Assembly: GCA_022606425.2 (NCBI GenBank)
Contig: JAHDVF020000734.1
Span: 1,674,001-1,738,000 of the forward strand
Direction of reading: 5' to 3'
Source: Lepidostoma basale
Lineage: Eukaryota; Arthropoda; Insecta; Trichoptera; Lepidostomatidae
Length of the DNA: 64,000 bases
In this document: positions 1-64,000 of the stretch, piece after piece
How positions within the stretch are numbered: position 1 is the first letter of the stretch
Layout of the letters: each line of letters begins with the position of its first letter
Position numbers and translations under genes: made by a program
Notes under the pieces: model-generated
Seen by the model: only the letters and a program-made list of their open reading frames with translations
The model's database searches: none
Told to the model about the DNA's origin: nothing

Positions 1-117
1 GAGCGTACGGGTAACAGTATGTGAATATTGAAGATACGTCAGGATAGAACGGCGTAACAGTCCATCCTCGTCAAAGAATTATAGTAAAAGTGTTGAGTGT
101 AAATAATGGTATTTAAG

Positions 118-280
118 GCTACGATGGGAGGATGAAGTTGGGAGAGATGCAGCGAAATTGTTACGAATATCAAATTGGATGGTCAAAGCAGAGGTCAGGA
201 GGAGTTGGAGGCGAGGAATAATGGAGGCTAAGGCTCGATATGGGCTGTAGGACCATCGAAGAAGAAAAAGATTGTACTAC
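118..280 (+). mobile_element. LINE 3'-terminal fragment with (GAA)n-like tail
   Basis: Reading forward, the codons give LRWEDEVGRDAAKLL, then NWMVKAEVRRSWRR and EAKARYGL before a TAG stop. This is the extreme C-terminus typical of insect non-LTR retrotransposons (a tryptophan-rich W-x-D-x-V block, then W-R-R and EAKAxxGL). It is followed by a purine tail of GAAGAAGAAAAAG type, as expected for a retrotransposed 3' end. The rest of the element is missing (5' truncation). The clade is not assignable from so short a piece. Confidence 0.7.
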
Positions 281-1202
281 TTTATGCTTTCAAATTAACG
301 TACAGTAATATATATGATATGAGATGAAAAGTAATATATAGTGACCGGTGAGGTGTGATACACTTAAGGAGTCAATATACAAGTACTATGATACATAGTT
401 GTAGTACATTTATATGCGTATGCCATTTTATTCGTGTACACATTCATTGTTTGCCCTTAGCGGAGGTCACCCTTGTCAACAAAGGGTCGTAAAACAGTGA
501 CGCCAATTTGTAAACTTTGTTATCTGAACAAGTTAAGAACAACTCGGTATTTATTATTTGGTGAAGATACAATGAGGGGAACAAATAAATCACATATTTA
601 CATCGAAGGAAACTAAATACATATTAAATGTAGAGTTGTTTATTGATTTTTTTCATATCTCTAGTCTTCGTTTAATTACATTTTGTATTAAAATTCTTTC
701 AAAAGATGTTGAAAATTTTAGTTTTGGAATTTTTTAAAATATTTAAAATGTTAAACATATTTTTCTATGGGCATTATCGTTAATAAGCATACTTCAAGAG
801 CAACTATTAAAAATGTTTAATTAATGTCAACGAAATTGGTAGATTTCGGATGTTTATATGTTTTTATTGAATACGTGATTTCGGATCCAAAAGGGTTAAT
901 TTAATTTGGGCAAGAAGTCCGAAGGGTTAGTCCTCCAAGGTTACCCAGGATACGCACGCATGCGCCAGCAGGATGGGGTCATCGCCCTTCGTCCTTAAAC
1001 CCCAAGGACTAGCTGACTTACAGACCATGACGCCGTTACCGCATAAAGAAAATAACTTTAAACCACCCATTTATTATTTATAATTTATATATCATATGTC
1101 AAAGATATTCTAAAATCTCAAACATACTAGATAAATATTTAATTGGAAGATGTTTTATTCCTTTTGTTTATAATAATTGAATTTTTTAAAACTATAATTA
1201 CT
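281..1202. other. AT-rich stretch without recognised gene
   Basis: No coding signal or repeat family that I recognise. A GC-richer patch at about 905-1035 stands out from the AT-rich surroundings but matches nothing else in the window by eye. Confidence 0.5.
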
Positions 1203-1315
1203 TACTAAACATCACGCCGTATCTCGCTAGGGGTAGGCAGAAGAATGGACCGCCACACTGTTCTTTCCTCACATACTTCTCTCGCTTCTTCTTGCGCCAT
1301 GCACGCACGTCTATT
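1203..1315 (-). mobile_element. 3' stub of the YGSEAW-family LINE
   Basis: Starts with the family's 3' terminus CATCACGCCGT (minus-strand ACGGCGTGATG), followed by the reversed codons for the final AYP-GETA-like residues and the W-R-S-I-L block (AATGGACCGCCACACT). About 110 bp survive; mutated at the end of the ORF (TATCTCGCTAGG in place of TTTCCCCGCAGG). Confidence 0.7.
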
Positions 1316-1493
1316 ACCACAATTACTTTACCTGAACGAAACTTTTTTTTAACTAATTTTGGTTTTAATTAAAAATCTCGCTCACTTCCCTTTTAGATTT
1401 TGTATAGTCGACAAAAGATTAGGAAAAAAGTTATATTAAAATAGTTTTATAAATTTCACTTACATTTCTTGTCCTGTTGTCATTTATTCTGAT

Positions 1494-1644
1494 ATTAACT
1501 AACTAACTAACCATCACGCCGTCTCCCCGAAAGGGTAGGCAGAAAGAATGGACTGTCACATTTTTACTGATGCGGCACTCCATCCTTCTCTTTTCGCCCC
1601 GCGAGAGACGCGGTGTGATGGGTTGCGAACCTCATCGCCACTGT
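1494..1644 (-). repeat. Short repeat sharing the YGSEAW LINE 3' end (SINE candidate)
   Basis: The first 60 bp (an ACTAACTAAC tail, then CATCACGCCGTCTCCCCGAA) equal the 3' end of the YGSEAW LINE, but the sequence then diverges into TGCGGCACTCCATCC and TTCTCTTTTCGCCCC. The same junction recurs at 25394-25500. On the minus strand the 5' side carries GAGGTTCGCAACCC, resembling a tRNA/SINE B box. A SINE borrowing a LINE 3' end is plausible; a LINE subfamily is the alternative. Confidence 0.55.
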
Positions 1645-1751
1645 TATTCTGATATTAAAGACTGTCCAAATCAATTTTAATTCCATTTCGATATGCGCAA
1701 TGACATTGAGTATGGGATTACCTGTACTCATGTATTAAACAATCAGTTGTT

Positions 1752-1800
1752 TGTAACACCTGATGATGCCAACATAGATTGGCGAAACAGTTTCAAATTA
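1752..1800 (+). ncRNA. Hammerhead ribozyme-like motif (ACAG family)
   Basis: CTGATGA at 1760-1766, an extra T, then stem II GCCAA (1768-1772) perfectly complementary to TTGGC (1779-1783), followed by GAAA (1784-1787) and CAG. This is the order of a type I hammerhead core. Stem III is ACAG/TTT rather than ACAGCTGT and the cleavage triplet is TTC, so this copy is probably inactive or weak. Related to the copies at 19.1, 27.7, 39.4 and 47.5 kb. Confidence 0.6.
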
Positions 1801-2608
1801 ATATATTCCATGAAATAATTTAAATATTTTGAGAAAAAATGTTTTTTTCGATATAAATGCTTTCGATGTGAAAATCAATGTTCTATTTCTGAAATATGCA
1901 TTGATGAAGATAGTATGGTAATTGAATACTGTAAATGAATGAAATATTAAACCATATCTGTAAACCATTAGTCATTCATAATGATATTTTAATAAAACCT
2001 TATGTTGACTTTAATTCAATGGAGCCCCCTAGTTGGAGCTGTACGATGTTGGCACGACCAAACAATACCCATCTCCGAAGGTATGCACCACTACACAGGC
2101 ATAATTCATACCAAATAGCACGCAGATTAAATATTATCAATACGCTGACCTTGCGCCGATGAGGACGCGCTAATGTCAAGCGGTTTCCCCGAAAATGTTA
2201 ATAACTGATTAATATTGTACGTCTGTGTACGTGGTTACCGTCCTATTGAAACACAACGAGGATGATCTACTCGTATGTACACATAAACAAAATTGGTTGA
2301 ATACATTACCAATTTGATTATTTATAAACGATACTAATTAGTATCTTGTGTGAGCGCTAGTAGCAGAGCGTGCAAAAAATACGTAATCATAAATTGAATA
2401 AATATTATCATTACGAAAAGCCAAGGGCTCACAATTTTATGGAATCAGTGTTAGACAGATTGAAATCTGTAGTAACCAACAATCTGTCATATTTACTCAC
2501 AATCGCCAAAAGTAAAGATTTCTTTCGCGAGTTTTAAAAATCAGAACTTTTCATGTTCTAGCAGTAGGTAAATCTATGTGAAATCCTTAGATAACTAAGA
2601 AATTAACA
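1801..2608. other. AT-rich stretch without recognised gene
   Basis: Small ORFs only, with no recognisable domain; nothing further seen. Confidence 0.5.
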
Positions 2609-2775
2609 AACCAACTAACTAACTAAATAACTACCTAACTAACCTTCAGACTGTCTCTCCGAAGGGGTAGGCAGAAATAATGGACCGCCACACTGTTCTT
2701 TCCTGACATACCTCTCTCGATTCCTCAGTATTCACACATCATGCACGCACGTCGATTTCTCCGACTCCTCTTCAA
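2609..2775 (-). mobile_element. 3' stub of the YGSEAW-family LINE with (AACT)n tail
   Basis: An AACTAACTAACTAAATAACT tail adjoins CTTCAGACTGTCTCTCC, a mutated form of the CATCACGCCGTCTCCCC terminus, then GGTAGGCAG, AATGGACCGCCACACT and CACGTCGAT. These correspond on the minus strand to the final residues of the LINE ORF (RRACM, W-R-S-I-L, AYP). 5' truncated at about 2775. Confidence 0.75.
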
Positions 2776-3654
2776 ATTAATTTTAAAAATAATAATAAAA
2801 TTGCTAGTGCCTTTTAAAAGCCTTCCTGTTTCTCTTGCTGTCGTCTCTTAATGAGTATAAGGAAAATATAATATTATACAATATATGAAAAGCAAACGTA
2901 CGGATATTCATCAGTGTGTGTATATAAAATTTAGTTTTAATATGTAAAGCGCACAAATTAGTAAAAAATCAAAATGTATTGCAATTATCGGAAATTAAAA
3001 AAAGAAATCCACCAGGAGCACATGCATCGCGTGGCAGTATGCGGCGACACGCAGTATACAGACTATTGCGCGCATCACCACTCTTATCAATTCGACCTTG
3101 GCAATGATCGCCGCAGCCGCGGTCACCTCCCGTCTGCTCTGGGCTCCTGATACCGATTATCATCACCTTCACAGTACATTCCGTCACCTTTCCGCAATGC
3201 CAAAATTAATATCCAAAACAAGTGGATATTGCATGCCGACTAAAAGCAAGTACTCGTATAGTAATTTACAAGTACATTTAATTATATACTCGTATTATCG
3301 TAACTTCTATTTTCTTCGTGCAATATCGATGTTATCTCAAAATGTTTTACGAGTATTATCGTTAATTTTTTTCTGATTGATCAACCTATATTTACTAATT
3401 TTTTATTATTATTTTTTCCAAAATTAGTCATGGTTGCCTCTCGAACGTATATGAGATATTTTAAGTGGTTTTTAAACTAAATAGTATTAAATCAAACTAC
3501 AACCAATATGTAACGTTAATCAAATATAAATATTTTCATTGTTTCTTGAACAATGATATAAAACTCCATATTAAATATTTAATACGATTGAGTTGTTACC
3601 GTGTTTTTTTTTACGGGAGTGATATTTGGACAACAATGGACAACAAAGTTTGAT
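2776..3654. other. AT-rich stretch; flank of a hammerhead-family repeat near its end
   Basis: A GC-richer piece lies at about 3060-3150. At 3535-3580 the sequence TTGTTTCTTGAACAATGAT plus AAAACTCCATATTAAAT is the recurrent flank of the ACATGT-type hammerhead repeats seen elsewhere (28.0, 29.1, 31.6, 34.2 and 50.5 kb). No gene seen. Confidence 0.5.
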
Positions 3655-3705
3655 GTAGGTACCAGAAGATGGCAGCGAGCTGCCGAAACCGGTCGAAGAC
3701 GAAAA
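3655..3705 (+). ncRNA. Hammerhead ribozyme-like motif (ACCGGT family)
   Basis: CAGAAGA at 3663-3669 occupies the CTGATGA position (U4 and U7 both replaced by A), an extra T, then stem II GGCAGC/GCTGCC (3671-3676 with 3679-3684), GAAA (3685-3688), the palindromic stem III ACCGGT (3688-3693) and a GTC triplet ending at 3694. Stem II and III are perfect; the U4 change would normally impair cleavage. Degraded relatives are at 9.18, 10.15, 13.4 and 54.65 kb. Confidence 0.6.
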
Positions 3706-3819
3706 TTAATAAGTAGATTTTACACTAAAAATAAACAGAAAAATTCTTAATAAATTTTTATTTTTATTTTCATTATTTACGATGAACTTCTACCGAGAAA
3801 TTTCAATCAACAACATCAA

Positions 3820-3870
3820 TAATTTTGATAATGCCTTAGAAAGGCGAAACATGTTATTCCCATAAACTTC
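3820..3870 (+). ncRNA. Hammerhead-like motif (ACATGT family, TTGATAA core)
   Basis: TTGATAA at 3825-3831, extra T, stem II GCCTT/AAGGC (3833-3837 with 3841-3845), GAAA at 3846-3849, stem III ACATGT, then T where the cleavage C should be. Core positions C3 and G8 are altered, so activity is not expected. The following CATAAACTTCTAG is the family stem I arm. Confidence 0.55.
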
Positions 3871-3989
3871 TAGAAAACAAATGTTTTCATTAGTATTGAT
3901 AAAGATATTCGTTTTGAAATGATAAGTAACGTTAAAACTATTAACTCTTTGCTTGAACAATAATGTGAAATTCAATATTGAATATTTAA

Positions 3990-6075
3990 TATACTCGTAG
4001 TTTCCTGAAAGTTTTATAGGTATATTCCTCCTATTATGGTATATTCATATCATAAATGTCCAGAAAACGTAACATACGCATTCTTCAATGTTAAATACAA
4101 GAAATCTTCACCAAGTGTATAAATCCGATATTCATCCATTTCTAAAGTAGTAATTACATTTTAGAATATCTTATGGTAAGAAGATTGTTTTTTAAAACGA
4201 AATTCCACATTACATTACCACACATACACATGTTGTATATGTATATCATTACTTATGTGCATAAATGAATGTTTATTAGTAATTTTTCATGAATGTCAAT
4301 TTGACAAAGTCGTATGGCACATAAGAGTGTCCTCTGTGTCACCTCTTCTCGATAACTGACTCACAGAAATAAAGCGTTGAATTGAATATCATTCGCATTG
4401 GATTACAATGGTCCGCCTTCCATTCCTCACCTCCAGGTCTCATGGAGACCATGCGGTCAAATGCGATAAATTCTTACGCAGTGTAAGAATACCCGTTGAA
4501 ATATTATTAAAAACTAATCTAAAGGAAGTCAACTGATTATATTTCGTGCCTTTTCATTATCTATCAAAGTCTCGTGGCTGAAGGAATCAAAGAATTTAAG
4601 CTCTTAATGTTTTAGTTTAATGTTTATGTTAAAATATTTATAATTTCACCAAAATTCGGCGTATTCTTTTTTTGTAACTTGGGGACCACAACTTGCTAAA
4701 GAATAACGTATTATGTGAAAAGATTCTGATTAGTCAAAGTGCATACTTTATATAAACTTAGTTATTAAGCGGTTACTTTGGGTACATCTTGGTATAAGAC
4801 AAAGAAGGCGTCTCCGAAACGTCATTTACAGAAGCAACATGTAACAGAGCCCGATGAATTGATATCAAGTTATATATTTTACGATATTATAAGAACAAAA
4901 TAACATTTGACTATTGATAATAGACATATGTACTTCACTATCAAGACCGAATCCCTTAAATGATACTTAATGTAATATGCGATTTTTTTCACACTGAACG
5001 ATCGGTCGATAATATCGATAACGGGATCTTGCTGTGTGTTTAAAATAAACTATTTTTATTATTGCGTATTTTTTATCAAGCACGAATTAGGAGATTATGC
5101 ATAGTTGGATTTATTCGTGGATATGATGTAAAATCTAAAAGCAATCGCAAAACAAAACCTGGAAAATGTTTATCGACTATTCAAGGCCCCATTAACAATA
5201 ATTCAGTCGAAGGTCGCCTCCACCCGGAAACAATCTGAACGTATTTACTAGAAAGAAAATTTAAATAATTATGTTATATCATATTCGCGATACACAAACC
5301 AGACTTGTGTACAAAGACTTAATACTGTAATACTGTGTACCGTACTCGGAATATGATTGCACTCAAATTATAATTACAATTATTACGGGATAATTTAAAC
5401 TGCGGACTTTCGGTGTGTATGATAGATGCAGTGTCTCTATAGTGACTCCGTGTGTATGGTGGAGATATGATAGATAGTAAATAGGACAATTCAGCCTATA
5501 AAACATTACTATTACCTAAAAGTTAAATTATTTTAAGTCTCCAGTACAGTATCAAGAAATCATACACGTATGTGAACGTTTATCGTAAAAATCAAAAAAA
5601 TATTATTTTGCCGCGAGATTTGAATCCACAATTCGCGAGGAATATGGGTTCCGGTTGTAGAATTTTATAATAAAAAAATTACACATATAATTTTTTCAAT
5701 TAAATGATATTTGTTTTCTTAGCTGGTAAGTTATATAAATTTTTTTATACATATGTAGAAGTTGCCATTATATGCGAACATTTTATTTTTCATTTACCAT
5801 AGATAAAACAAATTGTATGTATTATGGTTTGTACATAGTATATTTTGGAGGTAACAACTCGTCGATTTAAGAAAGTATAATTATAATGGTGGTGTCAAAA
5901 AAAATTCTGCAACTGGTGGTGATAAATATATAAGTATAGGCCCAATCTAATATAAAACAATGTGCAAATAAATTGTTGTTTTGCCAGTTTTATTGTTTTA
6001 CTAAAATATTTAGATTTACCGAAGTTAGTTTGAACTCAAATGATTTTACTGGAATCTCTTGATGGGATCTGGTCT
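3990..6075. other. AT-rich stretch without recognised gene
   Basis: No coding signal. A weak GAAACGTC-type motif at about 4810-4840 was considered and not called. Nothing else recognised. Confidence 0.5.
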
Positions 6076-6125
6076 ACCACCAGTCTGTCGATGCCAGCGA
6101 GTCTGGCGAAACCAGTCGCTGTCTT
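6076..6125 (+). ncRNA. Hammerhead ribozyme-like motif (ACCAGT variant)
   Basis: CTGTCGA at 6085-6091, extra T, stem II GCCAG/CTGGC (6093-6097 with 6103-6107), GAAA at 6108-6111, ACCAGT and a GTC triplet ending at 6117. GCTG just after the cut site can pair with CAGT just before the core (one G-U), giving a short stem I. The core has A6 to T and U7 to C changes. Confidence 0.6.
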
Positions 6126-6534
6126 AATAAAGACAAAAGTGGAAGTAGTTAAAAAACATCGTTTTATTTAATTATTATTTAGTTTGAACTACCTAAAAGA
6201 GAGATAAATATATTTAAGGAAAATATCGTCATTTTTTTGTATTATTATTATTATATTATCAAAGGCAAGAAATTTTAATTGACAACATAGTAATTTTCAA
6301 TATAATATATAATTTAAATGACTAGTAGGTACGTAGTTTTAATGCTTATCATTTTATTCTTAAACCGGAATGTTACCGGATCCGTCAATCTCTGTTTTTG
6401 CATAAAAGTATTTATGAAGTATAAAAATACGAACGTGTATTTATTTGCATCACGCAAACGTCAGTAAAATAGCATTAAGATGTCTTCTTAATAGAGTAGT
6501 GAATAGAATAGTAGCGCGCAATGAATCAATCGCA

Positions 6535-6640
6535 GATTACGGCCGCCGCGAGTGGCCTGCAGTCGAGGCGCGGCGCGGCGCGGATCCCACCCGCCATGCG
6601 CCAGGAAGAGTCCGGCTCGGGCGTGTGTGGCGTGTCTGAA
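6535..6640. other. GC-rich patch
   Basis: About 100 bp containing GCCGCCGCG, GGCGCGGCGCGGCGCGG and CACCCGCC in an otherwise AT-rich region. Short ORFs on both strands here reflect the base composition and match no family I know. Could be a CpG-type regulatory patch; no TATA box or clear transcription unit is visible. Confidence 0.4.
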
Positions 6641-7010
6641 TGGACGCATTAATATACACGATAGTCCCAATCAAGGTCTTCTAGATATAATTAATTATTC
6701 ACGGTCTTCTAATGAGACTTACATTACCCCAAGGTCGGCGCTGAGCTGATCCGAGCGCTGCCGTTTAGCAGGGGACATTATTTTTATTCACCGAAACCAG
6801 AGATTCCCAAAGTTGGCGCTGGCTCCATCTGGAGGCGCGGCGGTACAATCATACGGAAGATGAGAATTCTTTCATCAGGTGTTGAATATCTAGGGGCTTG
6901 TGGTAGGGCCAAACTGGGTCTACAACTGGGATTAAAAGCATCAAGACTTTTGGAAATTATGGTATGTATCATTATTATTATGATATTAACGAATATTGAA
7001 AAATACGATC

Positions 7011-7515
7011 AGTGCACAATGGTGTTCTTGTACTGACCCTTATGTATGGAAGCGAAGCATGAAACTGGCAAAAGAAGGATAAAAATAGAATAAATGCAGT
7101 AGAAATGAGATCTCTTAGACGAATGTGTGGATACTCTGTGTATGATGGTGTGTCGAATGAAAATATAAGAAGTGAATGCGGTTCGAATGATGGTGTTATG
7201 AACAAAATAATGAAAGAATCATTGAGATTGTTTGAACATATGGAAAAAATGAATGAAGAAAGAATGGTTAAAAAAATATGTTAACGATGTAAATGGAACT
7301 AGAAATAGAGTAAGACCGAGGAAAACCTGGCACAATCAAATAAATTAAATACTGAATGTCGGCCACGAAAGGAGTCAGAGAAATCGACGCGCGTGCATGA
7401 CACGATGTATAAATGTTGCGGAATCGAGAGAAATATGTCAGGAAAGAAAAGTGTGGCAGTCCATTCTTTCTGCCTACTCCTTCGGAGAGACGGCGTGATG
7501 GTTAGTTAGTTAGTT
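7011..7515 (+). mobile_element. YGSEAW-family LINE, C-terminal 500 bp, inactivated
   Basis: The forward frame reads VHNGVLVLTLMYGSEA, then a stop where the family has W, then NWQKKD, NRINAVEMRSLRRMCG and LRLFEHMEKM. After frameshifts it ends ICQERKVWQSILSAYSFGET and TGA at 7496-7498. This is the region downstream of the reverse transcriptase in an insect LINE, ending in GGCGTGATGG and a (GTTA)n tail. It is 5' truncated at about 7011 and pseudogenic (in-frame stop, at least one frameshift near 7270). Confidence 0.85.
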
Positions 7516-9175
7516 TTTTTTTTAATATAAAAACCGTTACATAGCTTTTAGTTTAACCTCTGTCATTTTGGAATTGGACCTATGCGAAACAAACTTATAA
7601 GTTATTTCAGGATTTGTTTACCAGTGTGAAACTAAAATACATTAAATAGTTTTCAGTAAATATTTAGTATTATAATATTCCACTTGTTCTTATAAATAGT
7701 TACGACTGATTTCAGCAGGTCATTGTAATGGCTTTTTAAAGCCGAAGATTTTGAACTTTATGCTGGTTTCCACACTTCTGAAGTTGCTTGTTGTTGATTA
7801 GATCGACCTCATTTTATGTGTAGTGAGAGGTTGAAACAAAAAAAAATCATCTACGAGTATATAAATTTTATAATGATTTAAATATTTAAGTGTCTATAAT
7901 AATTTGAGCCAAAATGACAATAAAATATCATTATCTGGAACAAGTTCAAATGTTGGGAGTGATGTTTTTGAAAAATATTTTTAATGTGGAGAACAATGTG
8001 GATTTTTATTTAAATAATTTTTTTAAAACATAGTATTTTTCACACTTCTTATAAACCATGTTTCGAATAGTAGACGCCCTATCTCTTTTTTAAAATTTGT
8101 ACAATAAAATATTTTTCAACATTCAATTCTAATAAAAATATATTATTTGAGAAGTTCTGGTTTGAATGATACCTCTATTATTATTTGTTGTATGATTATT
8201 TGGATAACCTTGAAGTCATAAGAGTACACTGTGTTTTTACGATAGTAGTTACTACATGAATTGTTTGGAGAATCCACATATGTATTATTTAAAATAAACC
8301 ATTGAAGTAATTACCTAAGAGGAGTATTGTGTTTTGTTATATAGTTTAGTGAAACCGTAGTGTATAAACATTTAAAAATAGAATCGCCCAAGGCTTACTT
8401 CAAGTAGGAGGTAAACGTTATGAAAAAGAATAATATTTCTTTAAAGTAATTTTTCTTACTCTTTCTATTTACGCGTGCTTTGAGAATCTAATTGGTTTGA
8501 TTTCTAATTCGTAATATCCAAAGAATTTCTCTGAATTTGAATAAGCACAACCCGCAAGTTTCTGCCAAGGAAATAGTATTCAATTGTTCGTTCTTCGGAA
8601 CTGATTACGAATCCTTAATAAATAATGTTCAACATCCATTGTTCTACAAATGTACAACTTATTGGAAACAATTTACATTGTAACATTTGTACGAACTTGA
8701 AGCTTATGAATAAGATATTATGAGAATAAAATAATGTAAAATAAAAACTTTCTTAGGAATAATAACTTTGAAAAAAAATCGTTTATGTGTTGACTTCATT
8801 ACAATACTAAAATAAATAATAAATCGATTTATTTACTCAGAGAAATCAAGAGGCGCATATTGTTAAAATAATAAATTCGCTATCGCCAGAATGATGGCCC
8901 AACACTCACCCTCAGATGAATGTAAAAAAACAATTATCTTAGTTCCTTTTTGACCTCACAATAGTTATAAACTAGTAGAATACGGATCACGATGACCAAA
9001 TATTACAACTACGCAGTTAAAAGAAAACTATTCCAAAATGATTAGCGTAATAATTTGTATCGAGGCATTTCACCTGAGAGAAGAATTACTAAATACATTG
9101 GAATATATAATATATTACACATTCATATATTATAATAAGTCCATTACTAGAAATTCATGTATATATGTATAAGAA
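7516..9175. other. AT-rich stretch without recognised gene
   Basis: No coding signal or family resemblance that I can support. Confidence 0.5.
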
Positions 9176-9216
9176 TAAGATACCAGAAAATGGCAGCGAG
9201 CTACCTTAATCACCCT
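9176..9216 (+). repeat. Degenerate hammerhead-family remnant (ACCGGT type)
   Basis: ACCAGAAAATGGCAGCGAGCT matches the 5' half of the motif at 3662-3684 with one change, but the GAAACCGGTC half is destroyed (ACCTTAATC). Confidence 0.5.
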
Positions 9217-9428
9217 ACGTATTTGAACGTACGTGATACGTTCACCTTGACTGTACCATTCTGCGATATACCGTATCACGTACGCGCTTGAGAAAAAGTA
9301 ACGTACCTAAAATATACAAACTCTTAGGGATACCCGCGTGCGCAAACAACACTCGAGTACAGGTCTTCATAAATATGATAGTTTTACAAGGGGCAGGCGA
9401 AGTGTGCGGCCGAGTATGTGACGTTTCG

Positions 9429-9508
9429 TAATTTAAAAAAATATAATTAATATATATAATATATAATATAAAAAATATAATATAAAAAATATAATATAAA
9501 AAATACAC
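9429..9508. repeat. AT-rich tandem repeat
   Basis: Repeated AATATAATATAAAAAAT units, about 17 bp each, over roughly 80 bp. Confidence 0.7.
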
Positions 9509-10129
9509 CTTAAATTTCATTAATAAAATAACCTGCTTTTTTGCACGTATCTCGGAAAATTACCCAAAGGTAGGACGGTTAACTGGTCGGAATTAGATGA
9601 ACTAGTGGAATATTTTATTTATTTTATTATTCGTTATTTGCAATGAACTTTTACCAACAATTTTCAATAATCAACACCATACATTGAAATTGCTTTACCA
9701 AATGGTGTAAGTGGTAACGATAAGGAAACCCGCCAGTTGCTGAGGACAGAGAAGGGGTTAGAGGAAGCGACCTTCTGCGGCGGTGACCTCTGATAACTAA
9801 TGTAATACTTTGGTTTCCGCATTGCTAATTGACAAAAGTTTTGGATCGTTGGATTGTTCCCTGCGCTTAAAACAATAAACACGATACTTATGTACTTACA
9901 CTAGTTGACAAAACATAAATACGTCACAAGCCAAGAAAAATAAACCTTATATAATTAAATAATTTAAATAAATATTAAGTTAAATCGTAAACTAGATAAT
10001 ATTATTGTTGCAAATAATGAAAATAAAATATAAATATTTTTATTATATCATAGTACCTATATATTTCGTTTATTCCACTTGTTATTTTGGTTTAGATCAG
10101 TTACGGCATTACGCTGAACTTGAATCTGA

Positions 10130-10186
10130 CAGATCAGTCATAATACGGCAATGAGCTGCCGAAACCGGTCAAAACCGGAAGAACAA
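10130..10186 (+). repeat. Degenerate hammerhead-family remnant (ACCGGT type)
   Basis: CGGCAATGAGCTGCCGAAAC followed by CGGTC retains stem II, GAAA, the ACCGGT palindrome and the GTC triplet, but no CTGATGA-like box precedes stem II. Confidence 0.55.
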
Positions 10187-10289
10187 ATGGAATAAAACAA
10201 AATATGAAAGAAATGTCTTATTTCATTAATTGTCCGTTTAAGATTCCATGATATTTATGGCCAAACAATTTTACACGGTAAATCGGAAA

Positions 10290-10430
10290 GTATTACATTA
10301 TTCTAAATTCAAATTCAAATTTTTATTCGAGAAGAGTATCCTTACTGCTCTGCTTATATATTAAATAATGTTAGGCCTTTTTTGTCACACAAAAAACTAG
10401 CAAAAACAGTTTATTCTTATTAATATGGTA
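10290..10430 (-). repeat. Possible LINE/SINE 3' end with (AAATTTG)n-like tail
   Basis: AAATTCAAATTCAAATTTTT at about 10310-10325 resembles the oligonucleotide-repeat tails of insect retroposons, followed by an unrelated 100 bp. Only one copy is seen here, so the call is weak. Confidence 0.3.
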
Positions 10431-11187
10431 TACGACTCAACAAGCGATTCTATGCACTAAATTTGGAATATATCACTTATGAATCACCGTGGAGGTTGTA
10501 CTGACAATTATTACTTAGCGGCCAGCCATAACTGAGAAAACGGTGTTGAAAAACGCTATTTGTAAAGCAACCATAAAAATATGCGATTCGTATTTTACTG
10601 CAATAACATGTTTTCTCACATCTGTTGTGTAATATTGTCAACCTATCACTGTTCCAAGTACTCCGTCTAAAAATAATTGAATGGAAATACTAATAATATT
10701 TATTAACCGAAAACTTAATTCAACATGAGTTTTGTTTTCACAATATTTTTCGTGTCTACTATAGATTAATTATTTATAATTTATTGAAGCGTAATGAGTA
10801 AATATTTATTACATTTGTATAATGTTTGAGTGTGTCAACACTCGACTGTTTACTAAATATGGCATTCCAAGGTGAAAGAAAAAATGTTTTCATGATATAA
10901 GTATTATAACTACATGTTCACTACACACATCTGTATGTAAGAACAAAACACAATCACCAGAACACATACATTACACGAACACAACATGTTTATATTAATA
11001 CATATCAAGATAAAACAGATTTAGTAGCTAAACATATCTGACAATGGATTTTCCAACGTTATTTGGAGAACTGAAAATGTTAAATAATAATTTTGATTTT
11101 ATCGATATTAACTGTGTCGTCATATATTTGTTGCTTCTTGAACAATGGTGTAAAATTGTATTAAATATTTATTATATAATATATGTT

Positions 11188-11446
11188 GATGATATGCTGA
11201 GACGGAACCCAGCCTGCATCGCTCAGGGCGCACTAGACTGGTCCCCTGTAGGGGGAAAGAGAAAGCGAGGCAGACTTGGAGTCACCTGGAGAAGAGCCCT
11301 GCAGGACGAAGTTAAGGCAGCAGGCCTCACTTGGGATGATGTTAGGCATCAGGCATGCCATAGAGTCGGGTGGAGAAAGTTCCTTGAGGCCCCGGAGGAG
11401 GTGTGACAGGACAAAAAGAAGAAAAAGAAGAAAAAGAAGATATGTT
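11188..11446 (+). mobile_element. LINE 3'-terminal fragment with (GAAAAA)n tail
   Basis: The forward frame gives MLRRNPACIAQGALDWSP, GGKRKRGRLGVTWRRALQ, EVKAAGLTWDDVRHQA and VGWRKFLEAPEEV before TGA. The pattern (G-x-R-x-R-G-R-x-x-x-x-W-R, LTW-x-D/E, R-x-x-W-R) is the conserved C-terminal tail of RTE/jockey-like insect LINEs. The upstream part is lost. The purine tail (GAAGAAAAAGAAGAAAAAG) supports target-primed insertion. It differs in sequence from the YGSEAW family. Confidence 0.8.
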
Positions 11447-11754
11447 GATGAAAACGATTGAAGTTTATTTTGTTTTATTGGAGTGGCAGCTTCGATCAGC
11501 TAGGGCTTTATCAAATGTGCGCACACATTATAAGTATACTTTATTCAAAAATTTCGTTAATTTAATTCATATTAAAAAAACAGAATTATGGAAAAACTTT
11601 TTTTTATTTAATTTACCTATAATATAATATATAAATCTTATGTTTTAAACACTTTCTTTGACTTGAACCACAACGCAATTGGAAGCAATTGAGGTATTAT
11701 CAAATTAAATGTTGAGGCATTATCAAATTAAAGTGGTCAAAATTTATAAGTTTA

Positions 11755-11915
11755 CGTTTCCACATCCCATCCCTTGCCTTCTTTCGAAGGAGCACCCCGG
11801 GACAAATCTAGCCCACGCATAAAATGACCAGCAATCATATTTCCAACAGATGTAAGAGAAATATCCAATAGAGCTGAACCTCTGTATACCAGAAGATCCA
11901 AGTTTAATCCAAGAT
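11755..11915 (+). repeat. Dispersed repeat R1, partial copy
   Basis: Shares AGGAGCACCCCGGG, ATTTCCAACAGATGTAAGAG and CCAGAAGATCCAAG with copies at 14415-14695, 14737-14832, 49428-49625 and 61868-62145. Sense orientation is chosen so that the variable (TCCAAG)n run is at the 3' end. This copy is the most diverged. A 73-residue open frame on the opposite strand is composed of this repeat and is not a host gene. Confidence 0.6.
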
Positions 11916-13390
11916 AATCTGAGACTCCGTGAGGTAGAGACGTTAACTCACCAAGTCCAAGATGTTCGGAGCAACTCTGTTGTAGGTATATTTTTAAGAT
12001 TGGTGGAATATTAGCAATCAATGCAATCTTAAAAGTTTGTACCCAGTACTAAAAAATATTTGAAGTATTTTAAATTCTATCGCCCATATCAATACAGATA
12101 AATTAAAGTAATGTTTTCAACCGTTTACAGATGAAATGGCATTGGAATTCTTGAAATTACAGTATTATATTTGGTCTTGTATTTTTTTTCAGCCAACCGT
12201 AATGTATTATTGCTGGGAACGGTTTTGAACTTTGACGTCACTGTATTTAAGTCCATTTCGTCAGATCAGGAAGGCCCCAAGGTCCCGCAACATAACAGTT
12301 AATGCAGCCGCGGTGGGCGCCGGTGAAGGTCGCCGACGTATTTTGGGAACAGTTAAACTCAAATAGGGACAAGGTTCAGGAAATAGGTCCCTCCGAAGTT
12401 AAATCAGGAAGATTAAACTTTTAACTGAAGGGCCGCGGTTAACAAGATAGGTAGGTACTTATAATGTTAACAATAATGTAACATTATCCTTTAAAGTATT
12501 TCAATGACTTTTTGAAAAACCGCAAAAGTTTGGTATTCCTTGTCCTCGTTTATATTGTTTTGTTTTTTCGATAAAAAGATTTGGTTAATATAATATATAA
12601 GCAGTTAAAAAAATACACGCACACTTATGCTTCATCATTTATCATTACAATTGCGAGTACGAAATAGAATAGAAGCAAAATATATCCATAATATTATTTT
12701 GAAAGCAATTAAACACTTGGAATTTCAAGTATATCCAAAATACTCATAATAATGAGCTATTATTGCTCAGTTTGGAGATTGTAAAATAAATTCTAAATCC
12801 ACTTAAAAATAAATATTAATACAGTTTCAATGGATTCATATTGGAAAGGAATTGAAAAAAGAAATAATAAAAATAACAAAAATATTGGAAATGAAAGTTT
12901 TGTATTGTATAATCAACCATAAAATCTACACGTTTCACGCTAAACTACTGCAAGCCTAAAAATATTATGTATGCCATATTGTATAGTATACTATAGTCCA
13001 CGTTGGACGCATCTGTCGGAACCGATTGTGAAATAAATGTACACGCGATGACCGACCTATTTACATGATTCTGGACGCGAAACTATAAACTATTGTGACT
13101 GTCTGTTGTATTGGGGTATTGTTCATTTTCGGTTGAGACATTGATGCGTATTTTTGACATTCAGGGCTATCGGAGGCCATTTATCACTTGTTTATTAGGC
13201 AGACGAATCGTTAAGTCTGCACTCAAATGTCCCACGTAAACAATCATTGTTTGACATAAGTAGTTACATTGTATCGAAATAATCTTATTTCATATATATA
13301 AAATAAACTTTCGTGTTTACAAATCATTCAAAACTAAAGTTACACATTTTCAGGGATTGTTTACATTTTAAGCATTAGCTTTAAATGTAA
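11916..13390. other. Noncoding stretch with GC-rich patch
   Basis: Contains a GC-richer patch at 12285-12440 and a perfect TGACGTCA (12233-12240) just upstream of it. No gene seen. Confidence 0.45.
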
Positions 13391-13393
13391 AGC

Positions 13394-13438
13394 ATTAGCC
13401 AGAAGATGGCAGCGAACTTCCGAAACCGGTCTAAGACA
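13394..13438 (+). ncRNA. Hammerhead ribozyme-like motif (ACCGGT family), degraded
   Basis: CCAGAAGATGGCAGCGAACT then TCCGAAACCGGTCTAAGAC. GAAA, the ACCGGT palindrome and the GTC triplet are intact; stem II GGCAGC/ACTTCC is broken compared with the copy at 3671-3684. Confidence 0.55.
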
Positions 13439-13484
13439 CAAGACTATTTTTCGTAACCACAATTTTTTTTTTAATAATTGAATA

Positions 13485-13765
13485 AAATAACAAATGGGTC
13501 ATTGAAATGCTTGGACATAAAGAAATAATGAATGAAAAAAGAATGCAGAAGAAAGTATACGGTGTATTACGGTGTAAACGAAACAAGAAATAGAGGACCG
13601 AGGAAAGCGTGACACTCTTAAATCAATAAAATATTAAATGTCTGCCACGTAAGGAGTCTTATTAATGTTGAGGAATCAAGAAAAGTACTATATATCGAGA
13701 AAGAACAGTGAGGCGATCCATTATTCCTTTATACCCCTTCGTGGAGACGGCGTGATGGTTAACTA
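13485..13765 (+). mobile_element. 3' fragment of the YGSEAW-family LINE, decayed
   Basis: Resembles the family's terminal 270 bp: TTGGACATAAAGAAATAATG (family FGHMERM region), AGAAAGTATACGGTGTA (KKVY), AATGTCTGCCACGTAAGGAG, and an end of CTTCGTGGAGACGGCGTGATG. Many indels, no open frame. Confidence 0.75.
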
Positions 13766-14414
13766 TTATCTTATACATTCACTTTGTGATGTGGACTCAT
13801 TTTTGAGAAACATTGTAGTTTCATAATATATTTTGCACTTTGCACAGCACGGTGGAAAAATTCAAAACAGTAAATTTTATTTTTACTTGAATTTGAACGT
13901 TTCGAACTATTGTCGTGAAAAGTCCAAAAAGGTGTTTTGAAAATACGACGTTTTTCAAAAATCATTATCATGTTTATTATTTCGATAAAATAATCTGAAA
14001 AATTCTAAATGATTAGATAATTAACATTTTCTTCATTCATTTATTCCGATTGTATAATTCATCATAGTGATCAATTCAACCTTTTATAAGCTTTTATAAG
14101 TCCCCTGTACTTTCCCTTCTTTTATCGTTTGATATACTTGAATCCATGTATTTACCACACAACTGTTTTTACTTTTCAGGATTTATTCATAAATAATTGA
14201 ACTGCAAGTTTGAAGTAAATTTTCCATTGGTGTTATTTGTAATCCTTTATTTTCTAATTTATTTATGGTATTATGAGAATTTTATAGTTAATAATAAAAT
14301 TAAATGAATTAAAATTTGTTTTAGGAAACATTTCGGATCAATTTAAAAAATTCGTTATTTTTAAGTGATTTTCTTGTATAGTCATAATTTTTATTTTTGT
14401 GAAATACAACAGTT

Positions 14415-14695
14415 TCTAGTTGCCGAAGGTTTTTACAAAGGACTCCCTTCACATTCTAACCCCACAATAAAATACCTCTAAAATTACGACCCAAACACCT
14501 CCAGCCGCCACAAGCGCCCAAAATCGATCGTCATTCAGAGGAACACTCCGAGCCACAAAAATCATGCCCCCGCATAAACTAATAACCCACCAAATCACCT
14601 TCCAACAATGTTCCCATCAGACGTAAGAGGAATAGCCACATGAGCTGAAACTCTGTAAGCCAGAAGATCCAAGTCCAAGTCCAGATTTTTAAATG
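14415..14695 (+). repeat. Dispersed repeat R1, fullest copy
   Basis: About 280 bp matching the reverse complement of 61868-62145 along its length: CCCTTCACATTCTAACCCCA, GCGCCCAAAATCGATCG, GGAACACTCCGAGCCAC, ATGCCCCCGCATAAACTAA, GTTCCCATCAGACGTAAGAG and a (TCCAAG)n end. Class unknown. The microsatellite-like 3' end is compatible with a non-LTR-derived or SINE element, but I find no A/B box or RT codons. Confidence 0.7.
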
Positions 14696-14736
14696 TATTA
14701 AAATAACTATTACAGATCAAGACTCTGTATAAAAAA

Positions 14737-14832
14737 ACAACCCATCAAATCATCTTTCAAATAGTGTTCCCACCAGACATAAGATAAATAGTCACGAAAG
14801 CTGAAGCTGCAAACACCGGAAAATCCAAGTGG
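14737..14832 (+). repeat. Dispersed repeat R1, short copy
   Basis: Second, diverged copy of the 3' third of R1 directly following the fuller copy: AACCCATCAAATCATC, GTGTTCCCACCAGACATAAG and GGAAAATCCAAG. Confidence 0.6.
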
Positions 14833-15354
14833 ATTTTAATTCTTTTGAATGCACTTATTTGGAGGAGGGGAACGCAAGGTTTCATCGATTGTGACAATGG
14901 ACGTAATTACATCAGAGATTCGACGACCCCAGTCTCTGCACTGCCGACCGTTGGTCAGAATGAAAGCATTCACGTCGGAGGAGCGATGGAGTCTGAATGG
15001 AAGTGATTCATGGCATCGTCCGCAAGATGAATCTTAAATGAAACAAATGATTCATCGGGAATACAAAACGCAAGTGAATATGATCAGTTGTCCGATGGAA
15101 TAGTCATCGGATGTGCACACTCATTGGTTTAACTTGATACTGTACTGAATTATTTGGAATCCTACATATGTTAACCTTTGACTAAGCGATGTTAATAATT
15201 TCAAATGTTTCAATTCATATTTTTAAATGTCCCACGTCAGCGTCCTCTAATAGGCTCAAAACCGAATTTTCATTAGAAGTTGATTTTTAAAGCTCATTTT
15301 TACTCATTTCAAATACAGATTTTCTATTAACTATTTGATTAATTAACTTAATAA

Positions 15355-15515
15355 TTAAATTCTGTCTAGAAGTTTTATTACATAGTATGGAAATAACATG
15401 TTTCGCCATGCTAATACATTATCAGATGACATTTGTCTGACAAACAGACGTGTTAATTCATATTAAAATAATTATTAAATATGGAGTTTTACATAATTGT
15501 TCAAGAAACAATAAA
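15355..15515 (-). ncRNA. Hammerhead-family repeat (ACATGT type), minus strand
   Basis: On the minus strand: CTGATAA (15425-15419), a poorly paired stem II, GAAA (15404-15401), ACATGT and then T in place of the cleavage C. The CTGATAA box keeps C3 but has G8 to A. The flank includes TCTAGAAGTTTTATTAC (stem I arm) and the family end GGAGTTTTACATAATTGTTC. Confidence 0.5.
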
Positions 15516-15829
15516 TAAGTCTGTTGTTAAATTCACACAAATAATTCTTATTGAAAAGTAACCAAATTATTGATTTTTTCAACCTTCATGAATAGAAAAT
15601 GATTCATTATTTACCAAGAATTGCAATATATTAGATTTACATTAAAAATAATGAGAAAATATGCAAACACATCACATAATTTTCATAAAAAATGCGTAAT
15701 AATAATAAGAATAATATGCTATCTTTTAAAGCGCCGTTTTTGTGATGTAATCACGTCAAGGGTCAAAACCTGTTTTAAATTTAAATGTGAACGCTGCATC
15801 TGATTGATATTCGCTATCGGTTGGAAAGT

Positions 15830-16145
15830 ATAACATATGGGGCCATAGATTGTTTTATCTCCCACGATGCAGAACCAACTTGCCAATGGTTATGCCGGTA
15901 GGTAGAGCAATATCTTTGCTAAATCGTATCACCTCGGAGTTTGACGTATTTTGTGGTAGTCTGGCTCATCTGAGGGAAGCACTGTCCTTATTATAATTGT
16001 ATATTTATTTTATTAATATGTCATGTATCTTATATTTCTCGCTATTTTTATTACGTTTTATTTATTATTGTGTATCTCCAACTTGTATCCTTAGTGTATT
16101 GGAAAATATTTCTGTAATTCTTAGGATATAAATAAATAAATAAAT
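15830..16145 (+). repeat. Possible LINE 3' untranslated region with (AAAT)n tail
   Basis: AT-rich sequence ending in AAATAAATAAATAAATG, preceded by T-rich sequence like jockey/R1-type LINE 3' UTRs. No codons recognised upstream; a tentative call. Confidence 0.3.
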
Positions 16146-16419
16146 GAAAAATACATGAAGAGTACAAAATATGCAGGTTTTAAATTGGGTATGAAATATG
16201 AAAAAAGCCAGAAAAGCGAATAAAAAGAGTGGGTTTAGTGTCCGAATGAGAACAGATCATAAGTCAATGTGATATGTCCCTTAATAACCAGAGGTTTCGA
16301 AATAATTAGATTCCGACGACTTCAGATTATTTTGCATAGTAAGGTCAAATACGGTATACATAATATTTCATTACATACGCTCTATACGATATAATAAGAC
16401 TCAATGAATTCCGTTTCTC

Positions 16420-16650
16420 TCTACAGTCTATTTTCTCCCAGGGTCCGGCGAGGGCCTTCAATCTAAGACGACCTATCCGGTGATCGACAGAAAAACAGTG
16501 CGATTCGTTAGGAAATAAACAAAAATGCTGTTAATTTACCGAACTGGGCGAGGACCTCGCGGCCGTGTCGCCGACTTTAGGAGCGACCCAAGTGGGTCAC
16601 GGCCCCCGGGCTTAACTCGCTTCGTCCCACTGTCCTGTACTTTTTATACT
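16420..16650. other. GC-rich patch
   Basis: Contains GGGTCCGGCGAGGGCC, GACCTCGCGGCCGTGTCGCC and GGGTCACGGCCCCCGGG. No ORF with recognisable content. Candidate conserved regulatory DNA; no second copy here. Confidence 0.35.
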
Positions 16651-17049
16651 TTTTATGTAAACTACAATCCTGAATGAATTTTATTATTTGGCCTCTATTC
16701 GGTTGCATGAGCTGGTATGAAACCATACCAACGCATTTGTTTAATTGTTACTTGACTTCATGTAACTTCAGCAAAAAATAAATCTATATTTTAAATGCAC
16801 TGAGAGAAATTTACTGCAAAGCACTACACGCTCTGTCAAGGAATCTCATCTTAAATTAGAAAGGCCTTAAGAAAATCCTTGAAAATGGAATCGTACTTGT
16901 GCTAGTTTTTGTCATAAATAAACACAATAAAGAAACGTTAAAAAGTATTGTAATATCATAAAAAAATATTTGCTCTCGCCTGCTTGGTTCAATTATGTAT
17001 TATGAAATCAATTTATTTTTTAAATATCTTCATTTACATATTTCGTCAA

Positions 17050-17725
17050 TTGAAACTAGGCATCACTCTTGGTGGTGCGCACAATGTCTTTGCATATGCA
17101 AACGATTATGTGCTGACTGTTGAAAGTACGCATGACTCAATAGAAATGTTAAAGGATGTATCAGACAAAATTGGTTTACAAGTCAATAACCATGAAATAA
17201 AGCGGCCGAGTGTATCCAGGTAGAGTAATGACCTAGCTTCAACACTGAGGGATATTTTCATGGAGGTGGATAAATTCGAAGTGAGAGAGTACACTTTCGT
17301 AGCACCACCATTAAGTTGTTATTTAAGAGCTATTGTCCATGATACTCGTATATGATTCATGGACAATAGCTCTATAGAACAACAAAGAATCTACTGGTGG
17401 GAGAATAGGATCCTAATAATAATCCTGGGACCCATATCTGGTGTTGCAGTGGATACTTGGAGGCACAGGAGCAACCAAGATTCATACAGTGACCCAGCAG
17501 CCCCTTATAACAAGCACTGTGAAAGCCGGTCGTCAAACATGGATTAGGCACGTATGCTGAGCCAGAAATACCAGATCAGTCAAGACCTTGTACGCGTCAA
17601 AACCAGTCGGAGTAAGACCTCTTGGAAGACCCAGACAGCGCTTTTTTTTGTTAATGTTCTGGCTATTCTGTTTAAGTTAGGCTGCTGAGAGCAAAAGGCG
17701 CAAGATCGAAGAGCTTAGAATAAAA
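17050..17725 (+). mobile_element. LINE fragment spanning RT catalytic box to C-terminus, decayed
   Basis: The forward frame gives AYANDYVLTVESTHDSIEML and SDKIGLQVNN: the F/YADD catalytic box of a reverse transcriptase with the first aspartate changed to asparagine, then the usual K-I-G-L-x-(I/V)-N motif. Downstream, out of frame, come LRDIFMEVDKFEVREYTF (thumb F-x-YLG region), LGPISGVAVDTWRHRSN and VKAGRQTWIRHVC and VGVRPLGRPRQR, the usual order of a LINE C-terminus. A 17-bp inverted repeat at 17328-17374 interrupts it. Frameshifts and the D to N change make it dead. Confidence 0.75.
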
Positions 17726-18225
17726 TCATCAGCGAAATTAAAACTCTTTAAAAGTTGTGCGGCCATAAGAAAAAAGTACATATTTCGTTATAATGTGGCA
17801 CAAAAATTGTACATAATCGATATGATAAATATTTCCAATATTTTACCATGTTCATAGTAGAAAAATATATTTTAAACAGTATTTTGTCCCAAAATTTGAA
17901 AACTGAAGTGATTCAAATTATATGTAAAAAATAAATGTTTTTTTAACGCTATGCGGCAATATAATGATAAAAAAAAACGTAACTATAACAAACATAATAA
18001 ACTCACTCGGGCTATCGGGGTTTTATGGTTCTGGGGTGAAATTTGAAAACACTGGTTCTGGCGTTGATCTCACGCTGTCGTATAAAAGTCGTCAATTCTG
18101 AAAACAAAGACAAAGAATGTTTAATCAAATATTAAATGATTATAGTGAATATGAATAGTAGAAACAAACTGGCCCTGGAAAGGTGCTAATGGTGGTGGCC
18201 TCTATCAGAGGTAACTATTTTTTGA
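17726..18225. other. AT-rich stretch without recognised gene
   Basis: Nothing recognised. Confidence 0.5.
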
Positions 18226-18228
18226 ATT

Positions 18229-18452
18229 GTATGCAATAGGTCGTTTGAACCCAATTTATGTATATTTTTTTAAGCTATTATATTGATTCTCATGACATGT
18301 GAAAGGTAGCTAATTTATCGCCATTTTATTGTCACGTGAATACTACATCAGACCAATGACAGTGTGACAATCCCACTGCCATCACCGGAAATTGAATCCG
18401 GGACCTTCGGTATGGCTGTCAGAGCTCTTACCACTCTGCCACGAAGGTCGTC
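18229..18452 (-). mobile_element. tRNA-derived SINE, copy 1
   Basis: On the minus strand the head has GTGGCAGAGTGGTAAGAGC (A-box like) and CCGGATTCAATTTCCGG, a perfect 5-bp T-stem with a 7-nt TTCAATT loop (B box). Then follow TGGCAGTGGGATTGTCACAC, ATTCACGTGACAATAAAATG and a tail ending GGGTTCAAACGACCTATTGC. Copy 2 at 50633-50861 matches along the whole length. Internal Pol III promoters and an unrelated body define a SINE; the partner LINE is not identified. Confidence 0.85.
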
Positions 18453-18454
18453 GT

Positions 18455-19010
18455 CGTATTGTACAATCGGTGAAAAAAGAAAACAATGGAGAGATATTCC
18501 TAAAAGTATAAACGAAAAATTTTAAGCGACGACATTTCCACATCTAATCCATACAAGCTTTTAAAGCTTGTTTTTACACACGCCTATACAAAATATATTC
18601 GGTTTAACATGAATGTTATAGCCAGCGTGTATGGATACACACCGCTGCTGACATTTATATGGACCCAGTCGTTAGGAACAAGGCAAAAAAGCTTTCACGA
18701 ATGCTTCCATAAAAGCTCTAAAGCGGAAAATAAGCTCCACTTATTTCCACTTAAGATACTGCGGAGACGCTAAATGTCAAGTGAAGAGTTCAAGGAACTT
18801 GCGTTTCGGGTTAAGCCTTAGGGGTGGTGAAACATCCCTTATGTTTTCTGAATTCCAGTATTAAGAAAGAGCAATATCTTTTGATATTGTGTAGCAGTGG
18901 TGCCGAGTCGCAGAAAATGGAGTTATCACTTTTTTAAGTAATACGAACTTTTGGTAAAATTTCTTAACAAACGAATCTGAATTTTCAGGAGACGAACGTT
19001 ATTAATTTAA
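18455..19010. other. Noncoding stretch without recognised gene
   Basis: Nothing recognised beyond generic AT-rich sequence with a few GC-richer segments. Confidence 0.45.
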
Positions 19011-19215
19011 TAGTCCATTGTTTTGGCCAAAACCCTATGATACTTTAACATGATAAATGGTAAATTAAAAAACTTTGTTTTATGTATCACAACTGTATTT
19101 TTATTTTACGCGACAGCTGTTTAGTCAGCCTATGTTGACATCATCAGGTGTTATTAAAATAAAAATACAATTGAGATACATAAAACAAAAAAATTTTTTA
19201 ATGTATACAAATACT
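19011..19215 (-). ncRNA. Hammerhead-bearing inverted-repeat element (ACAGCTGT family)
   Basis: On the minus strand: CTGATGA (19147-19141), extra T, stem II GTCAA/CTGAC, then TAAA where GAAA is expected (G12 to T), the palindrome ACAGCTGT and a GTC triplet. Outside the core TTTTAATAAAAATA-like arms at 19060-19110 and 19150-19205 are complementary over roughly 40-50 bp, forming a very long stem I with an internal loop next to the core. The left edge TAGTCCATTGTTTTGGCC also occurs at 33.78 and 47.41 kb. The G12 change should abolish cleavage. Confidence 0.65.
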
Positions 19216-19719
19216 TGTAGACAAATACTTGTGGACAAATACTGGATTTTTACCCATTGCGGGTTAATCATTTTTAAGGATTAATTGTATCTCAATAGAG
19301 ACGAAGAGTAACTTTTTTTTTTGGAAACAGAATACGGTGGTCTTATCTTAATTATCTTAATACATGTCGCTAGTGTAGATTGACCTACAAAATGTGAAGT
19401 TATTTAAAAATAGTAGCATATATACAATAGGGTGTCCCTTATTTTTCAAAGTTTTAAATTTACAATGCATAGGCTTTTATTTTATTCATTTGGGCCTAAA
19501 ACATCCGAAACCATTTTTTTTTCCTTATTCGGAACAGTGTTACCCGTGCCGACTTGCGCGCAAAGATGTCCCATACAAATTGCGTCACAAGAGCGACGCG
19601 TTTTCGTTGTTATTATCATTTAGTTTCGGCTTGTCGGGTAGTAACCACGGATTGTTTTATATTTCGAAGATGTCAGTGGAACTAAGAAGCAATTAAAAAA
19701 GTATTTTTCTTTGTTGGTG

Positions 19720-21080
19720 AAGTAAATCACCAAATAACAGGTGTAAACCACTATCTAATCGTCAAGTTCTCGCAGTTCTATTTTTTAACATACGTGAAGT
19801 TAATTTGACTGTTAATGAAAACTCAAATCTTGTCATTCTGGAGTCCAATATATTCTGAAAAAAGCCTAGAATACCTACCAGAGCTGTTCGTAATTATGTT
19901 AAGGAGTTATTGGATCTTTATCAGGTCTGACGAGAACTGCAAAAAATAGCAAGATGATTCAGGACTTACATAGGCGCCGCGAAGAGAACTTTCAACTTGA
20001 ATTAGATAATTTATTCGATACCGCACACGCCGATGCTTTTGAATGTGCTGTGATACGACAGCATCATATACAGGATACTTGAATGGAGCTTGTGTGCAAA
20101 AACTAGAAAGAGATTTGTTATTCTTTGCTGGCCGCCATCATATATAAGAACTGATGCTCAAAAGTGCGTTTGAATCGCAAAATCGGTTGTACGAGATAAT
20201 TATAGAGAACTCATTGAGCTTGCTATTGTTTTTCTGGGTGGAGGCATGAAAATAAAATAAAAATCAGACCTGCTGGCCCAATGCATCAAGCACGATGGAT
20301 GGCAAGAGCAATTTACTCCTTAAATACCAGGACAAACAAGCTTTACGAGATGTTTGTTTATTTATTGTGGCAGTTAATGTGAAGCCCTGGCTTGAATGTA
20401 GTTTGGCGATAAAAGCTCCGAATCAAGGTTTTTGTTTTTTAAAGACCTTAAAAGATTACGAAGAAGTTGACAATTTTCAATGCGGCTTTAAACAAGTTCA
20501 GTCAACATTTGTGGGACTTGTCAGAGGAAATAGTCGTCTTTTCAATTTTTGATGACAACGTTGATGAGCAAACTAAAGGAAACATTGAAAAAATCTTACA
20601 AAAATAATGTTTTGGTGATTCGGGAAAGAGATATGTTCCATCGAAGGAACAGATGTCTGGCTCTCTATATGGTACGTAAGTAGTGTTTAATCTGGTGTTT
20701 AATTTAGATCTTATTTGTTTTATTTATTGGTACTACAAGTATTTGTTATATTTTTTTATGGAAATCTTTGAGTGATTTTGTTTCTGCTAAGATTAAAGAT
20801 TTATTTTCACAACTGAAACTTGATAGTAATTTCCTTCAAGAAATTGTATCTTCATAGAAAGACAGCGCGGCGTTTATGAAAGCTAAAAAGAAGGTTACTA
20901 GCTTAAAAGCAGTAAATGACACAGCTGAAAGAGCTGTTAATCTAATGACAGACTTTCATGATTTGACTACTGAAGATGAAGAACATGAGCAGTTCATATT
21001 ATGTTGTGTGCAAGAACATAGAAAAATTTACCCAGACTGTAAAAAAAAGGCTTTGAAGAGGAAATATCCAAGTAAATAAA
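19720..21080 (+). pseudogene. Transposase-like pseudogene of the DNA transposon
   Basis: Protein-like segments appear in order but in shifting frames: VLAVLFFNIREVNLTVNEN, IPTRAVRNYVKELLDLY, RREENFQLELDNLFDTAHAD, LYEIIIENSLS or RDNYRELIELAIVFLGGGMK, PAGPMHQARWMARAIYSLK, YQDKQALRDVCLFIVAVNVK, LSDFVSAKIKDLFSQLKL and AVNDTAERAVNLM, LTTEDEEHEQFIL. I recall similar proteins (FDIAHA, HARWM-AIYSLK, VNDTAERG) as multi-copy uncharacterised proteins of arthropods; the family's biochemistry is not known to me and no DDE triad can be placed here. At least five frameshifts or stops make this a pseudogene. The short ORFs at 20295-20552 and 20876-21079 are its remnants, not separate genes. Confidence 0.6.
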
Positions 21081-21364
21081 TATAAATTTGGATCTTTTTT
21101 TGTAATTACAAGAAGAACATTATACAAATATGTGTTTTTATCAATATTTATCTAACATAATGGTTTTAAGTGATCATCTACAACTACATTTAAGAGACAC
21201 TTAAATCACCTATTTTCTAAAACTTTGAGGGCAAGTCGGCACGGGCTAGAATTAACGTAGGAAGTTGAAATTCTGTATTTCGGTAACTAGTAGACTATTT
21301 AACACAATTAGGGGGTATGCGTTTCAATAATACAAAAAAAAATTGTTTTGCCCATATAAGGGCA

Positions 21365-21902
21365 AACAAACAAACAAAACCATCACGCCGTTTCCCCGCA
21401 GGGGTAGGCAGAGAGAATGGACCGCCACACTACTCTATCGTGGCAAACCTCTCTAGCTTCCTCCACATTCATACAACGAGTCATACACGCACGTCGATTC
21501 CTCCGACTTCTAACATGACCAACCTTTAAAATTTGATTAATTTGGTCATGCCATGTTTTCCTCGGTCTGCCTCGACTTCGTACCCCATTTACATCATTAA
21601 CGTATACTTTCTTAACCATTCTTTCTCCATCCATGCGTTCCATATGTCCGAACCAACGCAGCGATCCTTTCATAATTTTGTTCATTATACATTCTTCCGC
21701 TCTACATTCCTTTCTTATATCAGCATTTGAGATTCTGTCGTATATCGTTCTACCACACATACGTCTTAGGGACCTCATCTCTACCGCATTTATTCTACTC
21801 TCATCCTTCTTTTGCCAGTTCCATGCTTCGCTTCCATACATTAAGGTTGGGACCAGAACTCCATTGTGAACGGCCGTTTTCGCTTTCATTGATAAATTCT
21901 TT
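21365..21902 (-). mobile_element. YGSEAW-family LINE, best-preserved C-terminal copy
   Basis: The minus strand holds an uninterrupted 168-codon frame (21889-21383) with YGSEAW at residues 18-23, RINAVEMRSLRRMCG near 33-46, LRWFGHMERM at 77-86, RGRPRKTW at 106-113 and a final SAYPCGETA. This is the region after the reverse transcriptase of an insect LINE. The 3' end is ACGGCGTGATGG plus a TTTG-rich tail; 5' truncation is at about 21902 inside the DNA transposon. With no stops, it is probably the youngest copy of the family here. It is not a stand-alone gene. Confidence 0.85.
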
Positions 21903-22390
21903 CTTAAATAAGGGACACCCTAATATACAAGTTCCAAAAAATTGTCAGACGTGGTGGTCATAAGAAGGGCGGAATGACATGTCATAAGTCCTGTAAACGC
22001 TACGACTACCATATTCTGTTTCCAAATAAAAAATTACATCTTCGTCTCTATTGAGATACAATTAATCCTTAAAAAAGTTTTTTTAATTTAACACTTTATT
22101 AATTTAACTTTGCTTGACATGTTTTACATATGTTTGTGATATGATATATTGACATGTTTTTAATATTGGTGTACACACGCAAGTTCAAAAGTAATCGGTA
22201 AATTACTTAAATTTTATTTCTGGTACATTCTTAAAGTTTCTGAAGCTTAAAATAATTTGTTATACATGTGATATTGGTTGCACTTAATAACACATATTCA
22301 TAGTACTTTAATTTAGATGTTTTTAAAAACAATGATCTTTAAAAACATTACCAATTAAAAATTAAAACTTCTGAAAATACAGTAAAGAAA

Positions 22391-22548
22391 ACAAGGATGA
22401 CCAAATAAATCAAATATGGTCGGCCATTTTAAAGTCGGAAAAATCAACGTACGTGTATGACTCGCTGTATGAGAAAAGAGTAGGGTGGCGTTCCGTTTTG
22501 CCTACCCTTTCGGGGAAACGGAGTGATGGTTTGTTGTTGTTGTTGAAA
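22391..22548 (+). mobile_element. 3' stub of the YGSEAW-family LINE with (TTG)n tail
   Basis: AGGATGACCAAATAAATCAA (family TWHDQINQI region), GTCGGCCATTTTAAAGTCGG, CGTACGTGTATGACTCGCTG (RACMTRC) and CTACCCTTTCGGGGAAACGG (AYPFGET), then GTGATGGTTTGTTGTTGTTG. About 150 bp; the frame is broken. Confidence 0.75.
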
Positions 22549-24225
22549 ATACTCGCACAACAAAAATATATCTCTCAAAAAGCGTTTCCTTGGTTACTCC
22601 ATTACATAAGTTACAAAAAAATATTTCTCGAATATATTATATTTAGGAAGAATGTGACGTATCCAATTGAATAAGCAATTTCCCGATGTGTTGTGTGTAC
22701 AGTGACCTCCGCTAATAAAGACTAATAAGCGAGTGACCTCGTGGAGTAGCTCCACGACCTTGGGGCGCCACGTGTCCTCCGCCCGGACCGGAGAAACTTA
22801 AGCCTACTCATTAGGCGCCTTCGCTCCCCTTTGTTATTTCGGGAAATTTTCATGAATGTTTCAGGAGATGGCTGAATATGAGTTTTGGGGCCCAAATTAC
22901 TCATGAAAATTTCGCTCGCTTCCTTATTCCGGTGTCCTTGAGTGATAAACTTTTGGGACTCGTAAAGCGAAAACATTGCTACGTTTTCGTTTGAAATTCG
23001 AATGTGTTTTTTAGGAAAAGGTAAATTCACTTCTCTCCTGACATTGTGATTTGATTTGAATGGTGTTTTTGTTTATAAAATTTATTTGACTATAAATTAT
23101 TCAAATAAAATTATCTTTGATGCAAAGTTATTCTTTAAATTGTTTTATTATTCGCTTAAATTGAGATGCTTTCCTTATTAATCAAAACTCATCAACCATA
23201 AAACCTGGAATGAAATGCTTAAGAATAACGTTTTGCAATATGTGCGAAACTCAAAAAGAGTGTTCACAACACTCACGAGACTCCTATACAAAATAAAGAG
23301 AAAAAAAAAACTTATTTATTATAAATGTTGCATCATCAAATAAAATTTTATGTGATACTTTTTTTCATACCATATTTTATATTTTAATATTAAATGTTTA
23401 AAACCATCTCTGTAGAATTTGATAAAACAATAAATTGTATTTACATATATCTCTTATTAAGAAGACAGTCTCTGCCACCTTGACGACTACAATTCACTGT
23501 TTTAAGAAAGGCTATATTTGTTGTTACCGAGATATAATTGTAAAATAACAAATAAAATAAAATAATATTCCATCAGCCAGCTGACTTCCAAGGAGACCAC
23601 CCAAAAGATTGCGAGAGGGTTGGACATTTTCCACTCAGGAACAGGCCCCGAGAGATAACAGGACACAGTCCTAAACAAATCAGTAGAAGTAAGAATGAAA
23701 AAAAGCGAAAATATATCGATCAATCTATATAATTCATTATATTACTTAACAAATTTTCAAAACACCGATTTTTCTCCATGTTGTGAAAAAGAATACAATA
23801 GTCGCAGTAAATAAGGATTTAAATGTAAATATACGATTATTATTTTTAAATATCTTAAAGTTCAGATGACCTCCCTAAAACCTTAAAATGAAAATACGAT
23901 ATTTACCTTGAAATATTAAAACGTTCGACCTTTCTGGATAAAGGTTCATAATTTTAAATAAATGTAAAATTACGCTTTTATTAGTCTTCAAATCTGATCA
24001 ATTGTAGGCGGTTTTTCATACATACATAAATTAAACGTAATAAGGACTCTTATAGGCTATGAGGCAAGGTTCTGTTTCGAAGATTCCTTAAAAAATACAT
24101 ATTTTTGTCTGGGGTATATCTCCATTTTATTTTCTGCCAAATATCAGATAAATTAACTGAAAAATCAGTTTAATTGTTATTGTAATCTAAATGATTATTA
24201 TTTTCTTGTGTTTTTTAAGTTAATT
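22549..24225. other. Mostly AT-rich stretch; GC-rich patch and unexplained 102-codon ORF
   Basis: A GC-rich patch at 22715-22830 (GTGACCTCGTGGAGTAGCTC, GGGGCGCCACGTGTCC) opens a minus-strand frame (23030-22722, 102 codons) with no domain I recognise; it may be chance. A segment at 23570-23690 also looks non-random but matches nothing else here. Confidence 0.4.
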
Positions 24226-24226
24226 C

Positions 24227-25080
24227 TACAACAACAACAACAAACCATCACGCCGTTTCCCCGCAGGGGTAGGCAGAGAGAATGGACCGCCACACTACTC
24301 TATCCTGGCACACCTCTCTAGCTTCCTCCACATTCATGCATCGAGTCATACACGCATCTTTTAATATTTATTAATATTTGATTAATTTGATCATGCCATG
24401 TTTTCCTCGGTCTACCTCGACTCCTTACTCCATTTACATTGTTAAAGTATTTTTTTTTAACCATTCTTTCTTCACCCATGCGCTCCATATGTCCGAACCA
24501 ACGAAGCGAACCTTTCATAATTTTGTTCATAATACCTTATTTCGCTCTACACTCCTTCCTAATATCAGCATTTGAGATTCTGTCGTACATCGCTCTACCA
24601 CACATACGTCTTAGGGACCTCATCTCTACCGCATTTATTCTGCTCTCATCTTTCTTCTGCCAGTTCCATGCTTCGCTTCCATACATAAGGGTTGGAACCA
24701 GAACTCCATTGTGAACGGCCATTTTCGCTTTCATTGATAAATTCTTGTTTCCAATAACTACTTTTAAAGCTCCATTCACTTTGTTACCCGCACCAACCCT
24801 TCTTTCACTATCACTGTCCGTTCGGCCATCCGCTGTGAACATGCTACCTAAATACACAAATTCACTCACCTGTTCCAAGTTCTCTTCATTTACACTTATA
24901 TTACAAACTGTCATTTGCTCTTCCCTTTCAAAAACTAACACCTTTGACTTTCCGACATTCATCATTAAATCGTTCGACTTGCACCTTATACATTCTCGAC
25001 ACCAAGACTTGTAATTCGTCCGCACTATCCGCAACGAGAACGGCATCGTTTGCGTAAAGCAGACAGTTTACAGACAGATC
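24227..25080 (-). mobile_element. YGSEAW-family LINE, longest copy, reaching into the reverse transcriptase
   Basis: From 5' to 3' on the minus strand: SVNCLLYANDAVLVADSADE (the YADD catalytic box, here YAND), a frameshift near 25045, then a 169-codon frame (25046-24537) with MNVGKSKVLVFERE, EFVYLGSMFTADG and SDSERRVGAGNKVNGALK (thumb), VHNGVLVPTLMYGSEAWNW and SLRRMCG. After a second shift near 24535, LRWFGHMERM and RGRPRKTWHDQI follow, with a small deletion near 24360. It ends in ACGGCGTGATGG and a (TTG)n tail. The D to N change and frameshifts make it inactive. It shows that the shorter stubs belong to an RT-encoding LINE. Confidence 0.85.
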
Positions 25081-25391
25081 ACTTATCTATTTTCAGTTAA
25101 TTCTATGCTGTGTTATTAATATACATACTTTCAGCTCTGATTTTACAAGGGATGTGTAAGAATAGTAATAGATTGTGACAATTTCTTATGAAGAATTCGG
25201 CAAAATTTACCAAGAAACATAAATTTGATTTAACCTTCATACCGATATAGAAAAACGGGGTTTTGGAAAGTGTAATACTTTTTCAATTTTATTGATATTT
25301 GATGAATACCTCAAATCGATTGTGGTCGGTTCCTTCAAAACTAAAAAGTAAGTGATTTAACATTGAGCATTTTTTTCAATTTAAAGTATTT

Positions 25392-25502
25392 ATTCTAACT
25401 AACTAACTAACCATCACGCCGTCTCCCCGAAAGGGTAGGCAGAAAGAATGGACTGTCACATTTTAACCGATGCGGCATTCCATCCTTCTCTTTTCGCCCC
25501 TT
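25392..25502 (-). repeat. Short repeat sharing the YGSEAW LINE 3' end, copy 2 (SINE candidate)
   Basis: An ACTAACTAACTAAC tail, then CATCACGCCGTCTCCCCGAA, GGACTGTCACATTTT and TGCGGCATTCCATCC, TTCTCTTTTCGCCCC, equal to 1494-1600 with few differences; then the two copies diverge. Confidence 0.6.
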
Positions 25503-26435
25503 AAAAATACTTGAAGATTCAGATACAATCGACATATCCGTAATATGTATCGACAATCTCTTGCAGCAGCTAGTCGCCTGGCGTGGATTGTCCATATAAG
25601 TCGAACCGGAAAAGTCAGACCGATTAAAACACTATAAGCATTTAAATTAAGACCCGCAGAAAAACTTTGCCGTTTTTAGCTGATCGAGCTAATTGAACAG
25701 GATAAGTGAAAGGGATTGCTTAACAAAGGGTACAAGATAACACATATACGGCGTGATCAATTAGGATACAATTTTCAGACAGTCTCATAGTCGTTAAAAG
25801 AGTGAACGAGATAGTAAACTTGCTGATATACTTGTATATTACCCGAAGCCGCAAATATAAATGTAACAAATATTTATAACCGATACTTGAAGCACTTTAA
25901 ATATTCCTCGCTCAAACACTTATCATAAATTATAGTACGAGTAGGATACAATATCATAAACTTTTAATTTGCGCCCTTGAAAAGTTCACCCCTAAAAGTT
26001 CGGGATCCTTCTGTTCAACTGTGTGTGTCGGGGTTCCTGTGCCCTACACGTGTCCACGTGAAAGCCTTCGGCAGGGGTTATCAACCGGATTACATAATAA
26101 TATGATCTTCAGTGTAACATACTATGTCACTTATATGTTGTAACAATCTGATACTATTGAAGAAGTACAAGCACAATTCTTACTGCTTTTTGAATAGATA
26201 TCTCGAATTATTATTATTATTTGAATGATTGAATGAGTATTAGTATATTACCTGAAGACACAATAGACTTTTTAATAGGTAAGGGATCACCTACGATTGA
26301 AAAAACTATTCGCAATGATTGATTCTAAATTAATTTGTAGGACAAAAACCAATTCGCACGCTTAATAGAACACTGGCTTAACTCAAAAAATCAAGTTTTG
26401 CTCAATCTGACATTTTAACAAAAACAGTCGAAAAA
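25503..26435. other. AT-rich stretch without recognised gene
   Basis: Nothing recognised; a short GC-richer piece at 26000-26070. Confidence 0.45.
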
Positions 26436-26535
26436 CACGTACGAATGGATAGCGTTAACATTGTGAACGATTATCGTACCTACGAATGGATAGCGTTAAC
26501 ATTGTGAAAAATAGACGGATAGCGTTAACACAAGC
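26436..26535 (+). repeat. Short tandem repeat, about 41-bp unit
   Basis: TACGAATGGATAGCGTTAAC begins at about 26440 and 26481 (period 41, with ATTGTGAA following both), and a third partial GGATAGCGTTAACA at 26517. Confidence 0.75.
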
Positions 26536-26814
26536 ATCTGTTTAATGTTAACTAAAGTTTGACCTAAACCATAATCGGTCAGTTTACTATTAAGCGTGCA
26601 AATTGTATTACAACATTGCAATAAAAGTCGACTCGAGCACACACGGCCAAGTAGAAGCCTATATTTGTTGAATATGACGTGCCTTCTCGGGCAAAAATGA
26701 TAACCCGCTAAGTGGATAGATACAGCATCACAGTAATGCGTGGTGCGGCGCCAGGATTGAACTCCTCGCTTGAACTTGGCACGCACACTAACATCATCGC
26801 ACTGAATACATTTC

Positions 26815-26900
26815 TATAGGAGTGGTGTGGTGGCTAGTGACGTCAGAGGAGATATCCCCCCAGATGGAACCGAGCAGAGGGCGGGGGTATGAGCAGGGCA
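26815..26900. promoter_or_regulatory. GC-rich patch with CRE-type octamer
   Basis: TGACGTCA at 26838-26845 sits in GC-rich sequence (CAGAGGGCGGGGGTATGAGC). TGACGTCA is the known CREB/ATF binding octamer; function here is inferred. Confidence 0.3.
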
Positions 26901-27074
26901 ATAACACTCGGCCGAGGCCATTTTAGACATTTCGCCTACCAAACACGTAGGAACCACGGCTTGTATATACATATTACTTTAGATACTTCTGGATGGCATT
27001 TTAAAAACATTTTTTCGAAGTCATTGTCAATTTTAATATTAATATGTTTCATTGAATGGCAAATTTATTTAAAA

Positions 27075-27430
27075 TACAGTCCTTCGTGTCGGTACTGTGT
27101 GGCTGCGAAACATTGACGATTGGCCAGAGTGAGTGCAGACGTCTAGCTGCTTCTAAAATGTGGTGTTACAGACGCATAATGTGAATCCATTGGTCATGTC
27201 CAAAACAGCAAGGTACTGAGTATTGAGTAGGACCCGAGAAACGAGGCAAATCCTTAAAATGATTGTTCAGTAACAAGCAAACTAGATAGGTCATAATATC
27301 AGACACCTCGACCTGCTTATAACCATCATTCAGGGAATGTCTGAGGGTAGAAACTGCAGAAGTCATCTAAGAGACGTCTGTATGGACCCAGTGATCAGAG
27401 ACTATGACAGCTACACAGAGATGAAAAGAC
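27075..27430 (+). mobile_element. LINE C-terminal fragment, decayed
   Basis: The forward frame gives VLCGCETLTIGQSECRRLAA and SKMWCYRRIM: the Y/C-G-C-E-T-W-T-L box followed by the F-x-M-W-C-Y-R-R-x-L motif of LINE C-terminal regions. Later pieces, TLKMIVQ and MSEGRNCRSHLRD, fit the G-R-x-x-G-R region. Frameshifted and without a clear tail. Confidence 0.65.
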
Positions 27431-27689
27431 TAACCGACTAAAATAAACAAGTAGGGCTACCAGTCCCTACAATGTTACTAAGAAATTTCAATAAAACCTC
27501 AGACCAGGCCATTTTCAAAAATCATGTTTTGCCCCTATCAAAGTGAAATATGTTAATCCATTAAAATATAATAAATAATAAAACTTCTAAAAAACGGCGT
27601 TTATCAATATTGAATATTTATTAAAGAGTTTTACGTCATTCTTTAAGAAGTAATAAATAGTAAATTTGGCGAAAATAACTATTAAATGT

Positions 27690-27785
27690 TGAAAAAATTT
27701 CTTGCCAACCTATGTTGGCATCATCAAGTGTTATTTGTAATGCCTGATGATGCCAACGTAAGTTGGCAAAATGATGATCGCGACA
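27690..27785. ncRNA. Two facing hammerhead-like motifs in an inverted repeat
   Basis: Plus strand: CTGATGA at 27744-27750, extra T, stem II GCCAAC/GTTGGC, then AAAA in place of GAAA. Minus strand: TTGATGA followed by GCCAACATAGGTTGGC (27718-27703). Both lack a proper GAAA/stem III, so neither should cleave. The head-to-head arrangement resembles those at 29.2, 31.5 and 36.1 kb. Confidence 0.5.
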
Positions 27786-27867
27786 ATCTCATTCAAATAA
27801 ATGGTGTTACATATAATAACAGTGTTTCAAATTAAAACATTTAATAATGTTAAAGTATCATCAAATC

Positions 27868-27965
27868 AAATCAGTTTATTATCTCAACAGACATTACAAA
27901 CAATATTAATGTTTAAGGCATCTATTGAGTACAGATACAATATAATATATATATAACACCAGGAA
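27868..27965 (-). repeat. Retroposon 3' end with GATTTGATTTGAT tail
   Basis: On the minus strand: AGATGCCTTAAACATTAATA, TTGTTTGTAATGTCTGTTGA, then AATAAACTGATTTGATTTGA. The same block is on the plus strand at 53570-53662. An oligonucleotide-repeat tail and AATAAA before it indicate a LINE or SINE 3' end. Confidence 0.6.
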
Positions 27966-27999
27966 GACATGAGAGATGTGAGAAGTCAAGAGTATTTAT

Positions 28000-28145
28000 T
28001 TTTCATTGTTTCTTGAAGAATTATGTAAAACTCCATATTAAATAATTAATGTAAATGAATGCGCCTGTCTTCGAGGTGTTTTAATAAATTGTATGTGAAA
28101 TGATATGTTTCGCCCTTCTGGGGCATTATTAACAAGAGTATTTGT
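28000..28145 (-). ncRNA. Hammerhead-family repeat (ACATGT type), degraded
   Basis: On the minus strand: TTAATAA, stem II GCCCC/AGGGC-like, GAAA, ACATAT, then C (28135-28101). The flank holds TTGTTTCTTGAAGAATTATG and AAAACTCCATATTAAATAAT, the repeat's far end. Core and stem III both mutated. Confidence 0.5.
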
Positions 28146-28569
28146 TTTCTGAACAGACTTTCACTGATATTGTATGAAAGACATCGATCTCCGAGGAGTC
28201 CGCGTTCAGCAGACTAATTGCTCTTCCCACCGGTATCACCAGAAGTAGAATGATTCTGGCGGCCGGTAAATAAAACAACCTATGCTGTCGCTGTCGGAGA
28301 TATCTGTCAGGGACACAGAGATCAACATCCTCCAGCACGGCGAGTCCTCGAAATATCCCCTGATTAATCTAAAGAAATGGGTTATGAGATGCCCATCTCT
28401 TCGAAGCTGCAGGGAGTTGGTCTGCAGCATTTCAGGATAAAGTCACGGATAGCTAGCATATTCCTTCATATAGAGATACCTCAGATTTTTTTTCTGATCG
28501 TACAAAATGTTACGGCCAAAACAATGGATTATCTAAAATGATATCGATAAGAAGGCCAGTCGAGCATGT

Positions 28570-28795
28570 ATGTATTGAATATGCTGCGTACACGGGTTCA
28601 CCCTGTGGTGATGTCACCGCACCGCACACTGCGTGATCCTGAATGGGCCCACCCCAGCCCGTTCCACCCCGCCCCGCTCCACCCGCCGCCCCACAACCCC
28701 GTGACCTCTGGCGGGCGGGCGCGGCGCTCCGACCTAGCGTAGCGACCCGGAGGATTGCGTGGGTTAGGGACGGGTGGGGTGACCCGCTACTATAT
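28570..28795. other. GC-rich patch
   Basis: CACCCCGCCCCGCTCCACCC, GCGGGCGGGCGCGGCGCTCC and flanks: the most GC-rich sequence of the window. A proline/arginine-rich 65-codon frame here reflects composition. Could be a CpG-rich regulatory element; no other evidence. Confidence 0.4.
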
Positions 28796-28896
28796 TTTCT
28801 TATTCAAACTTCGAATAAGGATTTACTATATTTCTTTTAAGCAAATAACATTTTCATATTTCTTCTATATTCGCCTTCACTTCGTGCTGTGGATTC

Positions 28897-29105
28897 ATAT
28901 TTGAATAAATTTAATATAAATGCACTTAGTACTACAACACTTTATTTCACTTATCGCATACATGTTTCGTTTATATAATAACATAACCTTTTCTATGTAC
29001 ATTAAAAATTTTGTACATTGAAAAAGGTTACGGTATAACCGGCATATGTCTGTGATAAGTGAAATAAAGTATTGTAATACTAAGCGCGATTATATTAATT
29101 CAAAT
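28897..29105 (-). repeat. Cruciform-forming inverted repeat with hammerhead-like GAAACATGT
   Basis: Arms 28899-28963 and 29042-29104 are complementary over about 65 bp (for example CACTTTATTTCACTTATC against GATAAGTGAAATAAAGT). Inside is a second hairpin, AACCTTTTCTATGTACA (28984-29000) against TGTACATTGAAAAAGGTT. The minus strand has CGAAACATGT at the junction, as in hammerhead stem III. The three-way-junction layout fits a hammerhead relative with a long stem II, but no CTGATGA box remains. Confidence 0.55.
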
Positions 29106-29335
29106 TGTAATATTTATTTATTTCTTGAACAATGATGTGAAACTCCATGTTTAAAAATATACACGAATGAGAACGTCTGTTTTCTATAAGATTTATTATA
29201 TTGTATATTATAGGAAGAATATATTTCGTCTTGCTCAGGCATCATCAAATGTGATATTTTATAATGTCTTAGCAAGGCGAAACATGTCGTTCCATAACGT
29301 ATTAAATTGTTTTTAGAAAACAGACGATTTCATCG
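29106..29335. ncRNA. Hammerhead-family repeat (ACATGT type) with facing motifs
   Basis: Minus strand: TTGATGA (29248-29242), extra T, GCCTGAGCAAGAC, GAAA (29227-29224), TATAT. Plus strand: TTTATAA, TGTCTTAGCAAGGC, GAAA (29279-29282), stem III ACATGT and a GTC triplet ending 29288. The minus copy keeps G8 of the core, supporting CTGATGA as the ancestral box. The left flank TTATTTCTTGAACAATGATG is the family end. Confidence 0.55.
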
Positions 29336-29624
29336 GTTTTAATTATTTCAATATTCCATAATGACACAAGGAAAGACTCAAGCATTTGTTTATAAAAAAT
29401 ATTCAAAAATACTCATTATTGTCCAAATACTACTATAAAACTGCATATCACATCGGATATTTAAAAAAATATGAGATCTCATAGTCATGCTTTAAACGTA
29501 AAAATATAATATTATATTGTTTATTGAACAATGATAAAACACTCCAAATTAAATGTTTAATATTGATGAAAACACTCGTTCTAAATATGAACTTTATTTT
29601 AGAAGTTACTTTTAAGTTTCATTA

Positions 29625-29835
29625 TACAGGATGTCCCAGAAGTAGAGTCCGGAAACGGATGATGGGCAAGTCTAGTTATGAGAAAAGTGTAAAAAAAATC
29701 AAAATTTTGTATTTTTTAAATTATAGACATTTGAAAAAACATAATCAACACTCTGTTTTTTCTTACATTTTTCTCATAACTAGCATGACTATCACCCGTT
29801 TCTAGCTTGACGTCGACTTCTGGAACACCCCTGTA
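29625..29835. mobile_element. MITE with about 78-bp inverted ends and TA target sites
   Basis: The left end TACAGGATGTCCCAGAAGT (29625) and the inverted right end ACTTCTGGAACACCCCTGTA (to 29835) continue as imperfect complements through AAACGGATGATG and CTAGTTATGAGAAAA to about 29700. TA at both outer ends suggests a Tc1/mariner-type target duplication. The internal part is AT-rich with no transposase, so it is non-autonomous. Confidence 0.75.
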
Positions 29836-29856
29836 TTTTTCTCAAACTTGATTCAC

Positions 29857-29902
29857 TACAGGGTGTCCCAGAAGTCGACGTCAAGCCGAAAACGGACCGA
29901 AC
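29857..29902 (+). mobile_element. Solo terminus of the same MITE family
   Basis: TACAGGGTGTCCCAGAAGTC then GACGTCAAGCCGAAAACGG repeats the terminus of the neighbouring MITE, 22 bp away in direct orientation to its left end. No partner end follows. Confidence 0.65.
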
Positions 29903-30555
29903 CATATAATAATACCAACCTACTTCAATTCTTAGGTTTTCCGATAACTTTTTACATTTAAAAATACTTTTTACAGATTCCCACAGAGAACATTCAGAAA
30001 AGAATATTTGTAATATCTCATGCAACTTATTTTAATTTAGCTGTTTTATTACAATAAAAATGTCTCATTTGTAATAATTCAGAAACGGGAATACCAAAGT
30101 ATGAATTCCGAAAGGGTCGCTTTGATTTTCTCTTTCAATAGTCTAAATTTCGTAACTTCAACTGAAAATTATCCGAATGTAAAAGTAGAGTAGTAATTCA
30201 AAGAAAAGCCTCTGTTAAAAGTGCCACGTGTCTCTCTTCCCATTTTCCCCATCCCCCGTAAACCGGCGCCCTATGTACCCTCCGGGGTGAGGGACTCATC
30301 CCTTATTCTTGAATCGTTCAGATATCGTACACATCGTAGGGCGGTATCAATATAATAGTAGTACGGTTCCTAAATATATTTCTTTTTAGTTAAAGGTGTT
30401 GGTGTGAAATCATATATTCATATAAATCGCTTATTTTAATTGAATTCATGTTTGAAAACACTTTCTGTTTAAATAAGATATACATTTAAAAATATGGTAT
30501 ATTTTACGCATGTATCTGCAAATGTAAAAATTTTAACAAACAATTCCCCAAAAAG
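29903..30555. other. Noncoding stretch without recognised gene
   Basis: A C-rich piece at 30230-30300; nothing else recognised. Confidence 0.45.
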
Positions 30556-30559
30556 AACA

Positions 30560-30655
30560 TCTCTCTCTCTCTCCCCCCCCCCCCTCTCTCTCTCTATCTC
30601 TCTCAATCTCTCTCTCTCTCTATCTATTTCTCTCTCCCCCTCTCTCTCTCTCCCT
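30560..30655. repeat. (CT)n / (C)n microsatellite
   Basis: Nearly pure CTCTCT with an internal run of about 12 C and a few CTAT and CAAT interruptions over 95 bp. It creates an artefactual Ser/Leu-rich frame. Confidence 0.95.
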
Positions 30656-31430
30656 GAATATTTTGGTGTTTTTTGCTCAAAATAATTTTAAACTCCCTTT
30701 TTTTCTGGAGTCTCCATACATTACTTAATCGGCAATTTATATCGAAAACCACGCACGGTCACTGGTGCGGTATTCTCCAGATTACCCTATTATCATTTGA
30801 ATGTACATGATATAACTATGTGAACATAATATTATTACATTACGTATTTACATAGGATCTTAGCCGTAGTTGAAATTGAACTGTAATAACCCTCCCAGCT
30901 AGCCTAACCCCAAATCTCCGGGAGCGACGACCCTGGCCACAGCTTTTCCCCGTACTCTCCCTCTTCGCCACCACACACCCTCACCCCACTCTTCACGCAC
31001 TCTCATCCTCTCCACCGCCTTACGCCTACTGTCATTCTTCTAACCTTGAATAAAGCACCCCAATTCAGGGCGACCATATTTGCTTAATTTTCTTCTAGAA
31101 ACTGCTTTCTTTGATTTAATGAATATTTTATTCAATTAGTTTGAGACCTTTTTTTCTTCATCAACTAAAATACCAAAAAACTTTATTCAACAGCGCATAA
31201 TCCGCATTTCTGTTATTGAAAGCATTGCCTAGATAAACTTTAAATATATTCGCATAATTTTTAATGTTACGGGTGTCAATATTACGAAGAAGAAAATTTT
31301 ACCCTTTAATGCGATGTACAACGAAATCATATCCTATAGATAGAAATTTCAATGTAAAAACACAAAATAATTGTAGTAAATAAAAATTAACTCAATTTTT
31401 TAGTATTCGATATAATCATTCGAACGTTTG
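30656..31430. other. Noncoding stretch with C-rich patch
   Basis: 30890-31040 is C-rich on the plus strand (CTCCCTCTTCGCC, CACACACCCTCACCCC). Similar C-rich sequence without clear homology lies at 36360-36490. No gene seen. Confidence 0.4.
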
Positions 31431-31431
31431 A

Positions 31432-31665
31432 AGTAAACTAATAATTACGAATGAAAACATCTGTTTTATATAATTTTTATCATTGTTTATTGGAAGGACA
31501 TGATTTTCCCTTTCTAAGGCATTGTCAAATGTCTTGGAAAGGCGAAACGTGTCATTCCATTTCCCATAAACTTTAAAAAATCAGAAGTTGTCATGCGTAT
31601 TAATTATCTAATGAGGAGTTTTATATCATTGTTCGAGAAACAGTTCATTTAAAATATAAATATAA
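31432..31665. ncRNA. Hammerhead-family repeat (ACATGT type) with facing motifs
   Basis: Minus strand: TTGACAA, TGCCTTAGAAAGG, GAAAATCATG (31527-31499), mutated. Plus strand: CTTGGAAAGGC, GAAA (31544-31547), CGTGTC ending 31553, with the 5' core box deleted. The left flank AATTACGAATGAAAACATCT and right flank GAGTTTTATATCATTGTTCG are the family ends. Confidence 0.5.
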
Positions 31666-31702
31666 TATAATCCTTTATTTCTCTTTTCTTTCAAAGTTTG
31701 GA

Positions 31703-31878
31703 CTTTAATTTATTTGATTATTTATAATATTTTCTTTATTTTAATAGCTTATTTTATTGTAAAATTTCGATTATGCTCAAAGTTATATATAGATATATAA
31801 CTTTAAGCAATCTCGAAATTTTAAAAATAAAAAAATTCTATTAAAAATAAAGAAAATGTTATAAATAATCAAATGAAC
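31703..31878. repeat. Near-perfect palindromic AT-rich element
   Basis: The sequence is symmetrical about 31793: ATTTGATTATTTATAATATT (from 31712) against AATGTTATAAATAATCAAAT (to 31874), and TTCGATT-TGC-AAAGTTATATAT against ATATAACTTT-GCA-ATCTCGAA. Arms are about 82 bp. The right half recurs at 32879-32978. Probably a MITE able to form a long hairpin. Confidence 0.8.
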
Positions 31879-31989
31879 CCAAATAAGAACTTATAATCAT
31901 AATTAATTTAAATTTAATAATTTAAATTGAATCATTATATTTGTTATAACAAAAGCATTAACGTTCCAAAATAAATCTTTATAAGATCT

Positions 31990-32085
31990 GTCAGATCATG
32001 TAAACAATTTTATAATATTTTTAAAAATGTATCTTTACTGAAGAATGACTGTTTGTCCGAAACATGTTGAAACGAAATATAATTG
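31990..32085 (+). ncRNA. Hammerhead ribozyme-like motif (CTGAAGA/GGAC family), copy 1
   Basis: CTGAAGA at 32038-32044, extra A, stem II TGAC/GTCC around loop TGTTT (one mismatch), GAAA at 32059-32062, palindromic ACATGT (32062-32067), then T where C is expected. U7 to A is tolerated in known hammerheads; the lost cleavage C is not. Upstream CAATTTTATAATATTTTT and downstream AAATATAATTGTTG can pair as stem I. Confidence 0.6.
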
Positions 32086-32875
32086 TTGTATATACAAAGT
32101 ATTTAAAAAAAGAAAAAGAGAAATAAACCATCATAACAACACAAAGTATGGCGTATATAGAAGAAATAATATAATCCTTTCATTAAATGCTTACTTGGGT
32201 ATGGTTGGGAAAAGTCAGTTCACATATAAATCTAAGTAATTATATGACCAATCTAACAAGAAAAGTTAACATAATATTGTAATCAGTATCTTGAGTAAAT
32301 CTGCAGATACATATTCAGGAAATTGGCTCATGTGGGTCCTGGTGACTTACAGTCAAATCGCCGAATCGTCAAATACACATACTCGTATGCCATATATCCA
32401 CTGATACAGTATTTGTTATATTTTCTCTTTATTTTACTCACAATTATAATTTGATACCCGCCATTATTTTTCATTAGCGTAATAATGCTATCCATTGTAC
32501 TCGTATCATTTCGTGGAAATCGGGAAAGATTGTTGAAACAATTTCGGCAGATTTTAATAAGGGACTCTTCAATCTGTGTTGTAAACCGAGTGTTCTCAAG
32601 GCCCCGGGATAATCGCTCTCGGGCAGGTGAACTAGATATTTTTCAATTAGTTTTCCAATGGAAAAGTCTGTAGGTATTTGCGGGAGGGATAATTATTTTC
32701 GAAGAATCTAATCATATTTTTTTGTGGCAAATCCTAAGAAATAATTTTCAGTTCCGTAATTGTTTTGTGGATTCATAATTTCGTATTGTGGAAATTACTA
32801 TCCTAGTCAAATTAAAGCTGTGAATATTGTATTATACAAATTTAGGCTTGAATTTCAAAACAAATTTATTAATAT
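32086..32875. other. Noncoding stretch without recognised gene
   Basis: A GC-richer piece at 32595-32635 only. Confidence 0.45.
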
Positions 32876-32878
32876 GTG

Positions 32879-32980
32879 AAATATATATGTAGAAATATAA
32901 CTTGAAGCAATCTCGAAATTTTAGAAATAAAATAATTCTATTAAAAATAAAGAAAATGTTATAAATAATCAAATAAATTT
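32879..32980. repeat. Half copy of the 31.7-kb palindrome
   Basis: GAAGCAATCTCGAAATTTTA, ATTCTATTAAAAATAAAGAA and AATGTTATAAATAATCAAAT match 31805-31875 with few changes; the other arm is missing. Confidence 0.75.
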
Positions 32981-33900
32981 AACGTCAAGTTCAATCTTTG
33001 ATTTATTTCCTTTGTTGTAAGTTGTAAGTTAATATTTAATCAATATGGATCACAGTGTGAAGGAAAAATTTCTTCGTATTCCCATATTAAAAGATCTGGG
33101 ATAAGCCCTAGTAAAGATGTACGAAACTAAGCTACCGTTTCTAGCCTAAAAGGTTATCTGTACGGCCAAAAATTAAACATGTTTTTTATGTACACGAATT
33201 TTCAGTGAAACGCCAAAATAGAGCAGGAACTATCAATCCATCAGAGAAAACAAAACATTGAATGGAAAAAAGTACCTAATCGGGGGCAAGAGAAATGTGG
33301 ATCAGCCAATAATTGTTTCCTCTTATCGCTCCAGTATCAGCTAACGGCTCTTTGCCCCCGAGCATCGAACCGTGGACCGCGGCGTGGACAGAACAAAGCG
33401 GAGAGAGGAAAAGTGACCAGCGATGCCCCCAATCCGAGTTTTCACGGCGGGCTGGGACAACCGCGCCGGCTGTTGCACTCGCGGCCACTGTGAAAGTGTG
33501 ACTAATACTCTTTATTGAATAACATCAATTGTTTTCTCCGAAATGTCAGCCGAGAGGTTATTAAGGTTTTATGTCATCGAACCGAGCTAACTTAGGAAAG
33601 CACAAGATGTATGTTAATAGCCAAGCTAGTTCTTACGAAATTACATTGCGTGGTTCATTATTCTTACCTCAATCAGAATCAAATTATATCCTAATAAATT
33701 CGTTTCGAGAAATTCTTTTCACAATTTAGACGATCAATACGAATAAAAAAGTCCGTTTTCTACAAGTTTTATTAAATAGTCCATTGTTTTGGCCGAAACA
33801 CTATGATACCTTAACATTTTAAACTGTTAAATTTAATAACTTTGTTTCTTCTACAATATATACGGCAAACTATGTGTTGTTATGATGGTTTATTTCTTTT
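32981..33900. other. Noncoding stretch with GC-rich patch and hammerhead-family flanks
   Basis: GC-rich patch at 33335-33490 (CGTGGACCGCGGCGTGGACA, GACAACCGCGCCGGC). At 33727-33850 there are flank pieces of two hammerhead families: AATACGAATAAAAAAGTCCG and TAGTCCATTGTTTTGGCCG. Confidence 0.45.
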
Positions 33901-33904
33901 TCAA

Positions 33905-34035
33905 ACAACAGCATTTTTATAATATTTTTATAAATATGTATCTTTACTGAAGAAGGACTGTTTGTCCGAGACATGTCTATATAATTTCATTTTTTTATTA
34001 TAATAAAAGTGTTGTATATACAAAGTGTATACAAA
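33905..34035 (+). ncRNA. Hammerhead ribozyme-like motif (CTGAAGA/GGAC family), copy 2
   Basis: CTGAAGA at 33947-33953, extra A, perfect stem II GGAC/GTCC (33955-33958 with 33964-33967), GAGA (A14 to G) at 33968-33971, palindromic ACATGT and a GTC triplet ending 33977. AACAGCATTTTTATAATATT upstream is largely complementary to TTATTATAATAAAAGTGTTG downstream, a long stem I. One core change from an intact ribozyme. Confidence 0.65.
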
Positions 34036-34059
34036 AAATAATAAATAAAGTTATTTCAT

Positions 34060-34255
34060 TTAACAGTTTAGAAGTTTTATTATATTTTATGGGAATGACA
34101 TGTTTCGCCTTTCTTAGGCATTATCAAATGTCACACATTTGACAATATCATTCCCATAAAATATAATAAAACTTCTAGAATACTGACGTTATCATTCGTA
34201 TTAATTATTTAATGTGGAGTTTTACATCATTGTTCAAGAAACAATAAATACAATT
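34060..34255 (-). ncRNA. Hammerhead-bearing inverted-repeat element (ACATGT family)
   Basis: On the minus strand: TTGATAA (34127-34121), extra T, stem II GCCTAAGAAAGGC, GAAA (34106-34103), palindromic ACATGT and a GTC triplet (C at 34097). The arms TAGAAGTTTTATTATATTTT (34069) and AAAATATAATAAAACTTCTA (to 34180) are exact inverses, giving a stem I of about 28 bp. The element ends GTGGAGTTTTACATCATTGTTC. C3 and G8 are mutated, as in most copies of this family. Confidence 0.65.
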
Positions 34256-34934
34256 TAAAGGGGTTAAGATTTTGATTTACATTTTGAAAACGAATATTCA
34301 GCGTGTACGGTAATAAGTATAATATATTTTTGTTTTAATTTATATATTTTTTCCAATTTTCATTAAAACACTTTCTAAACTAAGGTTGAGAATCCCCGCG
34401 AATGACGATCAGTGCACAGTTTCACCGTTAGTTTTATCCGGTGCGCTCGTTCCAATTAGCAACAAAGCGCGGGAAAACTGACATGTGACCTAATCGCTTC
34501 CGCCATTTTGTTGCAAGCATTTCACCGTTACCGCGGCATAGGAAATCAAATGAATACATTGCGATTAAAATCCCCACTAAATCTAACGACTGAGCAATAG
34601 GGCTAATAGAATTACAACTGTCACCGATATGCAATATTTTTTAACTTTGAGTTTTTTTATAAATGGGTATGTTTTTTGTGTCGAATTTAAGGAAATTACT
34701 AGTAAATGATTGCACTGATTATGGACGGTCTGATTGATTTGAATAAAAAAAGGCATATGTAAGTGGAGCGAATGAATTCTCGCGAATTGTTTATTTAGGT
34801 GTAATTATACCAAACATTTTCAAAATTTGCTTTCAATGAATTAACAATAGTAGTATTATAACTCAAAAGTCAAAATCAAAAGCATCATTAGAACCACCGA
34901 AATAAAGACAATCAGATCCATTGACATAATAAGA
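34256..34934. other. Noncoding stretch without recognised gene
   Basis: A slightly GC-richer segment at 34400-34530; no gene or repeat family recognised. Confidence 0.45.
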
Positions 34935-35098
34935 AACACAACAGCAACAAATCATCACGCCATTTCTTCGAAAGAGTATTAGAATGGACCACCACACTAC
35001 TCTATCCTGACACACCTCTCTAGCTTCCTCCACATTCATACAGCGAGTCATATAGGTACGCACGACGATTATTCCGACTTTTAACGTGGCAGACCTTC
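34935..35098 (-). mobile_element. 3' stub of the YGSEAW-family LINE
   Basis: CAACAGCAACAA tail, ATCATCACGCCATTTCTTCG, AATGGACCACCACACTACTC, CTAGCTTCCTCCACATTCAT and AGCGAGTCATATAGG: minus-strand codons for MTRCMNVEEAREVCQDRVVW followed by a broken end. 5' truncated at about 35098 in AACGTGGCAGACC. Confidence 0.8.
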
Positions 35099-35103
35099 CC
35101 ATT

Positions 35104-35300
35104 TTGTCTGTTCGATATCCGAAGATTATGCAAAGTCGAGGATGTAAGAAGTGTTAGAACGAACATGTGCCCAGAATGGCAGATCGAGGACCGTAAAGCA
35201 GTAATGAACGGGTTACTTCAAGGGCACAGGCCTCAGTGATGGCCTCCAAAGAAATGGAAAGACAGCTGGCAGTAGAAGAAGAGGATATAATAAATAATAT
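35104..35300 (+). mobile_element. Probable LINE 3' fragment
   Basis: In one forward frame GHRPQ, a stop, then WPPKKWKDSWQ resembles the G-R-P-x-K-R-W-K-D motif of LINE C-termini, followed by AGAAGAAGAGGATATAATAA. Short and mutated, so tentative. Confidence 0.4.
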
Positions 35301-35494
35301 GTACTTAAACTTATTTAATATTCCAGGCATTCAGTTCTAAATAGACTATCCCCAATTTCATTGCCCGGGTAACCTGTTATATAATTTATACTTCACCAGA
35401 CCATTAATTACTCGTACAAAATAATACAAGAAAAAGTTATTTCAAATCCACAAATTAAGTTCAGTAAAATACGCTATTGTCAAGTTTATAAATA

Positions 35495-35722
35495 TTAACA
35501 GACTGCGCTGACTAGGGCACTTACATCGCATGGGGGATCTGGAGCTTCTCAAAAATGTAGAGCGAAGAAGCGTCGGCAAGCCGAGACTGCGATGGTTGAA
35601 TGGTGCCGTGGCAGATTGTCGGGTCCTGGAGCAGCGAGACTGGGAGGTGGCGTCCAGAGACAGGACGGGTTGGAGACGTTTCTTGGAGGGTTGTAACGTC
35701 TGAGAAGAAGAAGAAGAAGAAA
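35495..35722 (+). mobile_element. LINE 3'-terminal fragment with (GAA)n tail
   Basis: The forward frame is open for RLRWLGHLHRMGDLELLKNV, SVGKPRLRWLNGAVADCRVL and DWEVASRDRTGWRRFLEGC, then TGA after NV, then (GAA)n. The L-R-W-L-G-H-x-x-R-M, G-x-P-x-x-R-W and R-x-x-W-R-R motifs are the LINE C-terminus. It is a different lineage from the YGSEAW family. 5' truncated. Confidence 0.85.
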
Positions 35723-35959
35723 ATATGTCATTATTATCGACTCTTTCTATTTACTGTCCGAAAAGTAATGAAAGTTATTTCTTAACTCTGATGCTACAAA
35801 CTTTGGTTTATGATGCAAATGCAGAGTGAAACGTTATATTATTTTAATAAAAAAAGTAAACAATAAACTTATTTTATAAGAGTTTCATTTAGTACCCTTT
35901 AAAAAAATAATTGTACAAGTTTATCTTCAATATTTTAAAGTAACTTAATAATGAATGAT

Positions 35960-36175
35960 AAAATACGATTTTTAATAATTTGGCATTAAATAATTAATAT
36001 TTATGAAAATGTCTTATTTCTGTAAGTTTTTTTATAATTTCTGTGGAAGACGTATTTCAGCTATCTTAGGCATTATCAAATGTAACATTTGATAATACCT
36101 TAGACAGGCGAAACTTGTCATTCATATAAAACTTCTAAAAAAAAGACGATATAATTCGTATTAATTAATAAATAA
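35960..36175. ncRNA. Hammerhead-family repeat (ACATGT type) with facing motifs
   Basis: Plus strand: TTGATAA (36089-36095), TACCTTAGACAGGC, GAAA (36110-36113), ACTTGT and a GTC triplet ending 36119. Minus strand: TTGATAATGCCTAAGATAGC then TGAAATACGTC (36080-36050). The two motifs face each other across AACATT. The flank contains ATTAATTTGGCATTAAATAA-like family ends. Confidence 0.5.
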
Positions 36176-36339
36176 TAATAAAATATCTATCACATTACAC
36201 TATGGAACAGATATAAATATATTTATTATAAATACTGTGCATACACTTTAATTAAATAAGCAATTATTGTGACCTTATTTAATAGGGAAGAAAAATCGTT
36301 TTACCCCTTCTTTCAGAGAAGCGTATATTCCAGAGTTCG

Positions 36340-36500
36340 TGTTGCGTCGTAGAGCTGGTGAACTTGAACTCCGGTAGCCTCCGCCGCCCCCGCTCTGCAT
36401 CCCCCAGTCCCAGCCCACTCCGCAGCTCACCACCCCTTTCGCCCATATCTACCTACTCCCCGCCCATGCCTGCATGACCACCCCTTCCATATCCATAGCG
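36340..36500. other. C-rich patch
   Basis: CCTCCGCCGCCCCCGCTCTG, CATCCCCCAGTCCCAGCCC and following C-rich sequence; no ORF of interest. Confidence 0.4.
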
Positions 36501-36649
36501 TGTGTTGTCTCCGCAGATTTACTGTGCATCTCATATTCCCGAGTTACGTAATCTCATGTTTGCTTACTTTAAACAGATAAGTAACTCTTCGTAAATCTGT
36601 GAAAATAGAATATAATATATATTGAACTATATAAAATACGAGTACACTA

Positions 36650-39366
36650 TCAATAATAATAATAATAATAATAATTAGGCTAATTTGTATAGCGCCGTTT
36701 TCGTGAATAGCTCACCTCAAGGGCGCTTTGACAATGTTTTTAGTCATGAGAGCTGCATGTGACACCAGCAATCAGATAACCGTTGTTTACATTTTATGGG
36801 ATATTTTGAAAAGGTGGGTTTTTAGGTGAGATTTAAAGTCTGTCGGATTGTCAATGCATCTGAGGCGTGCAGGAAGCATATTCCAGGCGGACGGACCTGC
36901 CACTGCGAAGGCCCGATCTCCGAAATTTGTCCGGGGGTTGCGCTTTGGCTCAACTAATCTGCCTATTGCCGAGGAGTTTGCTGATCGAAGCGTAGATTGC
37001 CGCAAGTTAGGGCTATCAGCAACACAAAGTTCAGATATATAGGCTGGTACCATTCCGTGAAGCGCTCTAAAAACCGTCCAGCATAGTTTATACTGGATTC
37101 TTTCAGGACACTTGAGCCAATGAAGATCTTTTAGATGTTGTGAAATATGCGAGTTTTTTGGAACACCTTTTATAAGTCGTGCTGCCGCATTGAAAACGGA
37201 TTGAAGTTTGTTCGTTTGTTTCATGGGTATGTTGGCATATATGCCGTTGCAATAGTCGAGTCGAGATACGACGAAGGAATTAACAAGTGTTTTTAATGCA
37301 TCAGTGGGAATATTTCTTTTGATTGCTTTGAGCTGCCTTAGGTGAAAGAAGCTGGCGCTCACTGTCTTATTTATTTGGGTTTTTAATGAGAGATCTGCTT
37401 CGAAGTTGACTCCAAGAAGTTTTATGGAGTTATTAGGGATGATGTCAATTCCGAATGTTGATATCGGAGCATGATCGACTAAGTGCTGGCGCTTCATTGA
37501 GGCGGTCCAGAGAAATTCCGTTTTGGAAGGGTTTAATTTTAATTTATTTGAGGCCATCCAATTCGATATAGCTTCAATGCACTTTAAAGTTATAGATTTT
37601 AGATGGCTGATGTTGTGAGGGTCACAAAAGAAATAAATTTGCTGGTCGTCAGCATAGCAATGAGACAGCAGACCAAATGAATCAATTATTTTGACAATGT
37701 CATTAGTGAACATTATAAATAATATCGGGCCTAGCACTGAACCTTGCGGAACACCAGATTTGAGGGTGAAAAAAGACGATATTTTCCCTGCGACCTGAAC
37801 TGCTTGTGAGCGATCCGACAGATATGAAGTTATCCACTCTATTGTATTGCCTGTGAAACCGTAAGTAGTCTCGAGCCGTTTAATGAGGTAAGAATGATCG
37901 ATGGTATCAAAAGCAGCACTCATATCTAGTAAAGAAAGCAGTGCTAACTTGCCCGATTCATTAGCTAATACCAGATCCGACATGATACGAAGAAGTCCTG
38001 TTTCCGTTGAATGATTAGGTCTGTATGCAGACTGGAATTTTGATAATAGATCATTTGCTGTGAGGTGGGAATTGATTTGGCTGGCTACAATTTTTTCTAA
38101 TAATTTGGAAATGAAAGGCAAATTTGAGACCGGACGATAATTTACTAGATTTTCAGAATCTAATTGAGATTTTTTGAGAAGGGGAGTGACGATAGCCATC
38201 TTAAGTGGTTCGGGGACTTGGCCGGTTCGAAGAGATTTATTAAATATATTTAACAATATTGGGGCAAGTTGATGACAGCACTTTTTTAGTAACCATGTCG
38301 GGATCGGATCAAGTGAGCACTGCTTATTGGGCGATCCTAATATTAATTTTGTTATTAAAGCTAGGTCAGTGTCCGTAAACTTAAGGAGGCTCCCTCCAGT
38401 ATTCTCGGAGAAGAACGGTGATGGGGCTGTAATGGTTGATGCGCGAATGGAGTTCACTTTTTCTTCAAAGTGTGATGCGAAGTCCGTAGGAGATAGTGAC
38501 GTCACGGTTTGTTGATGGGTGTTGGCAAGCACGGATCGAACTGATTTCCAGAGGCTTCTGGGATTTTTCTTTTCTGCAGTTATTTTGTCCCTCCAGAAAT
38601 CAGCTCTCTTTGCTTTTACCATTGTTCGGTAGGATTTTTGGGATATTATCCACGCATCTCTTGGTATTTCACCACTTCGAAAACTTCGTTCCAGCCTTCG
38701 CATTTCTCTCTTCCGCTTTCTACACTCATTGTCAAACCACACCTCTGACGTGCGAATCCGGCAAGTTTTTGTGGACACTGGGGCAAACTTATCAAGGAGC
38801 GATGTTAGAACACTATTGTATAAGTTAACTAGGTCATTTAGAGGAGACGTGGAGATAGTAGAAGAGTCACACAGAGGGGAATTGGTCAAATCTTTTATAA
38901 AACCCTCTATGTCAAAAGTCCTCCACGACCTAGAAATAACTTTCCTGAAAGTTGGCCTTGGGGGGTTTAGCTCCATTTCTGTGCGTAACAGTTTGTGGTC
39001 AGATAATCCTATATCAGTTACTGTGCACAGAAGCGCGGGATCTTCTTTCCTAGAGATGAAGACGTCCAGGATTCCTCCCCCAGTGTGTGTCGGTTCTGTG
39101 ATCCATTGAGTGCATCCATAGCATTGTAAAATGTCGTTGAAGCGTACCGTGTAGGCTGATGACTGCCGATCTAACCTGATATTCAGATCACCAGTTATAA
39201 TAATTTTATCGTTGAGGCTTACGGCTGATTCTAGTACATTGGAGAACTCGTAGAAAAACTCGGAAGATATTTTTTTGGATATTGACATTATATCCGAAAT
39301 GGATGGATAAAAAACGCGCCGCGTACCGATGACAGATAGAGTAATATTTGTTTCGCAGTCTAAGGG
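36650..39366 (-). mobile_element. L2/CR1-like LINE insertion, 5' truncated, ORF open
   Basis: A 2.7-kb minus-strand element: partial endonuclease, complete reverse transcriptase, stop, 3' UTR (36786-36680) and an (ATT)n microsatellite tail at 36652-36676. The frame extends upstream of the first ATG to about 39360, where it meets a stop and then a hammerhead-family repeat, so 5' truncation occurred inside the endonuclease. A second copy (60235-60650) shares the C-terminal codons and the 3' UTR block CATTGTCAAAGCGCCCTT. Absence of stops or frameshifts implies a young insertion. Confidence 0.85.
36787..39288 (-). CDS. Non-LTR retrotransposon endonuclease (partial) / reverse transcriptase
   Basis: An 833-codon uninterrupted frame. 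Residues 1-110 are the C-terminal half of an APE-like endonuclease: GDLNIRLD at 33-40 and the catalytic SDH at 96-98. A basic linker lies around 185-260. The reverse transcriptase covers about 370-640: NYRPVSNLPFISKLLEKI (383-400), SAYRPNHSTET (420-430), LLDMSAAFD with D455, SGVPQGSVLGPILF (511-524) and CYADD (544-548), so all three catalytic aspartates are present. The C-terminus has FGDRAFAVAGPSAWNMLP, typical of the L2/CR1 group. The protein nicks target DNA and copies its own RNA at the nick. The first ATG is probably not the original start, since codons such as RVFYPSISDI continue upstream in frame. ORF1 and the N-terminal endonuclease are missing, so this copy should not be autonomous. 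Confidence 0.9.
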   Translation of the reverse strand: MSISKKISSEFFYEFSNVLESAVSLNDKIIITGDLNIRLDRQSSAYTVRFNDILQCYGCTQWITEPTHTGGGILDVFISRKEDPALLCTVTDIGLSDHKLLRTEMELNPPRPTFRKVISRSWRTFDIEGFIKDLTNSPLCDSSTISTSPLNDLVNLYNSVLTSLLDKFAPVSTKTCRIRTSEVWFDNECRKRKREMRRLERSFRSGEIPRDAWIISQKSYRTMVKAKRADFWRDKITAEKKNPRSLWKSVRSVLANTHQQTVTSLSPTDFASHFEEKVNSIRASTITAPSPFFSENTGGSLLKFTDTDLALITKLILGSPNKQCSLDPIPTWLLKKCCHQLAPILLNIFNKSLRTGQVPEPLKMAIVTPLLKKSQLDSENLVNYRPVSNLPFISKLLEKIVASQINSHLTANDLLSKFQSAYRPNHSTETGLLRIMSDLVLANESGKLALLSLLDMSAAFDTIDHSYLIKRLETTYGFTGNTIEWITSYLSDRSQAVQVAGKISSFFTLKSGVPQGSVLGPILFIMFTNDIVKIIDSFGLLSHCYADDQQIYFFCDPHNISHLKSITLKCIEAISNWMASNKLKLNPSKTEFLWTASMKRQHLVDHAPISTFGIDIIPNNSIKLLGVNFEADLSLKTQINKTVSASFFHLRQLKAIKRNIPTDALKTLVNSFVVSRLDYCNGIYANIPMKQTNKLQSVFNAAARLIKGVPKNSHISQHLKDLHWLKCPERIQYKLCWTVFRALHGMVPAYISELCVADSPNLRQSTLRSANSSAIGRLVEPKRNPRTNFGDRAFAVAGPSAWNMLPARLRCIDNPTDFKSHLKTHLFKISHKM

Positions 39367-39562
39367 TTAAGTTTAAATAGAATAAACTGTTAAACTATTA
39401 AATTAAATAACTTTGTTTTTTGTATCAACATAGGTTGATTAAACAGCTGCCGCGTAAAATAAAATACAATTGTGATACAAAAAACAAATTTATTTAATTT
39501 AACAGTTTAAAATGTAAATGTATCATAGTGTTTCGGCCAAACCAATGGACTATTTAAATAGA
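39367..39562 (+). ncRNA. Hammerhead-family inverted repeat (ACAGCTGT type), core deleted
   Basis: Contains TTAAATTAAATAACTTTGTT and its inverse AACAAATTTATTTAATTTAA, and between them CAACATAGGTTGATTAAACA followed by GCTGCCGCGTAAAATAAAAT. Compared with 47.5 kb the CTGATGA box is missing and GAAA has become TAAA. The right edge GTTTCGGCCAAACCAATGG is the inverse of the TCCATTGTTTTGGCCGAAAC edge seen at 33.78 and 47.42 kb. The L2-like LINE abuts its left side. Confidence 0.55.
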
Positions 39563-42500
39563 ATAATTATCACTTACAAAAAACATAGCACGGTATCAGC
39601 TCCAATAAAAGTTATGCAAACTGAAGTTTTTCCAGAATTCCTGGACCCAATAACAAGGAACTGGTGAACATCGGGATTAGATTGCTTCGTCGCTAAATAC
39701 AACCTCTTTTTTCTAGTTGCTATGAACATAAAAAAATGGGTATTGTTATAGATTACAAACATAATAAAAATACATCACAATAAAACTTTCACATTGTAAA
39801 AGAAGTATGACGCAAGCGCAGGCAATAAAATAAATGTACCTTGTATAACTGTCGCCTGAGATTCATTTTTTTATCTTGAAGCCGAGATAAGCCAGATACT
39901 CGAGGGTCTTGGGCAGTTCCATTAGTGTCACGAGTGCCCAGTGGCATAGCCAGCCTTGTACAGTTAAATGGCCCTGGGTAAGAATATTTTAATGTAAATT
40001 AATATTTAATAGTTTTCTTGCTTTATTCTATGTAATATACATTTCATAACATGTAGCAGAGCTCTGAACTTTTTATGATTGCATAAAAATTTTGATTACA
40101 TGTTCAAGATGGAGAATGATAGCAACGACAGAATGGAGCAGTGAGCTCGTATGATGATCAGGAACTGTGCCAGAAGACGAGAAGCCTATTCAGGCAGAGT
40201 TTCAATCATTTCAGCTGGGAAAGGCGTGTAGAACGAACAACTTGGTTATGCGATTACACAACGTGTGATATTTCTTACATTTTGAAGCACAATTAAAACA
40301 ATCAACCACGACGATGCACATATATGTATATGGAACTTTTTTAAAGCTTATAACATTCCGAAAAATACCAAAACAATGACCAAGATGCAGAAATAAAAAA
40401 CATGTTTTGTGAGAGATTTCAAGCGACAGCCGCCTACGCACGCCATCTTGTTGCTCAATCATTAAAATGAAAGAATGATCGATTTTAATAACAACATTAT
40501 TATTACACCATATTTAGAAATAAAATGAAATAACACATAGGAATTTCTAAAATATATACTTTTGACATCTACTAATATGTCTGAAAACACCATAGTCTAT
40601 GTATTCATATAAATTGGATAATTTTTTTTCTTTTATATTGCCTTGATACAGTTTGGGTATAAAGTAAAACTAGTTGGCATAATTACAATTCCTTCGTTAT
40701 TAAACAGAGTTTTTTATATGTGTAATATTGTTATAATGTCTAACCACAAAGTGAGTGCTGAAAATGAATATATTCTCTTTGTATCTCATTGTTCTCATAA
40801 CCCATCTCAAATTATTATGACACGATGGAATTAAAAGAAATATTCAGTTGAAATTGTTTTTTTCTACTCTAATAAAAACATCCCTTTCCCCCATGCATCA
40901 ATTGTAAACACAATATTTAATAAAATTTATTTTTATTTTACAATACAGATCATTTTACGGCGAAAATGTGATTTTTCGAGAAATAAACAAATGTGTAACA
41001 AACCATCCATACATCAAGTGAGATGTGTACTCGTACGTGTACGCGGGGATATTGATATATTGAAGTGGGCAGCTTTTGACGTAAATCCTTTTTGTTTTTA
41101 TGAAGCTCACTATTCTAGTACCTGACTACGGTAGATCAATAGGTCGCAAATTGTTGCGTAGTTTTGCTATCGAAGGGGAGGGGGGAATGCGAGTAAACAA
41201 CGTTTGTATAAAACAAGAAGCCATTACACTGTCAAATTTGACAAAAGTTGCCCAAACCATATTCTTAGTCACCCAAATTTTATTTATATCGAGAAATGAT
41301 AAAGTGAATATTTATTCAGTTCAGAAAGAAGAGGCCAAAAAAATCATACCATAAAATCAATTATGTGACTGAAATATATAATAATGGAACATTATTATAT
41401 ATTTCATATATTATATGATTATGAATTACATAGATAGAGCGTTGCATAAATATCACCAAGTAGACTGAAAACATGACTTCCCCAAGGCATTAGATATCAT
41501 AAATATTAGTAAAGTGATATTTTTATCGGTTAAAAAAAATGTTCTTGCCGCGAAATTTCGTATTTAAAAAAAAGTTATCCGAATCACATAAAATAGTTTG
41601 AATTTTACTGAAATTCCCATCCCATTCATTTTATATATGCATATTCGAGTATAACATAAATTTCCAATTGGAACGAAAACATACAGAATCGAATCCGCAT
41701 ATTTTCATTGTTTTTTTTTTCAGTTTTATTAAATATATTGCAAAGACGTACTGACTTTCAGCGAATTAGTTTTATTTGTTCTAAGACCATATACTTTATT
41801 ACATGACAGGATTATTTAGGTTTACAGTCCGCCATAGGCAGAATTGTTAATTGAAATAAACCTAGTGTTAGAATGCCTACTAAAGGAATTTCAAAAACAA
41901 CCGATTTCTAAGAATTCTGTGTAACTCCTTACTCAGAAGCAGATTTAAGGAGGTGCTGTGATATGGAGACAGGATGAGGTTCGCTATTCTCTCGTGTTGG
42001 AGATGGTTAAACACATCCTGAGAGAGATTATAAGAGTACGAAATATATATGTACATGTGTCCATTAAACATATCAAAATAAGAGTTTAAAGGAATTGAAT
42101 TTAAGAATTTCAATAAATTTGGTTTTCACAAGTATCAAAACATTGAATAGTCCTAAAACATGCTGTGTACAATCTGAAAAGTATTCTGTATATAACATGT
42201 GAAATATCGCGTACAAGAAATACTAATCAGGGCGTAATAGAAAATATAGTGATACAAAAATATTTATGTTAGTTAGTATTCGTTTCTGGAGAACAGGCAA
42301 AAATATCTATTGACTCTGACAATGTAACTAGGACTCGGGTGCTGTATGTTAGTATTAGTGAATGGGAATATAGATGCAACACGGGTTGCACTAACACTAC
42401 GAGCAGAGTTCGGTTGCACTGGAAAGGTCACGGTCTCCACAACTGGGGGTGGGGGGGGGGGAGTAATGCACTCCTAAATCAAAATGGCCGACAACCGTTT

Positions 42501-43230
42501 CCATGACGACCTACAGCCTCCGCGGAAATTTCCAGGATCCATGATGCAGCGCCAAACAGGGAGGCGGGTGGCAAACGGCATTACGAGGGAGGGAAACTGA
42601 ACAAAGGAGTGGGAAGTAAGTGGAAATGTTTCATGAGGTCGCAGAAAGGGGTGATTTCACTATATATTGAATTCTTAAAGGTTCTTCTTAATACGACAAT
42701 GTGCATACATCCTGTACTTTGTTACAGTGAGAGTTTTGTACTGTTTAATATATGTTGTACTATATCACGATTAATTCCACGATTCAGAATGCGTTGTAAA
42801 ATTATGCAAGTTATATTAATTCAAATGTGTCAAAATAATATTATTTCTTAAATATCAAAATCCGTTTACTATAATAGATTTGCAGAAAAAATGCATGGCA
42901 GATGAATGCGTCCTAAGTAAACTTAAAAAAAGGGTTTCTATCAAGGGAAGGACACGACACGGAAAACTGACTTCGGGATGGGATTATAAAGGGTTGTAGT
43001 GCCCACCAAGAGTCATTGATTATCAAAGTTAGACAGCGCAATGGTCAGCCAATTTAAAAAAAAAACTTGTTTGGGCGTAGCTTGTGTATAAGAAATTTCG
43101 CCTCTGTTCTCAACAATCCAAACTGCTTATGTGGTAGTGCGGCTTTTCATTGAATGCACATTTATGAGTTCGAATATTGGTACTGCCATTTTTTTAAGCT
43201 TTTAAAGAAATGTACAATTTCATAAGATTA
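39563..43230. other. Long noncoding stretch; GC patch at 42.42-42.60 kb
   Basis: No family resemblance over most of 3.7 kb. A G-run (GGGGGTGGGGGGGGGGG, 42445-42461) and a GC-rich patch to 42600 include GGAAATTTCC (42524-42533), a Rel-type palindrome by sequence only. Confidence 0.45.
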
Positions 43231-43235
43231 TTAAT

Positions 43236-43500
43236 TATTTGTAAGCTAGTTTGGAAATATGGAACGAACTCATGCGGGAAGAATGGTATTTATATAATAT
43301 AGTCAAGTACTGTGAATGGAACAGAAGTCGAGGCAAGCCGAATAAAACTAAAAAGCGACGATGTTCGCAGTCAGAAAAATCGACGTGGTGCGTATCAGAT
43401 CGTATCGTTCGAGAAACGTGTCAGGATAAAAAAGTGTTGCGTACCATTAGCTCTAGTACGTACCATTAACTCCAAGAAAATACGTGATGGCTAATTAGTT
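43236..43500 (+). mobile_element. YGSEAW-family LINE 3' fragment, decayed
   Basis: FGNMERTHAGRMV-like codons (family FGHMERMGEERMV), GAACAGAAGTCGAGGCAAGC (G-x-R-S-R-G-K), GCAGTCAGAAAAATCGACGT (RSRRNRR) and an end of CGTGATGGCTAATTAGTT. Heavily shifted, but the order of motifs is preserved. Confidence 0.65.
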
Positions 43501-43569
43501 ATATTTTCGTGAATTTGTATATAATTAAAAAGCGTGTCAATTAATATTATTCAATTTGATTTTAATTTC

Positions 43570-43822
43570 TATAACACGTAAATTAATTCATTGTTTCTTG
43601 AAAAATAATAAAAAAATTAAGCCATAGGGACTTAGAGGAGTCCCACCGCTTTCCCGAAGCTGTTATAGGCGGACGTCGCCTTTCGTCAGCTTCACTCTAT
43701 CAATCCCTAGGCCCGCCCCTCGTCCATGCGGGACTTGCGTTACTGGGGTTTTGTGATTAAAGAAAAACAAGAGGGACCCAGGCCACATTTTAACTATCCA
43801 TTTCCTCTATGTCCCGCCGAAA
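43570..43822. repeat. Dispersed repeat R2, copy 1
   Basis: GGGACTTAGAGGAGTCCCAC, CCGCTTTCCCGAAGCTGTTATAGG, CCTTTCGTCAGCTTCACTC and CCAGGCCACATTTTAACTA correspond in order to GGGTACCCACCGCTTACCCG, AGGCTGTTATAGGGCGC, CCTTTCATCAGCCTCGCTC and CCAGGCCACATTTAATTTA at 53296-53475. Class unknown. Confidence 0.6.
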
Positions 43823-43984
43823 TGTAAATTTATGCAATAATCACAATACATTTTTTTTTAAACAAAACAGAGCTACTGGAAACTATCACATGGATACATA
43901 ACAGTGGAAGGTCAGGTGAGGATCAGAGGAGGTAAATGCGGGCAGGGGAGGTTTGGAAGGATATTTTACATTTAGAACACGCGA

Positions 43985-44075
43985 TGGGTAGAGTCTTCAA
44001 TAATTAATTACAATGAAAACGTCTGCTACTGTATATTTTATGCGAATGACATGTTTCGTCATGATAACGAATTTG
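43985..44075 (-). repeat. Hammerhead-family remnant (ACATGT type)
   Basis: ATTACAATGAAAACGTCTGC, TATTTTATGCGAATGACATG and TTTCGTCATGATAACG: stem I arm, the ACATGT/GAAA half and part of stem II; the distal half is missing. Confidence 0.5.
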
Positions 44076-44082
44076 TTTACTT

Positions 44083-44485
44083 ATTTATATACAGCTGATG
44101 TCCTGCACTGCTGAATATATAGATCTTCCCCATACTTCTCCATAAAATCCTGTCTTGTTCCTTCTATATCCAGTCACCAGCATTTTTTCTTTTGTAATCA
44201 GACTGTCATCACGAAGACTCCACTCCATTATCTTTCTGGTCCATCTTTGGTATACCAGTATGACAACATGTCCAGCGAATGACCGTTTGAGCTTAGCCAC
44301 CCTCTCGACGACATTCGTTACTCCAGACCTTCTACGGGTATCAGTGGTCCTTATTCGGTCTGAGAGTTTTATGTGCAGCATGGCTCTTTCATGTTTTCTT
44401 TGTACTACTCGTACACGGAGTATCTATAAAGTCGATTTGGCGAGTGTTATCGTTTCTGCTCCATATATCAGTAGAAGAATTACGC
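44083..44485 (-). mobile_element. LINE C-terminal fragment (AETITL family), decayed
   Basis: On the minus strand: LIYGAETITLAKS (44460-44430), a frameshift, then RAMLHIKLSDRIRTTDTRRR, SGVTNVVERVAKLKRSFAGH, QRWTRKIMEWSLR and GEVWGRSIYSAVQD. The order Y-G-A-E-T, AML-x-x-x-L-x-DR-I-R, V-A-K-L-K-x-x-x-AGH, R-W-T-x-K-I matches the copy at 61063-61635, so it is a second LINE lineage distinct from YGSEAW. Confidence 0.75.
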
Positions 44486-46015
44486 ACAAGGTATATGATA
44501 AAAATATGATGAAAAAATATGTATATTTCCATAAAAAATAAATTTATTTCGAGTAAATAAACATTTTCATTCAATTAAAACCCGGCAAAAAGTATAACAT
44601 GGAATCAAATTGTCATTTCTCAGATATATTTATTGTCAAATCAACTTTTTCAGTTACCAATCAAACGAGTAGTGAAAATCAATAGTGTAGGCCTGTATAT
44701 GATAAATTACATCTCCAACAGTGCTTAGATCTCTCGAGAGTCGCTCCACGTGCGATTGGAAATTGGAAACACGGGAAGATGGAATATAAGAGGATGGAAC
44801 TACCAGATCGTTGTCATTTCATTATATATAATATATTATAACACTAACTCCTTGTGGTAGAAAAAAAACATTGGTAACATTAATATAATATAATATAATT
44901 AAGTATTCTTCTAGAAAAGCAGTATAAAAGGAATGCCTAGAAAAAATACTTGCAAATAATAACTTTGAATTGGCTCGCGTTTTCTAAGATCTTTGGATGA
45001 TTAGTTTTGTTTGTCTATGATACAAAAAAGCTTTTGAAAATAGCCGAAATGTTGTCCTAAAATCGAAGAGACACGTCGTTGCCAACATCAGGATAACTAA
45101 TTGATAAGGGTTTATCTCAGACCCCACTCCAGTCCACGTCTAAAAACGGATGCAATGACGTCATTCTCGACTCGGACGGTAACCGCGTGCGGAGGGGAGG
45201 TCGGGGGGGGGCGGCTGGAGGACGATTGGGGTGACATTGTATCAAACGAATTACAGACAGTGACGTCACAAGTTTAAGGTCATATGAAAGCCGACGATAT
45301 AAGAAATACATAGCTGCATGTTATAGTGCGATAGCTTCAATATTAGTTTTCACATTAGAAAAGCTTTTCAATGTCAACGCCGTTTTATAAGCACGTGACT
45401 ATTCAAATAAAATTATTTCCATGAAATTTCATACGTTAATGTATGTATCATACAAGTTCTAATAAGTTTTTGCCATTTACATTTTTTTTTGCTGGGGAAT
45501 TTCTTACATTATTTGCTGACGGAAGTGTAGATTTCATCAAGGTATTTTTATATATTTCTGATAACCTTTTCTCCATTGAAACATACGTATAAACAACCAA
45601 AGTATTGAATTAAATAAATCTCTGTTATACTTAATATAAAATATATATAATATATGTATGTAAAGTCCGATTAAAATAAAAAATAGGTACTGCAAAACGA
45701 TTGTAACAAAATCTTGACAATGTTTAATATTATATATGAAAGGATGTTTATCATAGGAATGGAAATCCCAATTTTGCTATTAAGATAATTTTTAAAAGTA
45801 AATACTTTAAAAACAAAATTAATATGTTTGGCAATCAAATATAAATTTAAAAATATATTATAAATAATACCTTGCTAAAACCTTCATAATATTGGTCACA
45901 CGATTGTGTTGGTCCTGAAATATTATATTTATGTATTGTAAATACTAAGTGAGATCATAATTTAGAATCAAACCTGGAGTTAATCAAACTGTGTATATTC
46001 TATAGAGAGCTTAGT
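44486..46015. other. Noncoding stretch with GC-rich patch and two CRE octamers
   Basis: 45105-45245 is GC-rich (GGGGAGGTCGGGGGGGGG). TGACGTCA occurs at 45156-45163 and 45261-45268, flanking it. No transcript or ORF of interest seen. Confidence 0.4.
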
Positions 46016-46017
46016 CA

Positions 46018-46112
46018 ATTGAATTGTGCGTGATGGAGTGCAGTGGAAGAGTATTTTGGAAGCACCCAAGGCACATCTAAATGTTGGTTCTGTGGTGATG
46101 ATGAAAAATAGA
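46018..46112 (+). mobile_element. LINE 3' tail fragment
   Basis: VRDGVQWKSILEAPKAHLNV with a following GTGATGATGAAAA tail resembles the terminal R-x-x-W-x-S-I-L-x-x-x-K-A-H-x-G-L of LINE ORFs and their (GAT)n tails. Confidence 0.5.
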
Positions 46113-46189
46113 AAGTAAAAATAATAGAATTCTACTGATAGTAATTGAATTGTAACACAACAACAGAGGTCCGATAGTAATAGGTAATG

Positions 46190-46375
46190 CGCGATACGAG
46201 CACTCTACGTGACCTCAGACCGTAGCAACGAACAATATACAAAATAATCGGATTTCAATTTGGACTTCTCACAATATCAGTTTGACATTCGGCGGCATTA
46301 ATCGCAGATAGAACAGCGGTCACCTGCGCCCGCGGCTCGTGACATTGAACAATCGTTTGGGCAATGTTCCCTTTA
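46190..46375. other. GC-richer noncoding patch
   Basis: TCACCTGCGCCCGCGGCTCG and surrounding sequence; no repeat partner or ORF seen. Confidence 0.3.
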
Positions 46376-46484
46376 CCAATAATCTAACATTCAATATGGT
46401 AATAGCTCGGCCAAATAATAAACAACATTTTATCTTCTCGTTCAGTGGCTGGGATGATTTTTTATTTAAATAGGGTAGGTCTGG

Positions 46485-46893
46485 AGCATGGACTGCCACA
46501 CTATTCTATCCTGACATATCACTCACGCATCGTGACATGCTCGTCGATTGTTCCTACTTCAAACATGGCTGCAATTCAATAATTGATTAATTTGGTCATG
46601 CCATGTCTTTCTTAGCCTTCCTCGAATTCTTTTTCCATTTACACTACTTGCATATATATTTTTAACCATTCTACCCTCATCAATTCGTTCCGTATTTCTA
46701 AACCATCTTAGTGACCCTTTCTTAATTTAATTTAGAACGAATTCATGCGCCTTACATTTGTTACTCGCTTCATCATTAGATTTTCTATCGTACATTTTTT
46801 TTCAGCACATTCTTCTTAGTGACTTCATTTCTACGGCATTTATCTTCTTCTGCCAACTCCATGCTTCACTTCCATACATAAAGGTTGCAATAT
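46485..46893 (-). mobile_element. YGSEAW-family LINE C-terminal fragment, decayed
   Basis: In plus orientation: ATGGACTGCCACACTATTCT, TTGATTAATTTGGTCATGCC (inverse of the WHDQIN codons), ACCATCTTAGTGACCC (LRW region), TCTTCTTAGTGACTTCATTT (MRSLRRM) and CATGCTTCACTTCCATACAT (MYGSEAW). The 3' terminus itself is lost, unusual for this family. Confidence 0.75.
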
Positions 46894-47297
46894 TTATTAG
46901 TAATTAAGCAGTGTTCTTTCTTTCCATTTCAAAATAGTTACTTCTCAATTAAATATTTTTTGCAAAATGAATGCAGCTGCAATCTGTACACACATTAACA
47001 GGTATGAGGCAAGATTTATTCTGGGGTAAGCGCACCTGTAAAGGTGATGAATAAAATAAAATAATTCCCAAAAATATAATCTCCCATATATTTTACTACG
47101 CTATTTTCGACATCGGTTTGACTATGGACCCACAAGGAAAAACATGTATAATCATAAATATTATTTTTAAAGAAGCTGTCTTATAAAAAAAACTATCATT
47201 TTTATTAGAACGTGGATATTATATGTTATATTACGTAATATTCTAACAATAAAGTTTAATTACTATGCACACAACCTCTTTTATAATGCGTCAAGGA

Positions 47298-47350
47298 GAG
47301 ACCGACTGGTTTCGCCACTGATAGAACCTCGTCAGAGCAATCAGAACTTT
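47298..47350 (-). ncRNA. Hammerhead ribozyme-like motif (ACCAGT variant)
   Basis: On the minus strand: CTGACGA (47335-47329), a 15-nt segment with only weak self-pairing, GAAA (47313-47310), ACCAGT and a GTC triplet (C at 47304). CTGACGA is a natural core variant (U7 to C). Unlike the other copies there is no extra base after the box, and stem II is poorly formed. Confidence 0.5.
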
Positions 47351-47411
47351 TGTTTTCATTATGTTAGGTGTCATTTTATCATTATAAATCATTTTATATA
47401 AATATTATTTT

Positions 47412-47605
47412 AAATAGTCCATTGTTTTGGCCGAAACACCATGATATTTTAACATTTTATAACTGTTAATTCAAAAACTTTGATATATATTTTTATAACA
47501 CCTGATGATGTCAATATTGGTTGACGAAACAGCTGTCGTAAAGTAAAATAAATACAATTTGTGATATTAAACAAAGTTTTTGAATTAACAGTTATAAAAT
47601 ATTAT
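47412..47605 (+). ncRNA. Hammerhead-bearing inverted-repeat element with intact core (ACAGCTGT family)
   Basis: CTGATGA at 47502-47508, extra T, perfect stem II GTCAA/TTGAC (47510-47514 with 47521-47525), GAAA at 47526-47529, the palindrome ACAGCTGT (47529-47536) and a GTC triplet ending 47537. The flanks ATTTTATAACTGTTAATTCA (47452) and TGAATTAACAGTTATAAAAT (to 47600) are exact inverses, and the match extends inwards through AAAACTTTG, so the whole unit folds on itself with the ribozyme near the apex. All bases of the catalytic core are present. Cleavage would occur after 47537. The closest match to a functional ribozyme here; the upstream edge is TAGTCCATTGTTTTGGCC. Confidence 0.75.
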
Positions 47606-48412
47606 TTTGTATAAAAAAGACGATGCTTTATTTCATGCGCAGTAAAATATTTGTTAAAAGCTTTTTTTAGTCATTTACTAAAAATATATAATGTCGACAC
47701 GTCTGTGTATAGTTATTATTCAAATATATATGTTTGTCCATCTATTCCTAGTACATACATTTATGGAAATTCAAGTATCCATGGAAACTTTCTCAATGTG
47801 CCTCTAGTTTTAACGGAACTTCACCAATATCATTTGACATACCAGCTTGGAGAACCCACGCATCATTTATTTAAAGCTATTGCTTATTCAAATAGCATAC
47901 AACTTTTACGAGAATTTTGAATGAATTCATAGAAATATGTACGCATGGATAAGTATTCCAAAAATTGATACACCTTATCACTTTACTTGGAACACTTTAC
48001 TTACCATTGTTCGTACTCTGATGTACGTGGTGCTACAGTGTCGCAGGAAAAGCGGTACGAGCGGCATTTCCTCGAATGTAACCAGTTCTAAGAAGAAGAA
48101 GTTTCATATTTCGGTACCGGGCGCGCCCGCCTCGGACCTGGGGCCGCCGTTCCGCGTTGGGATAGGTCCAGCCGGCCGCACGTCAGATGCTCTCTCAGCG
48201 TGGCTGCACTTGGCTGCTATGATGATTCAATTGGCTCCGCCGCTCAATGCGCCGGTATACTGAGTCCATTTATAATAATACCAAACTGCGTAGTTTCATT
48301 TCGATGTAAGTCAGACCTGATCTCGTCCGACATTGTTACGCTTAAGATCCACCTTATATAGACTTTTGGCTGTAAATGCACGTAAAGCGTTTACACTGTG
48401 GAATTAAATAAT
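47606..48412. other. Noncoding stretch with GC-rich patch
   Basis: 48110-48260 is GC-rich (GGGCGCGCCCGCCTCGGACC, CAGCCGGCCGCACGTC). Frames of 89 and 108 codons on the plus strand have no recognisable domain and are treated as chance. Confidence 0.4.
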
Positions 48413-48417
48413 ATATA

Positions 48418-48605
48418 TTTTTTTAATTAAGATGTTTTTTCCACTTTTGAGGGGTTTTTTCTCGACGTATTTTAAAGATTTCACACCGCCATTATACGGA
48501 GAAAAATATAAACTGATGATGAGGATGTAAAACCTACGAAACATGTCAAGAAAAACAAACCAAAAAGTGGACAAAACCGTGATTTAATTAAGAAAATATG
48601 TAAAA
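48418..48605 (+). ncRNA. Hammerhead-bearing inverted-repeat element with intact core boxes
   Basis: CTGATGA at 48513-48519, extra T, an imperfect stem II (GAGG against CCTAC), GAAA at 48538-48541, palindromic ACATGT and a GTC triplet ending 48547. CCACTTTTGAGGGGTTTTTT upstream and CAAACCAAAAAGTGG downstream are complementary, and AATTAAGATG/TGATTTAATT extends the pairing, giving a stem I of about 50 bp with interior loops. The GAAA and CTGATGA boxes are both intact; the weak stem II is the main defect. It appears only once in this window. Confidence 0.65.
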
Positions 48606-49132
48606 TTAAAGTTTAATTACAAAAAAACAAATTACCATAAAATGATAAGGTTTGTAACAACAATGCATAAACGTTAAAAAAAACATTTTAACATCTATCA
48701 AAACTGACCACATTCTTGAAATGTTTTAAATGTTTATTTTGTATATAAATAATATTATTACAATGTTGTAGAGCTTATGTTTCTTGTTCCTATTTTAAAT
48801 AGAGTGTTGTTTTATGAAGTAAAATAAATATTCTTCAATTATGAATCCATAACACAAAGTAATGATGAATATAAAAAGAAAATATGATACTCCTTTAAGA
48901 TATTTAAATTGATTTTTTTTTTGTTTTATTCCACTTACTCTTCATCTTATTCCAACCTATTTCGGCAACTTGCTGACATCGTCTGGTATCTACAGAATAA
49001 TTTCTAAACCGTATATAAGGATTACTGATTCCTGTTGGGCTTAATAATAATAATATTTTATTATAATTAGTAGTAAGTAACACAGAAATAAGCATTTAGT
49101 TATTTGAGAGAGAGTTTAAGTTATTGGTGGGT
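48606..49132. other. AT-rich stretch without recognised gene
   Basis: Nothing recognised. Confidence 0.45.
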
Positions 49133-49134
49133 TA

Positions 49135-49295
49135 AAATTCTTTATAATTAATATATTATAAATGAAAACGTGCGTCTTCTCTAGGAGTTTATTAAGTTTT
49201 TTTATGGAATGACATATTTCGGCCTTCTAAGGTATTATCAAATGTTTGATTTAATTTAATACGCAATTCGAAATCAATATTCAAGAAACAATAAA
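49135..49295 (-). ncRNA. Hammerhead-family repeat (ACATGT type)
   Basis: On the minus strand: TTGATAA (about 49241-49235), TACCTTAGAAGGCC, GAAA, TATGT and a GTC triplet (C at 49211). The stem I arm GGAGTTTATTAAGTTTTTTT lies at 49185-49204 and the far end CAAGAAACAATAAA at 49282. C3 and G8 mutated. Confidence 0.5.
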
Positions 49296-49427
49296 CATAT
49301 GAAGTATCACCATTATGTAATACAATATCGCAATCTTAAATTATACACCGAAAATATTATTGCAAGTCTACAGATTCACTATCTTGAGATCAATGGCAAA
49401 TCCAATATATTCATTACATTTACCATT

Positions 49428-49640
49428 GATATTCGGTTACACTTGGACTTGGACTTGGATCTTCTGGCTTACAGAGGTTCAGCTCATGTGGCTATTCCTG
49501 TTACGTCTGATGGGAACATTGTTGGAAGGTGATTTGGTGGGTTGTTAGTTTATGCGGGGGCATGATTTGTGTGGCCCGGAGTGTTCCTCTGAAGGAGGAT
49601 CGATTTTGGGCGCTGGTGGCGGCTGGAGGTTACATATTTA
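49428..49640 (-). repeat. Dispersed repeat R1, inverted copy
   Basis: TTGGACTTGGACTTGGATCT, GACGTCTGATGGGAACATTG-like, GGTGATTTGGTGGGTTGTTA and GTGTGGCCCGGAGTGTTCCT match the inverse of 14480-14695 and the direct sequence of 61868-62065. The (TTGGAC)n end is longer here. Confidence 0.7.
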
Positions 49641-50488
49641 TACAAATTCTATGGTGAAATATAATTTGTATAAATATGTAACAAAAGGTTCTCCGACTAT
49701 TATGTATATTATACATGTGTTCAGCTATGAATATAAATTATATTTACATAATCTATACAATGTGTTGAAAATTAATTCTTGTAATTGCGTTGAATATTTA
49801 ATGTCACTTTTATAATCTAAAAAATCATTTTCCAACCCATCAGACTACACGTAACAGCCCAGACAGTAAAATAATAATTACGCCTTTCGACAAAACTCGA
49901 TGACAGGTCTAATAAGCGTACCACTCCTCAGAAATAATAATCAATCTAGTAAAATCTGGATTCTTGATCACAAAAATATGACTTGTAAACAGTGACAATT
50001 TTAAAAATTGTTTGCATTATTAAGCCATTAAATTAATCATTTTGCTATATACCGGTAAGTCAGACGACCTTGGGGTGACACACGCCTACCTTATCGCGCG
50101 GAATATGCAGTGAATGCAATGAGTCCGCAAGACGACCTAATGATCGGGTGCAAGTCCGCCCAGCGGATCACTTTAGGCCTTATCAACTTACGGTCAATTG
50201 GAAAATTGCTATCTCCAATGTAATTGCTATCTGATCAATTAACAAGGGAATCATTCACTTTAAAATAAATAAATAACATTGCATCATTATTGGAATAAAA
50301 GTTGTATGAAATAGAATTTGACTTTTATTTTATCGATACTGTTGAATTTATGATTATTCGGATGAAAAACTTTTTCTCGTAATACCTACAACTGAACAAT
50401 TACTTTTTCCACTTTCTTTTTATTGACACGAACAAGAAGATGGTTTCAAAATATGGGAGATACCCAATACCCATATATCTTTTTTCTT
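49641..50488. other. Noncoding stretch without recognised gene
   Basis: A GC-richer segment at 50050-50190; nothing recognised. Confidence 0.45.
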
Positions 50489-50489
50489 T

Positions 50490-50630
50490 TTTATTGTTTC
50501 TTGAACAATGATCTACAACTCTATATCAAGTAATTAATATGAATGGAAACATCTGTTTTCTAGAAGCTTTATTATAACTTATAATATAATAATGTTTCGC
50601 CTTAATTCCTTAGAAAGGTCATTTTTTTTC
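50490..50630 (-). repeat. Hammerhead-family remnant (ACATGT type), interrupted by a SINE
   Basis: TTGTTTCTTGAACAATGATC, TTAATATGAATGGAAACATC, TTCTAGAAGCTTTATTATAA, then TAATGTTTCGCCTTAATTCC. After the SINE (50633-50861) the sequence resumes with TTAAGTTATGATTAAACTTC and TAGAAAACAGAC, so the SINE inserted into this element. Confidence 0.65.
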
Positions 50631-50632
50631 TT

Positions 50633-50861
50633 CTTGTATTCAACAGGTCGTTTGAACCCAATTACTGTATACAATTTATTTTAGCTATTATATTGATTCT
50701 CGTGACATGTGATAGGTAGCCAATCTATCGCTATTTTATTGTCACGTGAATTCCACACCAGACCAACGACAGTGTGACAATCACACTGCCATTGCCGGGA
50801 ATCGAACCCGGGACCTTGAGAATGGAAGTCGGAGCTCTTACCACTCAGCCACGAAAGTCGA
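50633..50861 (-). mobile_element. tRNA-derived SINE, copy 2 (best preserved)
   Basis: Minus strand: CTTTCGTGGCTGAGTGGTAA (A box), then CCGGGTTCGATTCCCGG, a perfect T-arm with a canonical GGTTCGATTCC B box, GGCAGTGTGATTGTCACACT, ATTCACGTGACAATAAAATA and GGGTTCAAACGACCTGTTGA at the tail. Same length as copy 1 and closer to a tRNA consensus, so probably younger. Confidence 0.9.
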
Positions 50862-50954
50862 CATTTCATTAAGTTATGATTAAACTTCTAGAAAACAGAC
50901 TATTACATCCTTATTTATTATTATATTTTTACGCTTGCGTCCATTACGATATGA

Positions 50955-51125
50955 ATAAAAATCTTTCTACTTTTTCTTTCCGTTTTCATCTATTTCTGGT
51001 TCATCGTTAAAATATACTTTATTTACCATTATTCCTTTATACATTATTTCCGTATGTCCAAACTATTTTGATTTGATTCGAACAGCATTTACTTCTTATA
51101 TTTGCATTTGAAACTCTGTTTTATA
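50955..51125 (-). mobile_element. Probable YGSEAW-family LINE fragment, very decayed
   Basis: In plus orientation: TACTTTATTTACCATTATTC, CGTATGTCCAAACTATTTTG and TATTTGCATTTGAAACTCTG parallel the family's KKVY, WFGHM and ISNADI codons (compare 21600-21740). Confidence 0.45.
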
Positions 51126-52650
51126 TGTATAATAGATAATTAGATTTAGCCATATTTTTGTGTATTTAAAAGAGAAACCCCAATTATATATAGTATGTTT
51201 ATTATTCAAGCCTGCATATATTACTTTTGTTGACACAATTTTTGAGGAAAAAAACATCGAAACATAAAAAAACTAAAGCGAGGCACAAGGCAAGGTGGGC
51301 TATTCCTAGAACTCGCCTGTTGTCTCAAGGATAAACTTCACCTTCATCGCCCTTTCAGGAGTCTAAAGGTTACCGTTATCAGCCCAAAGGCAGGACAAAG
51401 GCAAACGTTTAAAGGAAAACAGTTCGGTTATTTATTTTAATTAGCATCTGCTAATATCCAATATTATCATATCTTGACATCAAGGCAAATTAGTTATATA
51501 TATTTACAGCAAATTGATTACTATAATTTAAAAATACGTTTATTCGACTACACATATAATACTCGTATATAGTAGTAATTCCTTCAAATATTTTACAAGC
51601 GCTAAAAAAAATATCCTTCAAAATATTTTAAGTTCCCACGACTCGTGACTTTAATTGAACGTCGGACTTTTAGCATGCTTTCCTCGTAAGATTGTTATTA
51701 AACGGCATGCTAAATTAAAAACAATTAATTAGCATAAGATCTGCCGCGCGCTATCGCACACCGTACCAGCGAGAACTAATAACAAACAAGTATTTATTAC
51801 TCCATTGAAAATATACGTTTTATTTCTCATACGCAACTGGCACGCAGCTACATTCACACTCTTACAACGTTTCATGAAGGCAGTAAAGCAGTACCGACAA
51901 AAACTCTGGCAATATTCTCGGTATTCATGGATATTTTTTTTACGATTAACATTTGCGTTTGATGAGTTTTCTGTGGGTTTATTATATCATGATGGAGATA
52001 TCAGTAATATTTAGCTAGGGAGGTCGACGGTTTACTAAATTACGGAATCCCACCCGACCGTGACCCAAATAAGGGTAGCAGTTCCACACAACACTTGACA
52101 GTGACCTGAAAATGGAACCGAGTCGTTTCAAGGACCCCTGCCGCCGTTTGTACGAACACTTATGTACCTACTTGTGGGAGGTGTATTATACTCTTTGACG
52201 TTCTGTATTTTTAAGTATATTGTCAATATTCCATACAAACTAAATGTGTTGTGATGGTTGTATACACATTTACATGTAAATACTCGTACGTGGGTGTCAA
52301 ATTTTACATTTCGTTGGTACTGTGTATCATTCTATACTAAAAATATATATTTAAAATTTGTGGCTTTTAAATTTATTTAAAAAAAACTCTATAACAAAAA
52401 AAAAAAAACTCTATATTACTTTACCTAAATCAGGTAAATTACATACCTAATCTCCAACCAATAATATTGCAACTGACTCTACTAGTTCCTACCATTGCGA
52501 AAACAAATATTCGAATTAACACAAAATATTTTTATTTAAAAAACAAATTTAAATCAAAATACCATATAAAGTTTTTTACAAGATAAATATACAATCGTTC
52601 TATATATAAATAGCGCATTTCAAAACAGTAACTCAAAGAACTGGTTTTTT
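51126..52650. other. Noncoding stretch with GC-richer patches
   Basis: Patches at 51290-51420 and 52015-52155 (CACCCGACCGTGACCC, ACCGAGTCGTTTCAAGGACC). No gene or repeat partner recognised. Confidence 0.4.
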
Positions 52651-52654
52651 TTTT

Positions 52655-52830
52655 AGAGAAGGAGTATATTCTGCACTCTTTGAATGTGTTTACATCACTT
52701 TTCTGTTCTTAGACTTGACTTCCCCACATTTCTACAGCGTATTTGGCATGACCGCCGATTGTTCTGACTTATAACATGATAGATTTATTAATTTTGGTTA
52801 ATTTAATTTGGTATCATCATATATTCCTAG
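52655..52830 (-). mobile_element. Possible YGSEAW-family LINE fragment, very decayed
   Basis: GAGAAGGAGTATATTCTGCA, TTAGACTTGACTTCCCCACA, GACCGCCGATTGTTCTGACT and ATTTGGTATCATCATATATT loosely follow 21400-21560 in order. A weak call based on spacing and a few matching blocks. Confidence 0.35.
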
Positions 52831-53289
52831 ATATTAAATCAAATTTAATTCATATCAAGCCATTAAATATAATATTAACATATGCACGTCGTAGAAACAG
52901 TCCCGATTTTTGTAGGTCACTAGTGGAATTTTATTTAACAACAGGAATAACGTAATTGTTACTCTATAAATCCATAATTTATTGATTTAAGCAATCCAAC
53001 GTTTGCGCGTCCATTGGGAGCCTTGGAAAAATCGTTTACACTGCAAGTTATAGCTTAGAAATAAATCAATTATTATGGCCCCAGGCGCGACCTCTAACTC
53101 CAGAGCGAACCATTGTTATAATAAACACACATACCAGAGAAAATAGACTTCGATACTTATTTGGGTTAACGGTCTTCCACGGGGGCTGACACTTTGCACT
53201 ACTTCAATGCTGCTTATTGTTGGACATGTTCATCATCTAGGCATTGCGTTTTACTGCTTAGCTGTTTCGTAATACTGCGGAATATCGAG

Positions 53290-53480
53290 ACCTATGCATA
53301 GAGGGTACCCACCGCTTACCCGAGGCTGTTATAGGGCGCAGCAGCGCCCTTTCATCAGCCTCGCTCGTACACTTCCTACGCCTGTCCCCCGCTCATCCGG
53401 GGCTTACATTTATTTCGAATATCCATAAAGGGGGTGCCAGGCCACATTTAATTTACTTTTCTCCCTTCTATAGTCCACAC
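53290..53480. repeat. Dispersed repeat R2, copy 2
   Basis: Matches 43622-43800 in order over about 180 bp (see that copy). Roughly three quarters of positions agree by eye. Confidence 0.6.
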
Positions 53481-53564
53481 TTGTAGATATTAAATTCAAT
53501 TTATTTTTTAAAAATCATACAAAGGAATAACTTATATGTTACGTTAGACATCTCTCTTAAGCGT

Positions 53565-53662
53565 TCCTATTATTATGTTGTATGTGTACGAGTATGTAGA
53601 TGCCAACATTTATGCTGTTTGTAATGTCTGTTGAGTAAATAAACTAATTTGATTTGATAACA
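53565..53662 (+). repeat. Retroposon 3' end with GATTTGAT tail
   Basis: AGATGCCAACATTTATGCTG, TTTGTAATGTCTGTTGAGTA and AATAAACTAATTTGATTTGA repeat the block at 27868-27965 in the opposite orientation. Confidence 0.6.
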
Positions 53663-54189
53663 CATTCACACTTAAAAGATATATTATATAAGAAAGGCGG
53701 GACACAGTACGGAGAGGAAGACAGAAAATGTGGAGGTCTGTGGAAAAGTAAAGTGGAGTGAGTCAACAAGATGGGGGCAGAGGAGGAGGCACAGGGAGAA
53801 TTTTTGAAAATTGAAAAAAAAAATTCATGAAAAAATATATTAATCCACGCCCCATCAGGAAGCAGACTCAAATACGGGTCAGAACGAACTATCGAAACCT
53901 ATAATGTAATGTTTAATATTTGGATTCTAAAATCAATAACAATCAATCTTTCGTGCACGCATGTATGCAGAACTAAAGTAAACCTCAAACCACATAATAC
54001 CTTTTTTATATTTTTAATGCATATTTCCTAATTTCACGTTGTTGTATCATTGCGCTTTCAATTTTACAGCTTATAAAATCAGGTTATTTCTTTCTAAAGC
54101 TATTTCTTAATATAGTCATTTTATCCGGCTAAAAATAATATATGGCGTCATTTCGATATTTCAGATTAAGCTAATGGTTCTAAAATTAA

Positions 54190-54395
54190 AATCTCGGTTA
54201 CGACAATACCTGGTCCGACAGATGGCATTACGCGCCTCGCGGTTACCCAACGGATTACCCTCCTCCGGTTGGGCGGTTATTTCTATCCCAGGGAAGCCCA
54301 GCCCAGCCCTGTGGTCGTGACGTCCTTGACCCACATCGCCGAATGTTCGCCCCACTTTGCCCTGCTTAGTACCCCTACTTTGTTTGATGGGTCAC
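54190..54395. other. GC-rich patch
   Basis: CGCGCCTCGCGGTTACCCAA, CCTCCTCCGGTTGGGCGG and CCCAGCCCAGCCCTGTGGTC. Open frames on both strands show no known domain. Could be old regulatory DNA or an unrecognised repeat. Confidence 0.35.
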
Positions 54396-54639
54396 TCCTA
54401 TTTGTTATATTACACTACTTGTTTACTCCAAGAACAATGTATTTACAGAACACTGGCAGAAGCACTGAGATCTATTATAGTAGGAGATACAGTTTGCTGA
54501 GTTCGAACGTGAATGTGATCTCAAATGTCTCTTCCTTACATAGACAAGTGGACAAGGATAAACGTCAGAAGGTCAAAAGAATATCGTGATTAATTGAATT
54601 ATAGATCCATTATTCACACACCTACTAGTATAAAAAGTT

Positions 54640-54682
54640 GCACAATAGCCAGGAGACTGAAACCGGTCAAAACATAGTTTTT
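54640..54682 (+). repeat. Hammerhead-family remnant (ACCGGT type)
   Basis: AGCCAGGAGACTGAAACCGG then TCAAAACATAG keeps GAAACCGGTC but has lost a clear stem II and core box. Confidence 0.45.
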
Positions 54683-54774
54683 AATTTTTATGAAAATTAT
54701 TTTGATTAAAACTTTAATAAAATACATAAAAATAACATAATAATTCAAATTATTTCAATTGTAAAATTTAAAAA

Positions 54775-55256
54775 AAATTATGGTGTCCTAGTGCCAACCT
54801 TTATGAATGGAAGTGAAGCTTGGAGCTGGCATATTTGCCAGCTATATAAGTATAATAAATGCCGAAAAAATGAGATCACTGAGAAGAATATGCGGAAAAA
54901 CGATAGATGAAAGAATACCGAACGACGAAATAAGGATGAAATGTATAGCATCATAAGTAAAATTAAAAAGGATCCCTGATATAGTTTGGAAATATGGAAC
55001 GAATGGATGTTCGAATTATGGTTAAAATGTTGTATACAAGCAGTGTGAGTGAAAAGAGAAGCCGTGGAAGACCAAGGAAAGCATGGCATGACCAAAATAA
55101 TCAAAGTTGAAGTTGATAAAAACGACGAGCGTACATTTAACGACGTATGAATGTAAAAGAATCTCGAGAGGAATGTCAGTACAGAGCAGTATGGCGGTCC
55201 ATACTCTATGCCTACCCATCTGGATAAACGACATGATAGTAAGTTAGTTAGTTAAA
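54775..55256 (+). mobile_element. YGSEAW-family LINE, C-terminal 480 bp, decayed
   Basis: GGTGTCCTAGTGCCAACCTT and TATGAATGGAAGTGAAGCTT (family LVPTLMYGSEAW, here MNGSEAW), AAAATGAGATCACTGAGAAG (EMRSLRRICG), GTTTGGAAATATGGAACGAA (FGNMERM), GAAGCCGTGGAAGACCAAGG (SRGRPRK) and CTATGCCTACCCATCTGGAT (LYAYPSG) before a mutated end and a (GTTA)n tail. Multiple frameshifts. Confidence 0.85.
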
Positions 55257-55451
55257 TACTGCCAACTTCGAAATTATCGCCAATAATTATTTATTGCTCG
55301 ACATTTAAGTACAATTTTTAAATTAACACATTGAAATAATTAATCAAGTAATAAAAAAACGTGCATTTGATGCTTGTATACTCGTATGACAGGAAAATCT
55401 GCGTCCGAGTTCCCAGACAATATACCAATTTATCATAAATCTATAAAGAGC

Positions 55452-55735
55452 CCGATGTGATCAGATCCATCAAAGTAGGGCGCCTGAGATGGGCTGGTCA
55501 CATAATCAGAATGGACGACGACAACCCTACAAAACGCCTCACGCTCTCAGTACCACAGGGACGTAGAAGACCAGGAAGGCCCAAAATGCGATGGATGGAC
55601 AGTGTCAACACGGATGCATCGGTGTTGCAAGTGAGAAATTGGAGAATGGGGGCATCAAACAGACAAGAATGGAGGAAGCTCCTGGATTCAGCCAAGGCCC
55701 ACCCAGGGCTGTCGAGCTTAGGATGATGATGATAC
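55452..55735 (+). mobile_element. LINE 3'-terminal fragment with (GAT)n tail
   Basis: An open frame of 89 codons reads IRSIKVGRLRWAGHIIRMDD, RRRPGRPKMRWMDSVN, VRNWRMGASNRQEWRKLLDS and AKAHPGLSSLG, then TAG-like stop context and GATGATGAT. L-R-W-A-G-H-x-x-R-M, GRPKMRW and AKAHPGL are hallmarks of insect LINE C-termini. It is 5' truncated with no internal stop, so fairly young. A third lineage, close to the 118-280 type. Confidence 0.88.
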
Positions 55736-55739
55736 CAAT

Positions 55740-57100
55740 TTATCAACCGTTAAGAAAAAAATATTAAGATTTTAACGGTAAGCCATTGCAGTTTCTATCC
55801 ACCTCGTGCACAGCGGTGCTCTATCATCTCGAATCAGAAATAAATCAAAATAAAATGTTTAAAAAAACGTAAACATAATATTTTCCGACAAGATACAACA
55901 GATATGTTTTTAATTAACTTAATAAACATTTCAATTTTAAAGTTCCAATAAGATCCGCCTTCGATTTAGGAAAAACAAACATGGCGGCCTTGACAAATGA
56001 AACACGGAAGACGGCGCTTGGCGCCTTTTTCTCTCATTCACAAGGCTTCGTAAAATGGTAAAATTTCTCAGGTTTGACATTTGCTAGACCTTGGGCCTGA
56101 CCTTGGTGCGGGCAACGGTAAAAGGCGGCATTGTTTGTGGCCGAATTGAGCTTTACTGGATCCACTGTTCCTATTCAAAATTATTCCACTATTTATAGTT
56201 CTACTCCAACTGTCACTAATATCTGAACTACAGGTAGATGTCAGTTTTTATTTTCAAATATCTCACTAATACACCCTTCCGATGTCCAATAAACCGTTTC
56301 ACAGTATTTCACGGAGTGGCAACAGCTTACAATTTATCTCTTCATCACTGAAATCAAAATTCAAGACAATATTTGTGATGTTAGGCAAAATCTATTGCAA
56401 TGTGCTGAAATGATAATCTTGTGATAACAAAAATTAAAGACTTGTCATTTGTATAAGCCAACTCTTCTAAAATAATTATCTCCATCCAATGCAGCAATTG
56501 ATTGACACTATTAAAGTAAAGCCTATAATTAATTTGTTATATTATATGGTATAACACACTGCCACCGCGCTTGAAGCTGTTTATTATTGAAAACGACAAT
56601 CAGGAGGCAAAAGAAGCAATAGAAACAAACAATGTCTCTCTTGATTCCTTCAATTTCAGTCGCTATGCGAACATATTTAATTTAAATATTAAGACCAAAG
56701 ATAAGTATTCCAATTGTCATACAAAATTAATTATTAGGTATTACTAAATGTTGTGGTTTCTTATGGAACCTCGAAAACTTCGGTTTCAGAAAAAACCGCA
56801 GATCCTTTCCCAAAAGTTAAGATTAGTTTTGGATTTGAAATTCTAATAAATAACACAATTGTATCTTCAAATGAAGTATAAGATGGTGTAAAAAATGGTC
56901 CTTTATAGCAATAATTTTATGTTTTTGTGCGAGCAGTCAAATGCATCAAATATTGCATATTGTAATGTATATTCCTCAAATGGAATATGACCAGCAGTAA
57001 TAACAATCGATCTTGCAAGACGGCAAGGAATCGGCACAACTGGACTCACATTCATTATTGTTAGGAGTAACCTTAAGAATATTCATGACTGAGACTGTTG
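55740..57100. other. Noncoding stretch without recognised gene
   Basis: Slightly GC-richer at 55970-56160; nothing else recognised. Confidence 0.45.
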
Positions 57101-57300
57101 GCTAGACCTTGTGTGACGTCACGGCCCGAGTTTCCGGCCTGCCTCTGTGACGTCACGACCCCGCGAGGCTGGGAAGGTGCCGGTGACATTGACGGTGCTG
57201 CAATTGTTGTAAGATATAATCGGTCTGCTTGCGTAATGGAAGTTTTTTTAAACAGTTATGTAAAATGTGGTAGCGATGTGTCGCGGCGTGTGGCGCTCGC
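57100..57300. promoter_or_regulatory. GC-rich patch with two CRE-type octamers
   Basis: TGACGTCA at 57114-57121 and again at 57148-57155, both embedded in CTGTGACGTCACG-like context 34 bp apart, within GC-rich sequence (CCGAGTTTCCGGCCTGCC, CGACCCCGCGAGGCTGGG). TGACGTCA is the established CREB/ATF site. No TATA box or downstream gene is visible; the regulatory role is inferred. Confidence 0.4.
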
Positions 57301-57479
57301 CTTGAGGAGATGAATTCGATTACGAGAGCCAAAAACGTGTCCTTATGTACATTCGTAATCGTATATCCGCAAGGAAAAACATTTCACTACATAATAACGA
57401 TCCAGATGCGATGAGGCAACATTTTGACTTCACACCTCCGAGCATTATATTTTACTTTCTTTGAAAAAGTTAACAGCGT

Positions 57480-57692
57480 TTGAAATGAAAATTACGCGAA
57501 TATAGGAAAACAGGGTGGTGGAGTGGATATCTCGCGAGGATAAAAGAAACAAAGGGAGATCCCACACACGATGTTCTGATGACATTGATAATGGCTGCGA
57601 AAGGCATAAGACAGGAATACGAGGAGAAGTATGGGGAAGGCCTATATCCTGCAGTGGACGACAACGGCTGTATAAGTAAGTAGTAAAATGAC
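57480..57692 (+). mobile_element. LINE 3' fragment (AETITL-type C-terminus), decayed
   Basis: GGTGGTGGAGTGGATATCTC (VVEWISR, like IMEWxxR), GAAACAAAGGGAGATCCCAC, TTCTGATGACATTGATAATG (DDI region), GGAGAAGTATGGGGAAGGCC and TATCCTGCAGTGGACGACAA (Y-x-Q-W-T-T). Same motif order as the minus-strand copy at 44083 (EVWGRSIYSAVQD). Confidence 0.65.
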
Positions 57693-60234
57693 CCAATTTG
57701 TTTTTAAATTCTTAATTTTTTCATGTGTCCAAGAAATATAGCGTCCGAATGAAAGACGAGTAAATATTTATACATTTACATAAACGATTGCTTATTTTTA
57801 AATTAATTCATATCGATCTGAACATTGTTAACCTAAATTTTGAAGAAAAGGTAAAATTATCAAAACCCGATTTAAAATTTTCAGAGATTTTTAAAGAACT
57901 CGCCTAATCACTATACCAACACGATGTCATTATTTGAAGCTCGTTTAAGAGTTGAGAATATTATATTTACCACAATAAAAAAGTTCATGTTTCCAAAAAA
58001 TATTATTTTAACTAAAAGAATGCATTAAAAATAGAAAAAATATGTATATTTCTACACGTTTTTCGCGCAATAGTTATGTTACTGTATGTATCGGAAATAG
58101 GGACTTTGGGAAATGTATGGAAGTGGATGATTTAGATAAATGTTTTGGGTTTCCGTTAACGTGAAATTAAAATCCAACTATGCCTAAAGTAAGTAATACG
58201 AGTAGTATCAACACAGATATCACCGCATGACTCCCTTCTGTTGTTGCAGGTAGGTACACAATCGGGTCACGACACCAGGAAGCAATGTTCTAATTCGATC
58301 ACAATCATTACGTTCTAAATTTAAATTAAAAAAAAGGACCAATACTCATTTGCAAATAATTCGGTATTTTTATTGGGCGCCCGGCCTTCGGAGTGTTCGG
58401 AGGCCGCCAAATAGTGTACTTCCGCCTCCTTACCGTTCCTACGCGCCAATTTTTAAAAATGGCATTTATCAAATCCTTGGACTTCGCAGGTACTAAAATA
58501 ATTCAGAACAATTAATTTGCATAACCTTCCAGTTTGAACACATTCAATAAATTGTTTTGCCGTATTTCCTAAATCTTAAGAGCGACTAAACAATATCAAA
58601 TCTACATATTAATATTACCTACCTACGTATTAATATTAGTTATTGCGTTTTTATTCATGTCTTCTGTAAACGTGTTTTTCTTTAGCATCAACGAAAAAGT
58701 TTTTTCTCTGAAGGGGTGGATAGAGTACAAATCCAAGCTTTTTAATAAAACCAAGCGTGTAACAGTGACTGTTTTATTTTTAACCAATTCGAGTACATTT
58801 ATCAGACTTTCAGAAACGGAACTATTTGAAAAATATTTTTTATTAAAAATTGCTTCATTAATAAATAAATGGCAGTCTCCGAAGTGAATGTATTCAGCAG
58901 TTAGAATGCAAACCACACCGACATCACTAGAGGCATGTTGGTTCTATAAGCTCAGAAATAAATCATCTGTGCAGGCGCTTTGAAAAGAAGTGACCTTAAA
59001 GTTTGCCATGCACGCCGATCGATAATGTTAATATTAAAAATATTAAAATCCTTTTAACTAGTACCTATTAATAAATCCTTCATTCTTTATTTTTAGAAGT
59101 TTCACACACATCCCGCATATATTGATTTTTCAGAAGTCCTCCAAAAATTATTTATTCGCAGCACTCAATAATATAGGACTCAACTTCATGATTTTTTGTT
59201 TGTATCTCATTTCATCTTTTAATAACATTTTTATTATTCTTAATATCGTTTTTTGTTCAATTACACATATAAATTGTGTATCTTATATGATTCGCTTTAT
59301 TGTTTAAATTAAACGCAACCTTGAGAAAGCTTGTTGACGTTTTAGAATATACAATAATAAACACATTGAATCATTTAAAACGTTTAGATAAATAAATGGG
59401 TTAAACTATAGCAAGTGATTAATTCATACGTATGCATATGCGTAACACGCATTTACATATTTGCATTCTAGATAATGCTCTCGACTTATTTAATTTAAAT
59501 TGATTGAATGTATTAATAGGATAGACGATCGAGTGATCTTCATAATAATTTCAAAATAATTTTCACAGCAGAAAGTGTGTCAAAGACGTATTTCCAAATA
59601 ATGATCAGCCTGCATAGGAACACAGTTTTATATCACCTTCTCAGTAAAGAGACAAAGTTCAAAACGTTGCATTGAATCAGACATCATAAATATTTCCATA
59701 CGCTCATTTGAATGCAAGGTCAGGACAATATTGTTACATTGATGGTCGATATAAAAAATGACCTTCACCATTCCAGGATTCCGATATATGCACATAATAT
59801 TACAACAAATACGCACAAGTCCGACTTTTGATTCAATTTGCTTTACTTTACCCTTTACTTCATAGAGCCTAGACCAGTACAAGTTCGAGTGAAATGATAA
59901 ACCAACTTCATATCTTTACTTTAGTAAGTAAAAATAACAGCAACAATTGGAGTTCAAATGTGATAGTAAATTTTCTTTATACTTTTAAAGAAGATTAAAA
60001 GTCAAAACATGTATTTCTTATATAACCACCACACTTTAAAAAAAGTTAAAAAAAGAATCGTGAAACAAAAATAAAGTAATTACACATTTTTCCAATTATA
60101 AGATTATATTGGTCTCTTCTATGATACTCGTATACGTGTTTTCAAATACTCTAATTTTTGGTACTAAATAAAATAAAGAAACGCAAAAATGATATATTAA
60201 TCCATTATATGTTATTCAAATACTGATGTGTCTT
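57693..60234. other. Long noncoding stretch without recognised gene
   Basis: Small GC-rich patch at 58375-58450 (GGGCGCCCGGCCTTCGGAGT). Overlapping frames on opposite strands at 58620-58916 show no domain and are taken as chance. Confidence 0.45.
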
Positions 60235-60655
60235 TTAGTTTTCAAAGCGCATTACAGAATGGCACCAGCCAATATATTATATCTGATCTTTGTATTGCTG
60301 ATAGCCCTAACATGCAGTAATCTACGCTTCGATCAGCAATCTCCCCGGAAATAAGCAGAATAGTTAAGCCTAAGCGTAGCCCCCGGATACATTTCAGAGA
60401 TCGGGCTTTTGCGGTGGCAGGTCCGTCCACCTGGAATATGCCCCCTGCACTCGTCAGACAATCCGACTGAGTTTAAATCTAACTTAAAAACCAACATTTT
60501 TATACCTATCAATATCACATAAAATATAAACAATTATTGCAAGTATCGGATGCAGCTCTGATGACTAAAAACATTGTCAAAGCGCCCTTGAAGTGAGTTA
60601 TTCGCGAAAACGGCGCTTTAAAAATTAGCCTAATTATTTTTATTTTTATTATTAA
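60235..60655 (+). mobile_element. L2/CR1-like LINE 3' end, decayed copy
   Basis: Codons run NGTSQYIISDLCIADSPN, STLRSAISPEISRIVKPKRS and PRIHFRDRAFAVAGPSTWNM, parallel to residues about 745-800 of the intact 36.8-39.3 kb frame, with premature stops. The 3' UTR (CATTGTCAAAGCGCCCTTGA, GCGAAAACGGCGCTTTAAAA, TTAGCCTAATTATTTTTATT) also matches. 5' truncated at about 60235. Confidence 0.85.
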
Positions 60656-61060
60656 GGCAAGTATTATATTCTTCGCCAATGTCATGGCCTTGTTTTTAAC
60701 CGTTTTCTATTGTTTTTGTTTTTATTTTTCTCTTAATAACTAGTTTCTGACAGGTAAACCAGTCTCGTCGCTTCATCCTGGATGTCAATGATAGGTCAAG
60801 CAGTAGGTAATTCCGTGTCAATTATGTACATTTACTCTAATGTACGTAGAACTACATTTATATACTAAGGGGGGCAATTTAAATGTCTTGGGGGGCAATG
60901 CGCAAATCATTAATATTTGTTACATTGTTTACACAAATGCATTTTCGAAAAAATATATATATTGCAACTCTGACTTTTCGTTCAAGCATTCGTGAGATTA
61001 TTAACAGACATCTTTGAAAACATAAACATTCTAAATAAACAACTACAAGGAGCAAACAAG
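60656..61060. other. Noncoding stretch without recognised gene
   Basis: Nothing recognised. Confidence 0.45.
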
Positions 61061-61062
61061 AT

Positions 61063-61620
61063 CCTTCTTCTTCTTTAGCTTATCGCTTATTATGGATGAA
61101 AGCCTCCTACATGTACCTCCATGTCGATCTCCCCTGCGCAGTCTACATCCATAGCACCCCAGCGTATCGTTCCAGGTCATCCCTCCACCTTATTTGTGGT
61201 TTTCCTACTCTTCTTCTCGTGTCTCTTGGTGTCCAATTCAGCAGTATTTTGGTCCATCTTTCGTCTGCAGCACTAGCGACATGCCCTGCCCATTTCCATT
61301 TTAAAGTCGTCACCCGGTAGATCACATCTGTCACTCTTGTTTTATCCCTCACCGTTTTGTTCCTGACTCTATCTCTAAGGGACAGGCCTAGCATGGCTCT
61401 CTTCATCGCTCGCTGCATGACTGTTAGTCTCTCTGCACTTTGTTTTGTCAGAGTGGCAGTTTCAAGACCATATGTACTTACTGGCAGAGCACAAGCATCA
61501 TACATTTTTCTCTTCAAGTTGATGGGTGTTTTTTTATTTTTTAATATGTATCCCAGTTTCCCAAAGGCAGCCCAACTTAGTCCGATTCCTTGTTTTAGTT
61601 CTGCTGTCTGATTTTTTTAT
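61063..61620 (-). mobile_element. LINE C-terminal fragment (YGLETATL family), open frame
   Basis: A minus-strand frame stays open from about 61611 to 61143: IGLSWAAFGKLGYILKNKK, INLKRKMYDACALPVSTYGL, ETATLTKQSAERLTVMQRAM, AMLGLSLRDRVRNKTVRDK, VTTLKWKWAGHVA, ERWTKILLNW, VGKPQIRWRDDLERYAGVLW. These are the classic post-RT motifs (WAAFGKL, TYGLET, AML-x-x-SLRDR, WAGH, G-x-P-x-x-RW-x-DD) of an insect RTE/jockey-like LINE. The ORF end is followed by a purine tail (AAGAAGAAGAAG at 61064-61075). 5' truncated next to a SINE. Lineage shared with 44083-44485. Confidence 0.88.
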
Positions 61621-61815
61621 CGACTTGTGGCAGAGTGGCAAGAGCTATGACTCTTTCAACGACGGTCCCAGGTTCGATTCCCGACGATGGCAGTGTGATT
61701 CTCACACTGTTTTTAATCGTGTTCGAAAATCGCAATAATAGGTACTACCCTTTACTTCGATTTGGCTCGAGCTGTAATGATGTAAAGAGCTATTCAACAA
61801 AATAATTATCATAAT
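61621..61815 (+). mobile_element. tRNA-headed SINE, copy 3, with a different body
   Basis: The head CGACTTGTGGCAGAGTGGCA, AGAGCTATGACTC and GGTTCGATTCCCGACGATGG, CAGTGTGATTCTCACACTG is the same tRNA-like region as copies 1 and 2. After 61715 the body differs (GTACTACCCTTTACTTCGAT, GATGTAAAGAGCTATTCAAC), suggesting a second SINE subfamily sharing the head, or recombination. Confidence 0.7.
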
Positions 61816-61867
61816 AATAAAATGTTGTTCTATTTTCAAAAGAGTCCAAGGGCGTGAAAAGTTATTC

Positions 61868-62145
61868 AACATTAAATGACTTAGACTTGGACTTGGATCT
61901 TCTGGCTTACAGAGGTCCAGCTTTTGTGTCTATTCCTTTTACGTCTGATAGGAAAATTTTTGAAAGGTGATTTGGTGGGTTGTTGGTTTATGCGGGGCAT
62001 GATTTGTGTGGCCCGGAGTGTTCCTCTGAAGGAGGATCGATTTTTGGCGCTTGTAGCTGCTGAACGTGTTTTGTTCGTAATTTGAGAAGTCTTTTATTGT
62101 GGGGTTAGAATGTGAAGGAAGTTATATGTAAAAACTTTCTTTATT
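61868..62145 (-). repeat. Dispersed repeat R1, near-full copy
   Basis: TTGGACTTGGATCTTCTGGC, ACGTCTGATAGGAAAATTTT, GTGTGGCCCGGAGTGTTCCT, GGAGGATCGATTTTTGGCGC and GTGGGGTTAGAATGTGAAGG are the inverse of 14415-14695 over the full 280 bp. Confidence 0.75.
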
Positions 62146-62740
62146 TTTTTAGGTTTTATTATATTATATTATATTATATCTGATGTTTCATTTAATAAGA
62201 TTCCTCGTGTATGAATCGCAGAATGCCTAAAGCATAAAATTTTAATTTTGTATTTCTCCGGTAGTGACGTCTATTATGGTACTAATGGTAAAACCATTAT
62301 ATTTTTAATACCCACAATAATAAACAAAAACGTTTTTGATATGATCATACACAATGCCAAATAAAGGGCAAACTGTATCAGATTCTCCCGAATGACGTTT
62401 GATTTAATAAATTCACTTTGGAAACATACCACATCCTAACCGCAAGTTTTATTCACTCTTAATTAATAACATTTTGTTTAGGTACATATAATATGTAATA
62501 AGTGAGCGTTCATCTTTGTATTTATCGTTATAGGATAAAAGAAAAAATATACATGAAGATGTCTTTTACATCCTGTTATAGTTTTCCATAAAGCAATTAT
62601 TTCATAAATACAATATTTCTTAATAAATTATTGGGTTTTTTTCGTGTATCATGTATCTAAACTGTAAAGTAAAAAATTTCCATTGCAAGTCCTTGCGGAG
62701 TCAAACAGACCCCCGCCGGATTAATCCAAGACTGAATAAA
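62146..62740. other. AT-rich stretch with short (ATATT)n run
   Basis: TATTATATTATATTATATTA at about 62157-62177; nothing else recognised. Confidence 0.5.
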
Positions 62741-62741
62741 T

Positions 62742-62905
62742 AATGTAATATAGGGGAGTCCATTATCTGCCCTTGATTCAACGCCATATGTTATTGTCGG
62801 TCTAAAGCATGTTTTATAAATTCTCATCTTTCTCTCAATGATCATATCTTTATTTTTACATAATGTGGATTTTAGAGCATCAGAGACCGCGGTTGCCTTA
62901 TTAAT
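62742..62905 (-). mobile_element. LINE post-RT fragment (TYGVESRAD type)
   Basis: On the minus strand: INKATAVSDALKSTLCKNKD, MIIERKMRIYKTCFRPTITY and GVESRADNG. This parallels the INKAxxxSxxLxxxxWxNK, K-x-R-I-Y-K-T-C-x-RP-x-x-TY-x-x-ET/SRA block directly after the reverse transcriptase in another insect LINE lineage. Frame open over about 50 codons; both ends lost. Confidence 0.75.
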
Positions 62906-63970
62906 ATATAATTTTTAAATCAGAATAGTCGTATTAAAATGTTAATTATTTTGATTTAAATAAACGCTTTAAAGTTTCTTATAGACAAATATTGTATTTT
63001 TACATAACGTATATTTTACATATCTATTCGTACATGTAATATAATGAAGTGTATTTAAACTTCATATTTAAAATGTTAAAATTCACAAGTCACAAAAAAT
63101 GGCCACAAGAAGTGCAATATAAACAAAAAACGCAATAAGGAATAATAATTTGTATTCTTTGTTTAGCAATTTAACGTTATTTTATTTTCAGCGCATACAT
63201 TATTTTTCCAATAAGTTCGTTTATTACAAGGAAGTCTAGCAAAAGTTCGAGACAGACGAGGTCGCCGCTATAAATTTAATAAATCTGAGTCCCTCAAAAA
63301 CAGATAGGCCGATCTGTTAGTATACATACGTGTGTTTTGTGGTCCTTTTTACCTAATTATAATTGTATTTTTTATTTTATCTGATGCCTACTCATACTAG
63401 GGTAATACGTAAACCACGACGGCCTTCAAAAGTGATTATGGCTTCCATTGCAGCAGTAGTCATAAAATTAGTGAACAAACTATTCACTTTGTGTTAATTT
63501 TTTTATTGATTTACCGTTTTTGAGAGCGTGATTAAATTTTTTAATAGTTTTATAAGTTCAAATAATAAAAACAAATCAAATTAAGGATAGCGTCATTCAT
63601 ATTTGCATCGGAATATGACTTTAAGCTAACCTCGGAACAGCAAAAGTTGCTGCTATTTGACAAATCTTTTTTTCAATATATTTATGTCCTACGTTAAGAA
63701 ATTCGCTTGACAAATTAGCTAAAAAATTGATCTCTAAGATCAGTTTACAATAATTATACTAGTATAATAAAATTTCTAGATTACTAGTTTGGAGAATCAT
63801 ATTTACTCGTATGTACTAATAATATGAGACGACAACGCGACGCCAACGGTCCAATCGACTGACTTCGTTTTCTAATCTGCGCAAATGTACCATTCACGTG
63901 GAAAAAACAAGTATACAGTAGAGAAGAAAGTCTAGCAGATAAACAAAAGGATAATACACTAGTATTTTTA
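62906..63970. other. AT-rich stretch without recognised gene
   Basis: Nothing recognised. Confidence 0.45.
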
Positions 63971-63974
63971 AGTT

Positions 63975-64000
63975 CAACTAACTAACTAACGAACCATCGA
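63975..64000 (-). mobile_element. Start of a further YGSEAW-type LINE 3' end, cut by the window edge
   Basis: CAACTAACTAACTAACGAAC followed by CATCGA resembles the (AACT)n tail and CATCACG terminus of the copies at 1494, 2609 and 25392. Confidence 0.45.

What the first reader, a model, noticed from the sequence alone, without database searches (positions are those of the whole stretch)
1752..54682. Many hammerhead ribozyme-like motifs in several repeat families
At least twenty places carry, in order, a CTGATGA-like box, a short complementary stem II, GAAA, a palindromic stem III and usually a GTC triplet: type I hammerhead order. The families use different stem II and III sequences (GCCTT/AAGGC with ACATGT; GGCAGC/GCTGCC with ACCGGT; GTCAA/TTGAC with ACAGCTGT; GGAC/GTCC with ACATGT) while pairing is kept. 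Such covariation between families supports an RNA structure rather than chance. Hammerheads with short palindromic stem III are established in Penelope-like elements and retrozymes; here no Penelope RT is visible, so a non-autonomous retrozyme-like origin is inferred.
Basis: partly seen in the sequence, partly recalled or inferred. Interest (0 to 1): 0.9.

Follow-up and report, generated by a model that had tools for sequence, protein, structure and literature searches.

The report
Penelope retrotransposon hammerhead ribozyme relics
The repeated hammerhead-like motifs are real and are mostly decayed copies of the small RNA-cutting motif carried by Penelope-like retrotransposons, a known kind of element that is very abundant in this genome.

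Summary
I curated 22 sites with a CTGANGA-like box, complementary stem II, GAAA and often a palindromic stem III, well above shuffled controls; only 4 of 22 keep every core feature tested. Rfam finds no hammerhead. In the host genome (769 Mb) exact patterns of three families occur 6306, 1369 and 343 times; reversed patterns, 0. Stem II covaries (59 of 60 cells paired in 15 chosen representatives; shuffles 34.3 +/- 4.2, none of 10,000 as high).

The origin is best explained by Penelope-like elements (PLEs). The genome gave 140 scored PLE RT matches. In 19 of 20 fetched PLE 3' regions the same motif lies downstream of the RT, with the same extra base after CTGANGA and a palindromic stem III. Window copies match particular PLEs and show the head-to-head inverted pLTR layout, usually with a 'tail' on one arm; the window also holds a decayed PLE ORF end. 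Small PLE hammerheads and U3-A8 cores are already published, so these are new members of a known kind. Cleavage is not shown here. The largest family (F3) has no PLE parent found, which leaves open an ORF-less, PLE-mobilised mini-retrozyme.

The parts
47408..47608 (+). F3 head-to-head pLTR pair: left arm 47408-47488 (-) with tail, right arm 47489-47608 (+) without tail; hammerhead box at 47502 with all core checks passed (CTGATGA t GTCAA..TTGAC GAA ACAGCTGT C)
19006..19162 (-). F3 unit with tail; hammerhead box at 19147, G12 mutated (TAA)
1751..1793 (+). F3-type hammerhead, box at 1760, stem II GCCAA/TTGGC, stem III palindrome lost
27694..27861 (.). F3-related head-to-head pair (box 27727 on -; + arm 27735-27861); GAA lost on the - copy
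34070..34251 (.). F1 head-to-head unit; hammerhead box 34127 (-), U3-A8 core, all core checks passed; the + arm lacks the hammerhead part
3824..3900 (+). F1 unit; hammerhead box 3825, U3-A8 core, all core checks passed
29113..29347 (.). F1 head-to-head pair with two decayed hammerheads, boxes 29248 (-) and 29258 (+)
35986..36167 (.). F1 head-to-head pair with two decayed hammerheads, boxes 36079 (-) and 36089 (+)
31439..31642 (.). F1 head-to-head pair, decayed; not in the 22-site audit
28000..28132 (-). F1 unit with tail; hammerhead box 28132, G5 mutated, stem III palindrome lost
15365..15515 (.). F1 arms; hammerhead box 15425 (-), C3-A8 mismatch
49149..49245 (-). F1 unit; hammerhead box 49241, stem II decayed
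6036..6202 (+). Solo PLE-D copy: inverted stub 6036-6065 plus direct piece 6079-6202 with hammerhead box 6085 (CTGTCGA t GCCAG..CTGGC GAA ACCAGTC); 92-96% identical to PLE-D loci C236, C453, C1148 (C236 has a 758-aa open frame)
33947..33977 (+). F4 hammerhead, as in decayed PLE C653; A14 mutated (GAG)
32038..32068 (+). F4 hammerhead, 10.1 pair lost
32890..33010 (+). Decayed C-terminal ORF fragment of PLE-C (79-80% nucleotide identity, frameshifted)
28821..29098 (.). PLE-C pLTR piece (28821-28969) with an inverted repeat (28911-28982 / 29027-29098) and a degenerate hammerhead box at 29018 (+)
48798..48898 (+). PLE-C pLTR piece, no hammerhead in it
48513..48547 (+). F5 hammerhead, passes the core checks but stem II is weak (3 of 4 pairs); near the centre of an imperfect palindrome (66%)
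3663..3694 (+). F2 hammerhead CAGAAGA t GGCAGC/GCTGCC GAA ACCGGT C; U4 is A
13400..13431 (+). F2 hammerhead, U4 is A, stem II partly decayed
47304..47335 (-). Decayed hammerhead (CTGACGA), family not assigned
48954..48985 (-). Decayed hammerhead (CAGACGA), family not assigned

Best explanation
The motifs are the small type I hammerheads of Penelope-like retroelements (PLEs). In the PLEs of this genome the motif lies downstream of the RT ORF, in the pseudo-LTR (pLTR); in the short F1 and F3 units it stands at the start of the unit. The genome has several PLE families with long open frames and thousands of ORF-less copies; the window holds decayed copies of several families. Shown by sequence: conserved core, covarying stem II, palindromic stem III, location in PLEs, head-to-head inverted layout, tail usually on one arm. 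Inferred: in tandem PLE transcripts two motifs pair through their palindromic stems III and cut as a dimer, perhaps helped by the PLE protein, giving unit-length RNA that the PLE reverse transcriptase inserts; short 5'-truncated insertions joined to an inverted second copy leave the fold-back pairs seen here. Most window copies are mutated, and in fold-backs the ribozyme can pair with its own antisense copy, so few are likely to be active.
For: 140 scored PLE RT matches in the genome (some are pieces of one copy), many in frames of 820-870 aa without stops, several head-to-head. A full motif downstream in 19 of 20 fetched PLE 3' regions; the 20th (C564) keeps only the 3' half. Of 12 further, mostly decayed loci, 5 had a sense motif, among them C653 with the F4 motif and C860 with the F1 motif. 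Window 6079-6202 is 92-96% identical to PLE-D. PLE-C ORF piece at 32890-33010. Head-to-head arms in 23 of 30 F1 and 22 of 30 F3 loci (L066 and L067 are one place: 21 of 29); where both arms were long enough, a tail on exactly one arm in 11 of 12 F1 and 14 of 18 F3 rows (13 of 17 without the duplicate). Stem II 59 of 60 cells paired vs 34.3 +/- 4.2 shuffled, 0 of 10,000. F3 pair 10.2 is C-G in 51 and T-A in 36 of 96 rows. Head-to-head inverted pLTRs, tail, junction palindromes and solo pLTRs are described for Penelope in PMC3846280 (passages); PLE hammerheads in PMC7761336 and PMC11167929 (passages).
Against: No PLE parent found for F3 (largest family), F5 or F2 in 34 fetched PLE regions (2 + 20 + 12); F3 copies near three of them (L081, L090, L113) looked like separate insertions. 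The F1 link rests on one decayed locus (C860), where a chance neighbouring F1 insertion is not excluded. 7 of 12 decayed loci had no sense motif at my threshold. Target-site duplications not shown: observed matches like mixed-flank controls. Rfam gives no hammerhead. Single-strand folds give stem II but not the open hammerhead core: in both F3 folds the CUG of the box pairs with CAG of the stem III strand. In the Anolis PLE, hammerhead mutants did not affect insertion in vitro and no reads ended at the cut site (PMC11167929).
Confidence: 0.92

Rival explanations
1. F3 (perhaps F5/F2) are true non-autonomous retrozyme-like elements: an ORF-less pLTR-plus-tail unit of about 157 bp, spread as self-cut, perhaps circular RNA by PLE enzymes in trans.
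For: 6306 exact-pattern copies and no PLE ORF found joined to one in 34 fetched PLE regions; L114 holds an inverted unit plus two direct F3 units joined end to end, L115 a direct pair; 2 direct close pairs among the first 100 listed places (by eye).
Against: Same head-to-head and tail layout as PLE insertions; 7 of 9 close pairs among those 100 places are head-to-head; no hammerhead tandem array in the window (the genome was not searched for arrays); published animal retrozymes carry canonical type I hammerheads with loop contacts (PMC7229834, passages).
Confidence: 0.2
2. Fold-back DNA transposons (MITE-like) whose centre only resembles a hammerhead.
For: Inverted arms around the motif.
Against: Identity with PLE pLTRs, the motif downstream of PLE RTs, tail on one arm, covariation.
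Confidence: 0.03
3. Chance resemblance, or inherited sequence without RNA structure.
For: No Rfam match; monomer folds do not show the active core.
Against: Reversed-pattern controls 0 against 343, 1369, 6306; stem II covariation.
Confidence: 0.01

Closest known systems
Small/minimal type I hammerheads of Penelope-like elements (Cervera and de la Pena 2014; Lunse, Weinberg and Breaker 2017; neither held, known here only from titles and citing passages)
   Same: Type I order, reduced stem III suggesting dimers, location in pLTRs, thousands of dispersed copies in animal genomes
   Different: Whether those papers report the extra base after CUGANGA or a U3-A8 lineage could not be read
Poseidon PLE of Anolis carolinensis (PAc), PMC11167929 (passages)
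   Same: Hammerhead with stems I and II at the pLTR-ORF junction; its ORF begins at stem II, which would fit an ATG made by A9, the extra T and G10.1 (my inference)
   Different: Other species and families; in PLE-B here that ATG runs into a stop within stem III (read by eye)
Penelope elements of Adineta vaga, PMC3846280 (passages)
   Same: About 830-840-aa ORF, direct plus inverted pLTRs, head-to-head order, optional tail, palindromes at the junction, solo pLTRs
   Different: 'hammerhead' does not occur in its main text
Metazoan non-LTR retrozymes, PMC7229834 (passages)
   Same: Type I hammerhead, small ORF-less unit
   Different: Canonical hammerheads with loop contacts in tandem repeats; here a variant core and mostly inverted pairs
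Natural hammerheads with U3-A8 cores, PMC3088659 (passages)
   Same: C3-G8 replaced by the Watson-Crick pair U3-A8
   Different: Here it is the family state of F1 (1369 exact copies) and PLE-B

Membership tests
PLE small hammerhead (type I) | Core: CUGANGA box with 3-8 pair, G12 A13 A14, H17 | tested here: met
   15 chosen representatives: 3-8 pair C-G 13, U-A 2; position 17 is A, C or U in 15; GAA in 15 (they were picked to contain GAAAC). Exceptions: A6 is U in PLE-D, U4 is A in F2. Window copies: 4 of 22 pass all checks
PLE small hammerhead (type I) | Covarying stem II | tested here: met
   59 of 60 cells, 0 of 10,000 shuffles as high; representatives partly related (F3a-c, F5a-b, F1 and PLE-B), so no exact p-value
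PLE small hammerhead (type I) | Very short or palindromic stem III | tested here: met
   15 of 15 representatives palindromic, 4-10 nt
PLE small hammerhead (type I) | Located in PLE pLTR | tested here: met
   19 of 20 PLE 3' regions (the scoring favoured one extra base by 0.3); F4 and F1 types in single decayed PLEs; not shown for F3, F5, F2
PLE small hammerhead (type I) | Self-cleavage, as dimer | not testable with these tools
   needs an RNA assay
Penelope-like element | PLE-type RT | tested here: met
   140 scored matches in the genome; none in the window
Penelope-like element | GIY-YIG endonuclease domain | not tested
   no domain search run
Penelope-like element | Inverted head-to-head pLTR with optional tail | tested here: met
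   F1 and F3 loci, first 30 listed of each; cut-offs for 'tail' set
Penelope-like element | Target-site duplication | tested here: inconclusive
   17 F3 copies, observed like control
Metazoan retrozyme | Canonical type I hammerhead | tested here: not met
   extra core base in 15 of 15 representatives; no Rfam match in the window or in 12 loci
Metazoan retrozyme | Direct tandem repeats of one unit | tested here: inconclusive
   none in the window; 2 direct vs 7 head-to-head close pairs in the first 100 F3 places; L114 and L115 do show direct pairs
Metazoan retrozyme | Circular RNA | not testable with these tools
   needs RNA-seq

The most novel reading that the evidence does not exclude
F3 is an ORF-less, PLE-mobilised mini-retrozyme: a unit of about 157 bp (pLTR plus tail) with a variant hammerhead (extra core base, palindromic stem III) that amplified to more than 6300 copies through self-cut multimeric or circular RNA, showing directly how retrozymes can arise from PLE pLTRs.
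Probability: 0.2. Interest if true: 0.6.

Novelty: new member of a known kind. Interest (0 to 1): 0.35.

Why it matters
It confirms, with genome-wide counts and covariation, that a reading of raw sequence found a real hammerhead-type RNA motif that Rfam's models miss. The genome is a natural test set for an open question, what PLE hammerheads do: several PLE families with long open frames and different stems, one probable lineage with a U3-A8 core, an extra core base in all 15 representatives, and very large ORF-less families that may or may not spread by ribozyme action.

Tried and rejected
Rfam at gathering score and at E<=10 on the window, E<=10 on 47400-47650, and E<=1 on 12 loci: no hammerhead. 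Pattern scans of viral contigs: 0, 0 and 11 matches; the 11 have varied stems and G+C 0.40-0.63 and look like chance. Target-site duplications for 17 F3 copies: like the mixed-flank control. A first scan that demanded the textbook core without the extra base, with an exact box, printed no site. MAFFT misaligned the 15 representatives, so no covariance model was built; pairing was counted by script. Monomer folds did not give the active core. Never answered because the genome-search machine was busy: the C3/A8 count for F1, a genome search with Rfam RF00163, an F2 genome search. So F1 box counts are T3/A8 1369, T3/G8 40, C3/G8 2, C3/A8 unknown. MITE origin considered and disfavoured (see rivals).
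Full report
What is there. A scan for box, stem II and CGAAACATGTC gives 14 sites at score >=21, against a mean of 1.1 (0-4) in 15 dinucleotide shuffles; at >=20 it is 19 against 3.5 (1-6). I curated 22 sites: 17 of those 19 (10826 and 37607 dropped) plus 5 lower-scoring ones with family homology. Families: F1 (TTGATAA t GCCTT..AAGGC GAA ACATGT C), F2 (CAGAAGA t GGCAGC..GCTGCC GAA ACCGGT C), F3 (CTGATGA t GTCAA or GCCAA.. GAA ACAGCTGT C), F4 (CTGAAGA a GGAC..GTCC GAA ACATGT C), F5 (CTGATGA t GAAGG..CCTTC GAA ACATGT C; consensus stem from the genome), and a PLE-D site at 6085. Rfam does not recognise them (12 loci).

Genome-wide. The window lies in a genome of 768.8 Mb and 1572 contigs. Exact patterns occur 343 (F5-like), 1369 (F1) and 6306 (F3) times; the reversed patterns 0 times. 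Only the first 100 places of each are listed. For F3, 96 of these 100 have the same loop length (4 dropped): pair 10.2 is C-G in 51, T-A in 36, other in 9 (3 of them T-G); pair 10.3 is C-G in 84, T-A in 3. For F5-like, 92 of 100 were long enough: the second pair is A-T in 76 and G-C in 11. Compensatory change is thus seen within families too.

Link to Penelope-like elements. A PLE reverse transcriptase query gives 140 scored matches (352 candidates in the first look; some matches are pieces of one copy), many in stop-free frames of 820-870 aa, several head-to-head, e.g. C308 with two copies on each strand. In L080 (C308) the motif stands just upstream of an ORF and again after it, 2.95 kb apart. 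I fetched 3' regions for 20 of these: 19 have a full motif downstream of the RT, one (C564) only its 3' half. Some of the 20 have broken frames. Families: PLE-A (GGAGGCC..GGCCTCC, ACGT), PLE-B (GCC..GGC, ACAAATTTGT, U3-A8), PLE-C (GGGG..TCCC, ACATGT), PLE-D (GCCAG..CTGGC, ACCGGT, A6 is U), PLE-E (GCTC..GAGC, ACCGGT). Of 12 further, mostly decayed loci, 5 had a sense motif: C653 has the F4 motif; C860, similar to PLE-B, has F1 at about the PLE-B spacing after the ORF remnant; C371 is like PLE-E; C412 and C307 are like PLE-C; 7 had none above threshold. The C860 case is a single locus, and a chance F1 insertion next to it is not excluded.

Covariation test. For 15 chosen representatives, the first four stem II pairs form in 59 of 60 cells; with 3' strands dealt at random the mean is 34.3 (sd 4.2, largest 52, 10,000 shuffles). 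All four Watson-Crick types occur at pairs 10.2, 10.3 and 10.4. Not all representatives are independent (F3a-c; F5a-b; F1 and PLE-B). All 15 have the extra base (T in 11, A in 4) and a palindromic stem III. The 3-8 pair is C-G in 13 and U-A in 2, F1 and PLE-B, probably one lineage. For F1 the genome holds 1369 T3/A8, 40 T3/G8 and 2 C3/G8; the C3/A8 count did not complete. U3-A8 covariation in natural hammerheads was already reported (PMC3088659, passages).

Architecture. Among the first 30 listed loci each, head-to-head arms occur in 23 of 30 F1 and 22 of 30 F3 loci (two F3 loci are one place: 21 of 29). Arm ends cluster near 100-109 and 140-149 (F1) and near 100-119 and 150-169 (F3). Where both arms were long enough, exactly one carries the tail in 11 of 12 F1 and 14 of 18 F3 rows (13 of 17 without the duplicate); exceptions: none in 1 F1 and 2 F3, both in 2 F3; 11 F1 and 4 F3 pairs had an arm too short to tell. 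The tail cut-offs were set. This is the head-to-head pLTR pair with an optional tail described for Penelope (PMC3846280, passages). L114 has an inverted unit followed by two direct units joined end to end, about 157 bp per unit. Target-site duplications could not be shown.

The window copies. 6036-6202 is a solo PLE-D copy. 32890-33010 is a frameshifted remnant of a PLE-C ORF end. F4 matches decayed PLE C653, F1 matches C860. Only 3825, 34127, 47502 and 48513 pass all core checks. Single-strand folds of four sequences gave stem II in each; z-scores -2.5 and -1.9 (F3), -3.0 (PLE-A), -0.8 (PLE-C, not significant). In both F3 folds the CUG of the box is paired with CAG of the stem III strand, so the monomer minimum-energy fold is not the active hammerhead; this agrees with the published idea that such motifs work as dimers, but it is no proof.

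Mechanism. Shown: sequence conservation, covariation, location in PLEs, insertion architecture. Inferred: cutting as dimers through the palindromic stem III to split tandem PLE transcripts into units. Against a necessary role: in the Anolis PLE, hammerhead mutants did not impair insertion in vitro, cleavage needed added protein, and no RNA reads began or ended at the cut site (PMC11167929, passages).

Known or new. [quoted passage not shown] The two primary papers were not held. So this is a new set of members of a known kind. The extra base, the U3-A8 lineage and the ORF-less F3 family are the parts worth a specialist's look; I cannot say whether the first is already in the papers I could not read.

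Noticed in passing
36787-39366 (-): 859-aa stop-free frame that looks like a non-LTR retrotransposon endonuclease/reverse transcriptase (named from recall of its motifs, no family search run).
   Followed up: no
18264-18450 and 50674-50860: A repeat (87% alike) whose second copy overlaps the Rfam tRNA match 50787-50858 (29.6 bits); probably a tRNA-derived SINE (inference).
   Followed up: no
7010-7515, 21363-21894, 24228-24974, 46473-46885, 54780-55258: Fragments of dispersed repeats that also occur in fetched PLE regions such as L086, L096 and L099.
   Followed up: no
G000:C308:2094600-2104500 (L080): Near-identical PLE copies (99.4-99.9%) in tandem and head-to-head, suggesting recent activity (a fourth copy lies beyond the fetched stretch).
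   Followed up: partly
F3b units, e.g. L058 from 1501: The extra T after CTGATGA makes an ATG at the start of stem II; in L058 it opens 20 codons before a stop (read by eye). It may be a remnant of the PLE start codon described for Anolis (inference).
   Followed up: no
   Followed up: yes
11460-11519 (-), 33772-33847 (-), 39425-39558 (+), 44032-44058 (-), 50488-50603 (-): Further F1 or F3 arm fragments outside the 22-site audit.
   Followed up: no
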